This document shows positions 1 through 64,000 of a stretch of 64,000 nucleotides of DNA, one piece after another. The stretch's first letter is position 1. Each line of letters starts with the position of its first letter. The DNA lies in NCBI RefSeq assembly GCF_002831625.1, contig NZ_CP025116.1, positions 1,240,001 to 1,304,000 of the forward strand, in the 5' to 3' direction. The notes beneath the pieces are model-generated. The model was not told the origin of the DNA, ran no database searches, and saw nothing but the letters and a program-made list of their open reading frames with translations. The translations under genes were made by a program, and so were the position numbers. The DNA is from Nonlabens sp. MB-3u-79 (lineage in GTDB: Bacteria; Bacteroidota; Bacteroidia; Flavobacteriales; Flavobacteriaceae).

Positions 1-591
1 GTTCAACTCATGGGAGCTCAATCCAGTTCCAGCAGCAGGCGAATACGGTTGTATGGTATAACCTTTATAAATTAAATCTTTAGAATAAATCTCTTTTAAC
101 AACCACCATACCGATTCCATGTATTTGGATTTATAAGTAATATATGGATCTTCCATATCTACCCAATACCCCATATCCTCAGTAAGCTTGCTCCATACGT
201 CGGTGTATTTGAGAACTGCTTTTTTACATTCCTCATTATATTCCTCTACAGATATTTTTGTACCGATGTCTTCTTTGGTAATTCCAAGTGCTTTTTCAAC
301 ACCTAACTCTACAGGAAGCCCGTGTGTATCCCAACCTGCTTTGCGATTTACTTGATAGCCTTGTTGTGTTTTAAAACGACAGAATAAATCCTTAATCGTA
401 CGTCCCATAACATGGTGAATCCCAGGCAAGCCGTTAGCAGATGGTGGTCCTTCAAAGAAAATAAAAGGCTCATTTCCTTCACGAGTCGTCATGGACTTGT
501 TGAAAATGTCGTTTTCCTTCCAAAAAGATTTGATACGCTCATCAACTTCCGGAAGGTTCAATCCTTTGTATTCATTGAATTTTTTACTCAT
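1..591 (-). CDS. ileS: Isoleucyl-tRNA synthetase, N-terminal part (partial)
   Basis: Cytoplasmic class I aminoacyl-tRNA synthetase that charges tRNA-Ile. Only the first 197 residues are in the window; the rest lies off the left edge. The start is ATG at 589-591 (protein begins MSKKFNEYKGLNLPEVDE). The class I HIGH motif appears as GIHHVMG at residues 57-63, and the IleS-type block GWDTHGLPVE follows at 86-95. A TACTTTTG -7 element lies about 20 bases upstream on the same strand, so the gene probably has its own promoter. Family assignment is secure from these blocks. Nothing can be said about the editing domain or the zinc-binding C-terminus. Confidence 0.97.
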   Translation of the reverse strand, partial: MSKKFNEYKGLNLPEVDERIKSFWKENDIFNKSMTTREGNEPFIFFEGPPSANGLPGIHHVMGRTIKDLFCRFKTQQGYQVNRKAGWDTHGLPVELGVEKALGITKEDIGTKISVEEYNEECKKAVLKYTDVWSKLTEDMGYWVDMEDPYITYKSKYMESVWWLLKEIYSKDLIYKGYTIQPYSPAAGTGLSSHELN

Positions 592-613
592 CGTACTGGT
601 GTTTTAAAGCTGG

Positions 614-621
614 CAAAAGTA
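614..621 (-). promoter_or_regulatory. Candidate -7 element (TACTTTTG) of ileS
   Basis: On the minus strand TACTTTTG matches the Bacteroidota -7 consensus TAnnTTTG. It ends 22 bases before the ileS start codon. No clear -33 TTG is seen. Confidence 0.55.
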
Positions 622-645
622 CGGAAATTTGTGCATTATATTATG

Positions 646-675
646 CCTAAGGGCAGACTTAAGTCTGCCCTTAGG
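646..675. repeat. 30-bp perfect palindrome, family B copy 1
   Basis: Perfect inverted repeat with half-site CCTAAGGGCAGACTT followed directly by its complement. It lies between the 3' end of the DUF2797 gene and the ileS promoter. A near-identical copy lies at 25565-25594. No T-run follows on either strand, so it is not a textbook terminator, although the RNA would form a strong hairpin. Confidence 0.85.
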
Positions 676-724
676 TAGGTGCCTTTTGTTTTTCTTTTTT
701 ATTTCTTATTTTGGGAATAACGTT

Positions 725-1519
725 TCAATCTACCTTAATCTCCAGCACCAGTCCTTCATGACTGCGCAAATTCATTACGGTGCCGTCTTCAAAGATGAGG
801 TATTGCCCCTTGATACCTTTTAATTTTCCAGCATGTTGAGTGGTTTTAGCAAGGTTAACGCTGGTCACTTTTGTGGGATATTGAAGTACAGGAAATTTAA
901 TTTGCCATTCTTTTTCATTCTCCAGAATGAATTCTTGGGCTTCTTGAGGTATAAATTGGAGCAAGCTTTCGCGAAAGCCTAATAGGTCAAGATCTTCTAT
1001 GCTATTTGTAAGCATTTTACGCCAGTTGGTTTTGTCTGCCACGTGGTCTTTTAAGGCAATTTCTGTAATACCAGCGAGGTAACGGTTAGGTGCTTCAAGA
1101 ATCGCAACGGCTTCATGAGCGCCTTGATCGATCCATCGGGTAGGGATTTGTGTTTTACGGGTCACCCCTACTTTTATATTACTGCTGTTAGCCAGGTAAA
1201 CGATATGTGGTTTGAGTTGGACTTTTTTCTCGTACTCTAGATCGCGATCTTCTTCATCCAGATGTGCTCGGCTCAACTCGGGTTTCATGATCCATTCTCC
1301 GGCTTGTGGGATTTGAGAAAAGCAATCATAGCAATATCCCTGACGCCATATTTTTTTATCAAGGCCGCAATTAAGGCATTCATTTCCTACATGCTTTAAA
1401 GAGATATTTTTATCCAGCAGTTGGTTCATGTGCAAAAAGTTATCTGGGAAAACAAGGTAATATTGAACGGTTTCCTTCAGTTCTGTTTGCATTTTTCTAA
1501 TCGTGCCGGTAAGGATCAT
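725..1519 (-). CDS. DUF2797 family zinc-ribbon protein
   Basis: A 264-residue protein matching the DUF2797 family, whose function is not established. Four cysteines (C48, C51, C63, C66; spacing CxxC-11-CxxC) should form a zinc ribbon. The following region, with a YLANSSNIKVGVTRKTQIPT stretch, resembles a GIY-YIG-like core, which is an inference. I chose ATG 1519 (MILTGTIRKM) because the upstream in-frame extension overlaps the divergent GH3-like gene and adds low-quality sequence. The palindromic repeat at 965-978 is read through in frame and encodes GFRESL. No partner gene gives a functional clue. The family call is good; the biochemical role is unknown. Confidence 0.85.
   Translation of the reverse strand: MILTGTIRKMQTELKETVQYYLVFPDNFLHMNQLLDKNISLKHVGNECLNCGLDKKIWRQGYCYDCFSQIPQAGEWIMKPELSRAHLDEEDRDLEYEKKVQLKPHIVYLANSSNIKVGVTRKTQIPTRWIDQGAHEAVAILEAPNRYLAGITEIALKDHVADKTNWRKMLTNSIEDLDLLGFRESLLQFIPQEAQEFILENEKEWQIKFPVLQYPTKVTSVNLAKTTQHAGKLKGIKGQYLIFEDGTVMNLRSHEGLVLEIKVD
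965..978. repeat. Palindrome family A (GCTTTCGCGAAAGC), copy 1
   Basis: Exact 14-bp palindrome inside the DUF2797 coding region, read as F-R-E-S. See the family finding. Confidence 0.95.
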
Positions 1520-1545
1520 GGTAGTAACTTTAAAAATTAAGGAAG

Positions 1546-1553
1546 TATCTTTG
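1546..1553 (+). promoter_or_regulatory. Candidate -7 element (TATCTTTG) of the GH3-like gene
   Basis: TATCTTTG matches TAnnTTTG and lies 34 bases upstream of the ATG at 1588. It sits in the short divergent spacer, just outside the chosen start of the DUF2797 gene. No good -33 element is visible. Confidence 0.5.
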
Positions 1554-1587
1554 AGACTGTAAAAATACCAATTAGGATTTGTAAAAT

Positions 1588-3120
1588 ATGGCAAACGCAT
1601 TACTCAATTCTGTCGTCTCGTGGTTTCTCAAGAAGCGCCTTCACGATATGGAGCTTTTTATGAAGCATCCACAGGAGTTGCAGGATAATATTTTACAAGA
1701 CCTTATTTATTACGCAAGGCATACAGAGGTAGGTAGGAAACACGGTTTTGACTCCATAAAATCTTATAGAGAATTTGCAGACAGAGTTCCAGTTTCTGGA
1801 TATACTGAAATGGAAGCCTCCATAGAAAGGTCTAGAAAGGGCGAGGGAAATATTTTCTGGCCTAGCGATATCAAGTGGTTTGCTATGAGTAGCGGGACGA
1901 CTAATTCCCGCAGTAAATACATACCAGTAAGCCAGCAGTCACTAGAAGACTGCCACTATGCAGCCGCAAAGGATTTGTTGTGTATGTACTTAAATAACAA
2001 TCCAGATTCTAAGATTTTTAAAGGAAAAGGATTGCGACTAGGAGGGAGTAAACAACTGGATAGAAAGTCTGGAACTGCCGCTGGAGATTTGAGTAGTATT
2101 TTGATAGATAACATGCCTTTTTGGGCAGATTACAGCTCTACTCCAGGAAATGAAGTAGCCTTAATGGCCGACTGGGAAACTAAAATGCCTGCGATTGTTC
2201 AAGAAACGATTAAAGAAGATGTGACCAGTCTTGCAGGCGTTCCTTCTTGGATGATGGTGCTTCTTAATAATGTACTGGAAACTACGGGCAAGGATCATGT
2301 TTTAGAAGTATGGCCGCAAATGGAAGTGTTCTTTCATGGAGGTGTTAGTTTTGACCCGTATGTAGACCAGTATAAAAAATTACTACCAGCAGATCATATC
2401 AAATATTACGAAACCTATAATGCGAGTGAAGGTTTCTTTGCTATTCAAGACACAAATGATAGTAAGGAATTGTTGCTCATGTTGGATTATGGAATTTTCT
2501 ACGAGTTTATTCCTATGAAAACCTATGATACGCCAGAGGAGAAGATCATACCTCTTAGCGAGGTAGAATTAGGGCAGAATTATGCTATTATTATTACTAC
2601 TAACGCTGGTTTGTGGCGCTATAAGATAGGGGATACGGTACGTTTTACGAGTAAAAGTCCTTACCGCATTAAAGTAAGTGGTCGTACCAAGCACCACATC
2701 AACGTATTTGGTGAGGAGTTGATCATAGAAAATGCGGAGGAAGCACTTAAGAAGACCATAGCAGAGATTCCTTGCTTTATAAAAGATTACACTGTCGCGC
2801 CTATATTTATGGAAGGTAAAGAAAAAGGAGCTCATGAATGGATGATTGAATTTGGGAGGCAACCTGACGATATTTCTACTTTCGCAAAAGCTTTAGACCA
2901 TCATCTTCAAAGAGTAAATAGTGATTACGAGGCAAAACGCTATAACAATATCACACTAACAGCGCCAAAAATAAACGTAGCAAATCCAGATGTGTTTTAC
3001 AACTGGCTCAAGCAAAAAGATAAACTGGGCGGCCAGCATAAAATCCCGAGACTGAGTAACTCTAGAGAATACATGGATGAGTTGCTTATTATTCATCGCA
3101 AAGGCAGACTGTTAAAATAA
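1588..3120 (+). CDS. GH3-like acyl-adenylating enzyme
   Basis: A 510-residue protein of the GH3 family, the ANL-type acyl-acid-amido synthetases first known from plants as auxin-conjugating enzymes; related genes are widespread in Bacteroidota. Visible blocks are the phosphate-binding loop MSSGTTNSRSKYIP (about residues 100-113), a YNASEGFFA block (about 278-286) matching the family Y-ASE motif, and a WRYKIGDT segment (about 344-351) typical of GH3. These features predict ATP-dependent adenylation of a small carboxylic acid, possibly followed by amide formation. The substrate is unknown. No signal peptide is present, so it should be cytosolic. The gene has its own -7 element and no operon partner, so context says little about its role. 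Confidence 0.9.
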   Translation: MANALLNSVVSWFLKKRLHDMELFMKHPQELQDNILQDLIYYARHTEVGRKHGFDSIKSYREFADRVPVSGYTEMEASIERSRKGEGNIFWPSDIKWFAMSSGTTNSRSKYIPVSQQSLEDCHYAAAKDLLCMYLNNNPDSKIFKGKGLRLGGSKQLDRKSGTAAGDLSSILIDNMPFWADYSSTPGNEVALMADWETKMPAIVQETIKEDVTSLAGVPSWMMVLLNNVLETTGKDHVLEVWPQMEVFFHGGVSFDPYVDQYKKLLPADHIKYYETYNASEGFFAIQDTNDSKELLLMLDYGIFYEFIPMKTYDTPEEKIIPLSEVELGQNYAIIITTNAGLWRYKIGDTVRFTSKSPYRIKVSGRTKHHINVFGEELIIENAEEALKKTIAEIPCFIKDYTVAPIFMEGKEKGAHEWMIEFGRQPDDISTFAKALDHHLQRVNSDYEAKRYNNITLTAPKINVANPDVFYNWLKQKDKLGGQHKIPRLSNSREYMDELLIIHRKGRLLK

Positions 3121-3201
3121 ATGAATTCTTTTAGTAGTTTAATTCTCGATAGCTGGACCAAACTGCTTTGTTAAACCCTATCTGAAAACTGAATAAAACC
3201 G

Positions 3202-3209
3202 TATTTTTG
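3202..3209 (+). promoter_or_regulatory. Candidate -7 element (TATTTTTG) of the PfkB gene
   Basis: TATTTTTG fits TAnnTTTG and ends 14 bases before the ATG at 3224, leaving a very short leader. Confidence 0.55.
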
Positions 3210-3223
3210 CAAAAAATTTATAC

Positions 3224-4144
3224 ATGAGCAAATTAGTTGTGGTAGGAACAGTAGCATTTGATGCAATTGAAACTCCTTTTGGTAAAACAGATAAGATTTT
3301 AGGTGGAGCAGCAACCTTTATAGGGCTTAGTGCTTCTCACTTCGATACAGAAGTAGGCTTGGTAAGTGTTGTAGGAGGTGATTTTCCACAAGAATATCTA
3401 GATATGCTTAAAAACCGCGGGATGAACATCGACGGTATTGAAGTGGTAAAAGAGGGAAAAACATTTTTCTGGTCTGGAAAATACCACAATGACATGAATA
3501 CTCGTGATACGTTGGTAACAGAGCTTAATGTATTAGCAGATTTTAATCCAGTAGTGCCAGAAGCTTTTAAAGATGCTGAGGTAGTCATGTTAGGAAACTT
3601 GCATCCAGCAGTACAGTTAGGGGTTATAGAGCAAACTCCCGCAGCAAAGTTAATCGTACTGGATACTATGAATTTCTGGATGGATAGTGCATTAGAGATG
3701 TTGCATCAAGTAATTGCCAAGGTAGATGTGATAACAATTAATGATGAAGAAGCAAGACAGCTTTCTGGAGAATATTCTTTAGTTGCTGCAGCGCGTAAGA
3801 TCCATGCCATGGGCCCTAAATATGTAGTGATCAAAAAAGGAGAGCACGGTGCTTTATTGTTCCATGGGGATCATATATTCTTTGCTCCAGCATTACCATT
3901 AGAAGAAGTCTTTGACCCTACAGGAGCAGGAGATACATTTGCCGGAGGTTTTGCAGGATTCCTTGCAGCAAGCGGTGACTATAGTTTTGAAAACATGAAA
4001 CGAGCAATTGTTTACGGTTCTAATTTTGCTTCCTTTGCGGTAGAAAAATTTGGAACAGAGCGTATGCAAACGATTACCAGTGAAGAAATAAACATACGTT
4101 TAGAGCAATTTAAAGCCCTAACAAAATTTGAAATAAACAATTAG
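3224..4144 (+). CDS. PfkB family carbohydrate/nucleoside kinase
   Basis: A 306-residue ribokinase-fold (PfkB) kinase that should phosphorylate a sugar or nucleoside with ATP. The N-terminus has the GGAATFIGLSASHF block (about residues 27-40, PfkB signature 1). The C-terminus has signature 2, DPTGAGDTFAGGFAGFLA, which contains the anion hole and the catalytic Asp of GAGD. The exact substrate cannot be read from sequence; adenosine, ribose or a related compound are options. It is followed after a strong hairpin terminator by the amidophosphoribosyltransferase gene, so a link to purine or ribose metabolism is plausible but inferred. It is cytosolic, of usual family length, and intact. Confidence 0.92.
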   Translation: MSKLVVVGTVAFDAIETPFGKTDKILGGAATFIGLSASHFDTEVGLVSVVGGDFPQEYLDMLKNRGMNIDGIEVVKEGKTFFWSGKYHNDMNTRDTLVTELNVLADFNPVVPEAFKDAEVVMLGNLHPAVQLGVIEQTPAAKLIVLDTMNFWMDSALEMLHQVIAKVDVITINDEEARQLSGEYSLVAAARKIHAMGPKYVVIKKGEHGALLFHGDHIFFAPALPLEEVFDPTGAGDTFAGGFAGFLAASGDYSFENMKRAIVYGSNFASFAVEKFGTERMQTITSEEINIRLEQFKALTKFEINN

Positions 4145-4157
4145 TAATATCTATCAA

Positions 4158-4195
4158 AAAAGCCTCAAGAAACCTTGAGGCTTTTCTATTTTTAC
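4158..4195 (+). terminator. Rho-independent terminator after the PfkB gene
   Basis: A 12-bp perfect stem (4158-4169 with 4174-4185) has a 4-base loop and is followed by CTATTTTT. It separates the PfkB gene from the purF-type gene. Confidence 0.85.
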
Positions 4196-4213
4196 ACCCT
4201 AATACATCCCATC

Positions 4214-6112
4214 ATGAGCGACCATTTAAAACACGAGTGCGGTATTGCACTTATCCGTCTTCTTAAACCATTAGAATACTATAAGGAGAAATACGGAACA
4301 GCTTTCTACGGTATCAATAAAATGTACTTAATGATGGAAAAACAGCACAACCGTGGTCAGGATGGTGCTGGATTTGCGAGTATTAAACTGGATGTAAAAC
4401 CTGGCCAACGTTATATTTCTAGAGTGCGCAGCAATGCCGCACAGCCTATTCAAGATATTTTTGCACAGATCAATGATCGCATCAATACAGAGCTGACTGA
4501 AAATCCTGAAATAAAAGACGACGTAGCAGCACAAAAAGCAAATATTCCTTATGTAGGAGAATTGTTGATGGGCCATGTGCGTTACGGTACCTTTGGTAAA
4601 AACAGCATAGAATCAGTACATCCATTCTTAAGACAGAACAACTGGATGCATCGCAACCTGATTATGGCAGGGAATTTTAATATGACCAACGTATTTAAGC
4701 TTTTTAATAAGCTCGTGGAATTAGGCCAACACCCTAAAGACATGGCAGATACGGTTACTGTAATGGAAAAAGTAGGTCATTTCCAAGACAGACAAGTCAG
4801 TAAATTATACAAAAAGTTTAAGTCTCAAGGTCTTTCTAAAATAGAAGCCAGTCCTAAAATTGCAGAAGAAATAGACGTTGCAAAAATACTGCGTAAGAGT
4901 GCTAAAGACTGGGATGGCGGTTATGCTATGGGAGGTTTAATGGGCCATGGAGATGCTTTTTTATTGCGTGATCCTGCAGGAATACGACCAGCTTATTATT
5001 ATCAAGATGATGAAGTAGTTGTAGTGGCAAGTGAGCGACCAGTGATACAAACGGCCTTTAATGCGCCGTTTGAAGAAGTAAAAGAATTGGATCCCGGTAA
5101 AGCCATTATTATTAAGAAAGATGGAACAGTTACTTTAGACCAAATCACAGAACCTTTAGAACGCAAAGCTTGTTCTTTTGAACGTATTTACTTTTCACGT
5201 GGTAGTGATGCAGAGATTTATCAGGAACGTAAGATGTTAGGAAAACTATTGTTTCCTGAGATTATGAAGAGTATTGATGACGATATTGACAATACGGTGT
5301 TTTCTTATATTCCCAACACAGCCGAAACATCATTCTACGGTATGGTAGAAGAAGGTCATGCCGTTCTCAACAAGCAGAAAAAAGATTTTATAATTGCAGG
5401 AGAAGGAAATCTGACGGAAGAGCAAGTGGAAGCCACGCTTTCGCGAAAGCTAAGAACAGAAAAAATAGCAATTAAAGATGCTAAACTTCGCACGTTTATA
5501 ACAGAAGACTCTTCTCGCGATGACCTTGTGGCTCACGTGTATGATGTGACTTATGGTGTGGTAAAGCCAGAAGATAATCTGGTGATAATCGACGACTCTA
5601 TAGTAAGAGGTACTACCTTGAAGAAGTCCATTCTTAAAATGATGGACCGATTGAATCCTAAGAAAATAGTAGTGGTTTCAAGTGCGCCGCAAATAAGATA
5701 TCCAGACTGTTACGGTATAGATATGGCACGATTAGAAGGATTAGTAGCTTTTAGAGGAGCACTAGCTTTACATAAAGATCGTGGCACATACGATGTGGTA
5801 GAAGAAATCTATAAGAAGTGCAAACTACAGACAGAGATGAAAGATGTAGATGTGGTAAATCACGTAAAAGAGCTGTACGAGCCTTTTACAGATCAAGAAG
5901 TTTCTGACAAGATAGGGGAGCTGCTTTCTGAGGAAGGTATAAAAGCTGAGGTAAAAATCATTTATCAAACGGTAGATAATTTACATAAAGCTTGTCCTAA
6001 GAATTTAGGCGACTGGTATTTTACAGGAAATTATCCTACAGACGGTGGTAATAGAGTGGTCAACCGAGCTTATATCAATTTCTTTGAAGGAAATGAAGAG
6101 CGAGCTTATTAG
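4214..6112 (+). CDS. purF: Amidophosphoribosyltransferase, long flavobacterial PurF type
   Basis: A 632-residue glutamine-dependent PRPP amidotransferase catalysing the first committed step of purine synthesis (PRPP plus glutamine to phosphoribosylamine). The start at 4214 gives MSDHLKHECGIALIR, so the nucleophile Cys9 needs removal of an 8-residue propeptide. The in-frame start further upstream lies inside the preceding terminator and is rejected. The N-terminal class II glutaminase includes NRGQDGAGF. The phosphoribosyltransferase domain carries the PRPP motif VIIDDSIVRGTTLKKS (about residues 456-471). It is over 100 residues longer than E. coli PurF. Bacteroidota often carry such a long version, and a shorter purF may exist elsewhere, so specificity is likely but not certain. 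A palindrome copy (5437-5450) encodes LSRK. Confidence 0.88.
   Translation: MSDHLKHECGIALIRLLKPLEYYKEKYGTAFYGINKMYLMMEKQHNRGQDGAGFASIKLDVKPGQRYISRVRSNAAQPIQDIFAQINDRINTELTENPEIKDDVAAQKANIPYVGELLMGHVRYGTFGKNSIESVHPFLRQNNWMHRNLIMAGNFNMTNVFKLFNKLVELGQHPKDMADTVTVMEKVGHFQDRQVSKLYKKFKSQGLSKIEASPKIAEEIDVAKILRKSAKDWDGGYAMGGLMGHGDAFLLRDPAGIRPAYYYQDDEVVVVASERPVIQTAFNAPFEEVKELDPGKAIIIKKDGTVTLDQITEPLERKACSFERIYFSRGSDAEIYQERKMLGKLLFPEIMKSIDDDIDNTVFSYIPNTAETSFYGMVEEGHAVLNKQKKDFIIAGEGNLTEEQVEATLSRKLRTEKIAIKDAKLRTFITEDSSRDDLVAHVYDVTYGVVKPEDNLVIIDDSIVRGTTLKKSILKMMDRLNPKKIVVVSSAPQIRYPDCYGIDMARLEGLVAFRGALALHKDRGTYDVVEEIYKKCKLQTEMKDVDVVNHVKELYEPFTDQEVSDKIGELLSEEGIKAEVKIIYQTVDNLHKACPKNLGDWYFTGNYPTDGGNRVVNRAYINFFEGNEERAY
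5437..5450. repeat. Palindrome family A, copy 2
   Basis: Exact GCTTTCGCGAAAGC inside purF, read as L-S-R-K. Confidence 0.95.
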
Positions 6113-6134
6113 AAAAGTATAGTTGAAGTATATA

Positions 6135-6172
6135 AAAAATCCCCAAATCATTCAATTGATTTGGGGATTTTT
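6135..6172. terminator. Bidirectional terminator between purF and sod
   Basis: A 16-bp perfect stem (6135-6150 with 6157-6172) has a 6-base loop, with T-rich sequence on the plus side and A-rich sequence on the other. It sits between convergent genes and can serve both. Confidence 0.88.
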
Positions 6173-6190
6173 ATTTTTGCTAATTGGAAA

Positions 6191-6799
6191 TTACTTCCCT
6201 TCAGCATATCTTTTAGAAACTTCTTCCCAGTTGATCACATTAAAAAATGCTTCCACATAATCTGGACGTCTGTTTTGATAGTTCAAGTAATAAGCGTGTT
6301 CCCATACATCAAGTCCTAGAACAGGAGTTCCTCCACATCCTACTTCTGGCATAAGTGGGTTGTCTTGGTTAGGAGTTCCACATACATCTAGTTTTCCACC
6401 TTCATGTACACAAAGCCATGCCCATCCAGAACCGAATTGTCCTTTTGCAGCGTTGCTAAAAGTGTCTTTAAAAGCGTCAAAAGAACCAAATGAAGTAGTA
6501 ATCGCGTCAGCTAGTTCGCCAGTTGGTTGACCACCACCATTAGGGCTCATTACTTCCCAGAACAAACTGTGGTTGTAAAAACCACCACCGTTATTTCTTA
6601 CGGCAGTATTGTTCATGTCTAGATTTAAAAGAATGTTGTCAATAGTTTTTCCTTCGAGACTTGTTCCTTTTACAGCGTCGTTCAATTTAGTAGTATACCC
6701 TTGGTGATGCTTTCCGTGGTGTATCTCCATAGTTTTTGCATCGATATGAGGTTCTAGTGCGTCTTTAGCGTAATTTAATTGGGGTAGTTCAAAAGCCAT
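6191..6799 (-). CDS. sodA: Superoxide dismutase, Mn-type by sequence markers
   Basis: A 202-residue Fe/Mn superoxide dismutase that converts superoxide to peroxide and oxygen. Metal ligands are visible: H27 (MEIHHGKHH), H77 (FYNHSLFW), D164 and H168 (DVWEHAYYL). The metal-tuning residues favour manganese: glycines precede the second histidine (GGGFYNH) and Q145 lies in NQDNPLMP, whereas iron enzymes usually carry the key glutamine in the N-terminal half. A cambialistic enzyme cannot be excluded. There is no signal peptide, so it is cytosolic. It is monocistronic and convergent with purF, sharing its terminator. Confidence 0.95.
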
Positions 6800-7122
6800 T
6801 ATATATTCTTTTTAATTAGTTATTTATCGAATTATAAAATTAGGCACAAAAAGGGGACTGTTAAAATTATCCACGTTATATTATCCTTAAAACATTATTG
6901 CTTTAAATGAAGAGTTGATAAGTTAAAAGTTTATGGTATCCCTTTTAATTTATAGATTTAACTAGTTGATTTTTTTTCTACAGCCTCTAGACCTTGCTTT
7001 AACTTCATAAAGTTGCAGTTTTATTACTTTATTGAGCAGCAGTTAAAAAAACTCATGACTCATAACTTATTTTCAAAATACTTAGTAAGTCTAAAAAATA
7101 AATTTTAGAGGCGTTGAAAGCT

Positions 7123-7142
7123 TTTCAAGTTCAAGTTCAAGT
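7123..7142 (+). repeat. TTCAAG hexamer run upstream of the helicase promoter
   Basis: Three to four tandem TTCAAG units end about 8 bases before TATCTTTG. A similar run precedes TACATTTG at 28740. Confidence 0.7.
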
Positions 7143-7150
7143 TCATTCCT

Positions 7151-7158
7151 TATCTTTG
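7151..7158 (+). promoter_or_regulatory. Candidate -7 element (TATCTTTG), possibly giving a leaderless transcript
   Basis: TATCTTTG is followed by AAT and then the ATG at 7162. With initiation a few bases after the G, the transcript would begin at or next to the start codon. Confidence 0.55.
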
Positions 7159-7161
7159 AAT

Positions 7162-10100
7162 ATGTCTCAATCACCTACTACTTTTTATAGCGCTAGTGCT
7201 GGATCTGGTAAGACCTATACTCTCGCGCAAGATTACCTTACACTGCTTTTTAAAAACCCTTATGCTAATGGATACAGGCGTATTCTAGCGGTTACCTTTA
7301 CTAATAAGGCGGTAGGTGAGATGAAAGAACGTATTCTTGATTACTTGTATAAATTCACTTTTGACGAGTTAGATGAGGGGGTTTTAGGAATAGTAAATCA
7401 TATTAAAAACGAAACTGGCTTGGACAACGAGCAGTTCAAGAATAAAGCCCGAGCTATTTTTAATCAGCTGTTACACGATTATTCGGCCTTTGATATTGTA
7501 ACTATTGACTCTTTCAACCATCGTATTTTAAGAACTTTTGCAAAAGATATTGATTTACCAGATAATTTTGAGGTAGAACTGGATAGCAAACGCCTGATTT
7601 CAAAAGCCATTCATAACCTTATTGCGAGAGCAGGAAAAGATAAAAAACTCACACAGCAATTAGTAGACTTTTCTTTATCAAAGATAGAAGAAGGTAAAAG
7701 CTGGGATATAGAATACGATCTTCAAGATATTGCTAAGCTTATTCAAAATGAAAACCATTATCCTTTTCTCAAGCAATTAAAAGGGAAAAAGGTGGAAGAC
7801 TTCTTAGGCTTGCGTGAAAGTTTGTATAAGAAAATTAAATTTGCAAAAAGCGAGCTAGAAGAAAAAGGCAAAAGCCTTTTTCAAGAATTTACGGAGAACG
7901 GTCTAACTTCTAATGATTTCTTTTATAAAGCTAGTCGTGTTTATAAATTCATTACAGAAAGTGCGCAAGGAAATTATTCCATTGCGCCAGATACAGGTTA
8001 TGTAAAAGACATGGCAACGGCAACTTTAGAAAATAAAGCTGCAAGTGCATCAGCAAAAGATTTTATTGAAAGTAAACGTGCAGACTTGGTAAATTTATCA
8101 GAGTTCTATACGGAGAATTGTGGTGCGATCATGTTTTATAAAAACATAGCCAGCAGCCTCACGCCTTTATCGCTGCTCAATGAATTGCTTCATGAAATAG
8201 ATAAGATTAAAGTTGCAGAGCAAATAGTGCCTATTTATGAATTCAACGCTTTATTAGCAGAACAAATAAAAGACGAACCAGCTCCTTTTATATATGAACG
8301 ACTTGGTGAGCGGTACCGGCATTATTTTATAGACGAATTTCAGGATACCAGCCGCATGCAATGGGAAAACCTCGCGCCACTTATAGAAAATGAACTTCAG
8401 CAGCAACGAGAGAATGAAGAACGAGGCAGTTTGATGCTGGTGGGTGATGCAAAGCAGTCCATCTATAGATTTCGTGGTGGAGATGCAGACCAGTTTCTGA
8501 GATTACTTGCCACTCCAGATCTGTTTATGTTGCCTAAAAAAGATGAAACACTCGAATTCAACTGGCGTAGTTATGATGAGGTTATTAAATTTAACAACGA
8601 GTTTTTTGATTATTATGGGGACCACCTTCATAGTGAGGTGTATCAGACATTGTATAAGAAATACCTACAGCAACAAACAAGAGCAAAAGAGGGCGGTTTT
8701 ATACAAATAGACTTTATTGATAAGGATTTTGAAGCTCCTTATGACACAGACGATTTTAATAATGCGTACCCCTATCAGGTATATCAACAAATTAAAAAGG
8801 CGCACAAAAATGGTTTTGCATTAGGCGAGATTTGTGTTCTTGTGCGAGCAAATAAAGAAGGTCATGAGATCGCAAAATATCTAGTGTCTCAAGAAATGCG
8901 GGTAGTTTCTGGAGATAGTTTGCTGGTATATGCGTCGCATAAAGTGCAGTTGTTAGTCTCTTTAATGAGGATGGTGCAGGCGCCAGAGCAACAAAAGCCT
9001 CGTTTTGAATTTTTGATGGCCTATACCAGAGTTTTTGAGATCGAGGATATTCATTCTTTTGTTACTACGCACCTCCATCAGAGTTTATTGGAATTAGGCA
9101 AAGGTCTTATGGCTTTTGAAAAGGATGATTTAGGTGCCGCTTTCGCGAAAACGGCATTATTTCAAGCCACTGAACAAGTAGCAGAATCTCTAGGGTTATT
9201 TAAAAAGCAAGACACTAGATTACAGTCCTTTCTAGAATTTCTATTTGAGTATTCTACCGGCTATGAAGTATCGCTCTCTGACTTTTTAGAACATTGGGAA
9301 TTGAAAAAGGAAAAATTGAGCGTACCAGCTGCAGCTGATGCTGACGCTGTGCAAATCATGACCATTCATAAGTCTAAAGGACTGGAATTCCCAGTGGTCA
9401 TAGTACCTCATTGCGATAAAAAACTAGATGACGCTAGAAATCCAACCGGCTGGGTTTCTGTAAAGGAAGAAGAATATGAAGGTTTTGATCAAGTGTATAT
9501 CAATTTAAAAAAAGAAAACGAATTTTATCCAGGTACTGCTCCAGAGATCTATGCAAACAACCTCGGCAAAGTTCAAATGGATCAAATCAATACGTTATAC
9601 GTCGCTTTTACTAGAGCGAGAGAGCAATTATACATCAGTGCCGAAAGTGCCAATCCCAAAACGAATAACTACTCGTCACTTTTAAAAGAGTTTATAGAGA
9701 AAAAAGGAATTGAATTAGAGACTCATAATGGTTATGAGTCGGCACAAATAGGAGATGTGAATCGCAAATCTGTAGCTATAGAAACAGAAGAAAGCCAGAT
9801 GCTGGAGGAGTACCAAGTATGTTTAGATTCTGAAAGATTGAGTATTTCTACGAGAAAAGGTTTGCTGTGGTCAAGTGGCGCAAGTGAGGCCATTCAAAAA
9901 GGTAATGTGTTGCATGAGTATCTTTCCTTGATGAAGGATTCTTCCAACCTTGATAAGGTGCGTAAAAAGATAAATAGAGATTTTTCCCTGTCTAAAGAAG
10001 AACAAAAAGAGATGAAAAAGATGATTGAGGCAGTCATCAGTCATCCAGATCTCGTTCCTTATTATACAAAAGGAATCCATGTGCTCAACGAGCAACCTAT

Positions 10101-10314
10101 TTTGCTCCCATCGGGAACAAGGCTTATACCAGATCGAGTAGTGTTTCTAAATGATGAAGCGGTTATCATAGATTATAAAACTGGCGCTGTTTTAGAAAAG
10201 CACCGATCACAACTTAATAAATATGAGGATTTATTGGTGTCTATGCATATAAAGGTATCAGAGAAAGTACTGATTTACACAGATAGCTTAGAAATCGTTA
10301 AATGGAATGGTTAA
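7162..10314 (+). CDS. AddA-like UvrD/RecB-family helicase-nuclease
   Basis: A 1050-residue superfamily 1A helicase fused to a C-terminal PD-(D/E)XK nuclease, as in AddA/RecB, expected to resect double-strand DNA ends for recombination. Helicase motifs in order are SASAGSGKTYTL (Walker A, about residues 9-20), FIDEFQDTS (motif II, about 389-397), LVGDAKQSIYRFRGG (III), LEFNWRS (IV), IMTIHKSKGLEFPVV (V) and LYVAFTRAREQLYI (VI, about 812-825). The nuclease core is LIPDRVVFLNDEAVIIDYKT with DYK near residue 1003. I chose ATG 7162 because MSQSPTTFYSASAGSGKT is the family-type N-terminus; the upstream TTG start adds repeat-derived residues. No AddB-like gene lies next to it. A palindrome at 9139-9152 encodes AFAKT. 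Confidence 0.92.
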   Translation: MSQSPTTFYSASAGSGKTYTLAQDYLTLLFKNPYANGYRRILAVTFTNKAVGEMKERILDYLYKFTFDELDEGVLGIVNHIKNETGLDNEQFKNKARAIFNQLLHDYSAFDIVTIDSFNHRILRTFAKDIDLPDNFEVELDSKRLISKAIHNLIARAGKDKKLTQQLVDFSLSKIEEGKSWDIEYDLQDIAKLIQNENHYPFLKQLKGKKVEDFLGLRESLYKKIKFAKSELEEKGKSLFQEFTENGLTSNDFFYKASRVYKFITESAQGNYSIAPDTGYVKDMATATLENKAASASAKDFIESKRADLVNLSEFYTENCGAIMFYKNIASSLTPLSLLNELLHEIDKIKVAEQIVPIYEFNALLAEQIKDEPAPFIYERLGERYRHYFIDEFQDTSRMQWENLAPLIENELQQQRENEERGSLMLVGDAKQSIYRFRGGDADQFLRLLATPDLFMLPKKDETLEFNWRSYDEVIKFNNEFFDYYGDHLHSEVYQTLYKKYLQQQTRAKEGGFIQIDFIDKDFEAPYDTDDFNNAYPYQVYQQIKKAHKNGFALGEICVLVRANKEGHEIAKYLVSQEMRVVSGDSLLVYASHKVQLLVSLMRMVQAPEQQKPRFEFLMAYTRVFEIEDIHSFVTTHLHQSLLELGKGLMAFEKDDLGAAFAKTALFQATEQVAESLGLFKKQDTRLQSFLEFLFEYSTGYEVSLSDFLEHWELKKEKLSVPAAADADAVQIMTIHKSKGLEFPVVIVPHCDKKLDDARNPTGWVSVKEEEYEGFDQVYINLKKENEFYPGTAPEIYANNLGKVQMDQINTLYVAFTRAREQLYISAESANPKTNNYSSLLKEFIEKKGIELETHNGYESAQIGDVNRKSVAIETEESQMLEEYQVCLDSERLSISTRKGLLWSSGASEAIQKGNVLHEYLSLMKDSSNLDKVRKKINRDFSLSKEEQKEMKKMIEAVISHPDLVPYYTKGIHVLNEQPILLPSGTRLIPDRVVFLNDEAVIIDYKTGAVLEKHRSQLNKYEDLLVSMHIKVSEKVLIYTDSLEIVKWNG
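9139..9152. repeat. Palindrome family A, copy 3 (one mismatch)
   Basis: GCTTTCGCGAAAAC, inside the helicase-nuclease gene, read as A-F-A-K. Confidence 0.85.
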
Positions 10315-10329
10315 CGACCTGCGGCTTGT

Positions 10330-10337
10330 TATATTTG
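10330..10337 (+). promoter_or_regulatory. Candidate -7 element (TATATTTG) of kbl
   Basis: TATATTTG matches TAnnTTTG and ends 21 bases before the kbl ATG at 10359. Confidence 0.6.
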
Positions 10338-10358
10338 TAAAACACTAAAAAATATATA

Positions 10359-11552
10359 ATGTACGGATCAATTAAAGAACACCTACAAAAAGAACTAGCA
10401 GAAATTAAAGATGCTGGATTATATAAAAGAGAACGCATCATTACTTCACCGCAAGATGCGGTCATCACTTTAGAGGATGGTTCTGAAGTTCTCAATTTTT
10501 GTTCTAATAATTATTTAGGACTTTCTTCTCATCCAGAAGTGATAAAAGCAGCAAAGGATACCTTGGATTCTCATGGTTTCGGAATGAGTTCTGTTCGTTT
10601 TATTTGTGGAACTCAAGACATCCATAAAGAACTAGAGCAAAAACTAGCCGATTTTTATGGTTGTGAAGACACGATTCTTTATGCAGCTTGTTTTGATGCT
10701 AATGGCGGTATTTTTGAGCCATTATTAACTAAAGAAGACGCCATCATTTCAGATTCTTTAAATCACGCATCTATTATTGATGGTGTGCGTTTGTGTAAAG
10801 CTGGCCGTTACCGCTATGCAACAGGGGACATGGCAGATCTTGAAAAACAATTACAGCAAGCCACTGAAGATGGAGCGCGCTATAAACTTATTGTCACTGA
10901 TGGTGTTTTCTCTATGGACGGACTGCTAGCACCTTTGGATAAAATATGCGACCTGGCAGATAAGTATGATGCCCTTGTCATGGTAGATGAATGTCACGCG
11001 GCAGGCTTTTTAGGGGATACGGGGCGCGGCACTTTAGAAGCAAAAGGTGTTTTAGGAAGGATAGATATTATTACAGGTACTTTAGGGAAAGCACTTGGTG
11101 GTGCCATGGGTGGCTATACCTGTGCCAATAAAGAGGTGATTGAAATATTAAGACAGCGTTCTAGACCTTACCTTTTTAGTAATTCGCTTGCACCTTCTAT
11201 AGTAGGTGCTTCCATAAAAGCATTAGAGCTTATTGATGAGAGCACAGAGCTTATCGATAAAGTGCAGTCTAACACTGCCTTTTTCAAAAAGGGATTGCAA
11301 GACTTAGGCTTTGATATTATCGACGGTGAAAGTGCTATTGTTCCAGTAATGTTATACGATGCAAAACTCTCTCAACAAATGGCAGACTTACTCTTAGAAG
11401 AGGGTATCTATGTGATAGGATTCTTTTATCCAGTCGTGCCTAAAGAAAAAGCAAGAATAAGAGTACAATTAAGCGCAGCGCATTCACAAGAACATTTGGA
11501 AAAAGCAATCGCTGCTTTTGAAAAGATCGGAAAAAAACTAGGCGTTATCTAA
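10359..11552 (+). CDS. kbl: Glycine C-acetyltransferase (2-amino-3-ketobutyrate CoA ligase)
   Basis: A 397-residue PLP enzyme of the alpha-oxoamine synthase family that cleaves 2-amino-3-oxobutanoate with CoA into glycine and acetyl-CoA, the second step of threonine degradation. Its N-terminus ([20 protein letters not shown]), the [14 protein letters not shown] block, and the PLP lysine K244 in [15 protein letters not shown] are typical of Kbl rather than of the BioF, HemA or serine palmitoyltransferase relatives. Length equals the family norm. It has its own -7 element. The matching first-step enzyme, an epimerase-type threonine dehydrogenase, is at 58402-59340, which supports the assignment. 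Confidence 0.95.
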
Positions 11553-11611
11553 AATTGACAAAGAATAAACAGCTAATAAAGCATTTTTAGACAAATTTAT
11601 TGGCGAGATCC

Positions 11612-11641
11612 TTGCGAAAGACAAGGAACGGTTTAATTTTG
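11612..11641 (+). promoter_or_regulatory. Promoter of ompA-type gene (TTG-N19-TAATTTTG)
   Basis: TTG at 11612-11614 and TAATTTTG at 11634-11641 are separated by 19 bases, the best match to the full Bacteroidota promoter in the window. The ATG at 11669 follows after 27 bases. Confidence 0.7.
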
Positions 11642-11668
11642 CATATGTTCATTATTAAAAACACCAAC

Positions 11669-13039
11669 ATGAAAAATATATTTAAATTACTAGTTGCTGG
11701 AGCACTATTGCTTTCTGCCAGCATGAGTTACGCACAAGATGAAAGCAACCGCTGGAGTTTTGCAATAGGGATTAACGCAATTGATCTTTACCCAGTAGGA
11801 GAGAAAGATCAAGGATTAGGAGACTATTTTGATCAACCTTTTAATGTAGATCATTACAATATTATGCCTTTCCCAAGTCGTTTTGAACTAGGATACTACG
11901 TAGGTGACGGAATAGTTGCTACTGGTGCTTTTTCATTAAATCAAATCGATAGAGTTGGTGATACTAAAATAAAGCAGTTGGCTTATCTATCACTTGATGG
12001 TGGTTTGAGATACAATCTTAATGAATTGTGGAATGGTTCTTCTGCATTCAGTCCTTACTTAGGAGCTGGTGGTTCTTACCAGTGGTTAGACGAAGACGGA
12101 TTCGGGACATTTAATGGTACTTTTGGTTTTGACTTTGGTATCGTTGAAAACCTATCAGCTAACATACAAACTTCTTACAAGCACGCATTTGAAGATGCTT
12201 TTCCAAAGCACTGGCAGCACACAGTAGGTGTTAAATTTACTTGGGGATCTGTAGATACTGATGGTGATGGAGTTGTAGATAACAAAGATTTATGTCCAAC
12301 AGTTCCTGGATTAGAGCAGTTCATGGGATGTCCTGATACTGATAATGATGGTATAGAAGATGCTAAAGATGACTGTCCTAATGTTTATGGTCCTGCTGAA
12401 ACTAACGGATGTCCTGATACAGACGGAGATACCGTATTAGACAAAGATGATAACTGTCCTGAAACAGCTGGTCTTGTAGCTCTTATGGGTTGTCCTGATG
12501 CTGATGCTGATGGCGTTGCTGATGCTGATGATAAATGTCCTAACGAAGCTGGTCCAGTTTCAAGACAAGGTTGTCCAGTAAAAGATAGAGATAATGACGG
12601 TGTTGAAGACGCTATGGATAAATGTCCAGACGTTGCAGGTATCGCAGAATTAGAAGGTTGTCCAAGACCAGTTGCTCCTCCAATGGAAGTACAAGCTCAA
12701 TTAAATGAGTATGCTAAGACCATCTTATTTGATACAGGTAAAACTTCTATTCAAAAGCAGTCTGAACAAACACTTGCAGACATTACCGCTATTTTGAACA
12801 AATACCCAGAAGCTAAATTTTCCATTGATGGTCACACTGACAGTACAGGTAGTGCAAAATTAAATGAGCGACTTTCTGACGATCGCGCACTTTCTGTAAA
12901 AGGATACTTAGTGAAAAATGGAATTGATGAATTACGTTTAACTTCAAAAGGTTATGGTGAAACTAAGCCAGTAGCATCTAATGCAACTAGTGCTGGAAGA
13001 GCTCAAAACAGACGTGTAGAAATTAACTTAGTAAAATAA
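11669..13039 (+). CDS. OmpA family outer-membrane protein with thrombospondin type 3 repeats
   Basis: A 456-residue outer-membrane protein. The signal peptide ends near SMSYA-QDE (residue 22). A beta-barrel-like N-terminal half (about 23-193) is followed by five calcium-binding thrombospondin type 3 repeats of the D-x-D-x-D-G-x-x-D type with CP-x-G cysteines (about 194-332). A C-terminal OmpA peptidoglycan-binding domain (about 350-456) includes FSIDGHTDSTGS and AQNRRVEINL. It should link the outer membrane to the cell wall. The start at 11669 is preferred over an upstream in-frame start because it directly begins the signal peptide and lies 27 bases after a good promoter. It is a single gene with its own terminator, and such proteins are usually abundant. 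Confidence 0.93.
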   Translation: MKNIFKLLVAGALLLSASMSYAQDESNRWSFAIGINAIDLYPVGEKDQGLGDYFDQPFNVDHYNIMPFPSRFELGYYVGDGIVATGAFSLNQIDRVGDTKIKQLAYLSLDGGLRYNLNELWNGSSAFSPYLGAGGSYQWLDEDGFGTFNGTFGFDFGIVENLSANIQTSYKHAFEDAFPKHWQHTVGVKFTWGSVDTDGDGVVDNKDLCPTVPGLEQFMGCPDTDNDGIEDAKDDCPNVYGPAETNGCPDTDGDTVLDKDDNCPETAGLVALMGCPDADADGVADADDKCPNEAGPVSRQGCPVKDRDNDGVEDAMDKCPDVAGIAELEGCPRPVAPPMEVQAQLNEYAKTILFDTGKTSIQKQSEQTLADITAILNKYPEAKFSIDGHTDSTGSAKLNERLSDDRALSVKGYLVKNGIDELRLTSKGYGETKPVASNATSAGRAQNRRVEINLVK

Positions 13040-13065
13040 GTTAGGATTACATCTTAAAATTATTG

Positions 13066-13093
13066 AAAAGCCATTCTGAAAAGAGTGGCTTTT
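13066..13093 (+). terminator. Terminator after the OmpA-type gene
   Basis: A 12-bp stem with one G-U pair (13066-13077 with 13082-13093) has a GAAA loop and runs into a T-tract. Confidence 0.85.
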
Positions 13094-13272
13094 TTTATAT
13101 CCCATTTGTTCTCATCTAACTAACATATGCAGATCCTTAAAACATAAAACACCTTTCTAAGGTCTAACAAAAGCTTCAGGAAGCTTCGTGTGATTGTGAA
13201 AATAAGAAGAGCGCTCACAAAGGCAGTCACTGGTGTGTTTTATACTACATTCATTTCAGTATAAAAGTATCA

Positions 13273-14688
13273 TTAATTACTTGTAAGGGAAACGTTGTCT
13301 AATTCATAGGTGCCATCATTATTGTCATCATCAAATCCAGTGTATCTAAAAGCTATATGTCCTACACTCGTTACACAATCTAATGAGACATGGTTTGAAA
13401 AAATCCAATTAGGAAAAAATTCCTCATCAGAAACAATTATGGCATCTGACAGAGCTTCCCAAGTAGCAGCAACAAGGCCGGAATTAGTTCCATCCCAATC
13501 AGAACTAAATAGGACTTGCATGTTGGAGTTATTAGCAAAACTATTGGAAGTTTCAAAGGAGAACACTTCCCCTGTTTGTGCATCAAAATCAAATGCTGGG
13601 GTAATAAGCCAGGAAGCAGTATTTGTATCTCTTGAGTTTCTAGAACTACAACGAACACTTTTGCCTAAGGAGGCGTTTTGACCGCTAGAGGTATATACCT
13701 CCCATGTTTCCGATCCTGCTTCAATAAGGTTGGTCCACCCGGTAGGCATTGCCACAGCACCATTAGATTGAGTTCCAAAGTTTTCAGATAATAATATATT
13801 GGACCCCGCATTAGCGACAGTTCCACAGGTAACGACATCAAAACTACATCTTAGGGCAGGTTCAAAATCAAAATCTGCGGGATAGTTGACAGAAATCACG
13901 TACCTATCGTCTCCAAAATCTCTATTCAAGATCGCAGTTATAGAACCATTTCCTGCTGGTAATCTCAGTGCTTTAAAGTCAGAAAAAGTACTTGTTTCTA
14001 AAATTATAGAGTCAAAAAAGTCAAAACAAGTCTCTAGCATTCTTACCCCATCAAACTGATCAGTTGCTTCAGAAGCAAAAGTCCTGTTTGCTGAAATATC
14101 AGCCTCAGTAAATTGAGTAGCTTCCAGCTCAATAAGAGTCAGTAGTCGTTGATCACTGAATTCTGAAGAAGCAGTCAATACGGTGGGGATGATTTCAAAT
14201 ATCTCATTATCTCGTAAAACAGCTGTGTCTTGTAAAGCAGGAGTGATTTTTTCAATGGTCCCATTGGTTCCGTTGAGTCCTATAACAGGTACTCCATTAG
14301 CTTTTCCTGCAGTTAGTCCATCTAGTTTGACGTAAACCCGCTGACCAATCGCATAGGTGGTAAATAACGGACTGTTATCTATAAGAATTTTTATTCCCGC
14401 GGTAGGGTTTTCTATCGCATCTTGAAGGATCAATTCTTCAAAGTAGTTCCCTGCCTCATCACTAGAGATGACGTACCCTTCTATAAATTGCTCGTTATTT
14501 TCAAAAGTAACAATACCAGTTGACGACTGCCCTATCTGTCCTATCACAGCAGACATATCGATTAAGTTAGCAGGAGGGTCTATAGCTACTGTTGCCGTGT
14601 CTGGAATGCTAAAGTCGTCGTCTTCGACACAAGAAAAAGCGATTATCGATGCTAAAGCAATGGCGAAAATGTGGTTGATATTTTTCAT
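13273..14688 (-). CDS. DUF5689 lipoprotein with choice-of-anchor-J-like C-terminus
   Basis: A 471-residue predicted lipoprotein. The signal peptide ends in lipobox IAFSC with lipidated Cys20, followed by acidic residues that in Bacteroidota often favour surface export. The N-terminal half resembles DUF5689 (for example FIEGYVISSDEAGNYFEELI), an OB-fold-like region. The C-terminal part, starting about residue 296 (ILLSENFGTQ) with a WEVYTSSGQ block, resembles choice-of-anchor-J/MAM-like beta domains. It lies 33 bases downstream of a TonB receptor gene on the same strand, so the two form a SusCD-like pair in which this protein may capture the ligand. The divergent secreted nuclease suggests nucleic acids or phosphate esters as substrate; that is inference. 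Confidence 0.82.
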   Translation of the reverse strand: MKNINHIFAIALASIIAFSCVEDDDFSIPDTATVAIDPPANLIDMSAVIGQIGQSSTGIVTFENNEQFIEGYVISSDEAGNYFEELILQDAIENPTAGIKILIDNSPLFTTYAIGQRVYVKLDGLTAGKANGVPVIGLNGTNGTIEKITPALQDTAVLRDNEIFEIIPTVLTASSEFSDQRLLTLIELEATQFTEADISANRTFASEATDQFDGVRMLETCFDFFDSIILETSTFSDFKALRLPAGNGSITAILNRDFGDDRYVISVNYPADFDFEPALRCSFDVVTCGTVANAGSNILLSENFGTQSNGAVAMPTGWTNLIEAGSETWEVYTSSGQNASLGKSVRCSSRNSRDTNTASWLITPAFDFDAQTGEVFSFETSNSFANNSNMQVLFSSDWDGTNSGLVAATWEALSDAIIVSDEEFFPNWIFSNHVSLDCVTSVGHIAFRYTGFDDDNNDGTYELDNVSLTSN

Positions 14689-14721
14689 ATTCTTGTTATT
14701 AAACAGGTTCCTTAGTGCTTA

Positions 14722-17565
14722 TTAGAACCTTAGGTATAAGTTGAGGTAATAGGTTGTTCCATTACCAAAGAAATAGCGTGGTGCAAATACTTCTTGTGGG
14801 TTATTAGCATCATCTCGTGTGGATCTAAAGTTGGAATTACGAGACTGTTCAAAGCCACCTGTTTTGTATTCTTGACCAAACACATTATTAATAGTTGCAA
14901 AGAAGCCAATATACTTGTCATCGATTCTCCAGGATTTACCACCGATCACGTTCCACAACAAGTAATTGTCAAATTGCTCTTGCTTTAAAAGTTCATTAGC
15001 CACCGCACTATCAAAGTCATTAAATTCCATGCCGTCATAGTCCAATCTAAAATTAGCAGACCTTCTCAAGTTACTGATATCGGCATATGCATTTGCAAAG
15101 TAATTTGCTGTTATACCTATATTCCAATATTCTGGATCCCGGTATTCAAAACCTATTTGTAAGGCTGTTTCTGGCCCGCCAGCTACGTGATAATCCTTAA
15201 GACTAGTAGTTCCATCACCAAAGGAAAGCGGACCTCTAAAATCGTCACTTGTAAGATAAAGATGAGGGTTGTTGGTATACACATTCTGTCCTAATGCTGC
15301 GGCAGCTTTGAACTTAATAGTAGGAGTCATTTGAATTTCTAGACCCAGCTCGATACCAGCGTTACGCCTTTCTATTTGAGTCATTACTTCCTGTACAAAA
15401 GCACTGCCGTCATTGAGAGGTAGTCCAGTAAGATCTTCTGTAAAGTAGAATCCTATATCGGTACCCTTGGTAAACTGAGTATAGTAAGCAGTGAACCTTG
15501 CTTTAATGATGGGGGTGGAGTAGATATAGCTTAGGTCTGTACTGTACGACTTTTGAGATTCAAGACCGATGACAGTTTCATTATTTTGCCTTGAATTGCT
15601 GAAAGAATTTCTAATCGTTGGAGCTTGAGAAATTGAGGCAGCATTAAAATCAATAAACTGTTGACCAGAGATTTTATAAGTAGCACCACCCTTAAAACTA
15701 ATATCTGTAAATTCCAGTTGTTTACTTTTTCCAAAAGATGCTGCGCCAGGGAAGTTACCGTTCTCAAATTTACCATCTCTTTGATAAACAGTTCTGCTTA
15801 GGCTTGCAGCGACAAAGAAATCTACTTTTTTAGTTTTAAACTGAGTTTGAGCAAATCCAGCAATCACATTTGCATTGATGTTGTAATTGTATTTGTAACG
15901 GTCTCCTATTCCTGCAATACGGTTGGGCGTTCTAAGGTTAGACTGTGCTGCTTGATCCAGGTTGATCTCACTTGTTTCTTCTGCAAAGAAATCTACATCT
16001 AGGAAGCCTGTGCCGCCTAGAAGGTCATTGATCATCGCATAGTTTTCACTAATTAAATTACGGTATCTCATACCCGCATTAAAAAGAATGTTTTCTGTAA
16101 GGTCAGCAGTGATGACCGTATTTACTGATAATTGTGTATCGTCTATACGGTCCTCTTGAATAGCGTATAAGGAATTTCCGCCGGCAGCTCTCAAGCTTCT
16201 GTTGGCCTCGTATAAGCTGTTCCAGTCCAACTGTCCATCATTAAGGAATTCCTGTTGAGCTTGGTAAGCACGTTGATAATCGATGGGGTCCTGACCATTT
16301 CTTAAGAAATAACTAGGTAGGTTCTGGTAGTAATCTGGAAGAGGGTTTCTCGCACCACCTATATAAGCATTTTGACCTAAAGTAGGATCTATTCTGGTAC
16401 CACCATTATCGATACGTGTATTTCCTATTTTACCAAATTGATACCCCAGGTTTGTGTTTAACTTAAGCTTGTCGTTGACGCTCCAGTAGTGGTTCAACAT
16501 AAAAATAGGCTCTTCGATCTCTCTCACTCTACTATTGCGTTGCACGTTATTTTGCTCTCCCCACAATGGATTGTAGGCGATGCCTTTAAGATCTCTAACT
16601 TCTTGAGTCATTGCTGTACGACGCCCACGTCTATTAGGCGTATAAAGACCAGTAAAATTGATGGAGTGTGCATCGTTTAATTTTTTCTCCACAGAAAGTC
16701 CCAATGAGTTGGCATCGTATAAAGTGCCTTCTACAAAACCCTCTTCACTGGCCCTTCTTGATAGGTTGATCGCATAGGACCAGCCGTTGTTCCATAATCC
16801 AGAACGGTGAGATAGCATAAAGCGACCTCTATAACTTCGGTTAGAACTCGCATAAGATATTTGTGTTCCTGCGCGTTGTTGTGAGGCTCTCATATCAATG
16901 CTTTGTACACCTGCAAAACCACCGAAGCTTTGATCTGCGGCACTAAGTCCCATACTAAAGCTTTGGTTGCGTTGTAAATCGTTGACTCCACCCCAGTTGC
17001 TCCATTGTGGTCTTCCAGAGAACTGTTTGTTCATCTCGATACCGTTGATAAGCACCTTACCGTCTTCACTGTTTAAACCTCTAGGTCTAAAAAAAGTAGC
17101 GCTGAAATCGTATGCGGCAGCTCTCAAAAACTGGTCTTTAGAAGCTTGTAGCAATCCAGAAAAATTGTTTGCTGCGTTTTCATCATCTGCCAGATCATTT
17201 TCTGTTAAAGAAATAATTCCCTGAGATTGGGAGATGTCAGAGTTGTCCAGTTGCAGATAAAGAGGATCAATATTCACTCTGTTGATGCTATCGATCACCA
17301 CAGGAATTGTTTTTGAATAATACCCATTTTTTAAAACAGCTATTTTTTGATCTCCTAAAGGAATAGCTCCAGTTACTATAAAATAGCCGTTGGCATCAGT
17401 TATTGCCTTGAATTTTGTACCCAAAACACGAATACTCACACCAGGGATAGGCTCCTCAGTTGTGTCGTCAATTACGCGACCTTTAAGGAGCTCTTGTGCC
17501 ATTCCTAGACCAGAAGCCAACATGAAAACAGCCAAAACAAGTATGTTAAGTTTTTGATGAATCAT
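14722..17565 (-). CDS. SusC-like TonB-dependent outer-membrane receptor
   Basis: A 947-residue TonB-dependent transporter. After the signal peptide (MIHQKLNILVLAVFMLASG, cleavage near GMAQ) comes a carboxypeptidase-regulatory-like domain (about 25-110; LLKGRVIDDTTEEPIPGVSI). A plug domain follows (VLINGEMN-type segment, about residues 170-180), then a long barrel ending in the aromatic NLYLRF. I chose ATG 17565 because the 14-residue upstream extension precedes the signal peptide. It should import a large ligand using TonB energy, with the DUF5689 lipoprotein downstream as partner. The substrate is not readable from sequence. The promoter should lie in the 120-base divergent spacer to the nuclease gene, but no clear -7 element is seen. 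Confidence 0.9.
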   Translation of the reverse strand: MIHQKLNILVLAVFMLASGLGMAQELLKGRVIDDTTEEPIPGVSIRVLGTKFKAITDANGYFIVTGAIPLGDQKIAVLKNGYYSKTIPVVIDSINRVNIDPLYLQLDNSDISQSQGIISLTENDLADDENAANNFSGLLQASKDQFLRAAAYDFSATFFRPRGLNSEDGKVLINGIEMNKQFSGRPQWSNWGGVNDLQRNQSFSMGLSAADQSFGGFAGVQSIDMRASQQRAGTQISYASSNRSYRGRFMLSHRSGLWNNGWSYAINLSRRASEEGFVEGTLYDANSLGLSVEKKLNDAHSINFTGLYTPNRRGRRTAMTQEVRDLKGIAYNPLWGEQNNVQRNSRVREIEEPIFMLNHYWSVNDKLKLNTNLGYQFGKIGNTRIDNGGTRIDPTLGQNAYIGGARNPLPDYYQNLPSYFLRNGQDPIDYQRAYQAQQEFLNDGQLDWNSLYEANRSLRAAGGNSLYAIQEDRIDDTQLSVNTVITADLTENILFNAGMRYRNLISENYAMINDLLGGTGFLDVDFFAEETSEINLDQAAQSNLRTPNRIAGIGDRYKYNYNINANVIAGFAQTQFKTKKVDFFVAASLSRTVYQRDGKFENGNFPGAASFGKSKQLEFTDISFKGGATYKISGQQFIDFNAASISQAPTIRNSFSNSRQNNETVIGLESQKSYSTDLSYIYSTPIIKARFTAYYTQFTKGTDIGFYFTEDLTGLPLNDGSAFVQEVMTQIERRNAGIELGLEIQMTPTIKFKAAAALGQNVYTNNPHLYLTSDDFRGPLSFGDGTTSLKDYHVAGGPETALQIGFEYRDPEYWNIGITANYFANAYADISNLRRSANFRLDYDGMEFNDFDSAVANELLKQEQFDNYLLWNVIGGKSWRIDDKYIGFFATINNVFGQEYKTGGFEQSRNSNFRSTRDDANNPQEVFAPRYFFGNGTTYYLNLYLRF

Positions 17566-17677
17566 TTCTAAAATTAAGAAATTTTTATGAAAAAATCTAT
17601 AAAACACTGTTTTCTAATCTTTTAAAATATTTTTTTATGAAATTTGTAGCTAACTTTACAGGAACATAATTTTTAAT

Positions 17678-17683
17678 AGGAGG
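17678..17683 (+). promoter_or_regulatory. Unusual strong Shine-Dalgarno (AGGAGG) close to the nuclease start
   Basis: AGGAGG ends only 2 bases before the ATG at 17686. Such motifs are rare in this window and the spacing is shorter than normal, yet no nearby alternative start continues the signal peptide. Confidence 0.5.
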
Positions 17684-17685
17684 CA

Positions 17686-18786
17686 ATGTGTAGAAGTTTA
17701 TTTCTTTTTTTACTAGGGGTTCTCGCTTTCGCGAAAGCGGTACCAGCACAAACTACTTCAAAGGCAAAACAGTACAAAGTGAAGACCGTTGCCTTTTATA
17801 ACTTAGAGAACCTTTTTGATATAGAGAACGACCCGAGCATCAATGATGAAGCCAGCCCTATCATGGAAATGGCCGAAGGAATTAGAGCAGATGTCTACCA
17901 AAAGAAGTTGACCTCTATGGCACGAGTGATACGCAAAATAGGTGCTGATAAGTCAGAATCGGCTCCATCTGTGATAGGTGTTTGTGAGATTGAAAACAGA
18001 AAAGTACTGGAAGACTTGGTCAATCACCCTCTACTCATCGAGTTTGATTATGGGATTGAGCATTACAATTCTCCAGATCGCCGTGGCATCGATACCGGAC
18101 TTTTGTATAAGAAAAGCGATTTTAAAGTATGGAATAGCGTGAGCAAGGAGCTGGTTATTTATGATAAAAGTAGCGGTAATCGCATTTATACTCGCGATCA
18201 GTTAGTAGTAACAGGTGAGCTGGATGGAGATAAGATGAGTCTTATCGTAAATCACTGGCCATCAAGGCGAGGCGGCGAACAAAAAAGCCGTCCTAATCGA
18301 GTTGCGGCTGCAGCCTTAAACAAAAGAGTGATCGATTCTTTACACAGTATTGATGCGATGTCTAAGATAATTATAATGGGAGATTTAAATGATGATCCTA
18401 TTAACGAGAGTGTTTTGGTAACCCTTAATGCACAAAAGGACAGAGAAGATGTACGGCCACAAATGATTTACAATCCTTACATTCAAATGTTAAAGGATGG
18501 ATTCAATACACTAGCTTATCGGGATGCAGGAAATATTTTTGATCAGATCATGTTTACCTATCCATTGTTAAATGAAGCAAATCAAGTAGGGTATCGTTAC
18601 TATCAAGCAAACATTTACAATCCAAGTTTTATGACCAGCAAAACCGGCAGGTACAAAGGCTACCCATTACGCAGCTTTGCAGATGGTGGTTTTACAGGAG
18701 GTTTTAGCGATCACTTTCCAGTGTATGTATATTTAGTCAAGGAAATCACAACTACCGAAGATTTGAAGACTCCTTCAAATAATTGA
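17686..18786 (+). CDS. Secreted endonuclease/exonuclease/phosphatase (EEP) family protein
   Basis: A 366-residue exported EEP-fold metalloenzyme, probably a nuclease. The signal peptide is MCRSLFLFLLGVLAFAKAVPA; its end is encoded by a family A palindrome (17725-17738). Catalytic blocks are FYNLENLFD (about 38-46), VCEIEN (metal-binding Glu), DRRGIDTGLLY, VNHWPSRRGG (His), IMGDLNDDP (Asp/Asn) and a terminal FSDHFPVYV (Asp-His). These fit a DNase I-like hydrolase acting on phosphodiester bonds outside the cytoplasm. It is divergent from the TonB receptor/DUF5689 pair, and this neighbourhood suggests extracellular nucleic-acid breakdown linked to uptake, an inference. A different phosphoester substrate remains possible. 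Confidence 0.88.
   Translation: MCRSLFLFLLGVLAFAKAVPAQTTSKAKQYKVKTVAFYNLENLFDIENDPSINDEASPIMEMAEGIRADVYQKKLTSMARVIRKIGADKSESAPSVIGVCEIENRKVLEDLVNHPLLIEFDYGIEHYNSPDRRGIDTGLLYKKSDFKVWNSVSKELVIYDKSSGNRIYTRDQLVVTGELDGDKMSLIVNHWPSRRGGEQKSRPNRVAAAALNKRVIDSLHSIDAMSKIIIMGDLNDDPINESVLVTLNAQKDREDVRPQMIYNPYIQMLKDGFNTLAYRDAGNIFDQIMFTYPLLNEANQVGYRYYQANIYNPSFMTSKTGRYKGYPLRSFADGGFTGGFSDHFPVYVYLVKEITTTEDLKTPSNN
17725..17738. repeat. Palindrome family A, copy 4
   Basis: Exact GCTTTCGCGAAAGC within the signal-peptide codons of the secreted nuclease, read A-F-A-K-A. Confidence 0.95.
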
Positions 18787-18803
18787 TACCGTTCAACTCA
18801 TAG

Positions 18804-18823
18804 CTCACCGACTCCAAGACTCC
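18804..18823. repeat. GAGTC-type short repeat, complement strand
   Basis: The complement reads GGAGTCTTGGAGTCGGTGAG and shares the 11-mer GAGTCGGTGAG with 28267-28277. It lies between the convergent nuclease and yraN genes. Confidence 0.55.
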
Positions 18824-18835
18824 AAGCGACCTTAT

Positions 18836-19201
18836 TTAAAAATGATAAAAAGCATCTTCAATATGCTCCAGCTTGGCACCGGCTTTATTTTTAATAATTG
18901 CCACGATATCAAAACGTACGTTTACATCCTCATCTTCCACAAAATTTTCTACAAAATGATTTGCCGTAGCTACCAGTCGTTGAATTTGACCATCTTTTAA
19001 AAAATCTTGTGGATCACCAAAGTCAGGCGTAGATCTGGTTTTTACTTCTACAATTACAACCGTATTTTCTATACGTGCAATAATATCGATCTCGCCTTTT
19101 TGAAACACATAGTTACGCATCAATATCTCATAACCATTTTTCAATAAATGCAAGGCAGCTAGTTCTTCACCTGCGTCTCCCAAGTCATTGTGCTCTGCCA
19201 T
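18836..19201 (-). CDS. YraN family (UPF0102) nuclease-like protein
   Basis: A 121-residue member of the YraN/UPF0102 family, a small restriction-endonuclease-like fold of unproven function. The core GEIDIIARIENTVVIVEVKT has the D...ExK pattern of PD-(D/E)XK nucleases, with Asp in EIDII and Glu-Val-Lys at its end. It starts with GDAGEELAALHLLKNGYEIL, typical of the family. Its ATG overlaps the stop codon of the upstream LD-carboxypeptidase gene by one base (TAATG), which suggests translational coupling. There is no signal peptide. Confidence 0.92.
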   Translation of the reverse strand: MAEHNDLGDAGEELAALHLLKNGYEILMRNYVFQKGEIDIIARIENTVVIVEVKTRSTPDFGDPQDFLKDGQIQRLVATANHFVENFVEDEDVNVRFDIVAIIKNKAGAKLEHIEDAFYHF

Positions 19202-20127
19202 TATGGAGTGAAGTTTATGATTTTTGGAGTGATCTCCAGGTGCATTTCTTTACCTAATTGTAACGTCCTGTGATCTTTAATATGACCAGCTGGGAAGTTA
19301 AAAATCACCGGATAATCATAACCTGCTGTGAGCGATAAAATGATTTCTTCAGCATTTTTGCCAAAGGCTATTTCATGATCATTCATATCAGTCATACCGC
19401 CTACGAGCAAAGCCTTTAAACCTTTAAGTTTTCCGGCTCTTTTAAGCGAGTACATCATGCGTTCTATGTGGTAGAGGTACTCATCGATCTCTTCTATAAA
19501 TAGTATATGACCTTCTGTTTCTGGAAAGCTGTCACTACCCAATAGGCTATATAATATGGATAGATTACCACCTACTATAGGCGCAGTTATCACCTGACTA
19601 GTTAATGAAAAAGTGTTTTGAATAGAGAGGCTTTGGCTTTCGCCAAAAAGCGTTCTTCTCAAGCTTTCCACACTCTTTTCTGGTTTGTCTTTCAATTCCA
19701 AGGGCATAAAACTATGTACGCTAGAAAAGCCCAAAGATTGCAATTTGCCGTGTAACAAAGTGACATCTGAGTAACCTATGATGGTGGTTGGTTTCGCTTT
19801 CGCGCTGCGTGCTGAGCTTGCCGAAGTAAAAGCGGAAAAATCAATAGCATCTATCAATTGGATCGTTCCATAACCACCACGAGCGATCCATATCGCTTTA
19901 ATTTCTGGATCGTCAATCGCTTGTTGAAAATCTGCTAAGCGCTCTTCTTTTGTACCACCAAATTGATGCTCTTTTTTACCGATAGTATTTCCAAAACTCA
20001 CTTGTAAGCCCCAAGATTCTAATAGCTTTTGAGCAGGTTGGAGTTGACGTTCGTCGGCACTTCTTGCGGTGCAAAGTATTCTGACGTGATCGCCTTTTTT
20101 AAGGTAAGAAGCTGATTTATAATTCAA
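19201..20127 (-). CDS. LD-carboxypeptidase, peptidase S66 family
   Basis: A 308-residue serine peptidase of the S66 family (LdcA/MccF), expected to remove the terminal D-alanine from muropeptide tetrapeptides during cell-wall recycling. Catalytic elements visible are Ser120 in IIGYSDVT, Glu in FIEEIDEYLYHIERM, and His in PAGHIKDH. MccF-like self-immunity enzymes share these, so the exact substrate is inferred. No signal peptide, hence cytosolic. Residues 99-111 (AF-TSASSARS-AKA) are encoded by a split family A palindrome with an in-frame insert just before the catalytic serine. It is the upstream member of a two-gene operon with yraN. Confidence 0.9.
   Translation of the reverse strand: MNYKSASYLKKGDHVRILCTARSADERQLQPAQKLLESWGLQVSFGNTIGKKEHQFGGTKEERLADFQQAIDDPEIKAIWIARGGYGTIQLIDAIDFSAFTSASSARSAKAKPTTIIGYSDVTLLHGKLQSLGFSSVHSFMPLELKDKPEKSVESLRRTLFGESQSLSIQNTFSLTSQVITAPIVGGNLSILYSLLGSDSFPETEGHILFIEEIDEYLYHIERMMYSLKRAGKLKGLKALLVGGMTDMNDHEIAFGKNAEEIILSLTAGYDYPVIFNFPAGHIKDHRTLQLGKEMHLEITPKIINFTP
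19796..19835. repeat. Split family A palindrome with a 23-base insert
   Basis: GCTTTCGCG (19796-19804) and AAAAGCGG (19828-19835) flank CTGCGTGCTGAGCTTGCCG plus AAGT. In the coding frame it encodes AF, eight extra residues, then AKA. Confidence 0.7.
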
Positions 20128-20272
20128 TGAGAAATTTATTTTTATTTGATTTAAACTTTTTTAAACACTAAAAGTCAGAAGACTAAGTTAGTATTTTATA
20201 TATTAAACTCGTTTTTAAGAACTGAAGTCTTGTAAAGACCAAACTTGCCAACCCTTCTAACTAAAATTTACC

Positions 20273-21724
20273 ATGGAAACACTTAATTCCTGCAATACAG
20301 CATCGCTAGTACTTTATACGGATATTGCTACAAATCCATGGGATATAGGAAAAGTACGTCACCTATTAAGAAGATTAGGTTATGGGCTGGATCAGGCACA
20401 AGAAGCTATTGCTTTGACACAAGTTCCTGATGTATTCATAGAAAATTACATCAACACTGCAGCTAATTATGCAGTTTCTCCTGCGCCATCTTGGGCTTTT
20501 TGGAGTGCAAGTGATTATACAAATTTGAATACGGAGCGTACTGCTCAGATACAACAATGGTATGCTCAAGTTTTTAATGATACCATCAATCTAGATTTTA
20601 GAGCGAGAATGACCTTGTTCTGGCACAACCATTTTGTAACCAGAATTGATGATTATCAAGCTCCTAGCTGGATGTATCAATACTATAACTTACTGCAGAC
20701 TCATGCTTTGGGTAATTTTAAGACCCTCACCAAAGAAATGGGTAAAAATGAGTCCATGTTGGTTTTCTTAAACGGTGTATTGAACAATAGATTCAACCCT
20801 AATGAAAACTATGCTAGAGAATTGCTAGAGCTTTTTACCTTAGGAGAAAATAATAATTATACGCAAACAGATGTAGTAGAAGCCGCTAGAGCATTGACGG
20901 GGTATAATAACTTCACAGAATTAGGTGCTCCTATAGTATTCCAACAAGCTACATTTGACGACACACCGAAAACTATTTTTGGAGCTACAGCAAATTACAA
21001 TCACGATAGTTTAATAGACCACTTGTTTGCTGTACGAGCTAATGAGATCTCTGACTTTATAGTAAAGAAAATTTACAGAGCCTTTGTAAGTCCTGAATTA
21101 CCCACACAAAACATCATCGACCAGCTAGCGCTGACATTTAGAAATGCCAACTGGGAAATTCAACCAGTAGTGAAGCAGTTGTTTAAAAGTGAGCACTTTT
21201 TTGATCCAGAAGCAAGAGCAACGGTCATTAAAGACCCTCTGGATTGTTTAGTAATATTTATTAAGGAAGCTAACTTTAATTATCCACAAGTAAGTTGGAA
21301 TACGTTATTCTATTTTACCTCTATTCTAGGACAACGATATTTTAACCCTGTAGATGTTGCCGGCTGGCAAGGGGATAGAGATTGGGTCAATAGCAGTACC
21401 ATTACTGGCAGATGGCAGGCACAAGAATACATCATGTGGACCATGTGGAATATAGATCAAGAATTATTTAGAAATATTGCTTTAGATAATTCTGCCTCCT
21501 TAAACGATCCTGCTGTTATAGCAAGAGATATTGTAGATCGGTTGGTGCCTCAAAGTCTTTATACAGCTTCTGATTATGCACTAGCAACAACCGTTTTTAA
21601 AGGAGATGTTCCAGAGAATTATTACACTACGATGCAATGGAATCTCAATTGGGGCTCTGTTCCATTTCAGGTGATACTGTTGCTACAACATATTTTTAGA
21701 ATGCCAGAATTCCAACTTAAATAA
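20273..21724 (+). CDS. DUF1800 family protein
   Basis: A 483-residue DUF1800 protein. The family is widespread but its biochemical role is not established. Characteristic blocks are VRHLLRRLGYG (about residues 28-38), MTLFWHNHFVTR (about 118-129), NENYARELLELFTLGENN (about 181-198) and DVAGWQGDRDWVNSS near 365. The histidine-rich WHNHF segment could bind metal (inference). No signal peptide is recognised at this start. The next gene begins 7 bases after its stop and encodes a DUF1501 protein; DUF1800-DUF1501 gene pairs recur across bacteria, so the products probably act together. No clear -7 element was found. Confidence 0.9.
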   Translation: METLNSCNTASLVLYTDIATNPWDIGKVRHLLRRLGYGLDQAQEAIALTQVPDVFIENYINTAANYAVSPAPSWAFWSASDYTNLNTERTAQIQQWYAQVFNDTINLDFRARMTLFWHNHFVTRIDDYQAPSWMYQYYNLLQTHALGNFKTLTKEMGKNESMLVFLNGVLNNRFNPNENYARELLELFTLGENNNYTQTDVVEAARALTGYNNFTELGAPIVFQQATFDDTPKTIFGATANYNHDSLIDHLFAVRANEISDFIVKKIYRAFVSPELPTQNIIDQLALTFRNANWEIQPVVKQLFKSEHFFDPEARATVIKDPLDCLVIFIKEANFNYPQVSWNTLFYFTSILGQRYFNPVDVAGWQGDRDWVNSSTITGRWQAQEYIMWTMWNIDQELFRNIALDNSASLNDPAVIARDIVDRLVPQSLYTASDYALATTVFKGDVPENYYTTMQWNLNWGSVPFQVILLLQHIFRMPEFQLK

Positions 21725-21731
21725 TAGCGCT

Positions 21732-23336
21732 ATGTGTGATACTCATAAAAAACACCTAGATCCAAATTCTCCATCGCATCACGAGGAACACGAATCTTGG
21801 AATAGAAGGACCTTTTTACAAGCACTAGGAATAGCAGGAGCCGGGGCGTTTACTCTTGGTGGATCTCAGATTTCTAGCGCAATGACCTCACCTATTACAG
21901 CAGCACTTGCCGCAAGCACCAACGACCGTGTATTGGTTGTAATAAGACTTAAAGGAGGTAATGACGGGTTGAATACCATTGTGCCCGTCTACGATTACAG
22001 TACTTATGCAGCTAACCGAGCAAGTATTGCCTTACCACAAAACTCTTTATATAATTTAAGCCCAGATTTTGGCTTGCCTTCTTTTATGAGCTCCTTACAA
22101 TCTAGGTGGGGGAATGGAGAAATGAAAATCGTTCATGGAGTCGGTTATCCAGGGCAAAACCTATCACATTTTAGATCTAGTGATATCTGGGCAAGTACAG
22201 AGCCAGTTGCAGTAGAAGAATCTGGCTGGATGGGTAGATTTTTTGAAAACGAATTTCCCAACTTTTTATTGAGTCCGCCGGCTATTCCACCAGCGATACA
22301 AATAGGTAGTTTAGGAAATCTGGCTTTTGAAGGTTTGCAGACTAATTACGCCTTTTCTGTGGCAGACCCACAGCAATTGTATAACCTCGCCCAAAACGGT
22401 TGGCAACACGACGCCATCAACGTACCGCCATGTACTTATGGAGATCAATTGAGTTTTTTAAGGTCTACCACCAACAACACCTTTCAATATGCAGGAGTCA
22501 TCAATAACGCATATCAGGCAAGTACGACCCAAGCTACTTATGGAAATCACTCTATTGCAGAGCAGTTTTCTATTGTGGCGAGATTGATCAAAGGCCAGTT
22601 AGGTACAAAAGTTTATATGGTCACCCTAGACGGTTTTGATACCCATGCAAATCAGGCGGGAACACATGCCGACCGCATGCAAAAACTCTCTGAATCTATA
22701 GATGCGTTCTACAACGATCTTGCCGCTTATGGAAATCAAGATGAAGTGCTTTGCATGACGATTTCTGAGTTTGGTAGAAGAGTAGAAGAGAATGGTTCTA
22801 ATGGAACTGATCATGGCGCCGCTGCACCTATGATGCTTTTCGGTGGCGGATTGAATGGAAACGGGTTTATAGGCTCGCATCCAAGTATGACTAATCTGGA
22901 TGCCAATGGCAACATGATTTACAGCACCGATTTTAGAGATGTTTATTCCACGGTGATGAAAGACTGGTTGTGCATCCCAACATCTGTAGTAGATCAGGCG
23001 ATGCTCAATGGTAATTTCAATACACTCAACCTAGGATTCAATTGCACTACGGCTGGAATAGGCGACTTTACCGATAAAGACTTCCGTCATTTTGTGATCA
23101 ATAAACCACAACAGGCGAGTTTGCATATACAGTTAGAAAGTGGTCGTAAATTGGACATTCGTATTTACAATATGCTGGGTCAGGAAATAGGTCAGCTGGC
23201 AAATCGATACTTCTTACCCGGCGTTCACGAGATGAATATCCAAGAGACTTTGTCGTCTAGAATTTCCTCAGGTCAGTATATTTATAAAATTGAAACTAAC
23301 GGACAGCAGTACAGCAGTCAGTTTGTGATGCAATAG
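21732..23336 (+). CDS. DUF1501 family exported protein with Tat-like signal and T9SS sorting domain
   Basis: A 534-residue DUF1501 protein, of the alkaline-phosphatase-like sulfatase superfamily but of unknown activity. The N-terminus carries a twin-arginine-like motif NRRTFLQALG (Arg25-Arg26) before a hydrophobic stretch. The core has VVIRLKGGNDGLNTIVPV, GYPGQNLSHFRSSDIWAS and an FGRRVEENGSNGTDHG block with likely metal ligands. The last ~75 residues (RIYNMLGQEIGQL...YIYKIETNGQQYSSQFVMQ) look like a type A C-terminal sorting domain of the type IX system. Export to the surface is thus likely, though combining a Tat-like signal with a T9SS domain is unusual. It is co-transcribed with the DUF1800 gene. 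Confidence 0.9.
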   Translation: MCDTHKKHLDPNSPSHHEEHESWNRRTFLQALGIAGAGAFTLGGSQISSAMTSPITAALAASTNDRVLVVIRLKGGNDGLNTIVPVYDYSTYAANRASIALPQNSLYNLSPDFGLPSFMSSLQSRWGNGEMKIVHGVGYPGQNLSHFRSSDIWASTEPVAVEESGWMGRFFENEFPNFLLSPPAIPPAIQIGSLGNLAFEGLQTNYAFSVADPQQLYNLAQNGWQHDAINVPPCTYGDQLSFLRSTTNNTFQYAGVINNAYQASTTQATYGNHSIAEQFSIVARLIKGQLGTKVYMVTLDGFDTHANQAGTHADRMQKLSESIDAFYNDLAAYGNQDEVLCMTISEFGRRVEENGSNGTDHGAAAPMMLFGGGLNGNGFIGSHPSMTNLDANGNMIYSTDFRDVYSTVMKDWLCIPTSVVDQAMLNGNFNTLNLGFNCTTAGIGDFTDKDFRHFVINKPQQASLHIQLESGRKLDIRIYNMLGQEIGQLANRYFLPGVHEMNIQETLSSRISSGQYIYKIETNGQQYSSQFVMQ

Positions 23337-23351
23337 GCGTAGGGCTGTTTC

Positions 23352-23365
23352 GCTTTCGCGAAAGT
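23352..23365. repeat. Palindrome family A, copy 5 (one mismatch)
   Basis: GCTTTCGCGAAAGT, 15 bases after the DUF1501 stop, flanked by GTTTC and GAAAC which lengthen the inverted repeat. Confidence 0.85.
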
Positions 23366-23422
23366 GAAACACATCTCCAAAATACTGCCCATTAAAGGCC
23401 CTTAAACCTGCCTCAGATATCG

Positions 23423-23430
23423 TAAATTTG
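23423..23430 (+). promoter_or_regulatory. Candidate -7 element (TAAATTTG) of metG
   Basis: TAAATTTG fits TAnnTTTG and ends 19 bases before the metG ATG. Confidence 0.6.
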
Positions 23431-23449
23431 CAGCTTTCAAAAGAATTTC

Positions 23450-25555
23450 ATGAGCGATCAAAAACGTTTTACGATTACGGCAGCATTGCCTTATACAAAT
23501 GGACCTGTTCACATAGGTCACCTTGCTGGAGTCTATGTTCCTGCAGATATTTTTGCGCGCTACCAGCGTATGAAGGGCAGCGATGTGGCTTTTATTTGCG
23601 GTAGTGATGAGCATGGAGTGCCTATTACGATCAAAGCTAAAAAGGAAGGTATTACTCCGCAAGAATTGGTGAATCGCTATCATAAAATCATCGGTGATTC
23701 CTTTAAGGAATTTGGTATTTCTTTTGATAATTACAGCCGTACCAGCGCACCTATACATCATGAAACGGCCAGTGCTTTTTTTACCAAGTTATACAATGAG
23801 GGTAAATTTATCGAGCAAGTGACCGAGCAATTATACGATCCAGAAGCAGACCAGTTTCTAGCAGATCGTTTTGTAGTAGGAACTTGCCCTAAATGTGGCA
23901 ACACAGAGTCTTATGGAGATCAATGTGAGAAATGTGGAACTTCTCATAATGGTACCGATTTGATCGACCCTAAAAGTGCGATTACAGGAAATACCCCAGA
24001 ATTAAAAGCAACTAAACACTGGTTCTTACCACTAGATCAATACAGCGACTGGTTGAACGAGTGGATTGTAGAAGGACATTCAAAAGACTGGAAAACAAAC
24101 GTGTTGGGTCAGGTAAAAAGCTGGATCACTGATGGATTGCACCCACGCGCAGTGACTCGTGATCTGGACTGGGGAATTCCCGTGCCCGTAGAAGGAGCCG
24201 ATGGTAAAGTACTTTATGTGTGGTTTGATGCACCTATTGGGTATATTTCTGCTACTAAAGAATGGGCAGCTCGTGAAGGAAAGAACTGGGAAGACTATTG
24301 GAAGAAAGACGATACATCCCTGCTGCATTTTATAGGGAAAGACAATATTGTTTTTCATTGTATCATTTTCCCTGCGATGTTAAAAGCACATGGGGAGTAT
24401 ATTTTGCCAGAAAATGTTCCTGCAAACGAATTCTTAAATCTAGAAGATGATAAGATTTCTACGTCTAGAAATTGGGCCGTATGGTTGCATGAATATTTAC
24501 AAGATTTTCCAGAACAGCAGGATGTATTGCGTTATGTATTAACAGCAAATGCGCCAGAGACTAAAGACAATAACTTTACTTGGAAAGATTTTCAAGCACG
24601 AAATAACAATGAGTTGGTAGCTAATCTTGGAAACTTTGTAAACCGAGTGGTTGTACTGACCAATAAGTATTATGAAGGAGTTGTTCCAGAAACTATGGAA
24701 CTTACCGAGCGTGATCAAAAGGTATTGGACCAAATCAAGAACTTCCCTAAATCTATAGGAGACAGTCTGGATAGGTACCGTTTTAGAGAGGCGCTTCAGG
24801 ACTTGATGAATTTGTCCAGTTTAGGAAACAAATACATTGCTGAGGAAGGATTAGAACCTTGGAAACTCGTAAAAACCAATCCAGAGCAAGTGCAAAACAT
24901 CATGTATGTGTGTTTACAACTCACTACAGCTTTGGCTATTTTAAGTGAGCCGTTTTTACCACATACATCAACGAAGTTGAAAAACATTCTTGGCTATTCC
25001 GCACTTGATGCGGAAGCTGCTGGAACTGATAAAAAAGCCGGTCCTATAGAAGCAAGTTGGGATCGCGTTGCCAGTTCAGAGCCGCTACTTCCATCAGGAC
25101 ACAAAATCAACGCATCAGAATTGCTTTTTTCCAAAATAGAGGACGAGCAAATCCAAGCGCAACTCGATAAACTAGAAGCTACAAAAGCTGCAAATGCGGC
25201 AACAATTCCTCACCTTATGCCACAAAAAGAAGAAACTAATTACGACGATTTCATGAAAATGGACCTGCGAGTGGGAGAAATTCTAACTGCCGAAAGAATG
25301 CCTAAAACAGATAAGTTAATGGTCATGACGGTAGATACAGGAATCGATAAAAGAACCATTGTTTCAGGAATCGCAAAACACTACACTGCCGAAGAATTAG
25401 TAGGTCGTAAAGTAACTGTTCTTGCAAATTTAGCTCCAAGAAAATTACGTGGTGTAGAGTCTCAAGGAATGATTTTACTTGCCGAGGATCCAGAAGGAAA
25501 ATTGGTTTTTGTCAATCCAGATGATGCAGTGGTGAATGGGTCGACTATTGCTTAA
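23450..25555 (+). CDS. metG: Methionyl-tRNA synthetase
   Basis: A 701-residue class I synthetase charging initiator and elongator tRNA-Met. The HIGH motif is exact at residues 21-24 ([10 protein letters not shown]). Zinc-knuckle cysteines are in CPKCGN and CEKCGTS (about 146-163). The second signature is KISTS in DDKISTSRN (about 333). A C-terminal tRNA-binding (OB-fold) domain occupies about the last 105 residues ([12 protein letters not shown] onward), giving the long, dimeric form. It has its own -7 element and is followed by a family B palindrome before a convergent lipoprotein gene. Confidence 0.98.
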
Positions 25556-25564
25556 TTGTATTTT

Positions 25565-25594
25565 CCTAAGAGCAGACTTAAGTCTGCCCTTAGG
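25565..25594. repeat. 30-bp palindrome, family B copy 2
   Basis: Same sequence as 646-675 with one base changed in the left arm (CCTAAGAGCAGACTT). It lies 10 bases after the metG stop, between convergent genes, and could act as a bidirectional hairpin, though no T-run follows. Confidence 0.85.
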
Positions 25595-25634
25595 AAAAGC
25601 TGCGACTGCGACTATAATCTGACTGCCTACTGGC

Positions 25635-26741
25635 TTAATCCTGCCACTCAGCAATAAACAAGTTGGTATCTCGTCCACCGCCATTATTGCGGTTAGAAGA
25701 AAAAGCCAGGTATTTTCCATTGTTAGAAAAAACTGGGAAAGCGTCAAAAGTGTCCCCATGTGTGATGCGTTCTAGACCAGTTCCATCGGTATTGATCATG
25801 TATAAGTTGAAAGGGAAACCTCGCTCTGACTCAAAGTTAGAAGAGAACAAGACCCGTTTTCCATCTGGTAAAAAGAATGGAGACCAGTTGGCATTTCCCA
25901 GCTGAGTTAACTGACGCAAATCAGAGCCGTCGGCATTACAGATGTAGAGTTCCATTTCTGTAGGTTGCACCAATCCCGTTTTCAGTAAATCTTGGTATTC
26001 TTTAATTTCTGCTTCGGTTTTAGGTCGTGAAGAACGGAAGATCAATTGCGTTCCATCTGGGGAGAAAAAGGCACCACCATCATAACCTAGTTCAAAGGTG
26101 ATTTGCTTGACATCGCTGCCGTCTATATTCATCGTATACAGCTCTAAATCGCCGCTGCGATCACTGGTAAAAACTATTTTATCACCTTGAGGAGAGACTG
26201 TAGGCTCTGCATCATAGCCTTTTTCATTGGTAAGTTGTGCCGTGATGTTTCCTTCTAGGTCGGCTACAAAAATGTCGTAGCTATCATAAATAGGCCATAC
26301 ATATTTACCATTTTCCTTTAATGGCGTATCTGGACACTCCTCCATTTCAAGATGGGTGCTGGCATAAATGATGTGTTGATTATCAGGTAAGAAATATGCA
26401 CAAGTGGTTCTTCCTTTGCCAGTAGAGACCATTTTCGGTACGCTTTCGCGAAAGCTGTCTCCGTTATTCATCAAGAACATTTGATCACAATTCACGTCCC
26501 AATCTGCATAGTTGCTTTGAAAGATGAGCTGCTTGTCGTCAAAACTCCAATAGGCCTCAGCATTATCACCACCAAAAGTGACTTGATACATATCCTTAAA
26601 ATGCTTTTCACCTTCCATGATAAGTGGATTTGCATTTGCTGTTTCTTTTTCGGTATCAGTTGCTGCTACCTTTTCAGTAGTTGCTGTTTCTTTACAACTG
26701 ATAAGGGAAACGATGGAAATAAGGAATAAGAACTTTTTCAT
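25635..26741 (-). CDS. TolB-like PD40 beta-propeller lipoprotein
   Basis: A 368-residue predicted lipoprotein with lipobox SLISC (Cys16), followed by a low-complexity Thr/Glu linker. The body is a beta-propeller built from PD40/WD40-like TolB repeats such as PTVSPQGDKIVFTSDRSGD, AFFSPDGTQLIFRSSRP and PVFSNNGKYLAFSSNRNN. Such propellers bind proteins or act as accessory domains; no catalytic motif is visible. It is divergent from an M28 peptidase lipoprotein gene, with 237 bases between them, so a joint role at the cell envelope is possible. The palindrome copy at 26442-26455 encodes FRES. Confidence 0.85.
   Translation of the reverse strand: MKKFLFLISIVSLISCKETATTEKVAATDTEKETANANPLIMEGEKHFKDMYQVTFGGDNAEAYWSFDDKQLIFQSNYADWDVNCDQMFLMNNGDSFRESVPKMVSTGKGRTTCAYFLPDNQHIIYASTHLEMEECPDTPLKENGKYVWPIYDSYDIFVADLEGNITAQLTNEKGYDAEPTVSPQGDKIVFTSDRSGDLELYTMNIDGSDVKQITFELGYDGGAFFSPDGTQLIFRSSRPKTEAEIKEYQDLLKTGLVQPTEMELYICNADGSDLRQLTQLGNANWSPFFLPDGKRVLFSSNFESERGFPFNLYMINTDGTGLERITHGDTFDAFPVFSNNGKYLAFSSNRNNGGGRDTNLFIAEWQD
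26442..26455. repeat. Palindrome family A, copy 6
   Basis: Exact GCTTTCGCGAAAGC inside the propeller lipoprotein gene, read D-S-F-R-E-S. Confidence 0.95.
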
Positions 26742-26978
26742 GGATGATGTAATTTTGGGTAAAAATAAGTGATATACTTTATGTACGTGTAAACCGTATC
26801 TTTATATCATGAAATCGCATCTAATAATTCAATTAAAAAACCCTTAGACGTGACAGTCTCAGGCGTTTTTCTGAGATCAGGAAAACGATTAAAAGTAATG
26901 AACACCTTATAAAACCATTTTTATCAGTGTTGGAAAAGTGGTTTTCAAAAAACTAAAATAACAGCTCAACTACGAAAT

Positions 26979-28220
26979 ATGAGAATTAGCATACTTTTTA
27001 TAGCCCTTTGTTTTTTAATGTCTTGCAAGACAGATCAAAAAAGTCTAGAACCCATTAAAGGAGACATGAAAGCCGATGTGGTTTACCTCGCCTCTGACAG
27101 TTTGCAAGGACGCGAGACGGGAACCTCTTATGAATTACTGGCGGCAGATTATATTGCAAAGCGCATGAAAGAATCTGGCTTAGAACCTAAAGGAAATGCA
27201 GGGACTTATTTTCAGACCTTTTCTTTTAAGCCATCCAGTGATCCACATCAAGAAGCTGCTTTTACTGACGAGAAAGGGGATGCGTTTTTAACCGGAACTA
27301 ACGTGATAGGTTACCTTGATAATGGCGCTGCACAAACTGTTGTTATAGGAGCACATTACGACCATCTAGGAATGGGCGGTGAAGGCTCTTTATACCGTGA
27401 AGGAGAAGCTATACATAATGGTGCTGACGATAATGCTAGTGGTGTTGCCGTAATGCTAGACTTGGCTTATGAACTTAAAACCAGCGACAAAAAAGGAAAT
27501 AACTACCTCTTTATGGCATTTTCTGGAGAAGAGATGGGTTTGTTAGGTTCTAATTATTTCACTAAAAATTCAACGATTGCCTTAGACTCGACGAGTTATA
27601 TGATCAATATGGATATGGTAGGGCGATTGAACGATGAAAATACCCTTGCTATTTATGGAACAGGAACGTCTCCACGATGGAACCAAATAGTGAATGCCGT
27701 AAATAAAGATTTTAAACTGGCGATCAATAAAAGTGGTGTAGGTCCTAGTGATCACACCTCATTTTACTTGAACGATATTCCGGTATTGCACTTATTCACA
27801 GGACAACATGAAGATTACCACAAACCAAGTGATGATGCTGAGAAACTGAATTATGTGGGTATGGGGCAAATCTCTGACTACATTCTTAGAATAATAGGAG
27901 AGACCGATAAAATAGGAAAACTTGCTTTTAGAAAAACAAAAAACGAAAGCGATGAAGTGCCGCGTTTCAAGGTAGGTCTAGGTGTCGTTCCAGATTATTT
28001 ATTTACAGGGAAAGGAATGCGTATCGACGGAATAAGTGAAGAAAAACCAGCTCAAAAAGCAGGATTGATGAAGGGCGATATAGTTGTAAAACTAGGCGAT
28101 AGCACCATAGTAGATATGATGAGCTACATGCGCACACTTGCTACTTTTGATAATGGAGACAAGACTAAAGTCGTTGTGGACCGTGGTGGTACAATGGTGG
28201 AGAAGGAGATTGAGTTTTAG
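26979..28220 (+). CDS. M28 family metallopeptidase lipoprotein with C-terminal PDZ domain
   Basis: A 413-residue predicted lipoprotein (lipobox CFLMSC, Cys16) with an M28 aminopeptidase domain that should cleave N-terminal residues from peptides outside the cytoplasm. The two-zinc ligands are all visible: His in GAHYDHLGMG, bridging Asp in NGADDNASG, catalytic Glu-Glu in SGEEMGLLG, Asp in NMDMVGRL, and His in TGQHEDYHKPSDD. The last ~95 residues form a PDZ domain (DYLFTGKGMRIDGI, AGLMKGDIVVKLGD), which may regulate activity or bind C-termini. It is divergent from the PD40 propeller lipoprotein gene. No terminator was recognised downstream; the spacer is repeat-rich. Confidence 0.93.
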   Translation: MRISILFIALCFLMSCKTDQKSLEPIKGDMKADVVYLASDSLQGRETGTSYELLAADYIAKRMKESGLEPKGNAGTYFQTFSFKPSSDPHQEAAFTDEKGDAFLTGTNVIGYLDNGAAQTVVIGAHYDHLGMGGEGSLYREGEAIHNGADDNASGVAVMLDLAYELKTSDKKGNNYLFMAFSGEEMGLLGSNYFTKNSTIALDSTSYMINMDMVGRLNDENTLAIYGTGTSPRWNQIVNAVNKDFKLAINKSGVGPSDHTSFYLNDIPVLHLFTGQHEDYHKPSDDAEKLNYVGMGQISDYILRIIGETDKIGKLAFRKTKNESDEVPRFKVGLGVVPDYLFTGKGMRIDGISEEKPAQKAGLMKGDIVVKLGDSTIVDMMSYMRTLATFDNGDKTKVVVDRGGTMVEKEIEF

Positions 28221-28224
28221 TCTT

Positions 28225-28277
28225 TGAGTCAGTGAGTTTTTGAGTTTTTGAGTCATTGAGTCATTGAGTCGGTGAGG
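28225..28277. repeat. Degenerate GAGT(C/T)NNT tandem run
   Basis: About six units of the type GAGTCATT, GAGTTTTT and GAGTCGGT follow the M28 peptidase stop. The final 11-mer GAGTCGGTGAG recurs in complement at 18804-18814. Confidence 0.65.
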
Positions 28278-28315
28278 TTTTTAGGTGAGAGGGTTTGTTT
28301 TCACTCAGATGCAAG

Positions 28316-28380
28316 CCCCATTGTCCTGCAGACATTATGCATTCCTCTCGTTGCACTCGTCGGATGCAAGAAGGGGAAAC
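28316..28380. repeat. 65-base direct repeat, copy 1
   Basis: Begins GCCCCATTGTCCTGCAGACA and ends near GATGCAAGAAGGGG. It matches 28540-28603 with one substitution and one length change in the terminal G-run. It contains GCAT...ATGC arms able to pair. Confidence 0.85.
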
Positions 28381-28473
28381 CTTGTCAAAAAACTCTCGGG
28401 AACTGTAAAGGATTCCACATCAAGTGCGGAAAATAATTTCCAAAGTTACAATTATAACATACTGCCTACTCAA

Positions 28474-28495
28474 ATTTGTGAGCTTGCTCACAAAT
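28474..28495. repeat. 22-base hairpin between the direct repeats
   Basis: ATTTGTGAGC, TT, GCTCACAAAT: a perfect 10-bp stem with a 2-base loop, and no T-run after it. Confidence 0.8.
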
Positions 28496-28539
28496 CAACC
28501 TGCCCACTGCCTACTGAAAACTGAGACTGATTCCAGTAG

Positions 28540-28603
28540 GCCCCATTGTCCTGCGGACATTATGCATTCCTCTCGTTGCACTCGTCGGATGCAAGAAGGG
28601 AAA
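28540..28603. repeat. 65-base direct repeat, copy 2
   Basis: Near-identical to 28316-28380 (CAGAC changed to CGGAC; three instead of four Gs at the end). The two copies are 224 bases apart in the same orientation. Confidence 0.85.
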
Positions 28604-28739
28604 CTTTTATCAAGGGCTCCTTTTTTAAGAATAGGAAAATTAAAGAGCTGCTGTAAAGGTTAAAGGAAGTGAGTTCATTTTTCATTTTACTTTTTCTAAT
28701 TTAAAATATACTTTTCAAGTTCAAATTCAATTTCATTCG

Positions 28740-28747
28740 TACATTTG
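28740..28747 (+). promoter_or_regulatory. Candidate -7 element (TACATTTG) of the thiamine receptor transcript
   Basis: TACATTTG fits TAnnTTTG and lies 8 bases before the first pairing bases of the TPP riboswitch, exactly where transcription should begin. A TTCAA hexamer run precedes it. Confidence 0.65.
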
Positions 28748-28755
28748 CCGCCAAT

Positions 28756-28856
28756 CTCAAGGGGTGCTTTTTTAATTGCATGAATAATGTAGTTAAAAGG
28801 CTGAGATAATACCCAAGGAACCTGGGCGAGTAATGTCGCTAAGGGAAATAGATGAG
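28756..28856 (+). ncRNA. TPP (thiamine pyrophosphate) riboswitch
   Basis: The aptamer core carries the conserved TPP-riboswitch blocks in order: GGGGTGC (28761-28767), GGCTGAGA (28799-28806), ACCC (28811-28814), GAACCTG (28818-28824), TAATG flanked by GCGA/TCGC arms (about 28826-28839) and AAGGGAA (28840-28846). The closing stem P1 pairs CTCA (28756-28759) with TGAG (28853-28856). The P3 arm is variable, as expected. It lies 130 bases upstream of a TonB receptor gene and should lower expression when TPP is abundant. The expression platform is not obvious: a short GAACTT/AAGTTC hairpin directly precedes the ATG and could act on translation. Confidence 0.93.
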
Positions 28857-28873
28857 GTTTTGTTATGTGTCTC

Positions 28874-28887
28874 GCTTTCGCGAAAGC
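28874..28887. repeat. Palindrome family A, copy 7
   Basis: Exact GCTTTCGCGAAAGC between the riboswitch aptamer and the receptor start, so it lies in the regulated leader RNA. Confidence 0.95.
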
Positions 28888-28969
28888 GAATGCATAAACA
28901 AATCCTATCTTAAGAGAATCCTTCAACAATTTTATTTTAATCCAAACCGAATAAATGCCCCTTTTATTT

Positions 28970-28984
28970 GAACTTAAAAAGTTC
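28970..28984 (+). promoter_or_regulatory. Leader hairpin touching the receptor start
   Basis: GAACTT and AAGTTC pair across AAA, ending 2 bases before the ATG at 28987. It could control ribosome access under the riboswitch; this role is inferred. Confidence 0.35.
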
Positions 28985-28986
28985 AT

Positions 28987-31194
28987 ATGAAACATTTACG
29001 TCGCGTTTTAATTGCTATGGCATTAACCATAACTGGCCTAGCAACAGCGCAAAACAAACAAGTCAAAGATTCTACAACAGCCGAAAAGCTAGACGAAGTG
29101 CTCGTCAAAGCCGTACGAGTGGATGCAAAATCACCCATTACACACAGCAATCTTTCTAAGGAAGAAATTGCAAAACGCAACTTAGGCCAAGACATTCCTA
29201 TGTTGTTAAATTTCTTACCATCTGTAGTAACCACAAGTGATGCCGGTGCAGGAATAGGGTATTCAGGAATTAGAGTGCGCGGTGTAAGCTCGCAATCTAC
29301 TAATGTTACCATTAATGGAATCCCCTACACAGATGCCGAGTCCTTAGGAACGTTTTGGGTCAACTTAGGAGACTTTTCCTCCTCTGTAGAAAATCTACAA
29401 TTACAACGTGGAGTGGGGACCAGCACCAATGGTAGTGGCGCATTTGGGGCGAGTATTAATATTTTAACCGATGCTGTTTCTCGTGAAGCCAGTGGGGAGG
29501 TTTCTAACTCTTTTGGTAGTTTTAATAGTAGAAAGCATACCGTGAAGTTTTCTACAGGACTAATGGGTGCGGATGCCGAGCGCAGTCGAGGTATTGAGAT
29601 CGCTGGAAGGCTGTCTAATATTGAATCAGATGGTTATGTAGATCGCGCTTCGAGTAGTTTGAAATCTTATTTCTTACAAGGTTCTTATGTAGATGACAAT
29701 ACGCTTATTAAAGCAGTCACTTTCGGTGGTAATAATGTGACGTATCAATCTTGGTTCGGTATAGATGCTACAACGCTAAGAGAGAACAGAACCTTTAATC
29801 CGGCTGGAGCCTATGAAGATGAAAACGGCAATCAACAATTTTATGATAATGAAGTAGATGATTACCGACAAGATCACTACCAATTGCACTGGAATGAACG
29901 TTATAATAACAATTGGTCTACAAATGTAGGTTTGAATTATACTTATGGGCGTGGCTTCTTTGAGCAATTTAGAGAAGATGACGATTTCTCAACTTATGGT
30001 TTTGACCCACTAGTGGTAGACGGACAATCGGTAGAAGAAACAGACCTTGTACGTCGCAGGTGGTTGGATAACGATTATTACGTGATCAACGCCAGTGCTA
30101 ATTATAAGAATAACGAGATAGACTTGATATTTGGAACCTCTATCAGTCACTATGATGGAGATCATTTTGGGGAGGTTATTTGGGCGCGTTCTGCCAGTCA
30201 AAGCAATATCAGAGACCGTTATTATGATGGTAATGGGAAGAAGAACGACCTGTCTGTATTTTCCAAGGCAACCTATAAATGGAATGATCGCGTGCAGCTT
30301 TATGGGGATCTACAAGTGAGAAATGTCAATTATGAAACCTCGGGTATCAATTCAAATCTCACAGAATTCTTAGTGGACGAAAACTATACGTTTTTTAATC
30401 CAAAGGCTGGAGTCACCTATGAATATAATGATAATAATGACCTTTATGTATCTTATGCCAGAGCAAACAGAGAGCCTAATAGAAATGATTTTGAAAGTGA
30501 TCCTAATGTAAGGCCAGAGCAACTTAATGACTTTGAATTAGGATGGCGTCATAAAAAGGGAAATCTTTCTTTTAATGTAAATAGTTATTTGATGTTGTAC
30601 AACGAGCAGTTGGTTTTAAGCGGTGAGCTCAATGATGTAGGAGCTCCATTAAGAACAAACAGTGGGGAAAGTTACCGTTTAGGACTAGAATTAGAAGCAG
30701 TGGTGCCGGTAACTAGTCAGCTTACTTTACAACCTAATTTTGCGATCAGTAGTAATAAGAATAGAGAAACAGTACGATCTTTTGACGGTGAGTTACAAAA
30801 TCTAGGATCTACAGATATTGCTTTTTCCCCTAATCTAGTGGCCGCAAATGCTGTGGTGTACCAGCCATTAAAAAACCTACAGATTTCATTATTGAGTAAG
30901 TTTGTAGGAGAGCAATTCATGAGCAATACAGAAGCACAGTCTTCCAAATTAGCCAGCTATTTCACTAACGACCTCAATTTAGTGTATACCCTAAAACCGA
31001 AGTCCACTTTTGATACAGTAGTGTTTACCGCATTAGTAAATAACATATTTGATCAGAAATTTGTATCCAACGGATATTACTTCACGTTTGATGATGACTT
31101 TTCCAACCCGGGAAACATTGCTACTGTAGAAGGAGCTGGGTTTTATCCTCAAGCAGGAATTAATTTCTTAACTGGAGTTACGTTTTCATTTTAG
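28987..31194 (+). CDS. TonB-dependent receptor, probable thiamine importer
   Basis: A 735-residue outer-membrane receptor. The signal peptide ends near GLATA-QNK. The plug domain includes GIGYSGIRVRGVSSQSTNVT and INGIPYTDAESLG (about residues 90-125). The barrel closes with NFLTGVTFSF. It lacks the carboxypeptidase-like N-terminal domain of the other two receptors in the window, so it resembles small-ligand transporters rather than SusC. The TPP riboswitch in its leader is the main functional evidence. TPP-controlled TonB receptors in Bacteroidota were predicted to import thiamine by comparative genomics. Ligand identity is therefore strong inference, not proof. A long perfect terminator hairpin follows. 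Confidence 0.9.
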   Translation: MKHLRRVLIAMALTITGLATAQNKQVKDSTTAEKLDEVLVKAVRVDAKSPITHSNLSKEEIAKRNLGQDIPMLLNFLPSVVTTSDAGAGIGYSGIRVRGVSSQSTNVTINGIPYTDAESLGTFWVNLGDFSSSVENLQLQRGVGTSTNGSGAFGASINILTDAVSREASGEVSNSFGSFNSRKHTVKFSTGLMGADAERSRGIEIAGRLSNIESDGYVDRASSSLKSYFLQGSYVDDNTLIKAVTFGGNNVTYQSWFGIDATTLRENRTFNPAGAYEDENGNQQFYDNEVDDYRQDHYQLHWNERYNNNWSTNVGLNYTYGRGFFEQFREDDDFSTYGFDPLVVDGQSVEETDLVRRRWLDNDYYVINASANYKNNEIDLIFGTSISHYDGDHFGEVIWARSASQSNIRDRYYDGNGKKNDLSVFSKATYKWNDRVQLYGDLQVRNVNYETSGINSNLTEFLVDENYTFFNPKAGVTYEYNDNNDLYVSYARANREPNRNDFESDPNVRPEQLNDFELGWRHKKGNLSFNVNSYLMLYNEQLVLSGELNDVGAPLRTNSGESYRLGLELEAVVPVTSQLTLQPNFAISSNKNRETVRSFDGELQNLGSTDIAFSPNLVAANAVVYQPLKNLQISLLSKFVGEQFMSNTEAQSSKLASYFTNDLNLVYTLKPKSTFDTVVFTALVNNIFDQKFVSNGYYFTFDDDFSNPGNIATVEGAGFYPQAGINFLTGVTFSF

Positions 31195-31215
31195 TAGAAA
31201 GTAGGACATAAGAAG

Positions 31216-31267
31216 CAGGCAGCTTGATTTTATTTTGTGAGATAAAATCAAGCTGCCTGTCTTTTTT
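31216..31267. terminator. Bidirectional terminator after the thiamine receptor
   Basis: An 18-bp perfect stem (31216-31233 with 31242-31259) is followed by TCTTTTTT. It lies between convergent genes. Confidence 0.92.
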
Positions 31268-31271
31268 AATA

Positions 31272-31706
31272 CTAATTAGTAACTCTAATAATTGCTCCGT
31301 TTCTGCGAGCGCGGTATGCTTTTAAGCCATAAAGCCCTTCACCTTGAATGGGTTGCCCAGTAATAATATTGTATTTATTCTGGTCGTCAGTGCAAGGACA
31401 AGTGGCCTCGATGCCACTTACGGTCATGCGAGAACAGCCGCTAGGAGAATGATTAGGATCGCTTAATTCGTAAACAAAATACTGTGAGTTGTCTAAATTG
31501 TATATCACAAAACCACGTAAGCCCACATTAGGAACAATAACAGAGTTCCCTGGGAAGTTGAGGTTTCCATATTGAGGTAAGTTGGTGTTGAGGTCTATTT
31601 GAAAACCTAGATCTACTAAAAACGGATTGTTATTACGGCCGTCATCGCTGCTACAAGCGAAAACAACAAATAAAATAGCGAGAAGGTAAGCTTTGCGTAT
31701 TTTCAT
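31272..31706 (-). CDS. Small lipoprotein with degenerate Rieske-like fold
   Basis: A 144-residue predicted lipoprotein (lipobox VVFAC, Cys18). The body resembles a Rieske domain: SDPNHSPSGCSRM (residues 82-94) at the position of the first ligand box, CPCTDDQNKYNIITGQPI (103-120) at the second, and GLYGLKAYRARRNG after it. In true Rieske proteins the second box is CPCHG; here the ligand histidine is replaced by Thr106 and the first box lacks its ligand cysteine. H86 and a possible C91-C105 disulfide remain. The protein probably kept the fold but not the 2Fe-2S cluster. Function is unknown. It is convergent with the thiamine receptor gene and monocistronic. Confidence 0.75.
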   Translation of the reverse strand: MKIRKAYLLAILFVVFACSSDDGRNNNPFLVDLGFQIDLNTNLPQYGNLNFPGNSVIVPNVGLRGFVIYNLDNSQYFVYELSDPNHSPSGCSRMTVSGIEATCPCTDDQNKYNIITGQPIQGEGLYGLKAYRARRNGAIIRVTN

Positions 31707-31753
31707 AATAAATCAATAAGGTGTAAAAGTATAACGAACTGATTGATATTTAT

Positions 31754-31761
31754 TATATTTG
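31754..31761 (+). promoter_or_regulatory. Candidate -7 element (TATATTTG) of greA-HIT
   Basis: TATATTTG fits TAnnTTTG, 175 bases upstream of the greA ATG. It would give a long leader that begins with a hairpin. Confidence 0.5.
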
Positions 31762-31767
31762 TTTGAT

Positions 31768-31800
31768 AATCCCGCAGCAATGAAGGGATTTTGTTTTTTG
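31768..31800 (+). terminator. Terminator-like hairpin at the start of the greA leader
   Basis: AATCCC (31768-31773) pairs with GGGATT (31785-31790) and is followed by TTGTTTTTTG. It lies directly after the promoter candidate, so it could stop transcription early. The stem is short and the loop is 11 bases. Confidence 0.4.
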
Positions 31801-31936
31801 TAATCACGAGCCATGATATGAGTAACGAGGCAGATGATTCTAACGCTTTCTTATCCTATCAAGTTCAACATTAATTTCAAATTCTTTGAGAAAAAGGAAA
31901 GCGGAACGCAAACAATCATATTTAAATAAAAAAGAC

Positions 31937-32413
31937 ATGGGTAACGTATCATATTATACAGAAGCAGGATTAAAGAAGTTAAAGGACGAGTTGAAGCAAC
32001 TTAAAGATGTGGAACGCCCATTAGCATCGGCGGCTATTGGTGAGGCGCGTGATAAAGGAGATTTAAGTGAAAATGCTGAATATGATGCGGCAAAAGAAGC
32101 ACAAGGGATGCTGGAAATGCGTATTTCTAAGCTGGACGCCATTGTTTCTAACGCACGTATCGTAGATGAAAACACGCTAGATCTTTCCAAGGTGCTTATT
32201 CATAGTACGGTTAAGATCAAGAATCTAGGCAATAAAATGACCATGAATTACAAGTTGGTGGCACAAAGCGAGGCAGATGTTACCCAAGGGCACATCTCTG
32301 TAGAATCACCTATAGGGAAAGCATTATTAGGTAAAGAAGTAGGCGATGTGGCTGAGGCCGTTGTTCCTGTAGGAACCATCAAATTAGAAATTATAGAAAT
32401 TTCAAGAAGTTAA
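31937..32413 (+). CDS. greA: Transcription elongation factor GreA
   Basis: A 158-residue Gre factor that enters the RNA polymerase secondary channel and stimulates cleavage of backtracked RNA. The N-terminal coiled coil has the catalytic acidic tip EARDKGDLSENAEYDAAKEA (about residues 37-56). The C-terminal domain contains ISVESPIGKALLGKEVGDV. Length equals E. coli GreA. I chose ATG 31937 (MGNVSYYTEAG) because the upstream in-frame residues are a lysine-rich stretch outside the family. The HIT gene starts 2 bases after its stop, so they form an operon. The leader carries a terminator-like hairpin. Confidence 0.96.
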   Translation: MGNVSYYTEAGLKKLKDELKQLKDVERPLASAAIGEARDKGDLSENAEYDAAKEAQGMLEMRISKLDAIVSNARIVDENTLDLSKVLIHSTVKIKNLGNKMTMNYKLVAQSEADVTQGHISVESPIGKALLGKEVGDVAEAVVPVGTIKLEIIEISRS

Positions 32414-32415
32414 TC

Positions 32416-32811
32416 ATGAGCATTTTTACAAAAATCATCACAGGAGAAATACCTAGTTTTAAAGTAGCTGAAAATGAAGACTTCATAGCATTTTTGGACA
32501 TCAATCCCAACGCTCCTGGGCATACGCTTTGTGTACCTAAAAAAGAAGTGAACAAGATTTTTGATCTCGATAGCGAAACCTATTTTGACTTAATGGACTT
32601 TTCTAGAGAAGTTGCCCTCGCACTAAGGGAAGAAGTTCCTTGCGAGCGTATAGGAATGTCAGTGATAGGTCTTGAAGTACCTCATGTTCATGTGCATTTG
32701 ATTCCCTTGCGTGATATGGAAGATATGCGTTTTATCAATAAAGTCGACCTTAGTAAAGAAGCGATGCAAGATATAGCAGAACGTGTTAAAGCAAGGTTTG
32801 AAGCTAATTAG
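32416..32811 (+). CDS. HIT family nucleotide-binding hydrolase/transferase
   Basis: A 131-residue histidine-triad protein, related to HinT, that probably hydrolyses nucleoside phosphoramidates or dinucleoside polyphosphates. It begins with SIFTKIITGEIPSFKVAEN, continues with FLDINPNAPGHTLCVPKK, and carries the triad HVHVHLIP (about residues 90-97). It is tightly linked to greA (2-base gap), an arrangement common in Bacteroidota, and is followed by a hairpin terminator. It is cytosolic, and its exact substrate is unknown. Confidence 0.95.
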   Translation: MSIFTKIITGEIPSFKVAENEDFIAFLDINPNAPGHTLCVPKKEVNKIFDLDSETYFDLMDFSREVALALREEVPCERIGMSVIGLEVPHVHVHLIPLRDMEDMRFINKVDLSKEAMQDIAERVKARFEAN

Positions 32812-32847
32812 AATTCAAGTTTTGTAAAGCAATGCGTTCCATATGAT

Positions 32848-32863
32848 GGACTTAAGTCTGTCC
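32848..32863. repeat. Possible decayed family B palindrome
   Basis: GGACTTAAGTCTGTCC keeps the ACTTAAGTCTG centre of the 30-bp palindromes at 646 and 25565, but the outer arms are lost. Confidence 0.45.
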
Positions 32864-32887
32864 TGACGGATGATACATATAGAAACC

Positions 32888-32926
32888 AACATGCCAAGGA
32901 CTCGTCTTGGCATGTTTTGTTTTACG
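32888..32926 (+). terminator. Terminator of the greA-HIT operon
   Basis: An 11-bp stem (AACATGCCAAG with CTTGGCATGTT, 32888-32898 and 32906-32916) has a 7-base loop followed by TTGTTTTA. Confidence 0.8.
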
Positions 32927-33044
32927 TAAACGGTTCTACAGGATTCTCAGTAAACGCATCTAAAACAAATTCAGGCTATACCAACATAAATAGTTGACGC
33001 CAATTTTTCAGGATGACAATTCAAGTGGTTATTATTTCAAAACC

Positions 33045-33494
33045 TTAATTCAAACTGCGTTTTCTAACAAAGAACTCCTTCATCAAATCAGAACAAGGCT
33101 GTTCAAGAATTCCAGAAATCACTTTTGTTTTAGGATGCAGTTGTGTTGCCATTTTTTGATAACCGCGCTGTTCATCACTTGCTGCAAACACTATGGTCCC
33201 TATTTGTGACCAATACAAAGCGCCTGCACACATCTGGCAAGGCTCTAAAGTGACGTATAGAGTGCACTCTTTTAAATACTTACCACCTATAAAACTAGAG
33301 GCCGCTGTAATAGCTTGCATCTCTGCATGAGCAGTAACGTCAGTAAGGGTTTCTGTAAGGTTATGGCCTTTTGCAATGATGCGGTTTTGAGCTACGATAA
33401 CTGCACCAACCGGAATTTCATTACGTTCAAAAGCCGCTTCAGCTTCTTGTAAAGCCTTTCTCATGAAATACTCGTGGTCAAAGGGTTCTATCAT
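33045..33494 (-). CDS. tadA: tRNA adenosine(34) deaminase / nucleoside deaminase
   Basis: A 149-residue zinc deaminase of the CDA fold. The motif TAHAEMQAI gives zinc ligand H56 and proton-shuttling E58; LEPCQMCAGAL gives C86 and C89. The best match is TadA, which converts adenosine 34 of tRNA-Arg(ACG) to inosine, an essential decoding step. Guanine deaminases and related enzymes share the motifs, so a small chance of another substrate remains. There is a good -7 element (TACTTTTG) 16 bases before the start. The gene is alone, with a 233-base spacer before the HIT gene. Confidence 0.9.
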   Translation of the reverse strand: MIEPFDHEYFMRKALQEAEAAFERNEIPVGAVIVAQNRIIAKGHNLTETLTDVTAHAEMQAITAASSFIGGKYLKECTLYVTLEPCQMCAGALYWSQIGTIVFAASDEQRGYQKMATQLHPKTKVISGILEQPCSDLMKEFFVRKRSLN

Positions 33495-33510
33495 CTTTTT
33501 AGAATAAACT

Positions 33511-33518
33511 CAAAAGTA
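33511..33518 (-). promoter_or_regulatory. Candidate -7 element (TACTTTTG) of tadA
   Basis: Minus-strand TACTTTTG fits TAnnTTTG and ends 16 bases upstream of the tadA ATG. Confidence 0.55.
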
Positions 33519-33641
33519 AAAATAAAAGAATCCACCATAGCAGGAATCTCAAAATAAGATCTATTTGTTTTGGAATATTTGTTAGGGGAAACTCATCAAG
33601 AAATTACCAAATCATTAATTCAACAAATTGATAAATCATCT

Positions 33642-33649
33642 TACCTTTG
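33642..33649 (+). promoter_or_regulatory. Candidate -7 element (TACCTTTG) of dxs, possibly leaderless
   Basis: TACCTTTG is followed by AAT and the ATG at 33653, the same spacing as at the helicase gene (7151-7162). Confidence 0.55.
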
Positions 33650-33652
33650 AAT

Positions 33653-35416
33653 ATGTCTAAGAATTTACTTGTTACCATTAACGATCCTGCCGATTTAAGA
33701 CGTTTGCCCAAAAGCGATCTGCCGATTATTGCTCAAGAACTGAGGTCTTTTATCATTGATATAGTAGCGGCAAAAGAAGGTCATTTAGGAGCGAGCTTAG
33801 GAGTGATCGAATTGACCATTGCGTTACATTATGTGTTCAACACTCCTATAGATCAATTGGTTTGGGATGTAGGTCATCAAGCTTATGGGCATAAAATTCT
33901 AACAGGTCGTAGGGATATTTTTCATACCAATAGAGACCTAGGCGGAATCTCTGGTTTCCCAAAACGTTCAGAAAGTGTTTACGATACCTTTGGAACGGGT
34001 CACAGTTCCACCTCTATAAGCGCTGCCCTTGGAATGGCCATGGCGAGCTCTTTAAAGAAAGAAGATAGAAAACACATTGCTGTAGTAGGCGATGCGAGTA
34101 TCGCCAGCGGTATGGCATTTGAAGCCTTAAATCACGCAGGGGTAAGCGGCGCAGACCTTCTGGTTGTTCTCAATGATAATGCGATAGGGATTGATCCGAG
34201 TGTAGGGGCGTTAAAAGATTATTTAACTAAGACTAAATCTGGAAAAGAAACGGGTCGCGATAATATCTTTGAATCTCTCAACTTTGATTATTCAGGTCCC
34301 GTTGACGGTCACGATTTACCCTCCTTACTTAAAGAACTAGAAAGACAAAAAGACTTAAAAGGGCCTCGACTTTTACACGTGAGAACGGTAAAAGGGAAAG
34401 GCTTAAAACAAGCTGAAATAGATCAAGTGCGTTATCATGCACCAGGAAAATTTGATAAAATTACAGGAGAAATTCCTGCTAGTGATACCAGTAAATTACC
34501 GCCTAAATTCCAAGATGTATTTGGTCATACTATAGTGGAGCTGGCCAGAGCGAATGAAAAAATAGTTGGGATAACACCGGCTATGCCTACTGGAAGTTCT
34601 ATGAAAATCATGATGGAAGCGATTCCAGATCGTGCATTTGATGTAGGGATTGCAGAGCAACATGCCGTAACCCTTGCGGCAGGAATGGCCACTCAAGGCT
34701 TGGTGCCTTTTTGTAACGTCTATTCTACTTTTTTACAGCGTGCTTACGATCAGGTGATTCACGATGTTGCCCTACAGAAATTGCCAGTCATTTTTTGTCT
34801 TGATAGGGCAGGAATAGTAGGTCAAGATGGTGCGACCCATCACGGTGTTTTTGATCTCGCTTATTTGAATTGTATTCCAGACATGATCATTGCAGCGCCT
34901 ATGGATGCTGTAGAAATGAGAAATATCATGTTTACGGCTTCTCAAGGATTGGACTCGCCTATCGCCATCAGGTACCCGCGTGGTCGTGGTAAGATTCTGA
35001 ATTGGCAACAAGCTTTTACACCTATTGAAATAGGTTCTTCTAGGCTTTTGAAGAAGGGTAAAGGTATAGCCGTAATCAGCATTGGTCCTATAGGGACGAT
35101 GATTGAAGACTTGCTTGAAAAAGAAAACCTAGAGGTCACTCACCTCGATGTTCGTTTTTTAAAGCCTATTGATTCTAAAGCTTTAGAAGCTATTTTTAAC
35201 ACCCATGATCACATCATTACTATAGAAGATGGCACCGTAGTCGGTGGTTTGGGAAGTGTTGTTTGCGATCTCGCTTTCGCGAAAGCGTACCGAGGAACCA
35301 TTCATAAACTAGGCATGCCAGATGCTTTTATAGAACACGGCCCCACAGCCGACTTGCATAAAATAGCAGGAATCGATGCTGAGGCCGTTTTAAAATTGAT
35401 TAAAAAATTAAATTAA
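33653..35416 (+). CDS. dxs: 1-deoxy-D-xylulose-5-phosphate synthase
   Basis: A 587-residue TPP-dependent enzyme that condenses pyruvate and glyceraldehyde 3-phosphate in the first step of the MEP isoprenoid pathway. Visible blocks are AAKEGHLGASLGVIELTIAL and WDVGHQAYGHKILTGR near the N-terminus, the TPP/Mg segment VVGDASIASGMAFEALNHAG (GDA instead of the more usual GDG) with NDNAIGID, and FDVGIAEQHAVTLAAGMA with the cofactor-activating Glu. A transketolase C-terminal domain ends the protein. ATG 33653 fits the family N-terminus (MSKNLLVTINDPADL). A palindrome copy in the C-terminal domain encodes LAFAKAY. It may supply precursors to the prenyl synthase at 53.5 kb. Confidence 0.97.
   Translation: MSKNLLVTINDPADLRRLPKSDLPIIAQELRSFIIDIVAAKEGHLGASLGVIELTIALHYVFNTPIDQLVWDVGHQAYGHKILTGRRDIFHTNRDLGGISGFPKRSESVYDTFGTGHSSTSISAALGMAMASSLKKEDRKHIAVVGDASIASGMAFEALNHAGVSGADLLVVLNDNAIGIDPSVGALKDYLTKTKSGKETGRDNIFESLNFDYSGPVDGHDLPSLLKELERQKDLKGPRLLHVRTVKGKGLKQAEIDQVRYHAPGKFDKITGEIPASDTSKLPPKFQDVFGHTIVELARANEKIVGITPAMPTGSSMKIMMEAIPDRAFDVGIAEQHAVTLAAGMATQGLVPFCNVYSTFLQRAYDQVIHDVALQKLPVIFCLDRAGIVGQDGATHHGVFDLAYLNCIPDMIIAAPMDAVEMRNIMFTASQGLDSPIAIRYPRGRGKILNWQQAFTPIEIGSSRLLKKGKGIAVISIGPIGTMIEDLLEKENLEVTHLDVRFLKPIDSKALEAIFNTHDHIITIEDGTVVGGLGSVVCDLAFAKAYRGTIHKLGMPDAFIEHGPTADLHKIAGIDAEAVLKLIKKLN
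35273..35286. repeat. Palindrome family A, copy 8
   Basis: Exact GCTTTCGCGAAAGC inside dxs, read L-A-F-A-K-A. Confidence 0.95.
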
Positions 35417-35419
35417 GCC

Positions 35420-38227
35420 TTATTCAATAATAATCTTCTCTGTTTGAGAACGACCATTTGCAGTCAGTGTCACTAGATAAAAACCAGAACTTATGTTCAG
35501 CTGTACCCTAGTTTCATTAGAACTTAAGTTTTTCTCTGTTTCAAACACCCGCTGACCGCTTAAGTTAAATATCTGAATACTCGTTTTAGCCAGATTTTGA
35601 TTAGAAGTAATAGCTATCACTCCATTAGAAACAGTAGGGTAGATTTTAATCCCTAAGTCATTTGTGTCAAATTCAGAGATGCTTAATGTATCAAAAGTTC
35701 CTGTAAACATGCCGCGACCATGAGTTGTGGCAAGTATGGTGTTATCTGCTGTTCTCAGATCCAGGTCCACTACTTTTACATTAGTCATTCCATTGATAAG
35801 CGGCTGCCATGAAGGACTGACACTATTGAAGTCACTAGTGGCATAGACACCTGCTTCTGTACCTATAATTACTTCACCAGGTAACAAGGGGTTTGCGAGA
35901 ATAGCTTTTACTGGTAGGTCTGGTAGGTTTCCTTCTTTTTCACTCCAAGTAGTTCCTCCGTTAGCAGTATACCATATATTTTGTACACCGTAATTGTGCA
36001 TGGTAACATATATTTCTTGCTCACTAGTTCCAAATTCAACGTCTGAAACACTACCAAGAAAGTTAGGCCCCGTAATAGCAGTCCATTGTGGGTTTGTAGT
36101 ATTTGCATTAGTAACTACTAAAAGAGCAGATAATTCAGTTCCTACTAATAGTGTTGTGCTGGAAAGTGTATAAGGGGACACTTTCATGGCCGTAGGTCGG
36201 TTAGAAGTTATTAGAAAATTTGTTATGGTATTACAAGCTGCAGCGTTAGCAAATAATTGACAGGCGTCTATGGCATTATTGCCACTAAAGCTTTTACTAT
36301 TGGAGTATAAGTAGTCTAAATTACTATCCAGCTCTGCTACATTGATAAAGTCGCCATCAGCATTGCTTCCACCATCTCCACAATTAGTAGTAGCGATGCA
36401 ATAACTAAAATTATAATTAGGATAACTCACGTATCTGTGGTTGTTGTACTGTGATGTAATTACAGCATACCCACCTGCATCATCTATTTCCACGTGACCG
36501 CCATCTCCACCTAACTCGGTAATAAAATTATTCATTCCAGCTGATGCATCTTGTACAGCCAAAGTACCATTGTCTTGTGAGCCGCCCACAAGGTCATCTC
36601 CTCCACCAATATTTGAAGCGATGCTGCCATAGTAGAACTGTGTCACATTATAACCGTTATTTCTAGTAGAAATAGCGGTGGTCGATAAATCGGCAGCGAC
36701 AAAAGAGTTTGCCCATGAAATACCACCATCGCTTCCTATGACACCTTGGTTAGGGTCTGTTGGGTGGAACGTCAAGGCGTGGATATCAGCATGTACAAAA
36801 GAGATGTTTAAATTTTCAAGTCCAAATGCATTTACCCATTTAGAGATTTGGTTCCATGAGGCACCTCCATTTATAGACCTAAAGGAATCGATTCCTCCTG
36901 CATAAATAATTTGATCATTAGTAGGGTCTACTTCTATCACTAAATCATAAAAGGCTTGTCCTCTTGTAAAATCGGTAGGGGGAATGGAGCTATCTGCATC
37001 ATTAGGCTCGTTGATTGCAGTAGTTGTCAGTAAGGCATCGACACTTTTATATAAATTTCCTTCACCTGCTACTTGTGCTGCTATATAAAATAGATTTTGA
37101 TTTGTTGAAGACGCAGCAATTTCTATACGGTCACCACCTGTAATGGTACTTTGAAGGTTCCAGTTGACTCCATCTGTGGATTGGTACAAACGACCGCCGC
37201 CAAAATTTGTTCCGGGTACTGAAATGGTGCCCATATAAAGTTGATTAGTAGCACTTATTTCAAAATCATTTGGAGCCACATAAAAGCTTTGACCGCCAAA
37301 TATATATTCCATAGAGGTATTTTCTATGCGTGACCAGCTAGTTCCATCGTCAGGACTGCGATAAAGACCTGCGTTTTGAGCTCCTAAAATATTATTTGGA
37401 TTGGAGATGTTGAAATTGGGTGACGCATAAATGGTAGAGCCTACTCCAACAAAGACTTCACTAGATCCATTGTTATCCCATACAATCACATCAGTAATAA
37501 AGAAAATTCCAGCGGTAAATAAATTAGAAGGAGCGTTTAAGTTTCCAGGTCCAGCGGGTGTAATAGGTACTTCGACCCAAGAGCTTCCTCCATCAATAGT
37601 TTTATAAAGGCCATTCCCTACAGCTGCTCCCGCAGTATATTGTTCACCTGTTCCTATATAGAAAGTCATGGAATCATTTGGGTCTATCGCATAAGCGCTT
37701 ACATTTAGATTTGCCGCAAGGCCAGGAATTATAGCCCATACAGAATTAACGTCAGTGATGTCGTTATTTACCCATAAACCGCCACCTACACCGCCGGCAA
37801 ATACTCTGTTGTAATCTGTGCCATCTCCGTTATTTGCTCCTATGTCATTAGGATCATAAAATGTGACTCTGGTTCTTCCTCCTACATTAGAAGGTCCTCT
37901 TTCTTCCCATGCTCTCGAGCTAGAACCCGGAGCGCTTTTTAATATATCGGTAGCTATGCTTTTTACTTTATAAGGAGTTGGTATCCCTGTCGCAGGATTC
38001 ATGGTCAGTTCCCACATGCGTTCATTATAGGCGTTAGGGGGTAATGAAAGTGCTTTACGTTCGGCTCTTGAAAGTTTTATGGTTTCCTTAAAAGGACTGT
38101 TTTCTAAGAATTGCCTGTGGAGCGCTCTAGCCTCTGCGATTCCTTTTTCTTCTTTATTAAAAACAAATAAGCTAATTACGGCAACCGTAAAGACTAAAAT
38201 ACTTGAAACAATTAGTTTTTTATTCAT
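35420..38227 (-). CDS. Large exported beta-propeller protein with T9SS sorting domain
   Basis: A 935-residue secreted protein. An N-terminal hydrophobic segment (IVSSILVFTVAVISLFVF) serves as signal or anchor. The body carries sortilin/VPS10- and BNR-like propeller repeats, seen as GLYKTIDGGSSWVEV, GLYRSPDDGTSWSRIE, SFRSINGGASWNQISK and IWYTANGGTTWSEKEG. A type A C-terminal sorting domain of the type IX secretion system forms the last ~80 residues (KIYPTVSNGVIAITSNQ ... SGFYLVTLTANGRSQTEKI). It should be displayed on or released from the cell surface; its ligand or activity is unknown, and no protease triad is recognised. It lies 47 bases downstream of dgt on the same strand and converges on dxs with only 3 bases between stop codons. 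Confidence 0.88.
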   Translation of the reverse strand: MNKKLIVSSILVFTVAVISLFVFNKEEKGIAEARALHRQFLENSPFKETIKLSRAERKALSLPPNAYNERMWELTMNPATGIPTPYKVKSIATDILKSAPGSSSRAWEERGPSNVGGRTRVTFYDPNDIGANNGDGTDYNRVFAGGVGGGLWVNNDITDVNSVWAIIPGLAANLNVSAYAIDPNDSMTFYIGTGEQYTAGAAVGNGLYKTIDGGSSWVEVPITPAGPGNLNAPSNLFTAGIFFITDVIVWDNNGSSEVFVGVGSTIYASPNFNISNPNNILGAQNAGLYRSPDDGTSWSRIENTSMEYIFGGQSFYVAPNDFEISATNQLYMGTISVPGTNFGGGRLYQSTDGVNWNLQSTITGGDRIEIAASSTNQNLFYIAAQVAGEGNLYKSVDALLTTTAINEPNDADSSIPPTDFTRGQAFYDLVIEVDPTNDQIIYAGGIDSFRSINGGASWNQISKWVNAFGLENLNISFVHADIHALTFHPTDPNQGVIGSDGGISWANSFVAADLSTTAISTRNNGYNVTQFYYGSIASNIGGGDDLVGGSQDNGTLAVQDASAGMNNFITELGGDGGHVEIDDAGGYAVITSQYNNHRYVSYPNYNFSYCIATTNCGDGGSNADGDFINVAELDSNLDYLYSNSKSFSGNNAIDACQLFANAAACNTITNFLITSNRPTAMKVSPYTLSSTTLLVGTELSALLVVTNANTTNPQWTAITGPNFLGSVSDVEFGTSEQEIYVTMHNYGVQNIWYTANGGTTWSEKEGNLPDLPVKAILANPLLPGEVIIGTEAGVYATSDFNSVSPSWQPLINGMTNVKVVDLDLRTADNTILATTHGRGMFTGTFDTLSISEFDTNDLGIKIYPTVSNGVIAITSNQNLAKTSIQIFNLSGQRVFETEKNLSSNETRVQLNISSGFYLVTLTANGRSQTEKIIIE

Positions 38228-38274
38228 CTGATAAGCATTAATGCCTTAAAGTTAAGACAACTGAGTGGTTTATT

Positions 38275-39606
38275 TTAAATTTTACCATTGATCACTTCAA
38301 ATAACCCAATGGACTTACTGTCTGTAAGGGAGGCGACATAACCACAAACGTCTAATATGCGTTCATATTTATCGTTCCCGCTTAATCTTAGTCCTTTGCA
38401 GGATTTAAGAATCAATTGATCGTAGGAACTGGTCATTTGCTCAAAATCATTGATACTGGCTCTTATAACCGCATTTAAAATGTCTTGAAGAATTTTATAT
38501 CCAGCAATTTCCTTTTGAACAACTTCTTCATTATTGTAAACCTTATCAACGGTAATGCTGAGAATGTCTTCAATTTGTGCTTTGTATTTTGACTTATCGG
38601 TGAGTGCATGTGGAAAATTACCAGCTAGTATAGCCTCTTCATGTTCCATAAATATAGAGATACAGTCGGTTATAAGATTATTTATAGCTAGTGATCTCAA
38701 ATAAGACAATCGCTCTGAAGTAGTAGATAACTGGGTGTAAACCTCAGTCCTAATCGTGTCTCTGACAAGCTTGATTAATTGTTCTAGCGCGTGATCTTCA
38801 CTGATCCAGCCTAAATTGATACCGTCTTCAAAATCAATTATGGTGTAACAAATATCATCTGCAGCTTCTACCAGATAGGTGAGTGGATGGCGGTAGTGAG
38901 TCTCCTGCATAGCACCCTTGTTTACCAGCCCTAGTTCCTTTGCTACATCATTAAAATGATCCAGATCTGCTTGAAAGATGCCGTATTTTTTTTGTGAAAC
39001 GTGTTTGGTAGGTCGATAAGGAAGGGATTCTTTTGGGTACTTGATAAAAGCTCCTAAGGTGGCATAGGAAAGTCTTAACCCGCCAGAGGTCCCTGGACTA
39101 TCGAGATTTAATAATCGGTATCCATTTGCATTTCCTTCGTATGAGAGCAGGTCTTGTTGTTGCTTTCGCGAAAGCGTACTAATGATCTCAGCTCCTAGTC
39201 CAGTCTTAAAATAACTACCTATAGCTTTTTCTCCACTATGACCGAAAGGAGGATTCCCTATATCATGTGCCAAAGCTGCTGCGGCAACTATAGCGCCAAA
39301 ATCCTGTTGTTTATACCCAGCCGCCTGTAGATCAGGATGCTTTTCTAGAATACGCTGACCAGCCATTCTTCCTAGAGAGCGACCTACAACGCTTACTTCT
39401 AGACTGTGCGTAAGGCGGGTATGAACAAATCCTGTCTGACTTAAAGGGATGACTTGAGTTTTGTCCTGAAGGGATCTGAAGTGCTGAGAGAAAATAACCC
39501 GATCATAGTCTACTTCAAAGCCCAACCTTAATTCATCTTGTTGCGCTCTAAGCCTAGGTTGTGAGTCGCCATATCTTTTAAGAGATAGTAATTGCTGCCA
39601 GTTCAT
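38275..39606 (-). CDS. dgt: dGTPase (dNTP triphosphohydrolase)
   Basis: A 443-residue HD-superfamily hydrolase that splits dGTP or other dNTPs to deoxynucleoside and triphosphate, controlling nucleotide pools. Ligands are visible as H67 (RLTHSLEVS), H114-D115 (ALAHDIGNPPFGHSGE) and a later Asp in YLVEAADDICYTIID. The N-terminal block VDYDRVIFSQHFRSLQDKTQV is diagnostic of Dgt. A palindrome copy (39162-39175) inserts TLSRKQQQ around residues 144-151, in a loop after the HD core. It is divergent from a TonB receptor gene. Confidence 0.94.
   Translation of the reverse strand: MNWQQLLSLKRYGDSQPRLRAQQDELRLGFEVDYDRVIFSQHFRSLQDKTQVIPLSQTGFVHTRLTHSLEVSVVGRSLGRMAGQRILEKHPDLQAAGYKQQDFGAIVAAAALAHDIGNPPFGHSGEKAIGSYFKTGLGAEIISTLSRKQQQDLLSYEGNANGYRLLNLDSPGTSGGLRLSYATLGAFIKYPKESLPYRPTKHVSQKKYGIFQADLDHFNDVAKELGLVNKGAMQETHYRHPLTYLVEAADDICYTIIDFEDGINLGWISEDHALEQLIKLVRDTIRTEVYTQLSTTSERLSYLRSLAINNLITDCISIFMEHEEAILAGNFPHALTDKSKYKAQIEDILSITVDKVYNNEEVVQKEIAGYKILQDILNAVIRASINDFEQMTSSYDQLILKSCKGLRLSGNDKYERILDVCGYVASLTDSKSIGLFEVINGKI
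39162..39175. repeat. Palindrome family A, copy 9
   Basis: Exact GCTTTCGCGAAAGC inside dgt, read L-S-R-K. Confidence 0.95.
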
Positions 39607-39764
39607 TTGTAATAAATCTTTTGTGCAAGATAAGAATCATTTCAAGCTATAGACTTACCGATTTTACTTTACTATTTCTTAACAATACGAATTGATGAAT
39701 TAATCATAGCATAACCTGTATACCTGCATTTAGGTCGTTCATTTGCAAAATCTAATTATACATA

Positions 39765-42497
39765 ATGAAGAAGTTAATTTTCGCTTTATTTTTAATACTA
39801 ACTGCCTTTGCTTCAGCGCAAAATGGTAAAGTTGCAGGATTGATTACAGATAAAGATTTTGATGATGATCCAGTGGCATTTGCCTCTGTTCAGCTTAAAG
39901 GAACGACCTTGGGCGCACAGTCTGATATGGATGGAAACTTTTCCATAGTAGCACCAGTAGGAACTTATACGTTGGTAGTAACATTTGTAGGAATGCAAAC
40001 TGTTGAAATTCCAAATGTAAAAATACAAGAAGGCACTACTACAACGGTTAATATCCCTATGAGTGCAGAAGCTGGAGTCTTGGATACTATTGAGATCGTA
40101 GTAACTAAAAGCAGAGAAAGCCAGGAAGCCTTGATACTTGAAAAAAAGAACTCCATAACTATAAAACAATCTATAGGTGCTGAAGAACTTTCACAAAAAG
40201 GAGTGAGCGATGCTGAAGGGGCGGTTACTAAAGTAAGTGGTGTATCTAAGCAAGCTGGTGTCAAGAATGTTTTTGTAAGAGGTCTAGGGGACCGTTACAA
40301 CTCTACTTCCTTAAATGGCTTACCACTACCATCTGATGATCCTGAGTATAAAAATATCTCTTTAGACTTTTTTAGCAGTGATTTAATTGAAAGCGTAGAT
40401 ATTAATAAGGTGTTTGGATCTGAAATTACAGGAGATAATGCTGGTGCAAATATCAATATTGATTTAAAAGGACTTTCAGGCAGAGAAGAATTAGGAGTAG
40501 GTTTCTCTACCGGAGCAAACATGCAAACCTTAGGTGCTGAATTTAAAGGTATAGCAGGAGAAGGTTTCTTCGGGTTTAGTGATGCGGAGTTGCCTGTAAA
40601 TAATCTCAATGTGTACAGTTTCAATAATCAACTCGCTCCTAGTTCAGAAAATAACCTGGTGAACTTAGGTCTTTCTATCAATGGTGGGAAACGTATTGAT
40701 ATAGGAGATAATTACTTGAACATCTACGGGCTTTTGACATTTGACAATGGGTACCGTTTTATTGACGGTAATGTAAAAAACACGAACAGTGCTGGAAGCA
40801 TCTACTTAGATCAAGATTTTGATAAGTATGAGTATGAAACTTCTCAAATAGGACAGTTCAATCTAGACTATCATTTTGGAAAAAATAACATTGAGTTTTT
40901 AACTATGTACATTCATAAAAATACTCAGAGCTTTCAAGAATATGAAGGTATCAATAATCCAGAGCAAGAAGGAGACCGTGTTTTTGTAAGAAGACAGCAA
41001 ACGAATGACAACAATCTTTACGTGAGTCAATTATTATCTCATTTTCAATTGAGCGATAGACTAGATCTTGACTTAAAGGGATCTTTTAACGCATTAAGAG
41101 GTAGTGAGCCAGACCGTAGAAATTTTGAATACTTATTTAGAGATGGTTTTTATTCTCCTAACATTGACTCAGGAGGTAACAACCAGAGATTTTTTAGTAA
41201 GGTACAAGAGAACGATTACAACGCAAATGCTTTGTTGAAGTATGACTTCAATACGAATGAAGAGGATGAACGTCCTAACTACTTCACCGTAGGAGGAGAT
41301 ATAAGATGGACGCACCACATTTTTCAGGCAACTACCTTTAACCATACTTTTGACACTCGTGTTGCTGTAGACATTAATGATGTAGACGCTATTTACAATC
41401 AACCATCATTAACTTCTGGGAACTTTAGATTAGAGACAGGAAGAGGAAGTGCTATCAACCCACAGGCATTCAATCCATTTTATTACATAGGGGATAAAAT
41501 CATATTTGCCGGACAAGGAAATTACGTAAAAGGATTCACAGAAAAATTCTTACTTAATGTAGGTATGCGTTTTGAAAATGTAAGTCAAGAAGTGGAATAC
41601 GATACTAACATTGCTAGAAGTGCTACCAATGGTCCTTCAAAAATCGATGAGAGTCTGTTCCTTCCTAGTCTAGGAATGAAATATTCACTTAACGAAGATA
41701 ATATCGTTAGACTTGGAGCGAGTAGAACTTATATCATGCCTAGATTTAAGGAAATTGCTCCGTTTAGATATGATAATCCAGGTGGTACAGCTACTCAAGG
41801 TAATCCAGATTTAGAAATCTCTAATGTGACTAATTTTGACCTGGCTTATGAATACTATCCTTCTAAAGGGGAACTAATATCACTAACTGGATTTTATAAG
41901 AATATTGAAAATCCAATCGCTCGTACAGAAATCCCTAGTGGAGGGAATACACTTACTTACTTAAACGTAGGAGATAAGGCCACTGTAATAGGGGCAGAGT
42001 TTGAATTGCGTAAAGACATCTTCTCAAAAGAAATGCCAGAAGCAGGATTAGAAATGGATCGCGAGACTAAATTTGCTTTAGGTTTTAACGCTTCTTATAT
42101 CTACAGCAAGCAAGAATTAAATGATCCTTTAGCACAGTTTACAGAAACGAGTACCGCGCTACAAGGTGCTGCTCCAGTGCTAGTAAATCTAGATATCAAC
42201 TACAATACGTTTATCAACAAGAGCAATGTAAATACGGCATTGGTATTCAACTATTTTACAGAACGTGTTTACTCTGTAGGTACTCGTGGTTTTGAAAATA
42301 TAAAAGAAATAGGTGTGCCAACCCTAGACTTTGTAAGCTCTATAGGTATAGGAGAAAACGGCAAACTTTCTTTAAAAGCTAGAAACCTCTTGAATCCAGA
42401 ATACCGTTTAGAACGAGAAAGCAACGACGGTAACATTGTTTTAAGCAATTACAAACGTGGACTTGACATTAGCTTAGGATACAGCTATAAGTTTTAA
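39765..42497 (+). CDS. TonB-dependent receptor with carboxypeptidase-like domain
   Basis: A 910-residue outer-membrane transporter. The signal peptide is MKKLIFALFLILTAFASAQ; a carboxypeptidase-regulatory-like domain follows (about 22-115, VAGLITDKDFDDDPVAFASV). The plug includes KNVFVRGLGDRYNSTSLNG and NINIDLKG (about 165-235), then the barrel ends DISLGYSYKF. The plug motif VRGLGDRYN is typical of a distinct TonB receptor group often paired with a repeat-containing lipoprotein, as here (90 bases to the next gene). The following PiT phosphate transporter suggests a phosphate-containing ligand; this is inference. The spacer upstream has TTCATTTG, one mismatch from a -7 element. Confidence 0.9.
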   Translation: MKKLIFALFLILTAFASAQNGKVAGLITDKDFDDDPVAFASVQLKGTTLGAQSDMDGNFSIVAPVGTYTLVVTFVGMQTVEIPNVKIQEGTTTTVNIPMSAEAGVLDTIEIVVTKSRESQEALILEKKNSITIKQSIGAEELSQKGVSDAEGAVTKVSGVSKQAGVKNVFVRGLGDRYNSTSLNGLPLPSDDPEYKNISLDFFSSDLIESVDINKVFGSEITGDNAGANINIDLKGLSGREELGVGFSTGANMQTLGAEFKGIAGEGFFGFSDAELPVNNLNVYSFNNQLAPSSENNLVNLGLSINGGKRIDIGDNYLNIYGLLTFDNGYRFIDGNVKNTNSAGSIYLDQDFDKYEYETSQIGQFNLDYHFGKNNIEFLTMYIHKNTQSFQEYEGINNPEQEGDRVFVRRQQTNDNNLYVSQLLSHFQLSDRLDLDLKGSFNALRGSEPDRRNFEYLFRDGFYSPNIDSGGNNQRFFSKVQENDYNANALLKYDFNTNEEDERPNYFTVGGDIRWTHHIFQATTFNHTFDTRVAVDINDVDAIYNQPSLTSGNFRLETGRGSAINPQAFNPFYYIGDKIIFAGQGNYVKGFTEKFLLNVGMRFENVSQEVEYDTNIARSATNGPSKIDESLFLPSLGMKYSLNEDNIVRLGASRTYIMPRFKEIAPFRYDNPGGTATQGNPDLEISNVTNFDLAYEYYPSKGELISLTGFYKNIENPIARTEIPSGGNTLTYLNVGDKATVIGAEFELRKDIFSKEMPEAGLEMDRETKFALGFNASYIYSKQELNDPLAQFTETSTALQGAAPVLVNLDINYNTFINKSNVNTALVFNYFTERVYSVGTRGFENIKEIGVPTLDFVSSIGIGENGKLSLKARNLLNPEYRLERESNDGNIVLSNYKRGLDISLGYSYKF

Positions 42498-42587
42498 AGG
42501 TTTGGTAATCTTTAGATAACCTTAATCGCATTATTACGATGTTACTTTGTGCCAACAAACAAACTCAAAATATTTAAATTCAACAAA

Positions 42588-43733
42588 ATGAAAAAATTAA
42601 TCTTATCTGTAATTGCCATAGCTTCTATCGCCTTTACATCTTGTGAAACTGATGATATCGTTATAGTAGGTGGAGGAACCGATGAATCTTTAAACCTTGC
42701 AGGAAACGTTCTTGAAAACAGAACACTTACCGCAGGAAATGCTTACGTCCTTAATGGGCCTATGTTTATTAAAAGTGGAGCAACTTTAACTATTGAGCCA
42801 GGAACTACTATTACAGCACAAGCTGGTGGTACTGACGTTTATTTATTAGTAGAAAGAGGTGGACGCATTGTAGCAGATGGAACTGCAAATGCACCTATTC
42901 GATTTACAAGTTCTTCAAGAACTCCTGCTGCTTGGGGTGGTGTGATCATTAATGGTAACGCTTTTATCTCAGGTCAAAATCCACAAGGACAGAATGAAGC
43001 TGGTACAGAGGTCAACACCGGTATTCTTTTCGGTGGAGATAACGATACAGAAGATTCTGGTATCTTAGACTATGTGATCATTGAATATACAGGAGCACGT
43101 ATAGATGGTGATGCAGAGCACAATGGTCTTACTCTTAACGGTGTAGGTTCTGGAACGACACTTTCTAATATCTGGATTGCAAATGGTGATGATGACGCTA
43201 TTGAATTCTTTGGTGGATCTGTCAACGCATCTAACATCTTTGTACTAAATGCTAAGGATGATATGTTTGATGTAACTCAAGGTTATAGAGGTACATTAAC
43301 TAATCTTTACGGAGTACGTGAAGCAGGTTATGTTGCTGTAACTTCTGACCCAAGAGGTATTGAGGCAGATGGTAATCTTGATGGTAATTCTCCGTCAGAT
43401 AATACGCAGTCGGTATTCACTGTAAATAATGTGACCATTGCTACTTATGGAAACTCGGTAGATTTCTCTGACTTGATTAAAGTACGTCGTGGTGCTACAG
43501 CTACTATCAATAATGCGCTAGCAGGTACATTTGGTACAGCAACAGCTTCTGACTTTATCGATCTAGAAGATTCTAGAGGTAACTCAACTGCTGCAACGGT
43601 TATCAATGCAACAGCAAATGGTACTGCAGACGGTACAGATATAAAAAATAGTCCAGGTGCTACAGTAACTGTTACAGGAACTAACACAGGAACTGATGCA
43701 AGCTTATTTGCTTGGACGGGTTATATGTTCTAG
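42588..43733 (+). CDS. Beta-helix-like lipoprotein, partner of the TonB receptor
   Basis: A 381-residue predicted lipoprotein (lipobox AFTSC, Cys19) rich in Gly, Asn, Thr and Asp. Segments such as MFIKSGATLTIEPGTTITAQ, GGRIVADGTANAPIRFTS and GLTLNGVGSGTTLSNIWIAN look like rungs of a right-handed beta-helix. No catalytic motif is recognised. ATG 42588 begins a normal signal peptide (MKKLILSVIAIASIAFTSC); the longer in-frame start is rejected. It is co-oriented with the TonB receptor 90 bases upstream and ends in a terminator, so it probably acts as the surface ligand-binding or accessory partner. The ligand is unknown. Confidence 0.8.
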   Translation: MKKLILSVIAIASIAFTSCETDDIVIVGGGTDESLNLAGNVLENRTLTAGNAYVLNGPMFIKSGATLTIEPGTTITAQAGGTDVYLLVERGGRIVADGTANAPIRFTSSSRTPAAWGGVIINGNAFISGQNPQGQNEAGTEVNTGILFGGDNDTEDSGILDYVIIEYTGARIDGDAEHNGLTLNGVGSGTTLSNIWIANGDDDAIEFFGGSVNASNIFVLNAKDDMFDVTQGYRGTLTNLYGVREAGYVAVTSDPRGIEADGNLDGNSPSDNTQSVFTVNNVTIATYGNSVDFSDLIKVRRGATATINNALAGTFGTATASDFIDLEDSRGNSTAATVINATANGTADGTDIKNSPGATVTVTGTNTGTDASLFAWTGYMF

Positions 43734-43754
43734 TACTCTTCTAAATACCATTTC

Positions 43755-43786
43755 AAAAGGCTGCTCTATCGAGTGGCCTTTTTTGC
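43755..43786 (+). terminator. Terminator after the receptor-lipoprotein pair
   Basis: A 12-bp stem with two G-U pairs (43755-43766 with 43771-43782) has a TATC loop and a T-run after it. Confidence 0.85.
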
Positions 43787-43809
43787 GTTAAAGCGCTTTG
43801 TATTATTCC

Positions 43810-43823
43810 GCTTTCGCGAAAGC
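43810..43823. repeat. Palindrome family A, copy 10
   Basis: Exact GCTTTCGCGAAAGC in the spacer between the lipoprotein terminator and the phosphate transporter. Confidence 0.95.
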
Positions 43824-43915
43824 GATATCATCAATAAACAGCTTTATTGATAACAATAGCATAACATTTAATCGAGGCAGATAGCCGACTTTTGCAAATT
43901 GATTAAACAAAGGAA

Positions 43916-46177
43916 ATGTCAGATATTTATATTTACATGCTTATCATTCTTGCGGGACTTGCTGTTACAGACCTTGTCGTAGGAGTGAGCAACGATGCCG
44001 TTAACTTTTTAAACAGTGCCATAGGTTCTAAAGCGATCAGTTTTAAAACCATTATGATCATTGCAAGTGTAGGAATAGCCTTTGGTGCGCTTTCCTCTAG
44101 TGGAATGATGGAAGTCGCACGTAAAGGGATTTTTGTTCCTGGAGAATTTTATTTTGACGAGGTCATGATCATATTCATGGCAGTTATGATTACTGATATT
44201 TTACTGTTAGACTTCTTTAATAGTATGGGATTGCCTACCTCAACGACTGTTTCCATTGTTTTTGAATTATTAGGAGCAGCCGTATGTATGTCCATTATTA
44301 AGATCAATGAAAATGATTCGGAAACTTTATTGGATTTAGGAAAATATATTGCGTCTGATACCGCACTAGAAATTATTTTAGGAATCTTACTTTCTGTGGT
44401 TATTGCTTTTGTTATTGGTGGATTGGTTCAATTTTTTTCTAGATTGTTACTCACCTTTAATTATGAAGGGAGGCCTCCGTTTCTAGCAGCTATTTTTGGA
44501 GGAGTATCCCTTACCAGTCTTTTTTACTTTATCATTTTTAAAGGTCTTAAAGGAGCAGACTTAGGTGCCGTAACGGAATTTATAGCTACAACTAATGTGC
44601 AAACTTTTATAGGTGTTGCTTTTTTAATCTGGACTATTTTTAGTTTTATCTACGTTTACGCTTTCAAGTGGGATATTTATAAACTGATTATTATTTTAGG
44701 GACCTTTGGTCTTGCCATGGCCTTTGCAGGAAACGATTTGGTGAACTTTATAGGAGTTCCTATAGGTGCTTACCAAGCATGGGAATATGCTGAAGGAACT
44801 GGTCTTCCAGCAAATGAAATCGGTATGAGTTTCTTGAGTGGTCAATTACCCTCTAATAAATGGTTGCTTGTAGTTGCAGGGTTAATCATGGTAGCAACTC
44901 TTTGGTTTTCATCAAAGGCACAAGCTGTTGTAAAAACCTCAGTAGATCTCGCCAGACAAGACTCGGGTACAGAGCGTTTCCAGTCTAATTTTTTATCTAG
45001 AATTTTAGTACGTTATTCATTGTACGTTGCTGAAGGGATACAACAAGTCATGCCAGAAAGAGCAGCAAACTATATCTCTTCTAGGTTTGAAAAGCTTCCA
45101 GTTCCCGCTGTAATTCCTAAACACGCTGATAAGCCTGCATTTGATTATGTGCGTGCGTCAGTAAATCTTATGGTGGCCAGTGTGCTTATTTCCATAGCTA
45201 CTTCTTATAAATTACCTCTTTCTACTACCTATGTCACCTTTATGGTAGCGATGGGAACCTCGCTTGCTGATAGAGCTTGGGGTACAGAAAGTGCTGTGTA
45301 TAGAATCGCAGGAGTATTGAATGTTATAGGGGGATGGTTTTTTACTGCTTTTAGTGCCTTTACAGCAGCAGCAGTATTTGCTTACCTTATTTATTTAGGT
45401 GGGATGTATGCCGTTGTAGCTTTAGTTGTCCTAGCGATATTGCTCATCATACGCAGTTTTATAGGTCATAAAAAGTCTCAAAAAGAGCAAGAAGTAACCG
45501 ACCAACTTCAAAAGGCAGAGAGCAAGACCATTCAAGGTATTATCAATGAAAGCTCTGATAACGTCGCTACCGTTTTTAAACGCTCTAAGCGTATTTATAA
45601 GAACACCTTAGATGGTTTAATAGCACAAGACCTCGCTATTTTAAAAGCGTCTAAAAAGGAAAGTAAAAAACTTGCTGGAGAGATAGACGACCTGCGTAAC
45701 AACATCTTCTTCTTTATTAAAAACTTGGACGATCAGAATTTAGGCGCGAGTAAGTTCTATATTGATGTACTAGGGAACCTTCAAGATATTTCTCAATCGC
45801 TAGACTATATTTCTAAAGCGAGTAATACGCATATAAGCAATAATCACAAAAGCTTAAAATTTACTCAAATCAAGGATCTTAAGGAGATCATATTGCGTAT
45901 TCACGAGATTTTTAACGATGCACAAGAGATTTTTAGCACCAAGGACTTTAGTAGTTTAGAGGCTATTATTCTTGAAAAACGCGAACTCATTAATCTGGTT
46001 AATGAAAAAATTGATAAACAAGTAAAACGTACTAAGGATGCTGACGAATCACCTAAAAACACCACCTTGTACTTCAGCCTTTTATTAGAAACGCGAGATT
46101 TAATGAAGGAAACTATTCAGATTGTAGAGCAATATTACCGAGAGTACGATGCTTCTAAAACAGAACCTATGCAATAG
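43916..46177 (+). CDS. PiT family inorganic phosphate transporter with PhoU-like C-terminus
   Basis: A 753-residue inner-membrane protein. The first ~520 residues hold about ten hydrophobic segments with the duplicated PiT signature: GVSNDAVNFLNSAIGS near residue 23 and FAGNDLVNFIGVPIGA near 270. These identify a phosphate:proton or sodium symporter. The C-terminal ~220 residues (from about 530) are soluble, charged and helical and resemble PhoU, which in other systems links transporter activity to the phosphate-sensing kinase. This fusion is common in Bacteroidota. An AAAGGAA stretch precedes the ATG. The position behind the TonB receptor-lipoprotein pair suggests joint phosphate acquisition, although a terminator separates them. 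Confidence 0.93.
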   Translation: MSDIYIYMLIILAGLAVTDLVVGVSNDAVNFLNSAIGSKAISFKTIMIIASVGIAFGALSSSGMMEVARKGIFVPGEFYFDEVMIIFMAVMITDILLLDFFNSMGLPTSTTVSIVFELLGAAVCMSIIKINENDSETLLDLGKYIASDTALEIILGILLSVVIAFVIGGLVQFFSRLLLTFNYEGRPPFLAAIFGGVSLTSLFYFIIFKGLKGADLGAVTEFIATTNVQTFIGVAFLIWTIFSFIYVYAFKWDIYKLIIILGTFGLAMAFAGNDLVNFIGVPIGAYQAWEYAEGTGLPANEIGMSFLSGQLPSNKWLLVVAGLIMVATLWFSSKAQAVVKTSVDLARQDSGTERFQSNFLSRILVRYSLYVAEGIQQVMPERAANYISSRFEKLPVPAVIPKHADKPAFDYVRASVNLMVASVLISIATSYKLPLSTTYVTFMVAMGTSLADRAWGTESAVYRIAGVLNVIGGWFFTAFSAFTAAAVFAYLIYLGGMYAVVALVVLAILLIIRSFIGHKKSQKEQEVTDQLQKAESKTIQGIINESSDNVATVFKRSKRIYKNTLDGLIAQDLAILKASKKESKKLAGEIDDLRNNIFFFIKNLDDQNLGASKFYIDVLGNLQDISQSLDYISKASNTHISNNHKSLKFTQIKDLKEIILRIHEIFNDAQEIFSTKDFSSLEAIILEKRELINLVNEKIDKQVKRTKDADESPKNTTLYFSLLLETRDLMKETIQIVEQYYREYDASKTEPMQ

Positions 46178-46196
46178 GAAACACCTCAAAAAGATG

Positions 46197-46231
46197 AAAA
46201 GCCGACTTCAACGAGTCGGCTTTTTTTATGT
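46197..46231 (+). terminator. Terminator after the phosphate transporter
   Basis: An 11-bp perfect stem (46197-46207 with 46214-46224) has a 6-base loop and runs into a T-tract. Confidence 0.9.
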
Positions 46232-46563
46232 CTTTATGTTAGGGGAATACCAGTTGAATCTATGGGAATCGAATCTTCCTTTTTCTTTTTAATAGCCTAC
46301 GGATAGACCCGTTTTAGTTTAAGAGAAAGCATAACATCATTTCTATTTATCTTCACACAAGTCACTGCATTCTATTTTTAATTCATTTAAACAATAGGGT
46401 GTATAAGTGTTCCGCTTTCGCGAAAGCGGTATTCCAATAAGTAGCCTATAAAAACACGAACTCCTATACGCGTACAGGCTTGTGGTGCTTACTTGTGGTC
46501 CATAAATAGGCAGAAGCAGCATTCCCTATATCAAATTTTCAGGGGCTTCTTGATGCGCATAAA
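46232..46563. other. Non-coding spacer with palindrome copy 11
   Basis: No gene or RNA recognised. It contains a family A palindrome (46414-46427) and an almost perfect 16-base palindrome CCTATACGCGTACAGG (46463-46478). Confidence 0.6.
46414..46427. repeat. Palindrome family A, copy 11
   Basis: Exact GCTTTCGCGAAAGC, extended to CCG...CGG, in the spacer between the convergent transporter and efflux genes. Confidence 0.95.
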
Positions 46564-46595
46564 AAAAGGCATTTACCCTTAGATAAATGCCTTTT
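46564..46595 (-). terminator. Terminator of the RND efflux operon
   Basis: A 12-bp perfect stem (46564-46575 with 46584-46595) on the minus strand runs into a T-tract just after the RND gene. Confidence 0.88.
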
Positions 46596-46612
46596 AATTT
46601 AACCGAAATAGC

Positions 46613-49600
46613 TTAAGCTACTTTTTCCTCTTCTTTAAATTCTGAGGAGTCATTTGGTACTGCTATTTTTTCTGGATTTTTAAATCGTTGGATCCTTAAT
46701 TTTGCTCTGTGTACTAAATACAATAGCACAGGTATGATAATTAACGTCAGGAACGTAGCAAATAACAAACCGAAGATCACCGTCCAGGCTAGTGGTCCCC
46801 AGAAAATGACGTTATCTCCACCCATATAGATGTTAGGGTCAAATTCACTAAATAAACTAAAAAAGTCGATGTTGAAACCTATAGCAAGCGGAATCAAACC
46901 TAAGACCGTAGTAATAGCTGTTAGTATCACAGGACGCAAACGCGCTTTCCCTGCCTGTACTATTGCTGTAAAAGCATCTTCTTTGCTGATGAGGTACTTG
47001 TCATCATCTATTCCTAATTCTTCTCGTCTACGCAATATGAGAATATCTACATAGTCGATCAGTACCACACTATTGTTAACCACAATACCGGCAAGAGATA
47101 TGATACCCATCATGGTCATCATGATTACAAATGGCCATCCAGTAATCATCAGTCCTAAGAATACTCCTATAAAACTTAAGAAGATCGAGATCATAATGAT
47201 GGTTGGTTTAGAGATACCCCCAAATTGGAAAATCAAAATAAAGAATATGGCTAGCAGGCCAAAACCTAAAGCAGACATAAGGAACGCTTGTTGCTTATTT
47301 TGCTCTTCTAGTTGGCCTGTGTAATCTATTTTGATATTCTTAGAGAGGTTTTCAAAGTCCAGCATCTCATTCTGTATTTGAGCAACCGCTGCTCCAGCAT
47401 CAGTAAAACCAGGTTTTAAAGCACTATATACCGTTACGACACGCTGATTGTCTTTGTGTTTAATCGCACTAAATCCAGAGACATTTTCTTGAGTGGTTAC
47501 CGCACTAACAGGAATTTCTAATACTTGGCCAGAGGACATATCTCTGTACGTAATACGTTGATTAAATAACGAGCTGCGGTCGTAGCGGTTCTCTTCATTA
47601 AAACGCACATAGATATCGTAATCTTCACCGTCTTTTTTATAAATACCAGCTTTTTCTCCGAATATAGAACGACGCAGCTGCATCCCTACTTGACTGGCGT
47701 TTACCCCTAACTCACCAGCTTTTTCACGATCTACTTTTACTTGTAGTGCAGGCTTGCTTTTATTCACGTCTATCTTTAACTCATCTACGGGGGTAATGTT
47801 TTTTTCGTTCAGGAATTTTACCATACGTTCTGCAGTAACGATCAATTCTGTGTAGTTATCTCCTTGAAGCTCTACGTTAATTGGGTATCCCGTTGGTGGA
47901 CCAGCAGCATTTTTTTCAACACTGATCGCAATACCTGGGAACTTACCTTGTACGGCTTCTTGAATTTTTTTGCGCAATACCTCACTGTCAGCTCCATTGC
48001 GGTATTTGTATTCTCGCATAGAGGCGGTAATCTTACCTTTATTAGGCATCTCAGCAGCACTACCACCATCGGTTTGTGGGTTTCCAGCTCCTTCACCTAC
48101 TTGTGACACCGTACTTTCTACTAAAAAGTTTCTACCATCTTCTAAGTACATCTCTTGATTGATCACATCGTAAACGACGGTTTCAATCTCTTTAGTTGTT
48201 TTATTGGTCTTGGAAATAGAAGTGCCTTGTGGATACTCTATGTATACCATAATCTGATTAGGCTTATTTTCTGGGAAGAATTCTACTTTGGTACGACCAG
48301 TTTCTACAGACCATCCAAAATACAATGCCAGTACACCAAAGAACATTACTGCCATAGTGGCTGTAAAGAAATAAGGCTTCTTACCTCTTAAGGCAAATCT
48401 TAGGAAACGCTCATAAGCATTATCTAACCATTTCAACATCCTGCGTTGGAAGTAGAGCGTTGCTCCTTTTACAACGTATTTATACAACCATAATAAAATT
48501 ACGGTCACAACCATTACAGATCCTATACCTCTTACTGCACCGCCAAAAAGTAAAATCAGCAGTCCGATGCCGCCCATGACTAGGGTAATTAGGACCAATT
48601 TTTTAAGAGGAATATTCTTTTCATCAATACTCATGTATTTAGATACCAACATGGAATTGAAGAAAATCGCTACTATAAGGGAACTTCCTAACACGACAGA
48701 TAAGGTAATAGGGAAGTACTTCATAAACTCTCCCATCACACCTGGCCATAAACCTATAGGTACGAATGCTGCCACGGTGGTTAAGGTGGAAATAATAATA
48801 GGAACCGCAATCTCGCCGATTCCCACTTTTGCGGCTTTGATGCGCGACATTCCTTCTTCGTCCATCAACCTGTAGACATTTTCTACCACTACAATACCGT
48901 TATCTACCAGCATCCCTAATCCCATAATCATGGCAAAAAGAATCATCGTGTTCAACGTATAGCCTAAGAAATTGAGGATGATAAAACTCATTAACATAGA
49001 CATAGGAATCGCAAAACCTACAAAAAGGGCATTCCTAAATCCTAAAAAGAACATCAATACGGTAACTACTAGAATTACCCCAAAGATGATGTTATTGACC
49101 AGGTCATCTACTTGATTTAACGTACGGCTGGAACCGTCATTAGTAATTGAAATATCCACGTTTTTAGGGATGTTTCCATTTTTTTGAGAGTCTGCTACAA
49201 TTTTTCTAACGCCTTCTGCAGCGGTAATCATGTTTTTACCAGACTGCTTTTTCACGTCTATCATGACTACTGACTCACCAGATTCCCTCGCAAAGGTGGT
49301 TTTATCTTCTTCTTTAAAGTTTATTTCTGCAATGTCTTTAAGATAGATAGGACCTTCTTCATTCTTAACCACAAAACGTTCTAGTTGATCGGGGTCTGTA
49401 ATTTCGCCTAGAATTCTAATCGTACGTCGTTGACTTTCTGTCTTGATATTACCAGCACTCATGGTAGAGTTTCCGCCACGAACAGCATTGATGACATTGT
49501 CAAAACTAACTTTAGAAGCGGTCATTTTATAAATATCGACGGCTATTTCTACTTCGAGCTCTTGAGCACCTCTAATGCTTGCTTCCTTCACTTCTTGTAA

Positions 49601-50155
49601 GCCTTCAATCTCATCTTGCAGGTACTCCGCAAATACTTTAAGCTCTCGTACCGTATAATCACCACGTAGGTTGATGTTCATAATAGGCACTTCTTCACTC
49701 ATTTTGAGGTCAAAAATATTGGGTTCAATTTTAGCGCCATTGAATGTAGGCCAGTCTTCACCAGAAGTTTCTACATCTATTTCATCCTTGACCTTTTGTT
49801 TTGCTTCTTCTACCGTTAGGTTGGAGCCGAGTAAAGAGCCTTCTTCAAATTCTACGGTAATGATGGAGTAATCTTCTTGAGAAGTCGATAGGATTTCTGC
49901 AACACCAGAGATACTCTTTAATTTATCTTCTAAAGGGTCTGTAATAAGTCGCTCTATATCTTCAGCGGTGTTACCTGGATAAACGCTAGAGATGTATATT
50001 TTTGTTTCTTTTACCTCAGGAAAATCTTCTCGAGGCATTGCAAAATATCCTTGAATTCCAAGAACAAGCACTAAGCCTATTAGAACCCAAATTACGGTGG
50101 AGTTATTGATTGCCCACGAGGAAAATCCGAACTCTTTTTCACTTTTCTGTCCCAT
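46613..50155 (-). CDS. RND efflux transporter permease (HAE1/AcrB-like)
   Basis: A 1180-residue inner-membrane proton antiporter, the pump of a tripartite drug or metabolite efflux system. The first transmembrane helix is near residues 19-36, followed by the porter domain with FPEVKETKIYISSVYPG. Typical helix-rich blocks are GLGMLVDNGIVVVENVYRL (TM4, charge relay Asp in VDNG) and GIISLAGIVVNNSVVLIDY in the second half. It is longer than AcrB (about 1050), partly because of an extension after the first helical bundle. It is the last gene of a tetR-tolC-adaptor-pump operon, 4 bases after the adaptor stop. Substrate cannot be read from sequence. Confidence 0.95.
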   Translation of the reverse strand: MGQKSEKEFGFSSWAINNSTVIWVLIGLVLVLGIQGYFAMPREDFPEVKETKIYISSVYPGNTAEDIERLITDPLEDKLKSISGVAEILSTSQEDYSIITVEFEEGSLLGSNLTVEEAKQKVKDEIDVETSGEDWPTFNGAKIEPNIFDLKMSEEVPIMNINLRGDYTVRELKVFAEYLQDEIEGLQEVKEASIRGAQELEVEIAVDIYKMTASKVSFDNVINAVRGGNSTMSAGNIKTESQRRTIRILGEITDPDQLERFVVKNEEGPIYLKDIAEINFKEEDKTTFARESGESVVMIDVKKQSGKNMITAAEGVRKIVADSQKNGNIPKNVDISITNDGSSRTLNQVDDLVNNIIFGVILVVTVLMFFLGFRNALFVGFAIPMSMLMSFIILNFLGYTLNTMILFAMIMGLGMLVDNGIVVVENVYRLMDEEGMSRIKAAKVGIGEIAVPIIISTLTTVAAFVPIGLWPGVMGEFMKYFPITLSVVLGSSLIVAIFFNSMLVSKYMSIDEKNIPLKKLVLITLVMGGIGLLILLFGGAVRGIGSVMVVTVILLWLYKYVVKGATLYFQRRMLKWLDNAYERFLRFALRGKKPYFFTATMAVMFFGVLALYFGWSVETGRTKVEFFPENKPNQIMVYIEYPQGTSISKTNKTTKEIETVVYDVINQEMYLEDGRNFLVESTVSQVGEGAGNPQTDGGSAAEMPNKGKITASMREYKYRNGADSEVLRKKIQEAVQGKFPGIAISVEKNAAGPPTGYPINVELQGDNYTELIVTAERMVKFLNEKNITPVDELKIDVNKSKPALQVKVDREKAGELGVNASQVGMQLRRSIFGEKAGIYKKDGEDYDIYVRFNEENRYDRSSLFNQRITYRDMSSGQVLEIPVSAVTTQENVSGFSAIKHKDNQRVVTVYSALKPGFTDAGAAVAQIQNEMLDFENLSKNIKIDYTGQLEEQNKQQAFLMSALGFGLLAIFFILIFQFGGISKPTIIMISIFLSFIGVFLGLMITGWPFVIMMTMMGIISLAGIVVNNSVVLIDYVDILILRRREELGIDDDKYLISKEDAFTAIVQAGKARLRPVILTAITTVLGLIPLAIGFNIDFFSLFSEFDPNIYMGGDNVIFWGPLAWTVIFGLLFATFLTLIIIPVLLYLVHRAKLRIQRFKNPEKIAVPNDSSEFKEEEKVA

Positions 50156-50159
50156 TTTT

Positions 50160-51335
50160 TTAAGCTTTTTTGATTCTAACTTGTTGTTCTTCTCTTACAC
50201 TCCGAGCACCTTCTACAATAATATGATCGCCTTTGGTCAGGCCGCTGGTGATCTCTATCATGTTTTTAGTAATTTTCCCAGTGGTTATCACTTTTCTTTT
50301 CGCGACAGCGGTATCATACTGATCCCCAACTTGTAGATCTGCAGCAATCATGACGTACTGATCTCCATTTTGATTTTCACTGATCACAGCAAGAGGGATT
50401 AAGATGGCATCTTTACTTGTATAATCGTTGATTTTTAAACGAGCGGTAAGATTAGGTTTTACACGACCATTTTTGTTAGGAACCGGAATTTCTATATTAA
50501 AGGAACGGTTTGATGGGTTGATATAAGCACTGGTCTGTCTTACCTTACTTTTAAGAGTTTCTCCTAACATAGGAAACTCGACTTCTACATCTGTTCCTTC
50601 ATTTACAGAAGTGATGTAGGTTTCTGGAACCTCAACTTCAATATACATGTTATCGAGGTTGATAATTCTCAATATTTGAGTCATCCCTGGACTTACGGTA
50701 TTTCCTTGTTCTGTTATCACATCATCTATAACTCCAGCAAAAGGTGCTGTAACTATTGTTTTAGCCAGTTGTTGCTGCATAGACTTGATTGCACTTACTT
50801 GTGCCTCATAATTAGCTTTAGCTTGCAGGTACTGTATTTCAGAACCTATCTTTTGATCCCAAAGTCTTTTTTGACGTTCATAAGTGGTTTTTGCTAGTTG
50901 AGACTGTACTTTCATCTGCTCAATATTCTGAGAGATACCGCCATCATCTATTCTCGCCAGACGCTGTCCTTTAGAAACTCGTTGCCCTTCTGTCACGTAA
51001 ACATGAGTAAGTACACCCCCCATTTCTGGCATTAAAGTAATGTTTTGCTTGGTATCTACACTTCCTTGAAGCTCTATAAAATGATTGTAAAGAGTGTCGT
51101 TAATCGTTCTTATACTCACTAAGGCGCCGTCTTTTTTTACACTGTTTTTATCAAGGAACTGTTCGATGGAACTGATCTCGTTTTCGAGTTCTTTTTTTGC
51201 ATTGAGCAGCTCAGTTTTCTTTTGAGCGATCATTTCTGTATCACCTGTAGCGATGAGCTCGTCAACTGTTGGCCCTTTATCACCACATGAGGTGAGAATA
51301 AAAAGACCTATAAATAGTATGCTTAATTTTTTCAT
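50160..51335 (-). CDS. RND efflux periplasmic adaptor lipoprotein (MFP)
   Basis: A 391-residue membrane fusion protein linking pump and outer-membrane channel. The lipobox is FILTSC (Cys17). A coiled coil begins about residue 35 (KKTELLNAKKELENEISSIE). The lipoyl/hairpin parts include THVYVTEGQRVSKGQRLARI and VTAPFAGVIDDVITEQGNTV, the classic adaptor motif. A beta-barrel and membrane-proximal domain follow. It lies between the TolC-like and pump genes, 22 bases after the former. A degraded palindrome-like sequence near 50300 encodes DTAVAKRK. Confidence 0.94.
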   Translation of the reverse strand: MKKLSILFIGLFILTSCGDKGPTVDELIATGDTEMIAQKKTELLNAKKELENEISSIEQFLDKNSVKKDGALVSIRTINDTLYNHFIELQGSVDTKQNITLMPEMGGVLTHVYVTEGQRVSKGQRLARIDDGGISQNIEQMKVQSQLAKTTYERQKRLWDQKIGSEIQYLQAKANYEAQVSAIKSMQQQLAKTIVTAPFAGVIDDVITEQGNTVSPGMTQILRIINLDNMYIEVEVPETYITSVNEGTDVEVEFPMLGETLKSKVRQTSAYINPSNRSFNIEIPVPNKNGRVKPNLTARLKINDYTSKDAILIPLAVISENQNGDQYVMIAADLQVGDQYDTAVAKRKVITTGKITKNMIEITSGLTKGDHIIVEGARSVREEQQVRIKKA

Positions 51336-51357
51336 GATATATAATTCTGTGGTGATT

Positions 51358-52731
51358 TTATTTTTGATTGATAAATTCAGGGGTGTTCAAAATGGTTTCT
51401 AGATTTGCTTTTTCAGAAATCACTTGATACATACTCTGTAAATAAGTTGCCTGTGTGCTGTACAATTGTGTTTGTGCTTGTCTCAAATCAAAGCTGGAAG
51501 AAATCCCTTCTCTAAATTTAATTTGGTTCTTGTTTTCAATACGCTCTGCTAGTCTTAAGTTATCCTTACTGGTGCTGTAATTATCTATAGCAGTCTGATA
51601 ATTGTTAAGAGACCTCTGGTAACTCAATCGTATTTCTTCTCTGGTGCGATCTAGATCGGTAAGAGCTTGATCCCAGGCAATTTTTGTACGATCTTGAGCT
51701 GCTTTTCTACCTAGCGAACTAAAAATAGGGAGATTGATGCTCAAACCTGCAATAGAATTGTCAAACCAAAGCTGGTTGTTGTTAAAAAACACAAAATTAT
51801 TGTTAGCTGTTAAGGTTCCATAATTTATAAAACCACTTACAGTAGGTAAGCTTTTTGCTCTTTCTAGTTTATATTCTAATTTACGTTGTTGAGTAAAATT
51901 ATAAGCGATTTGATAATCCACAGATAGTTCTAAATCTAGCGCCTCATTACTGAAAGAAGGATTTATATTTTTAATAGCAAGTGACTCAAGATTATCTTTT
52001 AAAGTAATTACTGCTTTAAGCTCTATACCTAACGCTAGTTTTAACATATCTAATGCTATTTCTTTTTGTCTTATCGCGCTATTTAATTGATTGTTAAGTT
52101 GTGAAAGAGTTATTTGGAGCTGCTCAACATCTTCTTCCTCAGCAAGTCCATTTTCAAAAACTTTAGTTGTTTCATTCAGACTTTCTTGAACATTATTGCG
52201 GTTTTTAGTCAGGATATTTATGTTTTCCTGAGTGAGCAATACCCCACCATAAGCATTAATAATTCCTTTTCTCACTTCTAGCTTTGTCTTATTATTTGCG
52301 TTTTCTGAAAAATCGATAAATGTAGATGAGGCTTCTAATGCTACAATATAAGAACCATCAAAAATAAGTTGAGACAGTGTTGCCGTTAGGCTCATGTTTT
52401 GTCTAGGGCCAAAAATGCCAGGAACAAATTCACCTTCTGGTCCACCACTAAAGGATGCTGGTAAGAAGGAAACAGGTTGTATCAATTGATTTTGATAATT
52501 AAGGCCACCGTTAATTTGTGGCAAACCAGCCGCAGTAGTTTCCCATTTTTGCTTAAGTGCTTTAGCAATGTCTCTTTTTGCATTAATGGCTTGGTAGTTA
52601 TGTTCTAGCCCATGGTTTATCGCTTCTTCTAAGGAAAAGCTGTAAGAGTCCTGGTTTGGGGTTTGTTGTGGGTACGCTTTCGCGAAAGCGAGAACACTAA
52701 AAACCCAAACATATATAAATTTATAGTTCAT
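51358..52731 (-). CDS. TolC family outer-membrane efflux channel
   Basis: A 457-residue outer-membrane efflux protein forming the exit duct of the RND system. The signal peptide is MNYKFIYVWVFSVLAFAKA, followed by YPQQ; its cleavage region is encoded by a family A palindrome (52676-52689). Two long helical repeats follow, with SLEEAINHGLEHNYQAINA near the start and FREGISSSFDLRQAQTQLY near the end, both typical of the OEP family. Its ATG directly follows the tetR stop codon (TAA-ATG), so the genes are co-transcribed and probably coupled. Confidence 0.94.
   Translation of the reverse strand: MNYKFIYVWVFSVLAFAKAYPQQTPNQDSYSFSLEEAINHGLEHNYQAINAKRDIAKALKQKWETTAAGLPQINGGLNYQNQLIQPVSFLPASFSGGPEGEFVPGIFGPRQNMSLTATLSQLIFDGSYIVALEASSTFIDFSENANNKTKLEVRKGIINAYGGVLLTQENINILTKNRNNVQESLNETTKVFENGLAEEEDVEQLQITLSQLNNQLNSAIRQKEIALDMLKLALGIELKAVITLKDNLESLAIKNINPSFSNEALDLELSVDYQIAYNFTQQRKLEYKLERAKSLPTVSGFINYGTLTANNNFVFFNNNQLWFDNSIAGLSINLPIFSSLGRKAAQDRTKIAWDQALTDLDRTREEIRLSYQRSLNNYQTAIDNYSTSKDNLRLAERIENKNQIKFREGISSSFDLRQAQTQLYSTQATYLQSMYQVISEKANLETILNTPEFINQK
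52676..52689. repeat. Palindrome family A, copy 12
   Basis: Exact GCTTTCGCGAAAGC within the TolC-like signal peptide, read L-A-F-A-K-A. Confidence 0.95.
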
Positions 52732-53349
52732 TTAATTGTGGTTTGTGTTGGTTATTTTGTTTAAAATTTTACGCCCTTGCGGAGTAACAATACCTCTAAG
52801 GTGGTATTCTAAATACTGGTTATAAAGCTCATTTACAGGAAAATTCTGTGTAGGAAAAACTTGGAGGTTTTTGATTCCTTGAAGACCTATAAAATAGATG
52901 CGTGCAATAAAATTTGCATCTATGTTATTTCTATAAAGTCCTTTCTCTATTCCTTTAGAAACATTTTTCTTAATACAGTTATCCATGAAGTCAAATTGAA
53001 TCTGAGTTACTTCCTTATGGACTTCTGGGTAATATTTTTGAAGTTGATAAATAGGAGAAGTGTCATCACCTTTGAGATGCTCCATCACAAATCTCTTTAT
53101 GGTATAGAGTTCTTCAATCGCATTTTCTGTTTCTCCATCAATAATGTGATCCACACCGTTACAAATATGGTCGCACAAGTGAACAGAAGACTCTTTTACC
53201 AGCTCTCCTTTATTCTTAAAGTGCGTGTACAAGGTCTTTTTACTCATCCCTAATTTTGCTGCGATCTCATCCATAGTAACACTTTTAAACCCTAAGGTTA
53301 GGAATAGATCTAGGGAAGTCGCTATAATTTGTGCTTTGATATCAGTCAT
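52732..53349 (-). CDS. TetR/AcrR family transcriptional regulator of the efflux operon
   Basis: A 205-residue TetR-type repressor. The N-terminal helix-turn-helix is typical: TMDEIAAKLGMSKKTLYTHF (about residues 25-44), followed by KNKGELVKES. The C-terminal ligand domain is divergent, so the inducer is unknown. It is the first gene of the efflux operon, with zero spacing to the TolC-like gene, which indicates autoregulation and control of the pump. An inverted repeat GAAACTT/AAGTTTC just upstream of its -7 element is the likely operator. Confidence 0.92.
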   Translation of the reverse strand: MTDIKAQIIATSLDLFLTLGFKSVTMDEIAAKLGMSKKTLYTHFKNKGELVKESSVHLCDHICNGVDHIIDGETENAIEELYTIKRFVMEHLKGDDTSPIYQLQKYYPEVHKEVTQIQFDFMDNCIKKNVSKGIEKGLYRNNIDANFIARIYFIGLQGIKNLQVFPTQNFPVNELYNQYLEYHLRGIVTPQGRKILNKITNTNHN

Positions 53350-53366
53350 TTACATTAAAAAGAGTG

Positions 53367-53407
53367 CAAATATACTCTAAGGAAACTATAGAAACTTTAA
53401 AAGTTTC
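53367..53407 (-). promoter_or_regulatory. Promoter and candidate TetR operator of the efflux operon
   Basis: The minus strand has TATATTTG (53367-53374), a perfect -7 element 17 bases before the tetR ATG, flanked by GAGT/ACTC. The inverted repeat GAAACTT-TAA-AAGTTTC (53391-53407) covers the -33 position, where a bound repressor would block polymerase. The same region lies upstream of the divergent prenyl synthase gene. Confidence 0.6.
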
Positions 53408-53483
53408 CAAAGTTTTACAATAATTTAACAAGACATTCTCTTTTTCCTATAGCAATGAGCTCTTCATGAAGTATTTTTACCAG

Positions 53484-54467
53484 ATGAATGCGATAGACCA
53501 ACTTAGAATTATATTTTTAGATCACCTTAATAACAGGATTGCAGAAAAGGAACCTGCGGGATTGTACGATCCAGTTCATTATATTCTAGAGTTAGGCGGG
53601 AAACGATTAAGGCCTTTACTGACATTGATGAGTGCAAAAATGTATGGTGCCTCCGTTAAAGATGCCTTGGATGCAGGAGTAGCTGTCGAGGTCTTTCATA
53701 ATTTCACTTTGCTTCATGATGATATTATGGATGCAGCAGACCTGCGTCGGGGTAAAGAAACGGTTCATAAAAAATGGGATGTCAATACAGGAATACTTTC
53801 TGGAGATGTCATGTTGATAATGGCCTACCGTTTTTTGGAAGGCTATAACAAAGATCAATTTCACCAATTGACTAAAATCTTTTCTAGAACAGCGCTAGAA
53901 GTATGTGAAGGCCAGCAATATGATGTGGATTTTGAAACTCGAGTTGACGTTAGTATTTCAGAATATTTGTTGATGATCAAATTAAAAACATCGGTTCTTG
54001 TAGGTTGTGCACTTCAAATGGGTGCTATTATTGCTGGTGTAGATGAAGAAGAACAAGAGTTGATCTACAACTATGGGATTCATTTAGGACTTGCTTTTCA
54101 ATTGATGGATGATTACCTCGATGCCTTCGGTGATCCAGAGACTTTTGGTAAAGAAGTAGGCGGAGATATCAGGGAAAATAAGAAGACTTATTTGTACCTG
54201 AAAAGTATAGAAGATGAGCATTGCGCTACCGAATTAAAGGAATGGTTTGCTCTTGATCATGAAAAAATGAATGAAGATCAGATTGAGGAGAAGAAAGAAA
54301 TAGTAAAAGTATTTTTTGAAGAAAGCGGCGGGGCTGCAGCTACACTTGAAGCGATTAAATCGTATACAGATAAAGCACTAACTATTATTGATCAACTTTC
54401 TATTAGTGAAGACTACAAAAAAGAGTTGAGAGATTTCTCTATTGATTTGATGGACCGCGTGAGTTAG
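53484..54467 (+). CDS. Trans-type polyprenyl diphosphate synthase
   Basis: A 327-residue class I prenyltransferase that condenses isopentenyl diphosphate units; the long-chain or geranylgeranyl product is not defined. The first aspartate-rich motif is DDIMD in LLHDDIMDAADLRRG (about residues 77-91) and the second is DDYLD in FQLMDDYLDAFGD. GGKRLRP and the conserved lysine/arginine residues are present. An in-frame ATG at 53466 adds six residues (MKYFYQ); MNAIDQLRII is the more family-like start, so the start is uncertain. It is divergent from the tetR operon. Products could feed menaquinone side chains, using precursors from dxs. Confidence 0.93.
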   Translation: MNAIDQLRIIFLDHLNNRIAEKEPAGLYDPVHYILELGGKRLRPLLTLMSAKMYGASVKDALDAGVAVEVFHNFTLLHDDIMDAADLRRGKETVHKKWDVNTGILSGDVMLIMAYRFLEGYNKDQFHQLTKIFSRTALEVCEGQQYDVDFETRVDVSISEYLLMIKLKTSVLVGCALQMGAIIAGVDEEEQELIYNYGIHLGLAFQLMDDYLDAFGDPETFGKEVGGDIRENKKTYLYLKSIEDEHCATELKEWFALDHEKMNEDQIEEKKEIVKVFFEESGGAAATLEAIKSYTDKALTIIDQLSISEDYKKELRDFSIDLMDRVS

Positions 54468-54609
54468 ATATATACCAACTCCCTATTATAAGTACATTAT
54501 GATAGAGGAATTGCAGGAAAGTCTTGTTTCTTTTCTCTCGACCTTATAGCGGTCTTTATTGAATAACCTAATGCGACCACTGATCATTTGTTGTTGCAAA
54601 TTTCTCGTA

Positions 54610-56220
54610 CTAAGGGATCAATGCCTTTAAATCATCTAGCGTATTTGCTTCTTCCATAGGTTTATCAGTTCGCCAGCGGACGATTCTAGGAAACCTTGTG
54701 GCTACTCCAGATTTGTGTCTTTTGCTAGGTGCTATTCCTTCAAAAGCAATTTCAAATACATGATGCGGTGTTACAGATCGCACGGGGCCGAATCGTTCCA
54801 AGGTGTTCTTCTTGATCCAAGCATCTATTTTTCGAAATTCGGCATCAGTAAGTCCAGAATAGGCTTTTGCAAAAGTAACCAGCTCTCCATCTTGCCAAAG
54901 TCCAAAAGTATAGTCGGTAAATAAATTAGCTCTTCTTCCGTGCCCTCGCATGGCATAAGTCAATACTGCATCAACCGAAAATGGATCTGTTTTCCATTTC
55001 CACCAGTCGCCTTTTTTACGTCCTACCAGATAGGGACTGTCTTTGCGTTTGATCATCAATCCTTCTGATCGTTTTTCTCTTGCCAAAGCCCGCTCTGTCG
55101 CCATTTCTTCCCAAGAGTCAAAAGTCATGGTTTCTGAAAGCAGCAATGGTGTTTTTTCCCCTTGTGACAATGACTCTTCTTTTTTGTGAAGATTTAAAAC
55201 CAGCTCATCCAGTACCGCTCTGCGTTTTTCAAAGGGTTGTTCTCTCAAATCTTTTCCTTGCCATTCCAGTAAGTCGTACGCGACAATAACAACAGGAACA
55301 TCTTGTAATAGTTTTTTACCTACTGTTTTACGACCTATTCTGGTTTGTAGGTCATTGAAATTCATGATTTCACCATCTTTAAATGGTAGGATCTCTCCAT
55401 CGATCACAGTCCCATTAGGAATCACATCTAGGAACTTTTGAAATTCTGGATACTTATCGGTAACTAATTCTTCCCCACGGGACCACACAAAAATCTCGTT
55501 ACTTCGTATAATTGTCTGTGACCTGATGCCGTCCCATTTGTGCTCTGCGTTCCATTGATTGATATTGTTTAGATCGCTAATTTCTCCTTCAATAGCATAA
55601 GCAAGGTAGAATGGATAAGGCTTGCCTCTCCTGGCCACTTCATTATCTTCATAAACCAACTCCTGAAAACTGGTGTTTTCTCCCGTCCAGTTTCCCATGA
55701 GTTTATGGGCGAGCACATCTTTATCAATTCCAGTAGCATTAGCTAATGCTCGGGTCATTAATTTTTGAGAAACACCTATCCTAAAACCACCAGTTAGTAT
55801 TTTATTAAAAACAAATCGTTCGTAATAATTGAGTTGGAGCCAGTTTTTTTGCAGGTATTCTTTTTTTTCAAGCTCCCCCTTGGACCTTAGCGCTATAATT
55901 TCGCTAATGATTTGCGAAAGGCTTTTGTCGCTAGATTCGTTTGCTGTAGGAAGAATGAGCGCAATGGTTTCTGCCAGATCACCGACAATATGGTAGCTTT
56001 CTTCAAACAGCCACATGGGTACACCACTAATTTGTGTCGCCCATTCTCTCATCAAAGTGGTGTTAACGGGTCTTTTGGGGCGTCGGTGAGAAAGTATGGC
56101 AATGGTCCACAATTTATCTTCATCATTTGCGGTCTTAAAATACTCCGTAAGCGCAGCTACTTTGAGGTTGGTTTTATTAGTTCCGTCTATAGTACGGATG
56201 AGTTCTGCAAACTGTTTCAT
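54610..56220 (-). CDS. ATP-dependent DNA ligase
   Basis: A 536-residue ATP-dependent ligase of the bacterial repair type, sealing nicks via an enzyme-AMP intermediate. The nucleotidyl lysine is in AEHKWDGIRSQ (about residue 229), the motif K-x-D-G-x-R. Further motifs are VIDGEILPF (IV-like), EGLMIKRKDSPYL and GDWWKWKTDP (V). An N-terminal helical domain precedes the catalytic core, and a C-terminal OB fold contains TFAKAYSGLTD. It starts within the last codons of the upstream exonuclease gene (ATGA overlap), so they form a coupled pair. The replicative NAD-dependent LigA is expected elsewhere. Confidence 0.95.
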   Translation of the reverse strand: MKQFAELIRTIDGTNKTNLKVAALTEYFKTANDEDKLWTIAILSHRRPKRPVNTTLMREWATQISGVPMWLFEESYHIVGDLAETIALILPTANESSDKSLSQIISEIIALRSKGELEKKEYLQKNWLQLNYYERFVFNKILTGGFRIGVSQKLMTRALANATGIDKDVLAHKLMGNWTGENTSFQELVYEDNEVARRGKPYPFYLAYAIEGEISDLNNINQWNAEHKWDGIRSQTIIRSNEIFVWSRGEELVTDKYPEFQKFLDVIPNGTVIDGEILPFKDGEIMNFNDLQTRIGRKTVGKKLLQDVPVVIVAYDLLEWQGKDLREQPFEKRRAVLDELVLNLHKKEESLSQGEKTPLLLSETMTFDSWEEMATERALAREKRSEGLMIKRKDSPYLVGRKKGDWWKWKTDPFSVDAVLTYAMRGHGRRANLFTDYTFGLWQDGELVTFAKAYSGLTDAEFRKIDAWIKKNTLERFGPVRSVTPHHVFEIAFEGIAPSKRHKSGVATRFPRIVRWRTDKPMEEANTLDDLKALIP

Positions 56221-57338
56221 GGCGCTACGCTTGAAATTGAATTCGAACTTGAATTTGAACTCGAACTCGAACTTGATGTTTTCTCGCTTCGCTCGGAAAC
56301 ACTTTGCTCAGTTTCTGAACTTTCACTTTTTTCTTCAGCGCTTAATTCTGAGTTTTCTCCTTCATATTGTGTGCGCTCGCTTATGGCATTGAGTCCTTTT
56401 TCTTCTCTTAAGAACCGAGCAAAAATCTCTTGATAGCCGTGTGTCGTAATTACATTTTCACAGCCAGTGGCTGCTATGCTATCTAATAAACCGTCCCAGT
56501 CGCAATGATCAGAAAGGACAAAACCTTTATCGATGGCTCTTCTGCGTCGTGCACCTCTAAAAGTCATCCAACCGCTGGCACTTGCTGTGACATATGGAAC
56601 CATTTTTTTCATCCAGGCACTTCCATGAGCACTGGGTGGTGCGATAACAATGTTGCCTGCAAGTTCTTCTTTGGTAGTTTCTTTGGTAATCAAATGAGTA
56701 GGAGGAAAGTTGATTTGTTGTCTTAAGACTTCCGTCATTTTATAGACGGCTCCATGACAGTAAATCTTCATTTGACTGGTGTCCAGATGTTTGATAATAC
56801 GCTGTGCTTTCCCTAAAGAATAAGCAAATAGTACGGAGGTCTTCTTTTCTGCATGGTTTTGAGCACACCACAAGTTGATATCATCCATGACCAGTTGTTG
56901 AGAACGCCATTTAAAGGCGGGTAATCCAAAGGTGCATTCTGTAATAAAGGTATCGCATTTTACAGGTTCGTAAACGCTAGAAATACCGTCAGCTTCTGTT
57001 TTATAATCACCTGTAAAAACCCATACTTCTCCGCGGTGCTCGACGCGTATTTGTGAAGATCCTGGAATATGCCCAGCGGGGTGAAAAGAGAATTTCACAT
57101 TGTTGATGGAAAAAACTTCGTTATAATTTACTCCCGACACATTGATATCGCCCAGTCGGTGCGTAATGATGGGAACGTTATCATTATGGGTAAGGTATTT
57201 TTTGTGTCCCCATCGGGAATGGTCTGCATGGCCATGTGTGATGAGTGCTTTAGCTACGGGTTTCCATGGATCCAGATAGACGCCTGCAGGCTTGCAATAA
57301 ATTCCTTTTTTAGTGAATTGAAGTAATGGTTGACTCAT
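56217..57338 (-). CDS. Ligase-associated metallo-beta-lactamase-fold DNA exonuclease
   Basis: A 373-residue metallo-beta-lactamase/beta-CASP protein of the ligase-associated exonuclease family. Zinc ligands are in ITHGHADHSRWG (H35, H37, D39, H40), FHPAGHIPGSSQI (His) and VFTGDYKTE (Asp), with LSDHCDWDG and ITTHGYQEIFARFL further on. It should trim DNA ends for the ligase gene it overlaps by 4 bases. In many bacteria this pair is joined by a helicase and a phosphoesterase; neither is here. About 45 C-terminal residues are a Ser/Glu/Asn tail encoded by simple repeats (56231-56280), beyond the usual family end. Confidence 0.92.
   Translation of the reverse strand: MSQPLLQFTKKGIYCKPAGVYLDPWKPVAKALITHGHADHSRWGHKKYLTHNDNVPIITHRLGDINVSGVNYNEVFSINNVKFSFHPAGHIPGSSQIRVEHRGEVWVFTGDYKTEADGISSVYEPVKCDTFITECTFGLPAFKWRSQQLVMDDINLWCAQNHAEKKTSVLFAYSLGKAQRIIKHLDTSQMKIYCHGAVYKMTEVLRQQINFPPTHLITKETTKEELAGNIVIAPPSAHGSAWMKKMVPYVTASASGWMTFRGARRRRAIDKGFVLSDHCDWDGLLDSIAATGCENVITTHGYQEIFARFLREEKGLNAISERTQYEGENSELSAEEKSESSETEQSVSERSEKTSSSSSSSNSSSNSISSVAP
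56231..56280 (-). repeat. TTCAAG/TTCGAG hexamer run at the exonuclease 3' end
   Basis: On the minus strand about eight degenerate units of TCAAGT/TCGAGT type encode a serine-rich tail and lie directly before the ligase start codon. Similar runs lie at 7123 and 28715. Confidence 0.7.
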
Positions 57339-57595
57339 GACATAAAATTAAATGACAGGAGCGGTATTCTATCTGGATTAAGAGAAGTTTATCATACTAA
57401 TTTAAAGGCATAATGTCGCTTGTAATTTAAATCACAAAAAAGGACAATGGTATAAGGGCAAAGACGGTTTACTTCGACAGGTTGATGCTGTGATAAGTTC
57501 TGTGCAGGTACACTCAGCGCAACTCACTTTAAAGCTATAAAGTAAAGACTTTATCTTTTTGTGAGCCTATAACCTTTTCAGGGTTTGTAATAGGC

Positions 57596-58108
57596 TTACT
57601 TTTCTTCTGGATCCATATCAGCTTTGAGATCTTCTAGAAGTTTGTCATTACTTTGACGGAATTCATTGACTTTCCAGTTCATTTGAATAATTAATTCATC
57701 TAAGGCAAGGATGATGTTGTTGTATTTTTCTTCTAACTGAGAAGGAGTTTTTATACGGTATCCTAAGTAAGATTTATAGATGTGGAGTCTGGTTTTTAAA
57801 ACTTTAATACGGGAGAAAATGGCTTGATCTTGGAATGCTTCTTCAGGATTTAAAAGCATGTTATTTACGTGATCTATTATTTTATTTGTTGCTCTGGCCG
57901 TATGATCATAATTCTCTAGTCCTGTAAGTAAGTCTTGAAAGGGTTCCCATTCTAGCGCTTTTTTCTGAGCATCTTTTAGGAGCGTTATTTTTGACGTGCT
58001 CAAATTCATAGCCGTATAATCTATTTGTTTTACGTTAGGCGCGTCTTCATTAGAAATGGGTTTGCAGGCTAGCAGTAATATAAAAAGCAGAAAAATAGAG
58101 AGTCGCAT
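57596..58108 (-). CDS. Small lipoprotein of unknown function
   Basis: A 170-residue predicted lipoprotein. ATG 58108 gives MRLSIFLLFILLLAC with the lipidated Cys at residue 15; a longer in-frame start is not needed. The mature part appears all-helical and charged, with segments such as ITLLKDAQKKALEWEPFQDL and LEEKYNNIILALDELIIQMN that could form coiled coils. I recognise no family. It is alone on its strand, with spacers of 257 and 293 bases on either side. An envelope-associated role is all that can be inferred. Confidence 0.7.
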   Translation of the reverse strand: MRLSIFLLFILLLACKPISNEDAPNVKQIDYTAMNLSTSKITLLKDAQKKALEWEPFQDLLTGLENYDHTARATNKIIDHVNNMLLNPEEAFQDQAIFSRIKVLKTRLHIYKSYLGYRIKTPSQLEEKYNNIILALDELIIQMNWKVNEFRQSNDKLLEDLKADMDPEEK

Positions 58109-58377
58109 AGTCTTATAACGATGAATTGCAAATATGCTTATAATTAAAAGAATAAAAAAGCGACATTTTTTATCAGGCACTTTTGATTCTATTTTATAGG
58201 CAGAAAATTTAATAGGGTGTTATAGGCTAGCGGTGTTTGCATTTTCGCCCTGAGCGATATCAAGATAAAACTTTATTTTAAAATAATAGAATTGAGGTCG
58301 CACTAGTACAGACAAGGGGTGTTGTTACAAATATTAAAACTCTAATCAAACTAGCGATTATCCAAATAAGGTCTTCT

Positions 58378-58385
58378 TATCTTTG
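58378..58385 (+). promoter_or_regulatory. Candidate -7 element (TATCTTTG) of tdh
   Basis: TATCTTTG fits TAnnTTTG and ends 16 bases before the ATG at 58402. Confidence 0.6.
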
Positions 58386-58401
58386 TTGGAAATAAACAGA
58401 A

Positions 58402-59340
58402 ATGGCAACCAAAGTATTAGTAATAGGAGCTTGTGGACAGATAGGAACAGAGCTTACCATGCGATTAAGAGAGATCTATGGTGGTGAGCAGGTAATTGCT
58501 AGCGATATACGTGAAGGTAGTGAGGAAATTATGGCTTCTGGGCCTTTTGAATCGCTAGATGCGATGAATAAAAGTCAGATAGAAGATGTGTGCCTGCATT
58601 ATCAAGTAAATGAAGTATATCTCATGGCAGCTATGTTAAGCGCTACGGGAGAGAAGTTTCCTAAAAAGGCTTGGAGCTTAAATATGGATTCTTTGATGCA
58701 TGTGTTAGACCTTGCAAAGGAAGGAAAGATCGATAAATTATTTTGGCCGTCGAGTATAGCTGTTTTCGGACCTACTACTCCGAAGCATGACACGCCGCAA
58801 CACACGATTATGGAGCCTACTACTGTTTATGGTATTAGCAAACAAACCGGAGAGCGATGGTGCGAGTATTACCATCAAAAATATGGTGTAGACGTAAGAT
58901 CTATGAGGTATCCAGGGTTGATTTCATGGAAAACATTACCTGGCGGTGGAACGACAGATTACGCTATAGATATTTTTCACAAAGCAGTGGCAGGTGAAAA
59001 TTACAATTGTTTTTTAAGTGAAAATACGGAGCTTCCTATGATGTATATGGAAGACGCGGTAAGAGCTACGGTAGAGATTATGCGTGCCCCTTCTGAAGAG
59101 ATTATTGAGCGTTCTTCTTACAACCTTTCTGGCATGAGTTTTACACCACAAGATATTGCTAATGAGATTAATAAGCACGTACCAGACTTTTCTATCAGTT
59201 ATGAGCCAGATTTCAGACAACAAATTGCAGATAGCTGGCCTAGTTCTATTGATGATGCCCCAGCCAGAAAAGACTGGAACTGGAAACATGAATACGGCCT
59301 TGATCAAATGGTGACTGAAATGTTATCTCATCTCAAATAA
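58402..59340 (+). CDS. tdh: L-threonine 3-dehydrogenase, epimerase (extended SDR) type
   Basis: A 312-residue NAD-dependent enzyme of the UDP-galactose-epimerase-like SDR group. The sequence closely resembles the threonine dehydrogenase described from Flavobacterium frigidimaris, rather than zinc-dependent E. coli Tdh. The Rossmann motif is VIGACGQIG (residues 7-15). Catalytic Tyr143 and Lys147 are in TVYGISKQTGERW, and the family block RYPGLISWKTLPGGGTTDYA follows. It oxidises threonine to 2-amino-3-oxobutanoate, which the kbl product at 10.4 kb cleaves to glycine and acetyl-CoA. It has its own -7 element and no operon partner. Confidence 0.93.
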   Translation: MATKVLVIGACGQIGTELTMRLREIYGGEQVIASDIREGSEEIMASGPFESLDAMNKSQIEDVCLHYQVNEVYLMAAMLSATGEKFPKKAWSLNMDSLMHVLDLAKEGKIDKLFWPSSIAVFGPTTPKHDTPQHTIMEPTTVYGISKQTGERWCEYYHQKYGVDVRSMRYPGLISWKTLPGGGTTDYAIDIFHKAVAGENYNCFLSENTELPMMYMEDAVRATVEIMRAPSEEIIERSSYNLSGMSFTPQDIANEINKHVPDFSISYEPDFRQQIADSWPSSIDDAPARKDWNWKHEYGLDQMVTEMLSHLK

Positions 59341-59366
59341 GTAAAGCAAACTGCAATTGCTATTCT

Positions 59367-59374
59367 TATATTTG
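59367..59374 (+). promoter_or_regulatory. Candidate -7 element (TATATTTG) of the TerB-like gene
   Basis: TATATTTG fits TAnnTTTG and ends 20 bases before the ATG at 59395. Confidence 0.6.
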
Positions 59375-59394
59375 CAAGAATAAAATTCAAGATT

Positions 59395-59820
59395 ATGTCA
59401 TTTTCAAGTTTATTTGTGTCTGGCGAAAGTGCCAGAAATAAAAGTCATTTTGCGACTTTAGTAACTATTGCCCAAGTTTCTGGAATTCATGAGGAAGAAG
59501 AGATTGTGCTAAATCGATTAAAGGTTGTTCTGGATATATCAGACGCTGATTATACTAATATTATAAAAAACCCAAAGGCCTACCCTGTGACGCCTCCTAA
59601 CACTAGTGAAGAGCGTATACAATGGTTGCATGACCTTTTTAAAGTGGTATTTGCAGATCATCGTATGAACGAGATAGAGCATCACTTATTGAAAAAGTAT
59701 GCTACGGCATTAGGTTACAATGATGAAGATGCAGCATATCTAGTGGAGCGTTCTATAGAGATATTTAACGGACACCTCAATTTAGAGGATTACAGATACT
59801 TATTGAATAAGAACAGATAG
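59395..59820 (+). CDS. TerB-like (DjlA-TerB fold) protein
   Basis: A 141-residue all-helical protein resembling the TerB/DjlA N-terminal fold: SHFATLVTIAQVSGIHEEEE followed by a second half with VVFADHRMNEIEHHLLKKYA. Such domains carry acidic helix ends that may bind metal, here EEEE and DHRMNEIE, and are linked to tellurite resistance or envelope stress only in some contexts. No ter-gene neighbours are present, so a tellurite role is not supported. It is cytosolic and monocistronic with its own -7 element and a strong terminator. Confidence 0.82.
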   Translation: MSFSSLFVSGESARNKSHFATLVTIAQVSGIHEEEEIVLNRLKVVLDISDADYTNIIKNPKAYPVTPPNTSEERIQWLHDLFKVVFADHRMNEIEHHLLKKYATALGYNDEDAAYLVERSIEIFNGHLNLEDYRYLLNKNR

Positions 59821-59843
59821 TTGAAGCCAACTTTTAAAGCTGA

Positions 59844-59897
59844 AGCCTTTTATAAATCGCGTTGTATCACTCGCTATTTATAAAAGGCTTTTTTTAT
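59844..59897 (+). terminator. Terminator after the TerB-like gene
   Basis: A 14-bp perfect stem (59844-59857 with 59876-59889) is followed by TTTTTT. It lies between convergent genes. Confidence 0.9.
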
Positions 59898-59959
59898 GTT
59901 GTCTTTCTTTTAAAGGTCAGGCGCTAAATTGTATTGCTGCGCTAGTTGCAAAATTGAAG

Positions 59960-60970
59960 TTATCGAGGATATTTACTCATGAATTCTTCTGCTTTTGCAA
60001 CCATATTTTTACTTCCGCAATAGAAGGGTACTCGTTGATGTAATTCTGTAGGTTTGAGATCCATAATCCTTTGGTGTCCATCACTGGCTTTTCCTCCGGC
60101 CTGTTCTGCAATAAATGCCATAGGGTTGCATTCATAAAGCAACCTCAGTTTACCTTCTTTTGCTTTAGTGCTCTTAGGGTACATATAAACACCACCTTTT
60201 ATCATGTTGCGATGTATATCGCTTACCAAACTACCTATGTAACGACTGGTATATGGACGGTCACCTTCTTCTGCTTGGCAATATTTGATATAATCTTTTA
60301 CACCTTGTGGAAAATGAACATAATTCCCTTCATTGACACTATAGATGTTGCCATCTTCAGGAAAAGTCATGTTAGGGTGAGAAAGATAATAAGTTCCTAA
60401 TGAGGGATTGAGTGTAAAACCATTTACTCCATTACCCGTCGTATATACGAGCATGGTAGAGGTTCCATAAATAATATAACCAGCGGCCACTTGCATATTG
60501 CCGGGCTGTAAAAAGTCTTCTAATTGTACAGGTGTCCCAACAGGAGTAACTCTTCTATAAATAGAAAAAATTGTTCCCACAGAAACATTTACGTCTATGT
60601 TGGAACTACCGTCTAGCGGGTCCATTGCAACTATATATTTATTACCGTGATCCTTACGTTCTCCTTCAATGGTAATAAAGTCATCATTTTCTTCACTCGC
60701 AATACCACAGACTATTTGTCGATTGGTAAGTGTTCTAATAAAGGTGTTATTTGCAAAAACGTCTAACTTTTGTTGATCTTCCCCTTGAGTGTTGATTTCG
60801 CCAGCACTACCAGTAATATCTACCAGACCTGCTTTGTTTACCTCGTGATTGACCATTTTTGCAGCCAGTCTTATGGAGTTGATGAGTCTGGAGAGTTCTC
60901 CACTGCTGTACTGGAAGTCAGCTTGGTTTTCAATGATAAATTCTCCTAGGGATTGGTTTATTGTAGCCAT
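59960..60970 (-). CDS. fbp: Fructose-1,6-bisphosphatase, class 1
   Basis: A 336-residue metal-dependent phosphatase producing fructose 6-phosphate in gluconeogenesis. The signature [19 protein letters not shown] (about residues 117-135) carries the metal-binding aspartates, and [10 protein letters not shown] (about 88-97) provides the metal-binding Glu. The substrate-binding region includes [20 protein letters not shown]. Length equals class 1 FBPases of bacteria and plants. It is cytosolic and monocistronic, convergent with the TerB-like gene and divergent from the GNAT-aspartate kinase operon. Confidence 0.97.
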
Positions 60971-61061
60971 AATTAGATCAGTTGTGCAAATATCTTAATA
61001 AAATAGTTGGCACTACAACGTTGTAGTGGATACTTTTCACATTTCTTTAGGCAGGCTCATT

Positions 61062-61069
61062 TATATTTG
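61062..61069 (+). promoter_or_regulatory. Candidate -7 element (TATATTTG) of the GNAT-aspartate kinase operon
   Basis: TATATTTG fits TAnnTTTG and ends 14 bases before the ATG at 61084. Confidence 0.6.
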
Positions 61070-61083
61070 CTTAAACTAGAATC

Positions 61084-61557
61084 ATGATTGAGGTAAGAGA
61101 AGCTACAAAAGAAGACTTTCCTAGAGTATTAGAACTCATTACTGAGCTGGCTATTTTTGAAAAAGAACCAGATGCTGTTGAGGTAACTGTAGAAGAACTG
61201 GAGCAAAACGGATTGGGAGAACAAGCCCTTTTTAAATGCTTTGTAGGATTATACGACGGTCATATAGAGGGTATCAGTTTGTGTTACCCTCGTTTTTCTA
61301 CTTGGAAAGGCAAGACGATTCATTTAGAAGATCTTATTGTAACAGAAAAAATGAGAGGTAAAGGTTTAGGAAAAGCCCTCTACGACAAAGTCCTGCAATA
61401 TGCTTATGATCATCGAGTGAAACGAGTAGAATGGGTAGTGCTGGACTGGAATACCAATGCAGTAGCGTTTTATGAACGTACAGGAGCTACTATGATTAAA
61501 GACTGGTATCTTGCACAAATGGATCAACAGTCTTTAGAAAAATATATAAAAGGATAG
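61084..61557 (+). CDS. GNAT family N-acetyltransferase
   Basis: A 157-residue acetyl-CoA-dependent transferase. The CoA loop is MRGKGLGKALYDKVLQYA (about residues 90-107), preceded by the core strand HLEDLIVTEK. The following VEWVVLDWNTNAVAFYERTGA resembles diamine/thialysine acetyltransferases (SAT2-like), so a polyamine or lysine-analogue substrate is possible. Its stop codon abuts the aspartate kinase ATG (TAG-ATG), so they are co-transcribed. The pairing with a lysine-pathway enzyme is suggestive but proves nothing about the substrate. Confidence 0.9.
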   Translation: MIEVREATKEDFPRVLELITELAIFEKEPDAVEVTVEELEQNGLGEQALFKCFVGLYDGHIEGISLCYPRFSTWKGKTIHLEDLIVTEKMRGKGLGKALYDKVLQYAYDHRVKRVEWVVLDWNTNAVAFYERTGATMIKDWYLAQMDQQSLEKYIKG

Positions 61558-62844
61558 ATGAAGATATATAAATTTGGTGGGGCATCAGTTAAAGACGCTG
61601 ATGGAGTACGTAATGTGTTGCATGTATTGCAAGTTATGGGTGCTGAAGATTTAGGTGTCGTCATTTCTGCTATGGGAAAAACCACTAATGCCTTAGAAGA
61701 TGTAATTTCCAGTTATCAAGATAATGATGCTTATTATCTGGATCTTATTGATGAGCTACACCTTAAACATTTGGCGGTAATTGAAGGTTTGGAGATGCCT
61801 TCTGATGGTATTAAAGAGGAATGGTTGTTCCGCTTTCGCGAAAGCGGAATTAAAAAAACAGTAAAAGCAATCATAGAGTCTCTCAAAGGCGAAATGCTGC
61901 GCAACCAAAGTAAAAACTACAGTTTCCTCTACGATCAAGTGGTAAGTCATGGAGAGTTGTTATCCACTAAAATAGTAGCGGCTTTTCTCAACGCTTGTGA
62001 TATTCCATTGGTATGGAAAGATGCACGACAGCTTATAAAAACCGACCAAAAATACCGTGATGCTGGTGTGAACTGGAAAGAAACAGAAAATTTAATCATT
62101 CAATCTTGTAAAGGTCAGCCGTTTATTACACAAGGTTTTATAGGGTCTGATAACAATGGTTTTACCACCACCCTAGGTAGAGAAGGAAGTGATTATACTG
62201 CAGCAATTCTAGCCTACTGCTTGGATGGCACTGGGGTAACCATATGGAAGGATGTGCCTGGAGTTCTTAACGCAGATCCCCGGGTTTTTGAAAAAACAAT
62301 ATTATTAAATAAGATTCCCTACAACGAGGCTATTGAGCTGGCATTTTATGGCGCTTCTGTCATTCACCCTAAAACATTACAACCTCTTCAAGGAAAAGAG
62401 ATTCCGCTTTATGTAAAATCTTTTATGAACCCAGAGGAGGAAGGCACTGTGATAACGGCTGTGGATACTATTGAGCCTTTAACACCTTGTTATATCGTTA
62501 GAAAAAACATGGTTTTCCTGAAGATATCTTCTAGGGATTTTAGCTTTATAGGAGAGCATAATATTTCTGATATTTTTCAAGAATTAAGTATTCACAAGAT
62601 GCAAGTAGGCTTGCTACAGAATAGTGCGATTAGTTTTTCATTATGTGTAGAAGATAAATACGCTAAAATAAATGAACTTCTTAAGGATCTAGAATCTCGT
62701 TATCGCGTAAGTCATGTAGAAGGAGTTTCCCTATATACAGTAAGGCATTATGATGGAGATGCCATCGAGTTTATAGAGTCTGGAAAGACGGTTTTATTAA
62801 AACAACGCGCACAAGAAACGCTTCAATTAGTCGTTAAAGAATAG
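61558..62844 (+). CDS. Aspartate kinase
   Basis: A 428-residue monofunctional aspartokinase, first step to lysine, methionine, threonine and diaminopimelate. The N-terminal signature is MKIYKFGGASVKDADGVRNV; the substrate block TTLGREGSDYTAAILAYCL and KDVPGVLNADPRVF follow. The C-terminal ACT region (about 310-410) is present and should bind a feedback effector. A palindrome copy (61832-61845, extended to a 22-base perfect palindrome at 61828-61849) encodes FRFRES at residues 91-96. It is second in an operon with a GNAT gene and has no homoserine dehydrogenase fusion. Confidence 0.95.
   Translation: MKIYKFGGASVKDADGVRNVLHVLQVMGAEDLGVVISAMGKTTNALEDVISSYQDNDAYYLDLIDELHLKHLAVIEGLEMPSDGIKEEWLFRFRESGIKKTVKAIIESLKGEMLRNQSKNYSFLYDQVVSHGELLSTKIVAAFLNACDIPLVWKDARQLIKTDQKYRDAGVNWKETENLIIQSCKGQPFITQGFIGSDNNGFTTTLGREGSDYTAAILAYCLDGTGVTIWKDVPGVLNADPRVFEKTILLNKIPYNEAIELAFYGASVIHPKTLQPLQGKEIPLYVKSFMNPEEEGTVITAVDTIEPLTPCYIVRKNMVFLKISSRDFSFIGEHNISDIFQELSIHKMQVGLLQNSAISFSLCVEDKYAKINELLKDLESRYRVSHVEGVSLYTVRHYDGDAIEFIESGKTVLLKQRAQETLQLVVKE
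61832..61845. repeat. Palindrome family A, copy 13
   Basis: Exact GCTTTCGCGAAAGC within the aspartate kinase gene; flanking bases extend the perfect palindrome to 22 bases (61828-61849). Confidence 0.95.
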
Positions 62845-62861
62845 AGGCTCTACAATTATAT

Positions 62862-62869
62862 TATATTTG
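62862..62869 (+). promoter_or_regulatory. Candidate -7 element (TATATTTG) of the acyltransferase gene
   Basis: TATATTTG fits TAnnTTTG and ends 23 bases before the ATG at 62893. Confidence 0.6.
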
Positions 62870-62892
62870 TATACTTATACCAACCAACTTTT

Positions 62893-64000
62893 ATGGGACT
62901 TGTGAACGCAAAAGAGGTAGCCAAAGCTATCCACATAGATAAATACGGTTTCTTAGGAACTCTAGGTGGGTGGACGTTGATGAAGCTTTTACGCATTTCT
63001 ACTCTTAATAAATTGTATGACAAGCATAAAAATAAAGACACCGCTGACTTTTTAAACGGTCTATTAGAGGACCTTCAAATTGAGTTTGAAATTCCAGTGG
63101 AAGACTTAAGACGCATTCCTAAAAACGGTGCTTTTATCACTATTTCAAATCATCCATTAGGAGGAGTGGATGGAGTTTTGTTATTAAAATTACTTCTAGA
63201 GCGTCGACCAGACTACAAGATCATCGCAAATTTCTTACTGCACCGTATTGAGCCTTTGAAGCCATTCATCATGCCAGTAAACCCTTTTGAAGACCGTAAA
63301 GAGGTGAAATCTAGTACTGTTGGTTTTATGCAGGCTATTAGACATCTTAAAAACGATTTACCTTTGGGTATTTTTCCTGCAGGAGAAGTTTCTACGTATA
63401 GAGATGGCAAGCTAGTCGTAGATAAAACATGGGAAGAGAGCTCCATGAAATTGATTCAAAGAGCTGAGGTTCCTGTAATCCCTATTTACTTCCATGCAAA
63501 GAATAGTCGCATGTTTTACCTACTCGCAAAGCTTAACGATGTTTTTAGAACTGCAAAACTTCCATCTGAAGTGCTTTCACAAAAAAATCGAGTAGTTAAG
63601 GTGAGAATAGGAAATCCTATTTCTGTTAAGGCACAAAAGGAACACAAATCTCTAGATGATTTTACAGATTTCTTACGTAGGAAAACCTACATGCTTTCTA
63701 AGCCTTATGATAAAGAAACGAAGAGGTTAAGTGATATTCCTAACGCTATCAAGATACCAAAAGCTCCCAAAAAAATAGCTGCTACTACAGATCAACAAGC
63801 CATGATTAAAGAAGTAGATGCTTTGAGAGAAATGGGGGATAAACGTCTTTTAGAATCAAAAAATTACGAAGTATTCTTATCTAAAAAAGAACATATCCCT
63901 AATGTCTTAACCGAACTAGGAAGGTTGAGAGAGATCACTTTTAGAGCTATAGGGGAAGGAACTAATAATGCGACAGATCTCGATCATTATGATGACTATT
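62893..64000 (+). CDS. OlsF-like bifunctional acyltransferase, N-terminal part (partial)
   Basis: The gene runs off the right edge; 369 codons are visible. The N-terminal domain is a PlsC-type lysophospholipid acyltransferase: catalytic NHPLGGVDG (H-x4-D) and FPAGEVSTYRDGK. After a linker (AIKIPKAPKKIAATT) a second domain starts, with ELGRLREITFRAIGEGTNN, typical of the GNAT-like N-acyltransferase OlsB. This two-domain order matches OlsF, the enzyme described for ornithine-lipid synthesis in Flavobacterium johnsoniae and Serratia. It should make a 3-acyloxyacyl ornithine lipid at the inner membrane. The start MGLVNAKEVAKAIH follows a good -7 element. The C-terminal half is not visible, so bifunctionality is inferred. 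Confidence 0.85.
   Translation, partial: MGLVNAKEVAKAIHIDKYGFLGTLGGWTLMKLLRISTLNKLYDKHKNKDTADFLNGLLEDLQIEFEIPVEDLRRIPKNGAFITISNHPLGGVDGVLLLKLLLERRPDYKIIANFLLHRIEPLKPFIMPVNPFEDRKEVKSSTVGFMQAIRHLKNDLPLGIFPAGEVSTYRDGKLVVDKTWEESSMKLIQRAEVPVIPIYFHAKNSRMFYLLAKLNDVFRTAKLPSEVLSQKNRVVKVRIGNPISVKAQKEHKSLDDFTDFLRRKTYMLSKPYDKETKRLSDIPNAIKIPKAPKKIAATTDQQAMIKEVDALREMGDKRLLESKNYEVFLSKKEHIPNVLTELGRLREITFRAIGEGTNNATDLDHYDDY

Follow-up and report, generated by a model that had tools for sequence, protein, structure and literature searches.

What maintains an exact 14-bp palindrome throughout the chromosome of Nonlabens sp. MB-3u-79, and is it preserved as DNA or for the peptide that it encodes? The question was raised by the window, the whole 64-kb stretch of DNA analysed here, which holds 14 matches at up to two mismatches (11 exact, 2 one-mismatch and 1 two-mismatch; Table 1), compared to 0.21 in dinucleotide shuffles of the same DNA (maximum 2 in 100 shuffles). 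A rescan recovered the exact and one-mismatch copies of a first-pass annotation at the same positions, and the ORF check agrees with its assignment of 9 of these 13 copies to genes and 4 to spacers. The expectation given there, about 0.0002 per window, remains very small but is revised to 0.0001 exact copies per 64 kb when recomputed from base composition. The annotation took the palindrome for a dispersed signal and named a genome-wide count as the refuting check; the claim stands, with 563 exact 14-mers in the genome versus ~0.005 expected, or one per 5.7 kb. The same pattern read backwards has 0 occurrences in the genome. The copies are mostly letter-perfect through evolution, whether genic or not. 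Over 864 kb of the genome there are 139 exact, 23 one-mismatch and 8 two-mismatch copies, while control palindromes with shuffled halves gave 0, 0 and 2.1, respectively; the ratio of 139 exact to 23 one-mismatch copies is a strong consensus of the kind used to define uptake sequences. A literature search on the core strings found no published mention of the 12- or 14-mer palindrome among the matches listed.

Table 1. Copies of the palindrome and candidate uptake genes in the 64-kb window; gene assignments are ORF-based calls.
Feature	Position	Strand	Context
Exact copy	965..978	.	Within DUF2797 gene 725-1600(-)
Two-mismatch copy	2878..2891	.	Within ORF 1588-3120(+); possibly a decayed site, or a chance match
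Exact copy	5437..5450	.	Within ORF 4175-6112(+)
One-mismatch copy	9139..9152	.	Within RecB-like helicase gene 7114-10314(+)
Candidate reader, DUF5689 (PF18942) protein	13273..14688	-	Domain shared with Riemerella RA0C_RS04920; putative link to palindrome
Candidate uptake pore, CarboxypepD_reg (PF13715/PF13620) protein	14722..17607	-	Matches Riemerella RA0C_RS04915 in domain and gene order; putative link to palindrome
Exact copy	17725..17738	.	Starts at codon 14, signal-peptide-like stretch, Exo_endo_phos_3 gene 17686-18786(+)
One-mismatch copy	23352..23365	.	Spacer
Exact copy	26442..26455	.	Within PD40-repeat gene 25635-26741(-)
Exact copy	28874..28887	.	Spacer, upstream of TonB receptor gene
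Exact copy	35273..35286	.	Gene 33647-35416(+), matches 1-deoxyxylulose-5-phosphate synthase domains
Exact copy	39162..39175	.	Within HD-domain gene 38275-39606(-)
Exact copy	43810..43823	.	Spacer, codirectional ORFs either side
Exact copy	46414..46427	.	Spacer, convergent ORFs either side
Exact copy	52676..52689	.	Starts at codon 15, signal-peptide-like stretch, outer-membrane efflux gene 51358-52731(-)
Exact copy	61832..61845	.	Within amino-acid kinase gene 61558-62844(+)

A symmetric site of ~40 bp surrounds the 14-mer, which forms its rigid core. Outward from the GCTTTCGCGAAAGC core the site continues with GRAAY and then with an arm, rich in A/C and poor in G, that reaches about +18; the DNA 5' of the core is T/G-rich on both strands. 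The core is exact and the flanks are degenerate. The arms vary independently, with no covariation within copies beyond composition, and the flanks show a 3-base rhythm that we put down partly to the codons of the favoured frame.

Genic copies in the window are read in all three frames, as annotated (AFAKA or AFAKT in 4 cases, FRES in 3 and LSRK in 2), but the frames are not used equally, the AFAKA frame accounting for 48 of 80 genic copies over the 864 kb. In a TonB-receptor gene one shared column carries the exact 14-mer in 8 of 20 orthologues (peptide SAFAKA or NAFAKA), and the other 12 have different codons and mostly different residues (SVFSKA, SAFSKA, SLFSKA, SAFAKG, STFAKG); genomes with and without the site align gap-free at this column. 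Peptide conservation was rejected as the cause, since the encoded residues vary at this column across the 20 orthologues, which bears out the earlier claim that the sequence is not conserved for its protein product. Together with the genome count, these unfixed residues support the proposal of a frame-neutral DNA signal comparable to HIP1 or uptake sequences.

Among 1900 site-by-genome pairs, 719 were aligned and 1181 were not, and in none of the 719 is the site wholly gapped in the other genome. By a strict count, which leaves out 17 pairs where the other genome carries additional bases within the site, the site is conserved in 384 of the 719, well above neighbouring DNA; these pairs come from related, non-independent genomes and one syntenic stretch. 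The presence of a copy in aligned orthologues differs via substitution, not insertion, which is also how USS copies arise (PMC1626085). The turnover is such that 100 sites in 20 stretches form 27 orthologous groups, none common to all. In the window, the copies at 17725..17738 and 28874..28887 are grouped with exact copies in 6 and 7 of 19 syntenic relatives, respectively, and the spacer copy at 23352..23365 is exact in four of the five relatives that align there, the fifth having GCTTTCGCGAAA and a gap.

The copies also repel one another. The CV of spacing is 0.69 for the first 100 copies, versus a null value of 0.99, and gaps shorter than 1.5 kb number 5 compared to 25 expected. Across 20 syntenic stretches of Nonlabens the CV is 0.53, with just one gap in 80 below 1 kb (24% expected), although these figures come from related, non-independent genomes and a single syntenic stretch. 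Non-coding DNA holds 59 of the 139 copies and makes up 12-20% of the sequence, a clear non-coding excess. The ori-to-ter spread is roughly even. Copies become sparser further away from parS (Spearman -0.42, P 0.007, 40 stretches of 20 kb), from 3.9 copies per 20 kb at up to 200 kb to 2.1 at 1,400-1,600 kb; without GC-poor stretches the latter value is 3.2 and the trend is -0.24 (P 0.17, 34 stretches with GC above 0.345). The low-GC stretch 2,580,001-2,700,000 has only 3 copies. On these figures a strongly ori- or ter-biased segregation site was rejected.

We infer that the palindrome is read by a protein and works like a DNA-uptake sequence. It looks like a built-in address tag for a putative reader, perhaps for recognising DNA of its own kind, and an uptake or self-DNA signal is our preferred reading, which we hold tentatively. 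Put more specifically, and with more reserve, this may be a DNA-uptake (self-recognition) sequence that is the first of palindromic form. A dimeric receptor on the cell surface, part of a transformation machine of Bacteroidota that needs no pilus, would read it in both orientations, and its flanks would form genus-level dialects. On this view a protein would recognise a symmetric site by its sequence, the palindrome being its rigid core, and about one site per few kilobases would be maintained by selection or molecular drive. The pilus-independent transformation machine of flavobacteria would have a homodimeric receptor at the surface, for which the DUF5689/CarboxypepD_reg pair (13273-17607) is the candidate; this receptor would prefer site-bearing fragments, and recombination of imported fragments would spread the sites through the core genome. 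We propose that the sites repel one another because a single site per fragment would suffice, and that the palindromic form would let every site work in either orientation.

Of a pilus-independent transformation set that also has HHH and DUF1343 partners, the three members compared are present, namely the two adjacent genes, which were looked at in the window, and ComEC, found in 44 of 44 genomes. Homologues of the DUF5689 protein include ones named Nonlabens. The counterparts of both genes in Riemerella anatipestifer are reported to be essential for natural transformation (PMC8459023), and R. columbina is reported to prefer its own DNA in uptake (PMC7965970). Only 3 of 23 Nonlabens genomes, that of MB-3u-79 not among them, have a PilB/T2SS-type (T2SSE) ATPase that scores over the cut-off, and type IV pilus uptake was rejected as the general route. 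Even spacing, cited for uptake sequences in PMC1939737, and non-coding excess are hallmarks of USS and DUS, and both were found for the palindrome.

Several points run against an uptake signal. We know of no palindromic uptake sequence, and this site is a perfect 14-bp palindrome with symmetric arms; PMC1939737 describes uptake sequences as not being palindromes. Nor do all uptake sequences have a strong consensus, the Actinobacillus 10-mer having 438 exact and 947 one-mismatch copies according to the same source. Uptake genes are reported as widespread in Flavobacteriaceae (PMC8459023) but only 3 of 237 genera are motif-rich, so that a change of receptor must be assumed. Flavobacterium johnsoniae is reported as not competent as tested (PMC7965970), though Flavobacterium has uptake genes, and we found no record of competence in Nonlabens. 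Finally, there are copies on viral contigs with host-like flanks (among the matches listed in a scan of viral contigs that gave at least 80 stretches), a finding not expected of an uptake signal.

Copies on some viral contigs are instead in keeping with the main rival, in which a homodimeric protein would bind the sites inside the cell and give the chromosome its organisation, be it by looping, by domain boundaries or by the loading of condensin; each domain would then need no more than one site. We regard this rival as possible, if on the doubtful side. A perfect dyad with independently varying arms is the form of site expected for a dimeric protein, the regular spacing and roughly even ori-to-ter spread suit a structural role, and copies in codirectional gaps of the MB-3u-79 genome lie towards the end of the upstream gene and not at promoters (median relative position 0.33, n=33). 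The sites of Noc (NBS), ParB (parS), SlmA, MatP and RacA are also chromosomal palindromes, of ~12-16 bp and read by dimers. They number tens with a bias to ori or ter, strong for Noc, SlmA and MatP, and differ in this from the 563 roughly evenly spread copies found here, which show no strong bias of this kind. The pattern of parS or Noc sites, a ParB-family reader with ori-proximal sites, was not found, there being no concentration of copies near parS; an additional ParB/Noc or a variant parS was rejected, because 20 of 23 Nonlabens have a single copy of ParB_N and a canonical parS is separately present. Sites of regulator proteins are usually looser in consensus (PMC1626085), and no candidate protein appeared among the families profile-searched in the Nonlabens genomes.

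Methylation of the core, as had been suggested, finds little support, and a HIP1-like palindrome kept in connection with a DNA methyltransferase is improbable. The phenomenology is alike: HIP1 (GCGATCGC, cyanobacteria) is an exact palindrome of high density and strong consensus (5648 exact and 1830 one-mismatch copies; PMC1939737 Table 6), very over-represented in one lineage and of unsettled role, and CGATCG methyltransferases are reported as almost coextensive with its over-representation (PMC4390886). CGCG is also somewhat low outside the 14-mer (636 versus 850 expected), but TCGCGA is at expectation there (69 versus 67). The search covered PF00145 (C5) and PF01555 (N6/N4), with the D12, Eco57I and type I methylase families outside it; PF00145 is absent in 9 of 21 Nonlabens, PF01555 absent or below cut-off in 10, and both are missing in 4 (the MB-3u-79 genome, G007, G008 and G010), a patchiness that rules out a common methyltransferase of either type. 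The Nonlabens site further differs from HIP1 in its 14 bp plus arms, its occurrence in Bacteroidota at about one per 5.7 kb and its clear self-repulsion. Equally improbable is a Chi-like sequence at which a RecB-like/AddAB nuclease is told to leave self DNA intact and recombine it, despite a density of similar order, also genome-wide, the T/G-rich DNA 5' of the core on both strands and a RecB-like helicase gene in the window, which scores under NCBIfam equivalog cut-offs. Chi is short and asymmetric, with an orientation bias that a palindrome cannot show, and lacks strong consensus (1008 exact and 8855 one-mismatch copies in E. coli; PMC1939737 Table 6), so that length, symmetry and exactness are all different here.

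A global transcription-regulator site or an RNA hairpin or terminator is very unlikely. The non-coding excess would suit it, as would the preference of genic copies for the first 30 codons (22 of 80, several of them in signal-peptide-like stretches), yet 58 of the 80 lie past codon 30 and the density is similar in convergent, divergent and codirectional gaps (0.62, 0.56 and 0.43 per kb; 9, 12 and 33 sites). An apparent preference for divergent gaps (1.18 per kb versus 0.35 in convergent ones) came from counting 19 orthologous stretches and vanished in this count. A hairpin RNA was rejected on the lack of covariation between the arms and of any Rfam match above gathering score in the window. 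Hundreds of near-identical copies, and clusters on some islands of other genera, might recall a small mobile or REP-like element, for which the chance seems slighter still. Large insertions in the 1181 unaligned pairs would escape notice, but the absence of wholly gapped sites in aligned pairs, the gap-free TonB-receptor column, the exact core with degenerate flanks and the use of all three frames disfavour insertion.

Taken as a whole, the behaviour of the palindrome resembles that of DNA-uptake sequences and HIP1 and not that of Chi. With the USS of Pasteurellaceae and the DUS of Neisseriaceae it shares strong consensus, birth by substitution, even spacing, non-coding excess and clade-specific types, and with Pasteurellaceae only, the weaker conserved flanks; it differs in its symmetry and in that 20 of 23 Nonlabens are without pilus-type ATPases over the cut-off. 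It adds a dispersed exact palindrome of Bacteroidota to a class, that of HIP1, USS and DUS, whose purpose is still argued, one that offers motif-free sister genera, a measurable spacing rule and environmental species for comparison. If the uptake signal is true, Bacteroidota gain a code by which DNA is recognised in gene transfer, together with a candidate receptor; if instead a chromosome protein reads the site, a new architectural system is marked.

All 23 genomes examined of Nonlabens, a marine genus, carry the palindrome, with 288-857 copies each. Among the 237 Flavobacteriaceae genera sampled, the core is abundant in only two others (445 and 917 copies); one gene gave no resolution of their kinship to Nonlabens (3 of 29 rows, without sequence, were left out). 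No comparable motif, and no sign of a family-wide code, was seen in 100 kb from each of four other Flavobacteriales genomes (G035, G281, G624 and G037). Other genera have the same core with different flanks, like the Hin and Apl types of USS. Under either reading, the motif and its flanks may tag DNA that has moved from the Nonlabens lineage to other genera and phages. Some other genera have islands with clusters of copies, and in genus g34 (perhaps Flavobacterium) the copies are mostly without the flanks, 2 of 21 scoring above 6 versus a median of 10.1 for the copies of MB-3u-79.

The 14-bp palindrome is a real, strongly maintained feature of the Nonlabens sp. MB-3u-79 genome. The first-pass annotation had placed 11 exact copies in the window and one-mismatch copies at 9139 and 23352, all of which were recovered; a two-mismatch copy lies at 2878, and shuffled DNA yields 0.21 matches at ≤2 mismatches. 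The genome-wide count which that annotation proposed also bears it out, with 563 exact copies on the single contig of 3,184,776 bp against 0.005 predicted from base composition; the pattern read backwards is absent from this contig, of which the window covers bases 1,240,001-1,304,000. Within 864 kb of the genome there are 139 exact, 23 one-mismatch and 8 two-mismatch copies, compared to 0, 0 and 2.1, respectively, for shuffled-half palindromes. Near-misses with one mismatch are scarce; they are relatively commoner in the two other motif-rich genera (17 exact to 8, and 7 to 3). Outside the 14-mer, TCGCGA occurs at expectation (69 observed, 67 expected), TTCGCGAA above it (16 versus 7) and CGCG below it (636 versus 850), so that the unit seems to be the long word rather than the core hexamer.

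The site extends beyond the 14-mer into symmetric flanks. Among 78 copies of MB-3u-79, outward positions +1, +4 and +10 are G (87%), A (76%) and A (73%), while G otherwise stays mostly below 10% out to about +18 and A or C is favoured; each arm carries 4.8 bits over 13 positions. Coding is ruled out as the source of this bias, since intergenic copies (n = 71, including orthologous copies of relatives) show it no less strongly. The two arms of a copy match each other no better than composition predicts: they act like independent half-sites, not like the two strands of a hairpin. In sequence stretch L036, two copies 1,000 bp apart (7071 and 8071) have nearly identical flanks and look like a local duplication.

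All 23 Nonlabens genomes examined, MB-3u-79 included, contain between 288 and 857 copies. Only one of 36 other relatives has any (6 copies, all on one contig), and in a phylum-wide sample 22 of 395 genomes gave a match, the 21 besides MB-3u-79 carrying 1-6 copies. Across 397 genomes representing 237 genera of Flavobacteriaceae, counts of the 12-bp core are high only in Nonlabens (577-685 in four genomes sampled) and in two further genera (445 and 917); the next highest counts are 21, 19 and 19. The other two genera share the core but have different flanks, approximately GTAA/GTAC after the 14-mer (27 copies) instead of the GRAAY of Nonlabens. A single-gene tree groups these two together (support 92/76) and leaves open their placement relative to Nonlabens. 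The 24-bp extended form matched 13 stretches in a collection of named genomes, 12 from Nonlabens and one from an uncultured Dokdonia assembly.

Conservation was assessed at 100 exact sites in 20 syntenic Nonlabens stretches; 719 of the 1900 site-by-genome pairs were alignable (1181 were not), and the figures rest on these 719. The 14-mer is exact and uninterrupted in 384 of them. Exact conservation rises with identity from 42/123 (<70%) through 150/312 (70-75%), 80/138 (75-80%) and 50/71 (80-90%) to 62/75 (≥90%), whereas control 14-mers within 200 bp of the site give 0.030, 0.034, 0.095, 0.135 and 0.447. In none of the 719 pairs does the other genome have a wholly gapped site, though in 86 it has extra bases within the site. 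In a TonB-receptor gene, 8 of 20 genomes have the exact 14-mer at one shared column, including L081 and L082, stretches in which identity to the window's gene is only 56%; the other 12 have other codons, mostly encoding other residues, with no gap, in agreement with the first-pass view that the word is not kept for its protein product. The 100 sites represent 27 orthologous positions, of which the most widely shared are occupied in 12 of 20 genomes. Sites are thus subject to turnover, while their number remains at 3-8 per 20 kb.

Copies are spaced more evenly than chance. The first 100 chromosomal copies give a CV of 0.69 versus 0.99 under the null (P about 0.0001), and 5 of their gaps are shorter than 1.5 kb, against 25 expected; in the syntenic stretches, gaps shorter than 1 kb make up 1 of 80 (24% expected). 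In 34 stretches of 20 kb with GC above 0.345, copy counts are under-dispersed (index 0.46, P 0.003). Between the parS region and the terminus, density is roughly even; it declines with distance from parS (Spearman -0.42, P 0.007), more weakly when GC-poor stretches are left out (-0.24, P 0.17), and it tracks GC content (0.71). A 120-kb low-GC stretch (0.32-0.34) at 2,580,001-2,700,000 contains just 3 copies and is likely an acquired island. Non-coding DNA accounts for 59 of 139 copies in MB-3u-79. Density is similar across convergent, divergent and codirectional gaps, with copies in the last nearer the end of the upstream gene. The first 30 codons hold 22 of 80 genic copies (9.7% expected) and the last 30 are avoided (2 of 80). 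We read the palindrome as a signal positioned where it is tolerated.

No earlier description of the palindrome was found in the literature searched. According to PMC1939737, uptake sequences are evenly spaced, in excess in non-coding DNA and non-palindromic; exact versus near-miss counts there give HIP1 a strong consensus but not Chi, nor the Actinobacillus 10-mer (438 exact, 947 one-mismatch). The Nonlabens motif shares the traits of uptake sequences (USS/DUS) except that it is palindromic, as is HIP1, which is associated with methyltransferases (PMC4390886). We accordingly file it as a dispersed exact signal of a new type and not as a proven USS/DUS. As for a methyltransferase reader, the C5 family is absent from 9 of 21 Nonlabens searched, and both C5 and N6/N4 families from 4 of the 21; in the remaining two motif-rich genomes, the C5 family is missing from G613 and the N6/N4 family from G629. 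As for ParB, ParB_N is single-copy in 20 of 23 Nonlabens, and a separate canonical parS lies near 962 kb.

Among uptake components, ComEC was found in 44 of 44 genomes, and PilB/T2SS-type ATPases exceeded the cut-off in 3 of 23 Nonlabens. The window also encodes a CarboxypepD_reg protein, a candidate uptake pore, adjacent to a DUF5689 protein (table below); homologues of the DUF5689 protein are present in named Nonlabens. Natural transformation of Riemerella anatipestifer requires each of two adjacent genes, RA0C_RS04915 (carboxypeptidase-regulatory-like, predicted outer membrane) and RA0C_RS04920 (DUF5689); the authors' proposal is that dsDNA outside the cell is bound by RS04920 and handed through by RS04915 (PMC8459023). 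The window's pair may read the palindrome. Such pairs are widespread among Flavobacteriaceae (PMC8459023), including those that have no motif by the 237-genus core count. A possible role for the neighbouring Exo_endo_phos_3 protein is that of the missing DNA-uptake nuclease.

Genes of the candidate uptake locus (window coordinates)
Gene	Position	Strand or orientation	Remarks
DUF5689 protein	13273-14688	minus	domain match; adjoins CarboxypepD_reg gene
CarboxypepD_reg protein	14722-17607	minus	domain match; adjoins DUF5689 gene
Exo_endo_phos_3, secreted-looking	17686-18786	divergent to the CarboxypepD_reg/DUF5689 pair	carries a palindrome copy itself

Other genera also have copies with Nonlabens-like flanks, in islands or at single places, and among the matches listed such flanks accompany 11 of 85 copies on viral contigs; the signal may thus travel with transferred DNA. 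The viral contig pieces L157, L175, L143, L165 and L161/L144 hold 2-3 copies and have host-like flanks around at least one; L157 matches an integrase and a tape-measure protein, and L143 a terminase and a portal. Phages are not exempt from carrying the signal. Two copies exactly 933 bp apart are common to genomes of several genera (G186, G534, G638, G511 and G520), apparently a single transferred island, and genomes G186 and G033 have homologous proteins near their copies. Other words were also seen. In genus g261 (stretches L302-L306) a non-palindromic motif, CTTCGGAAA, is enriched, with 14 in 60 kb of genome G509 (1.1 expected); the congeneric genome G708 has 4 within 40 kb. The window itself has a second repeated, palindrome-containing word, CAGACTTAAGTC (5) and AGACTTAAGTCTGC (4).
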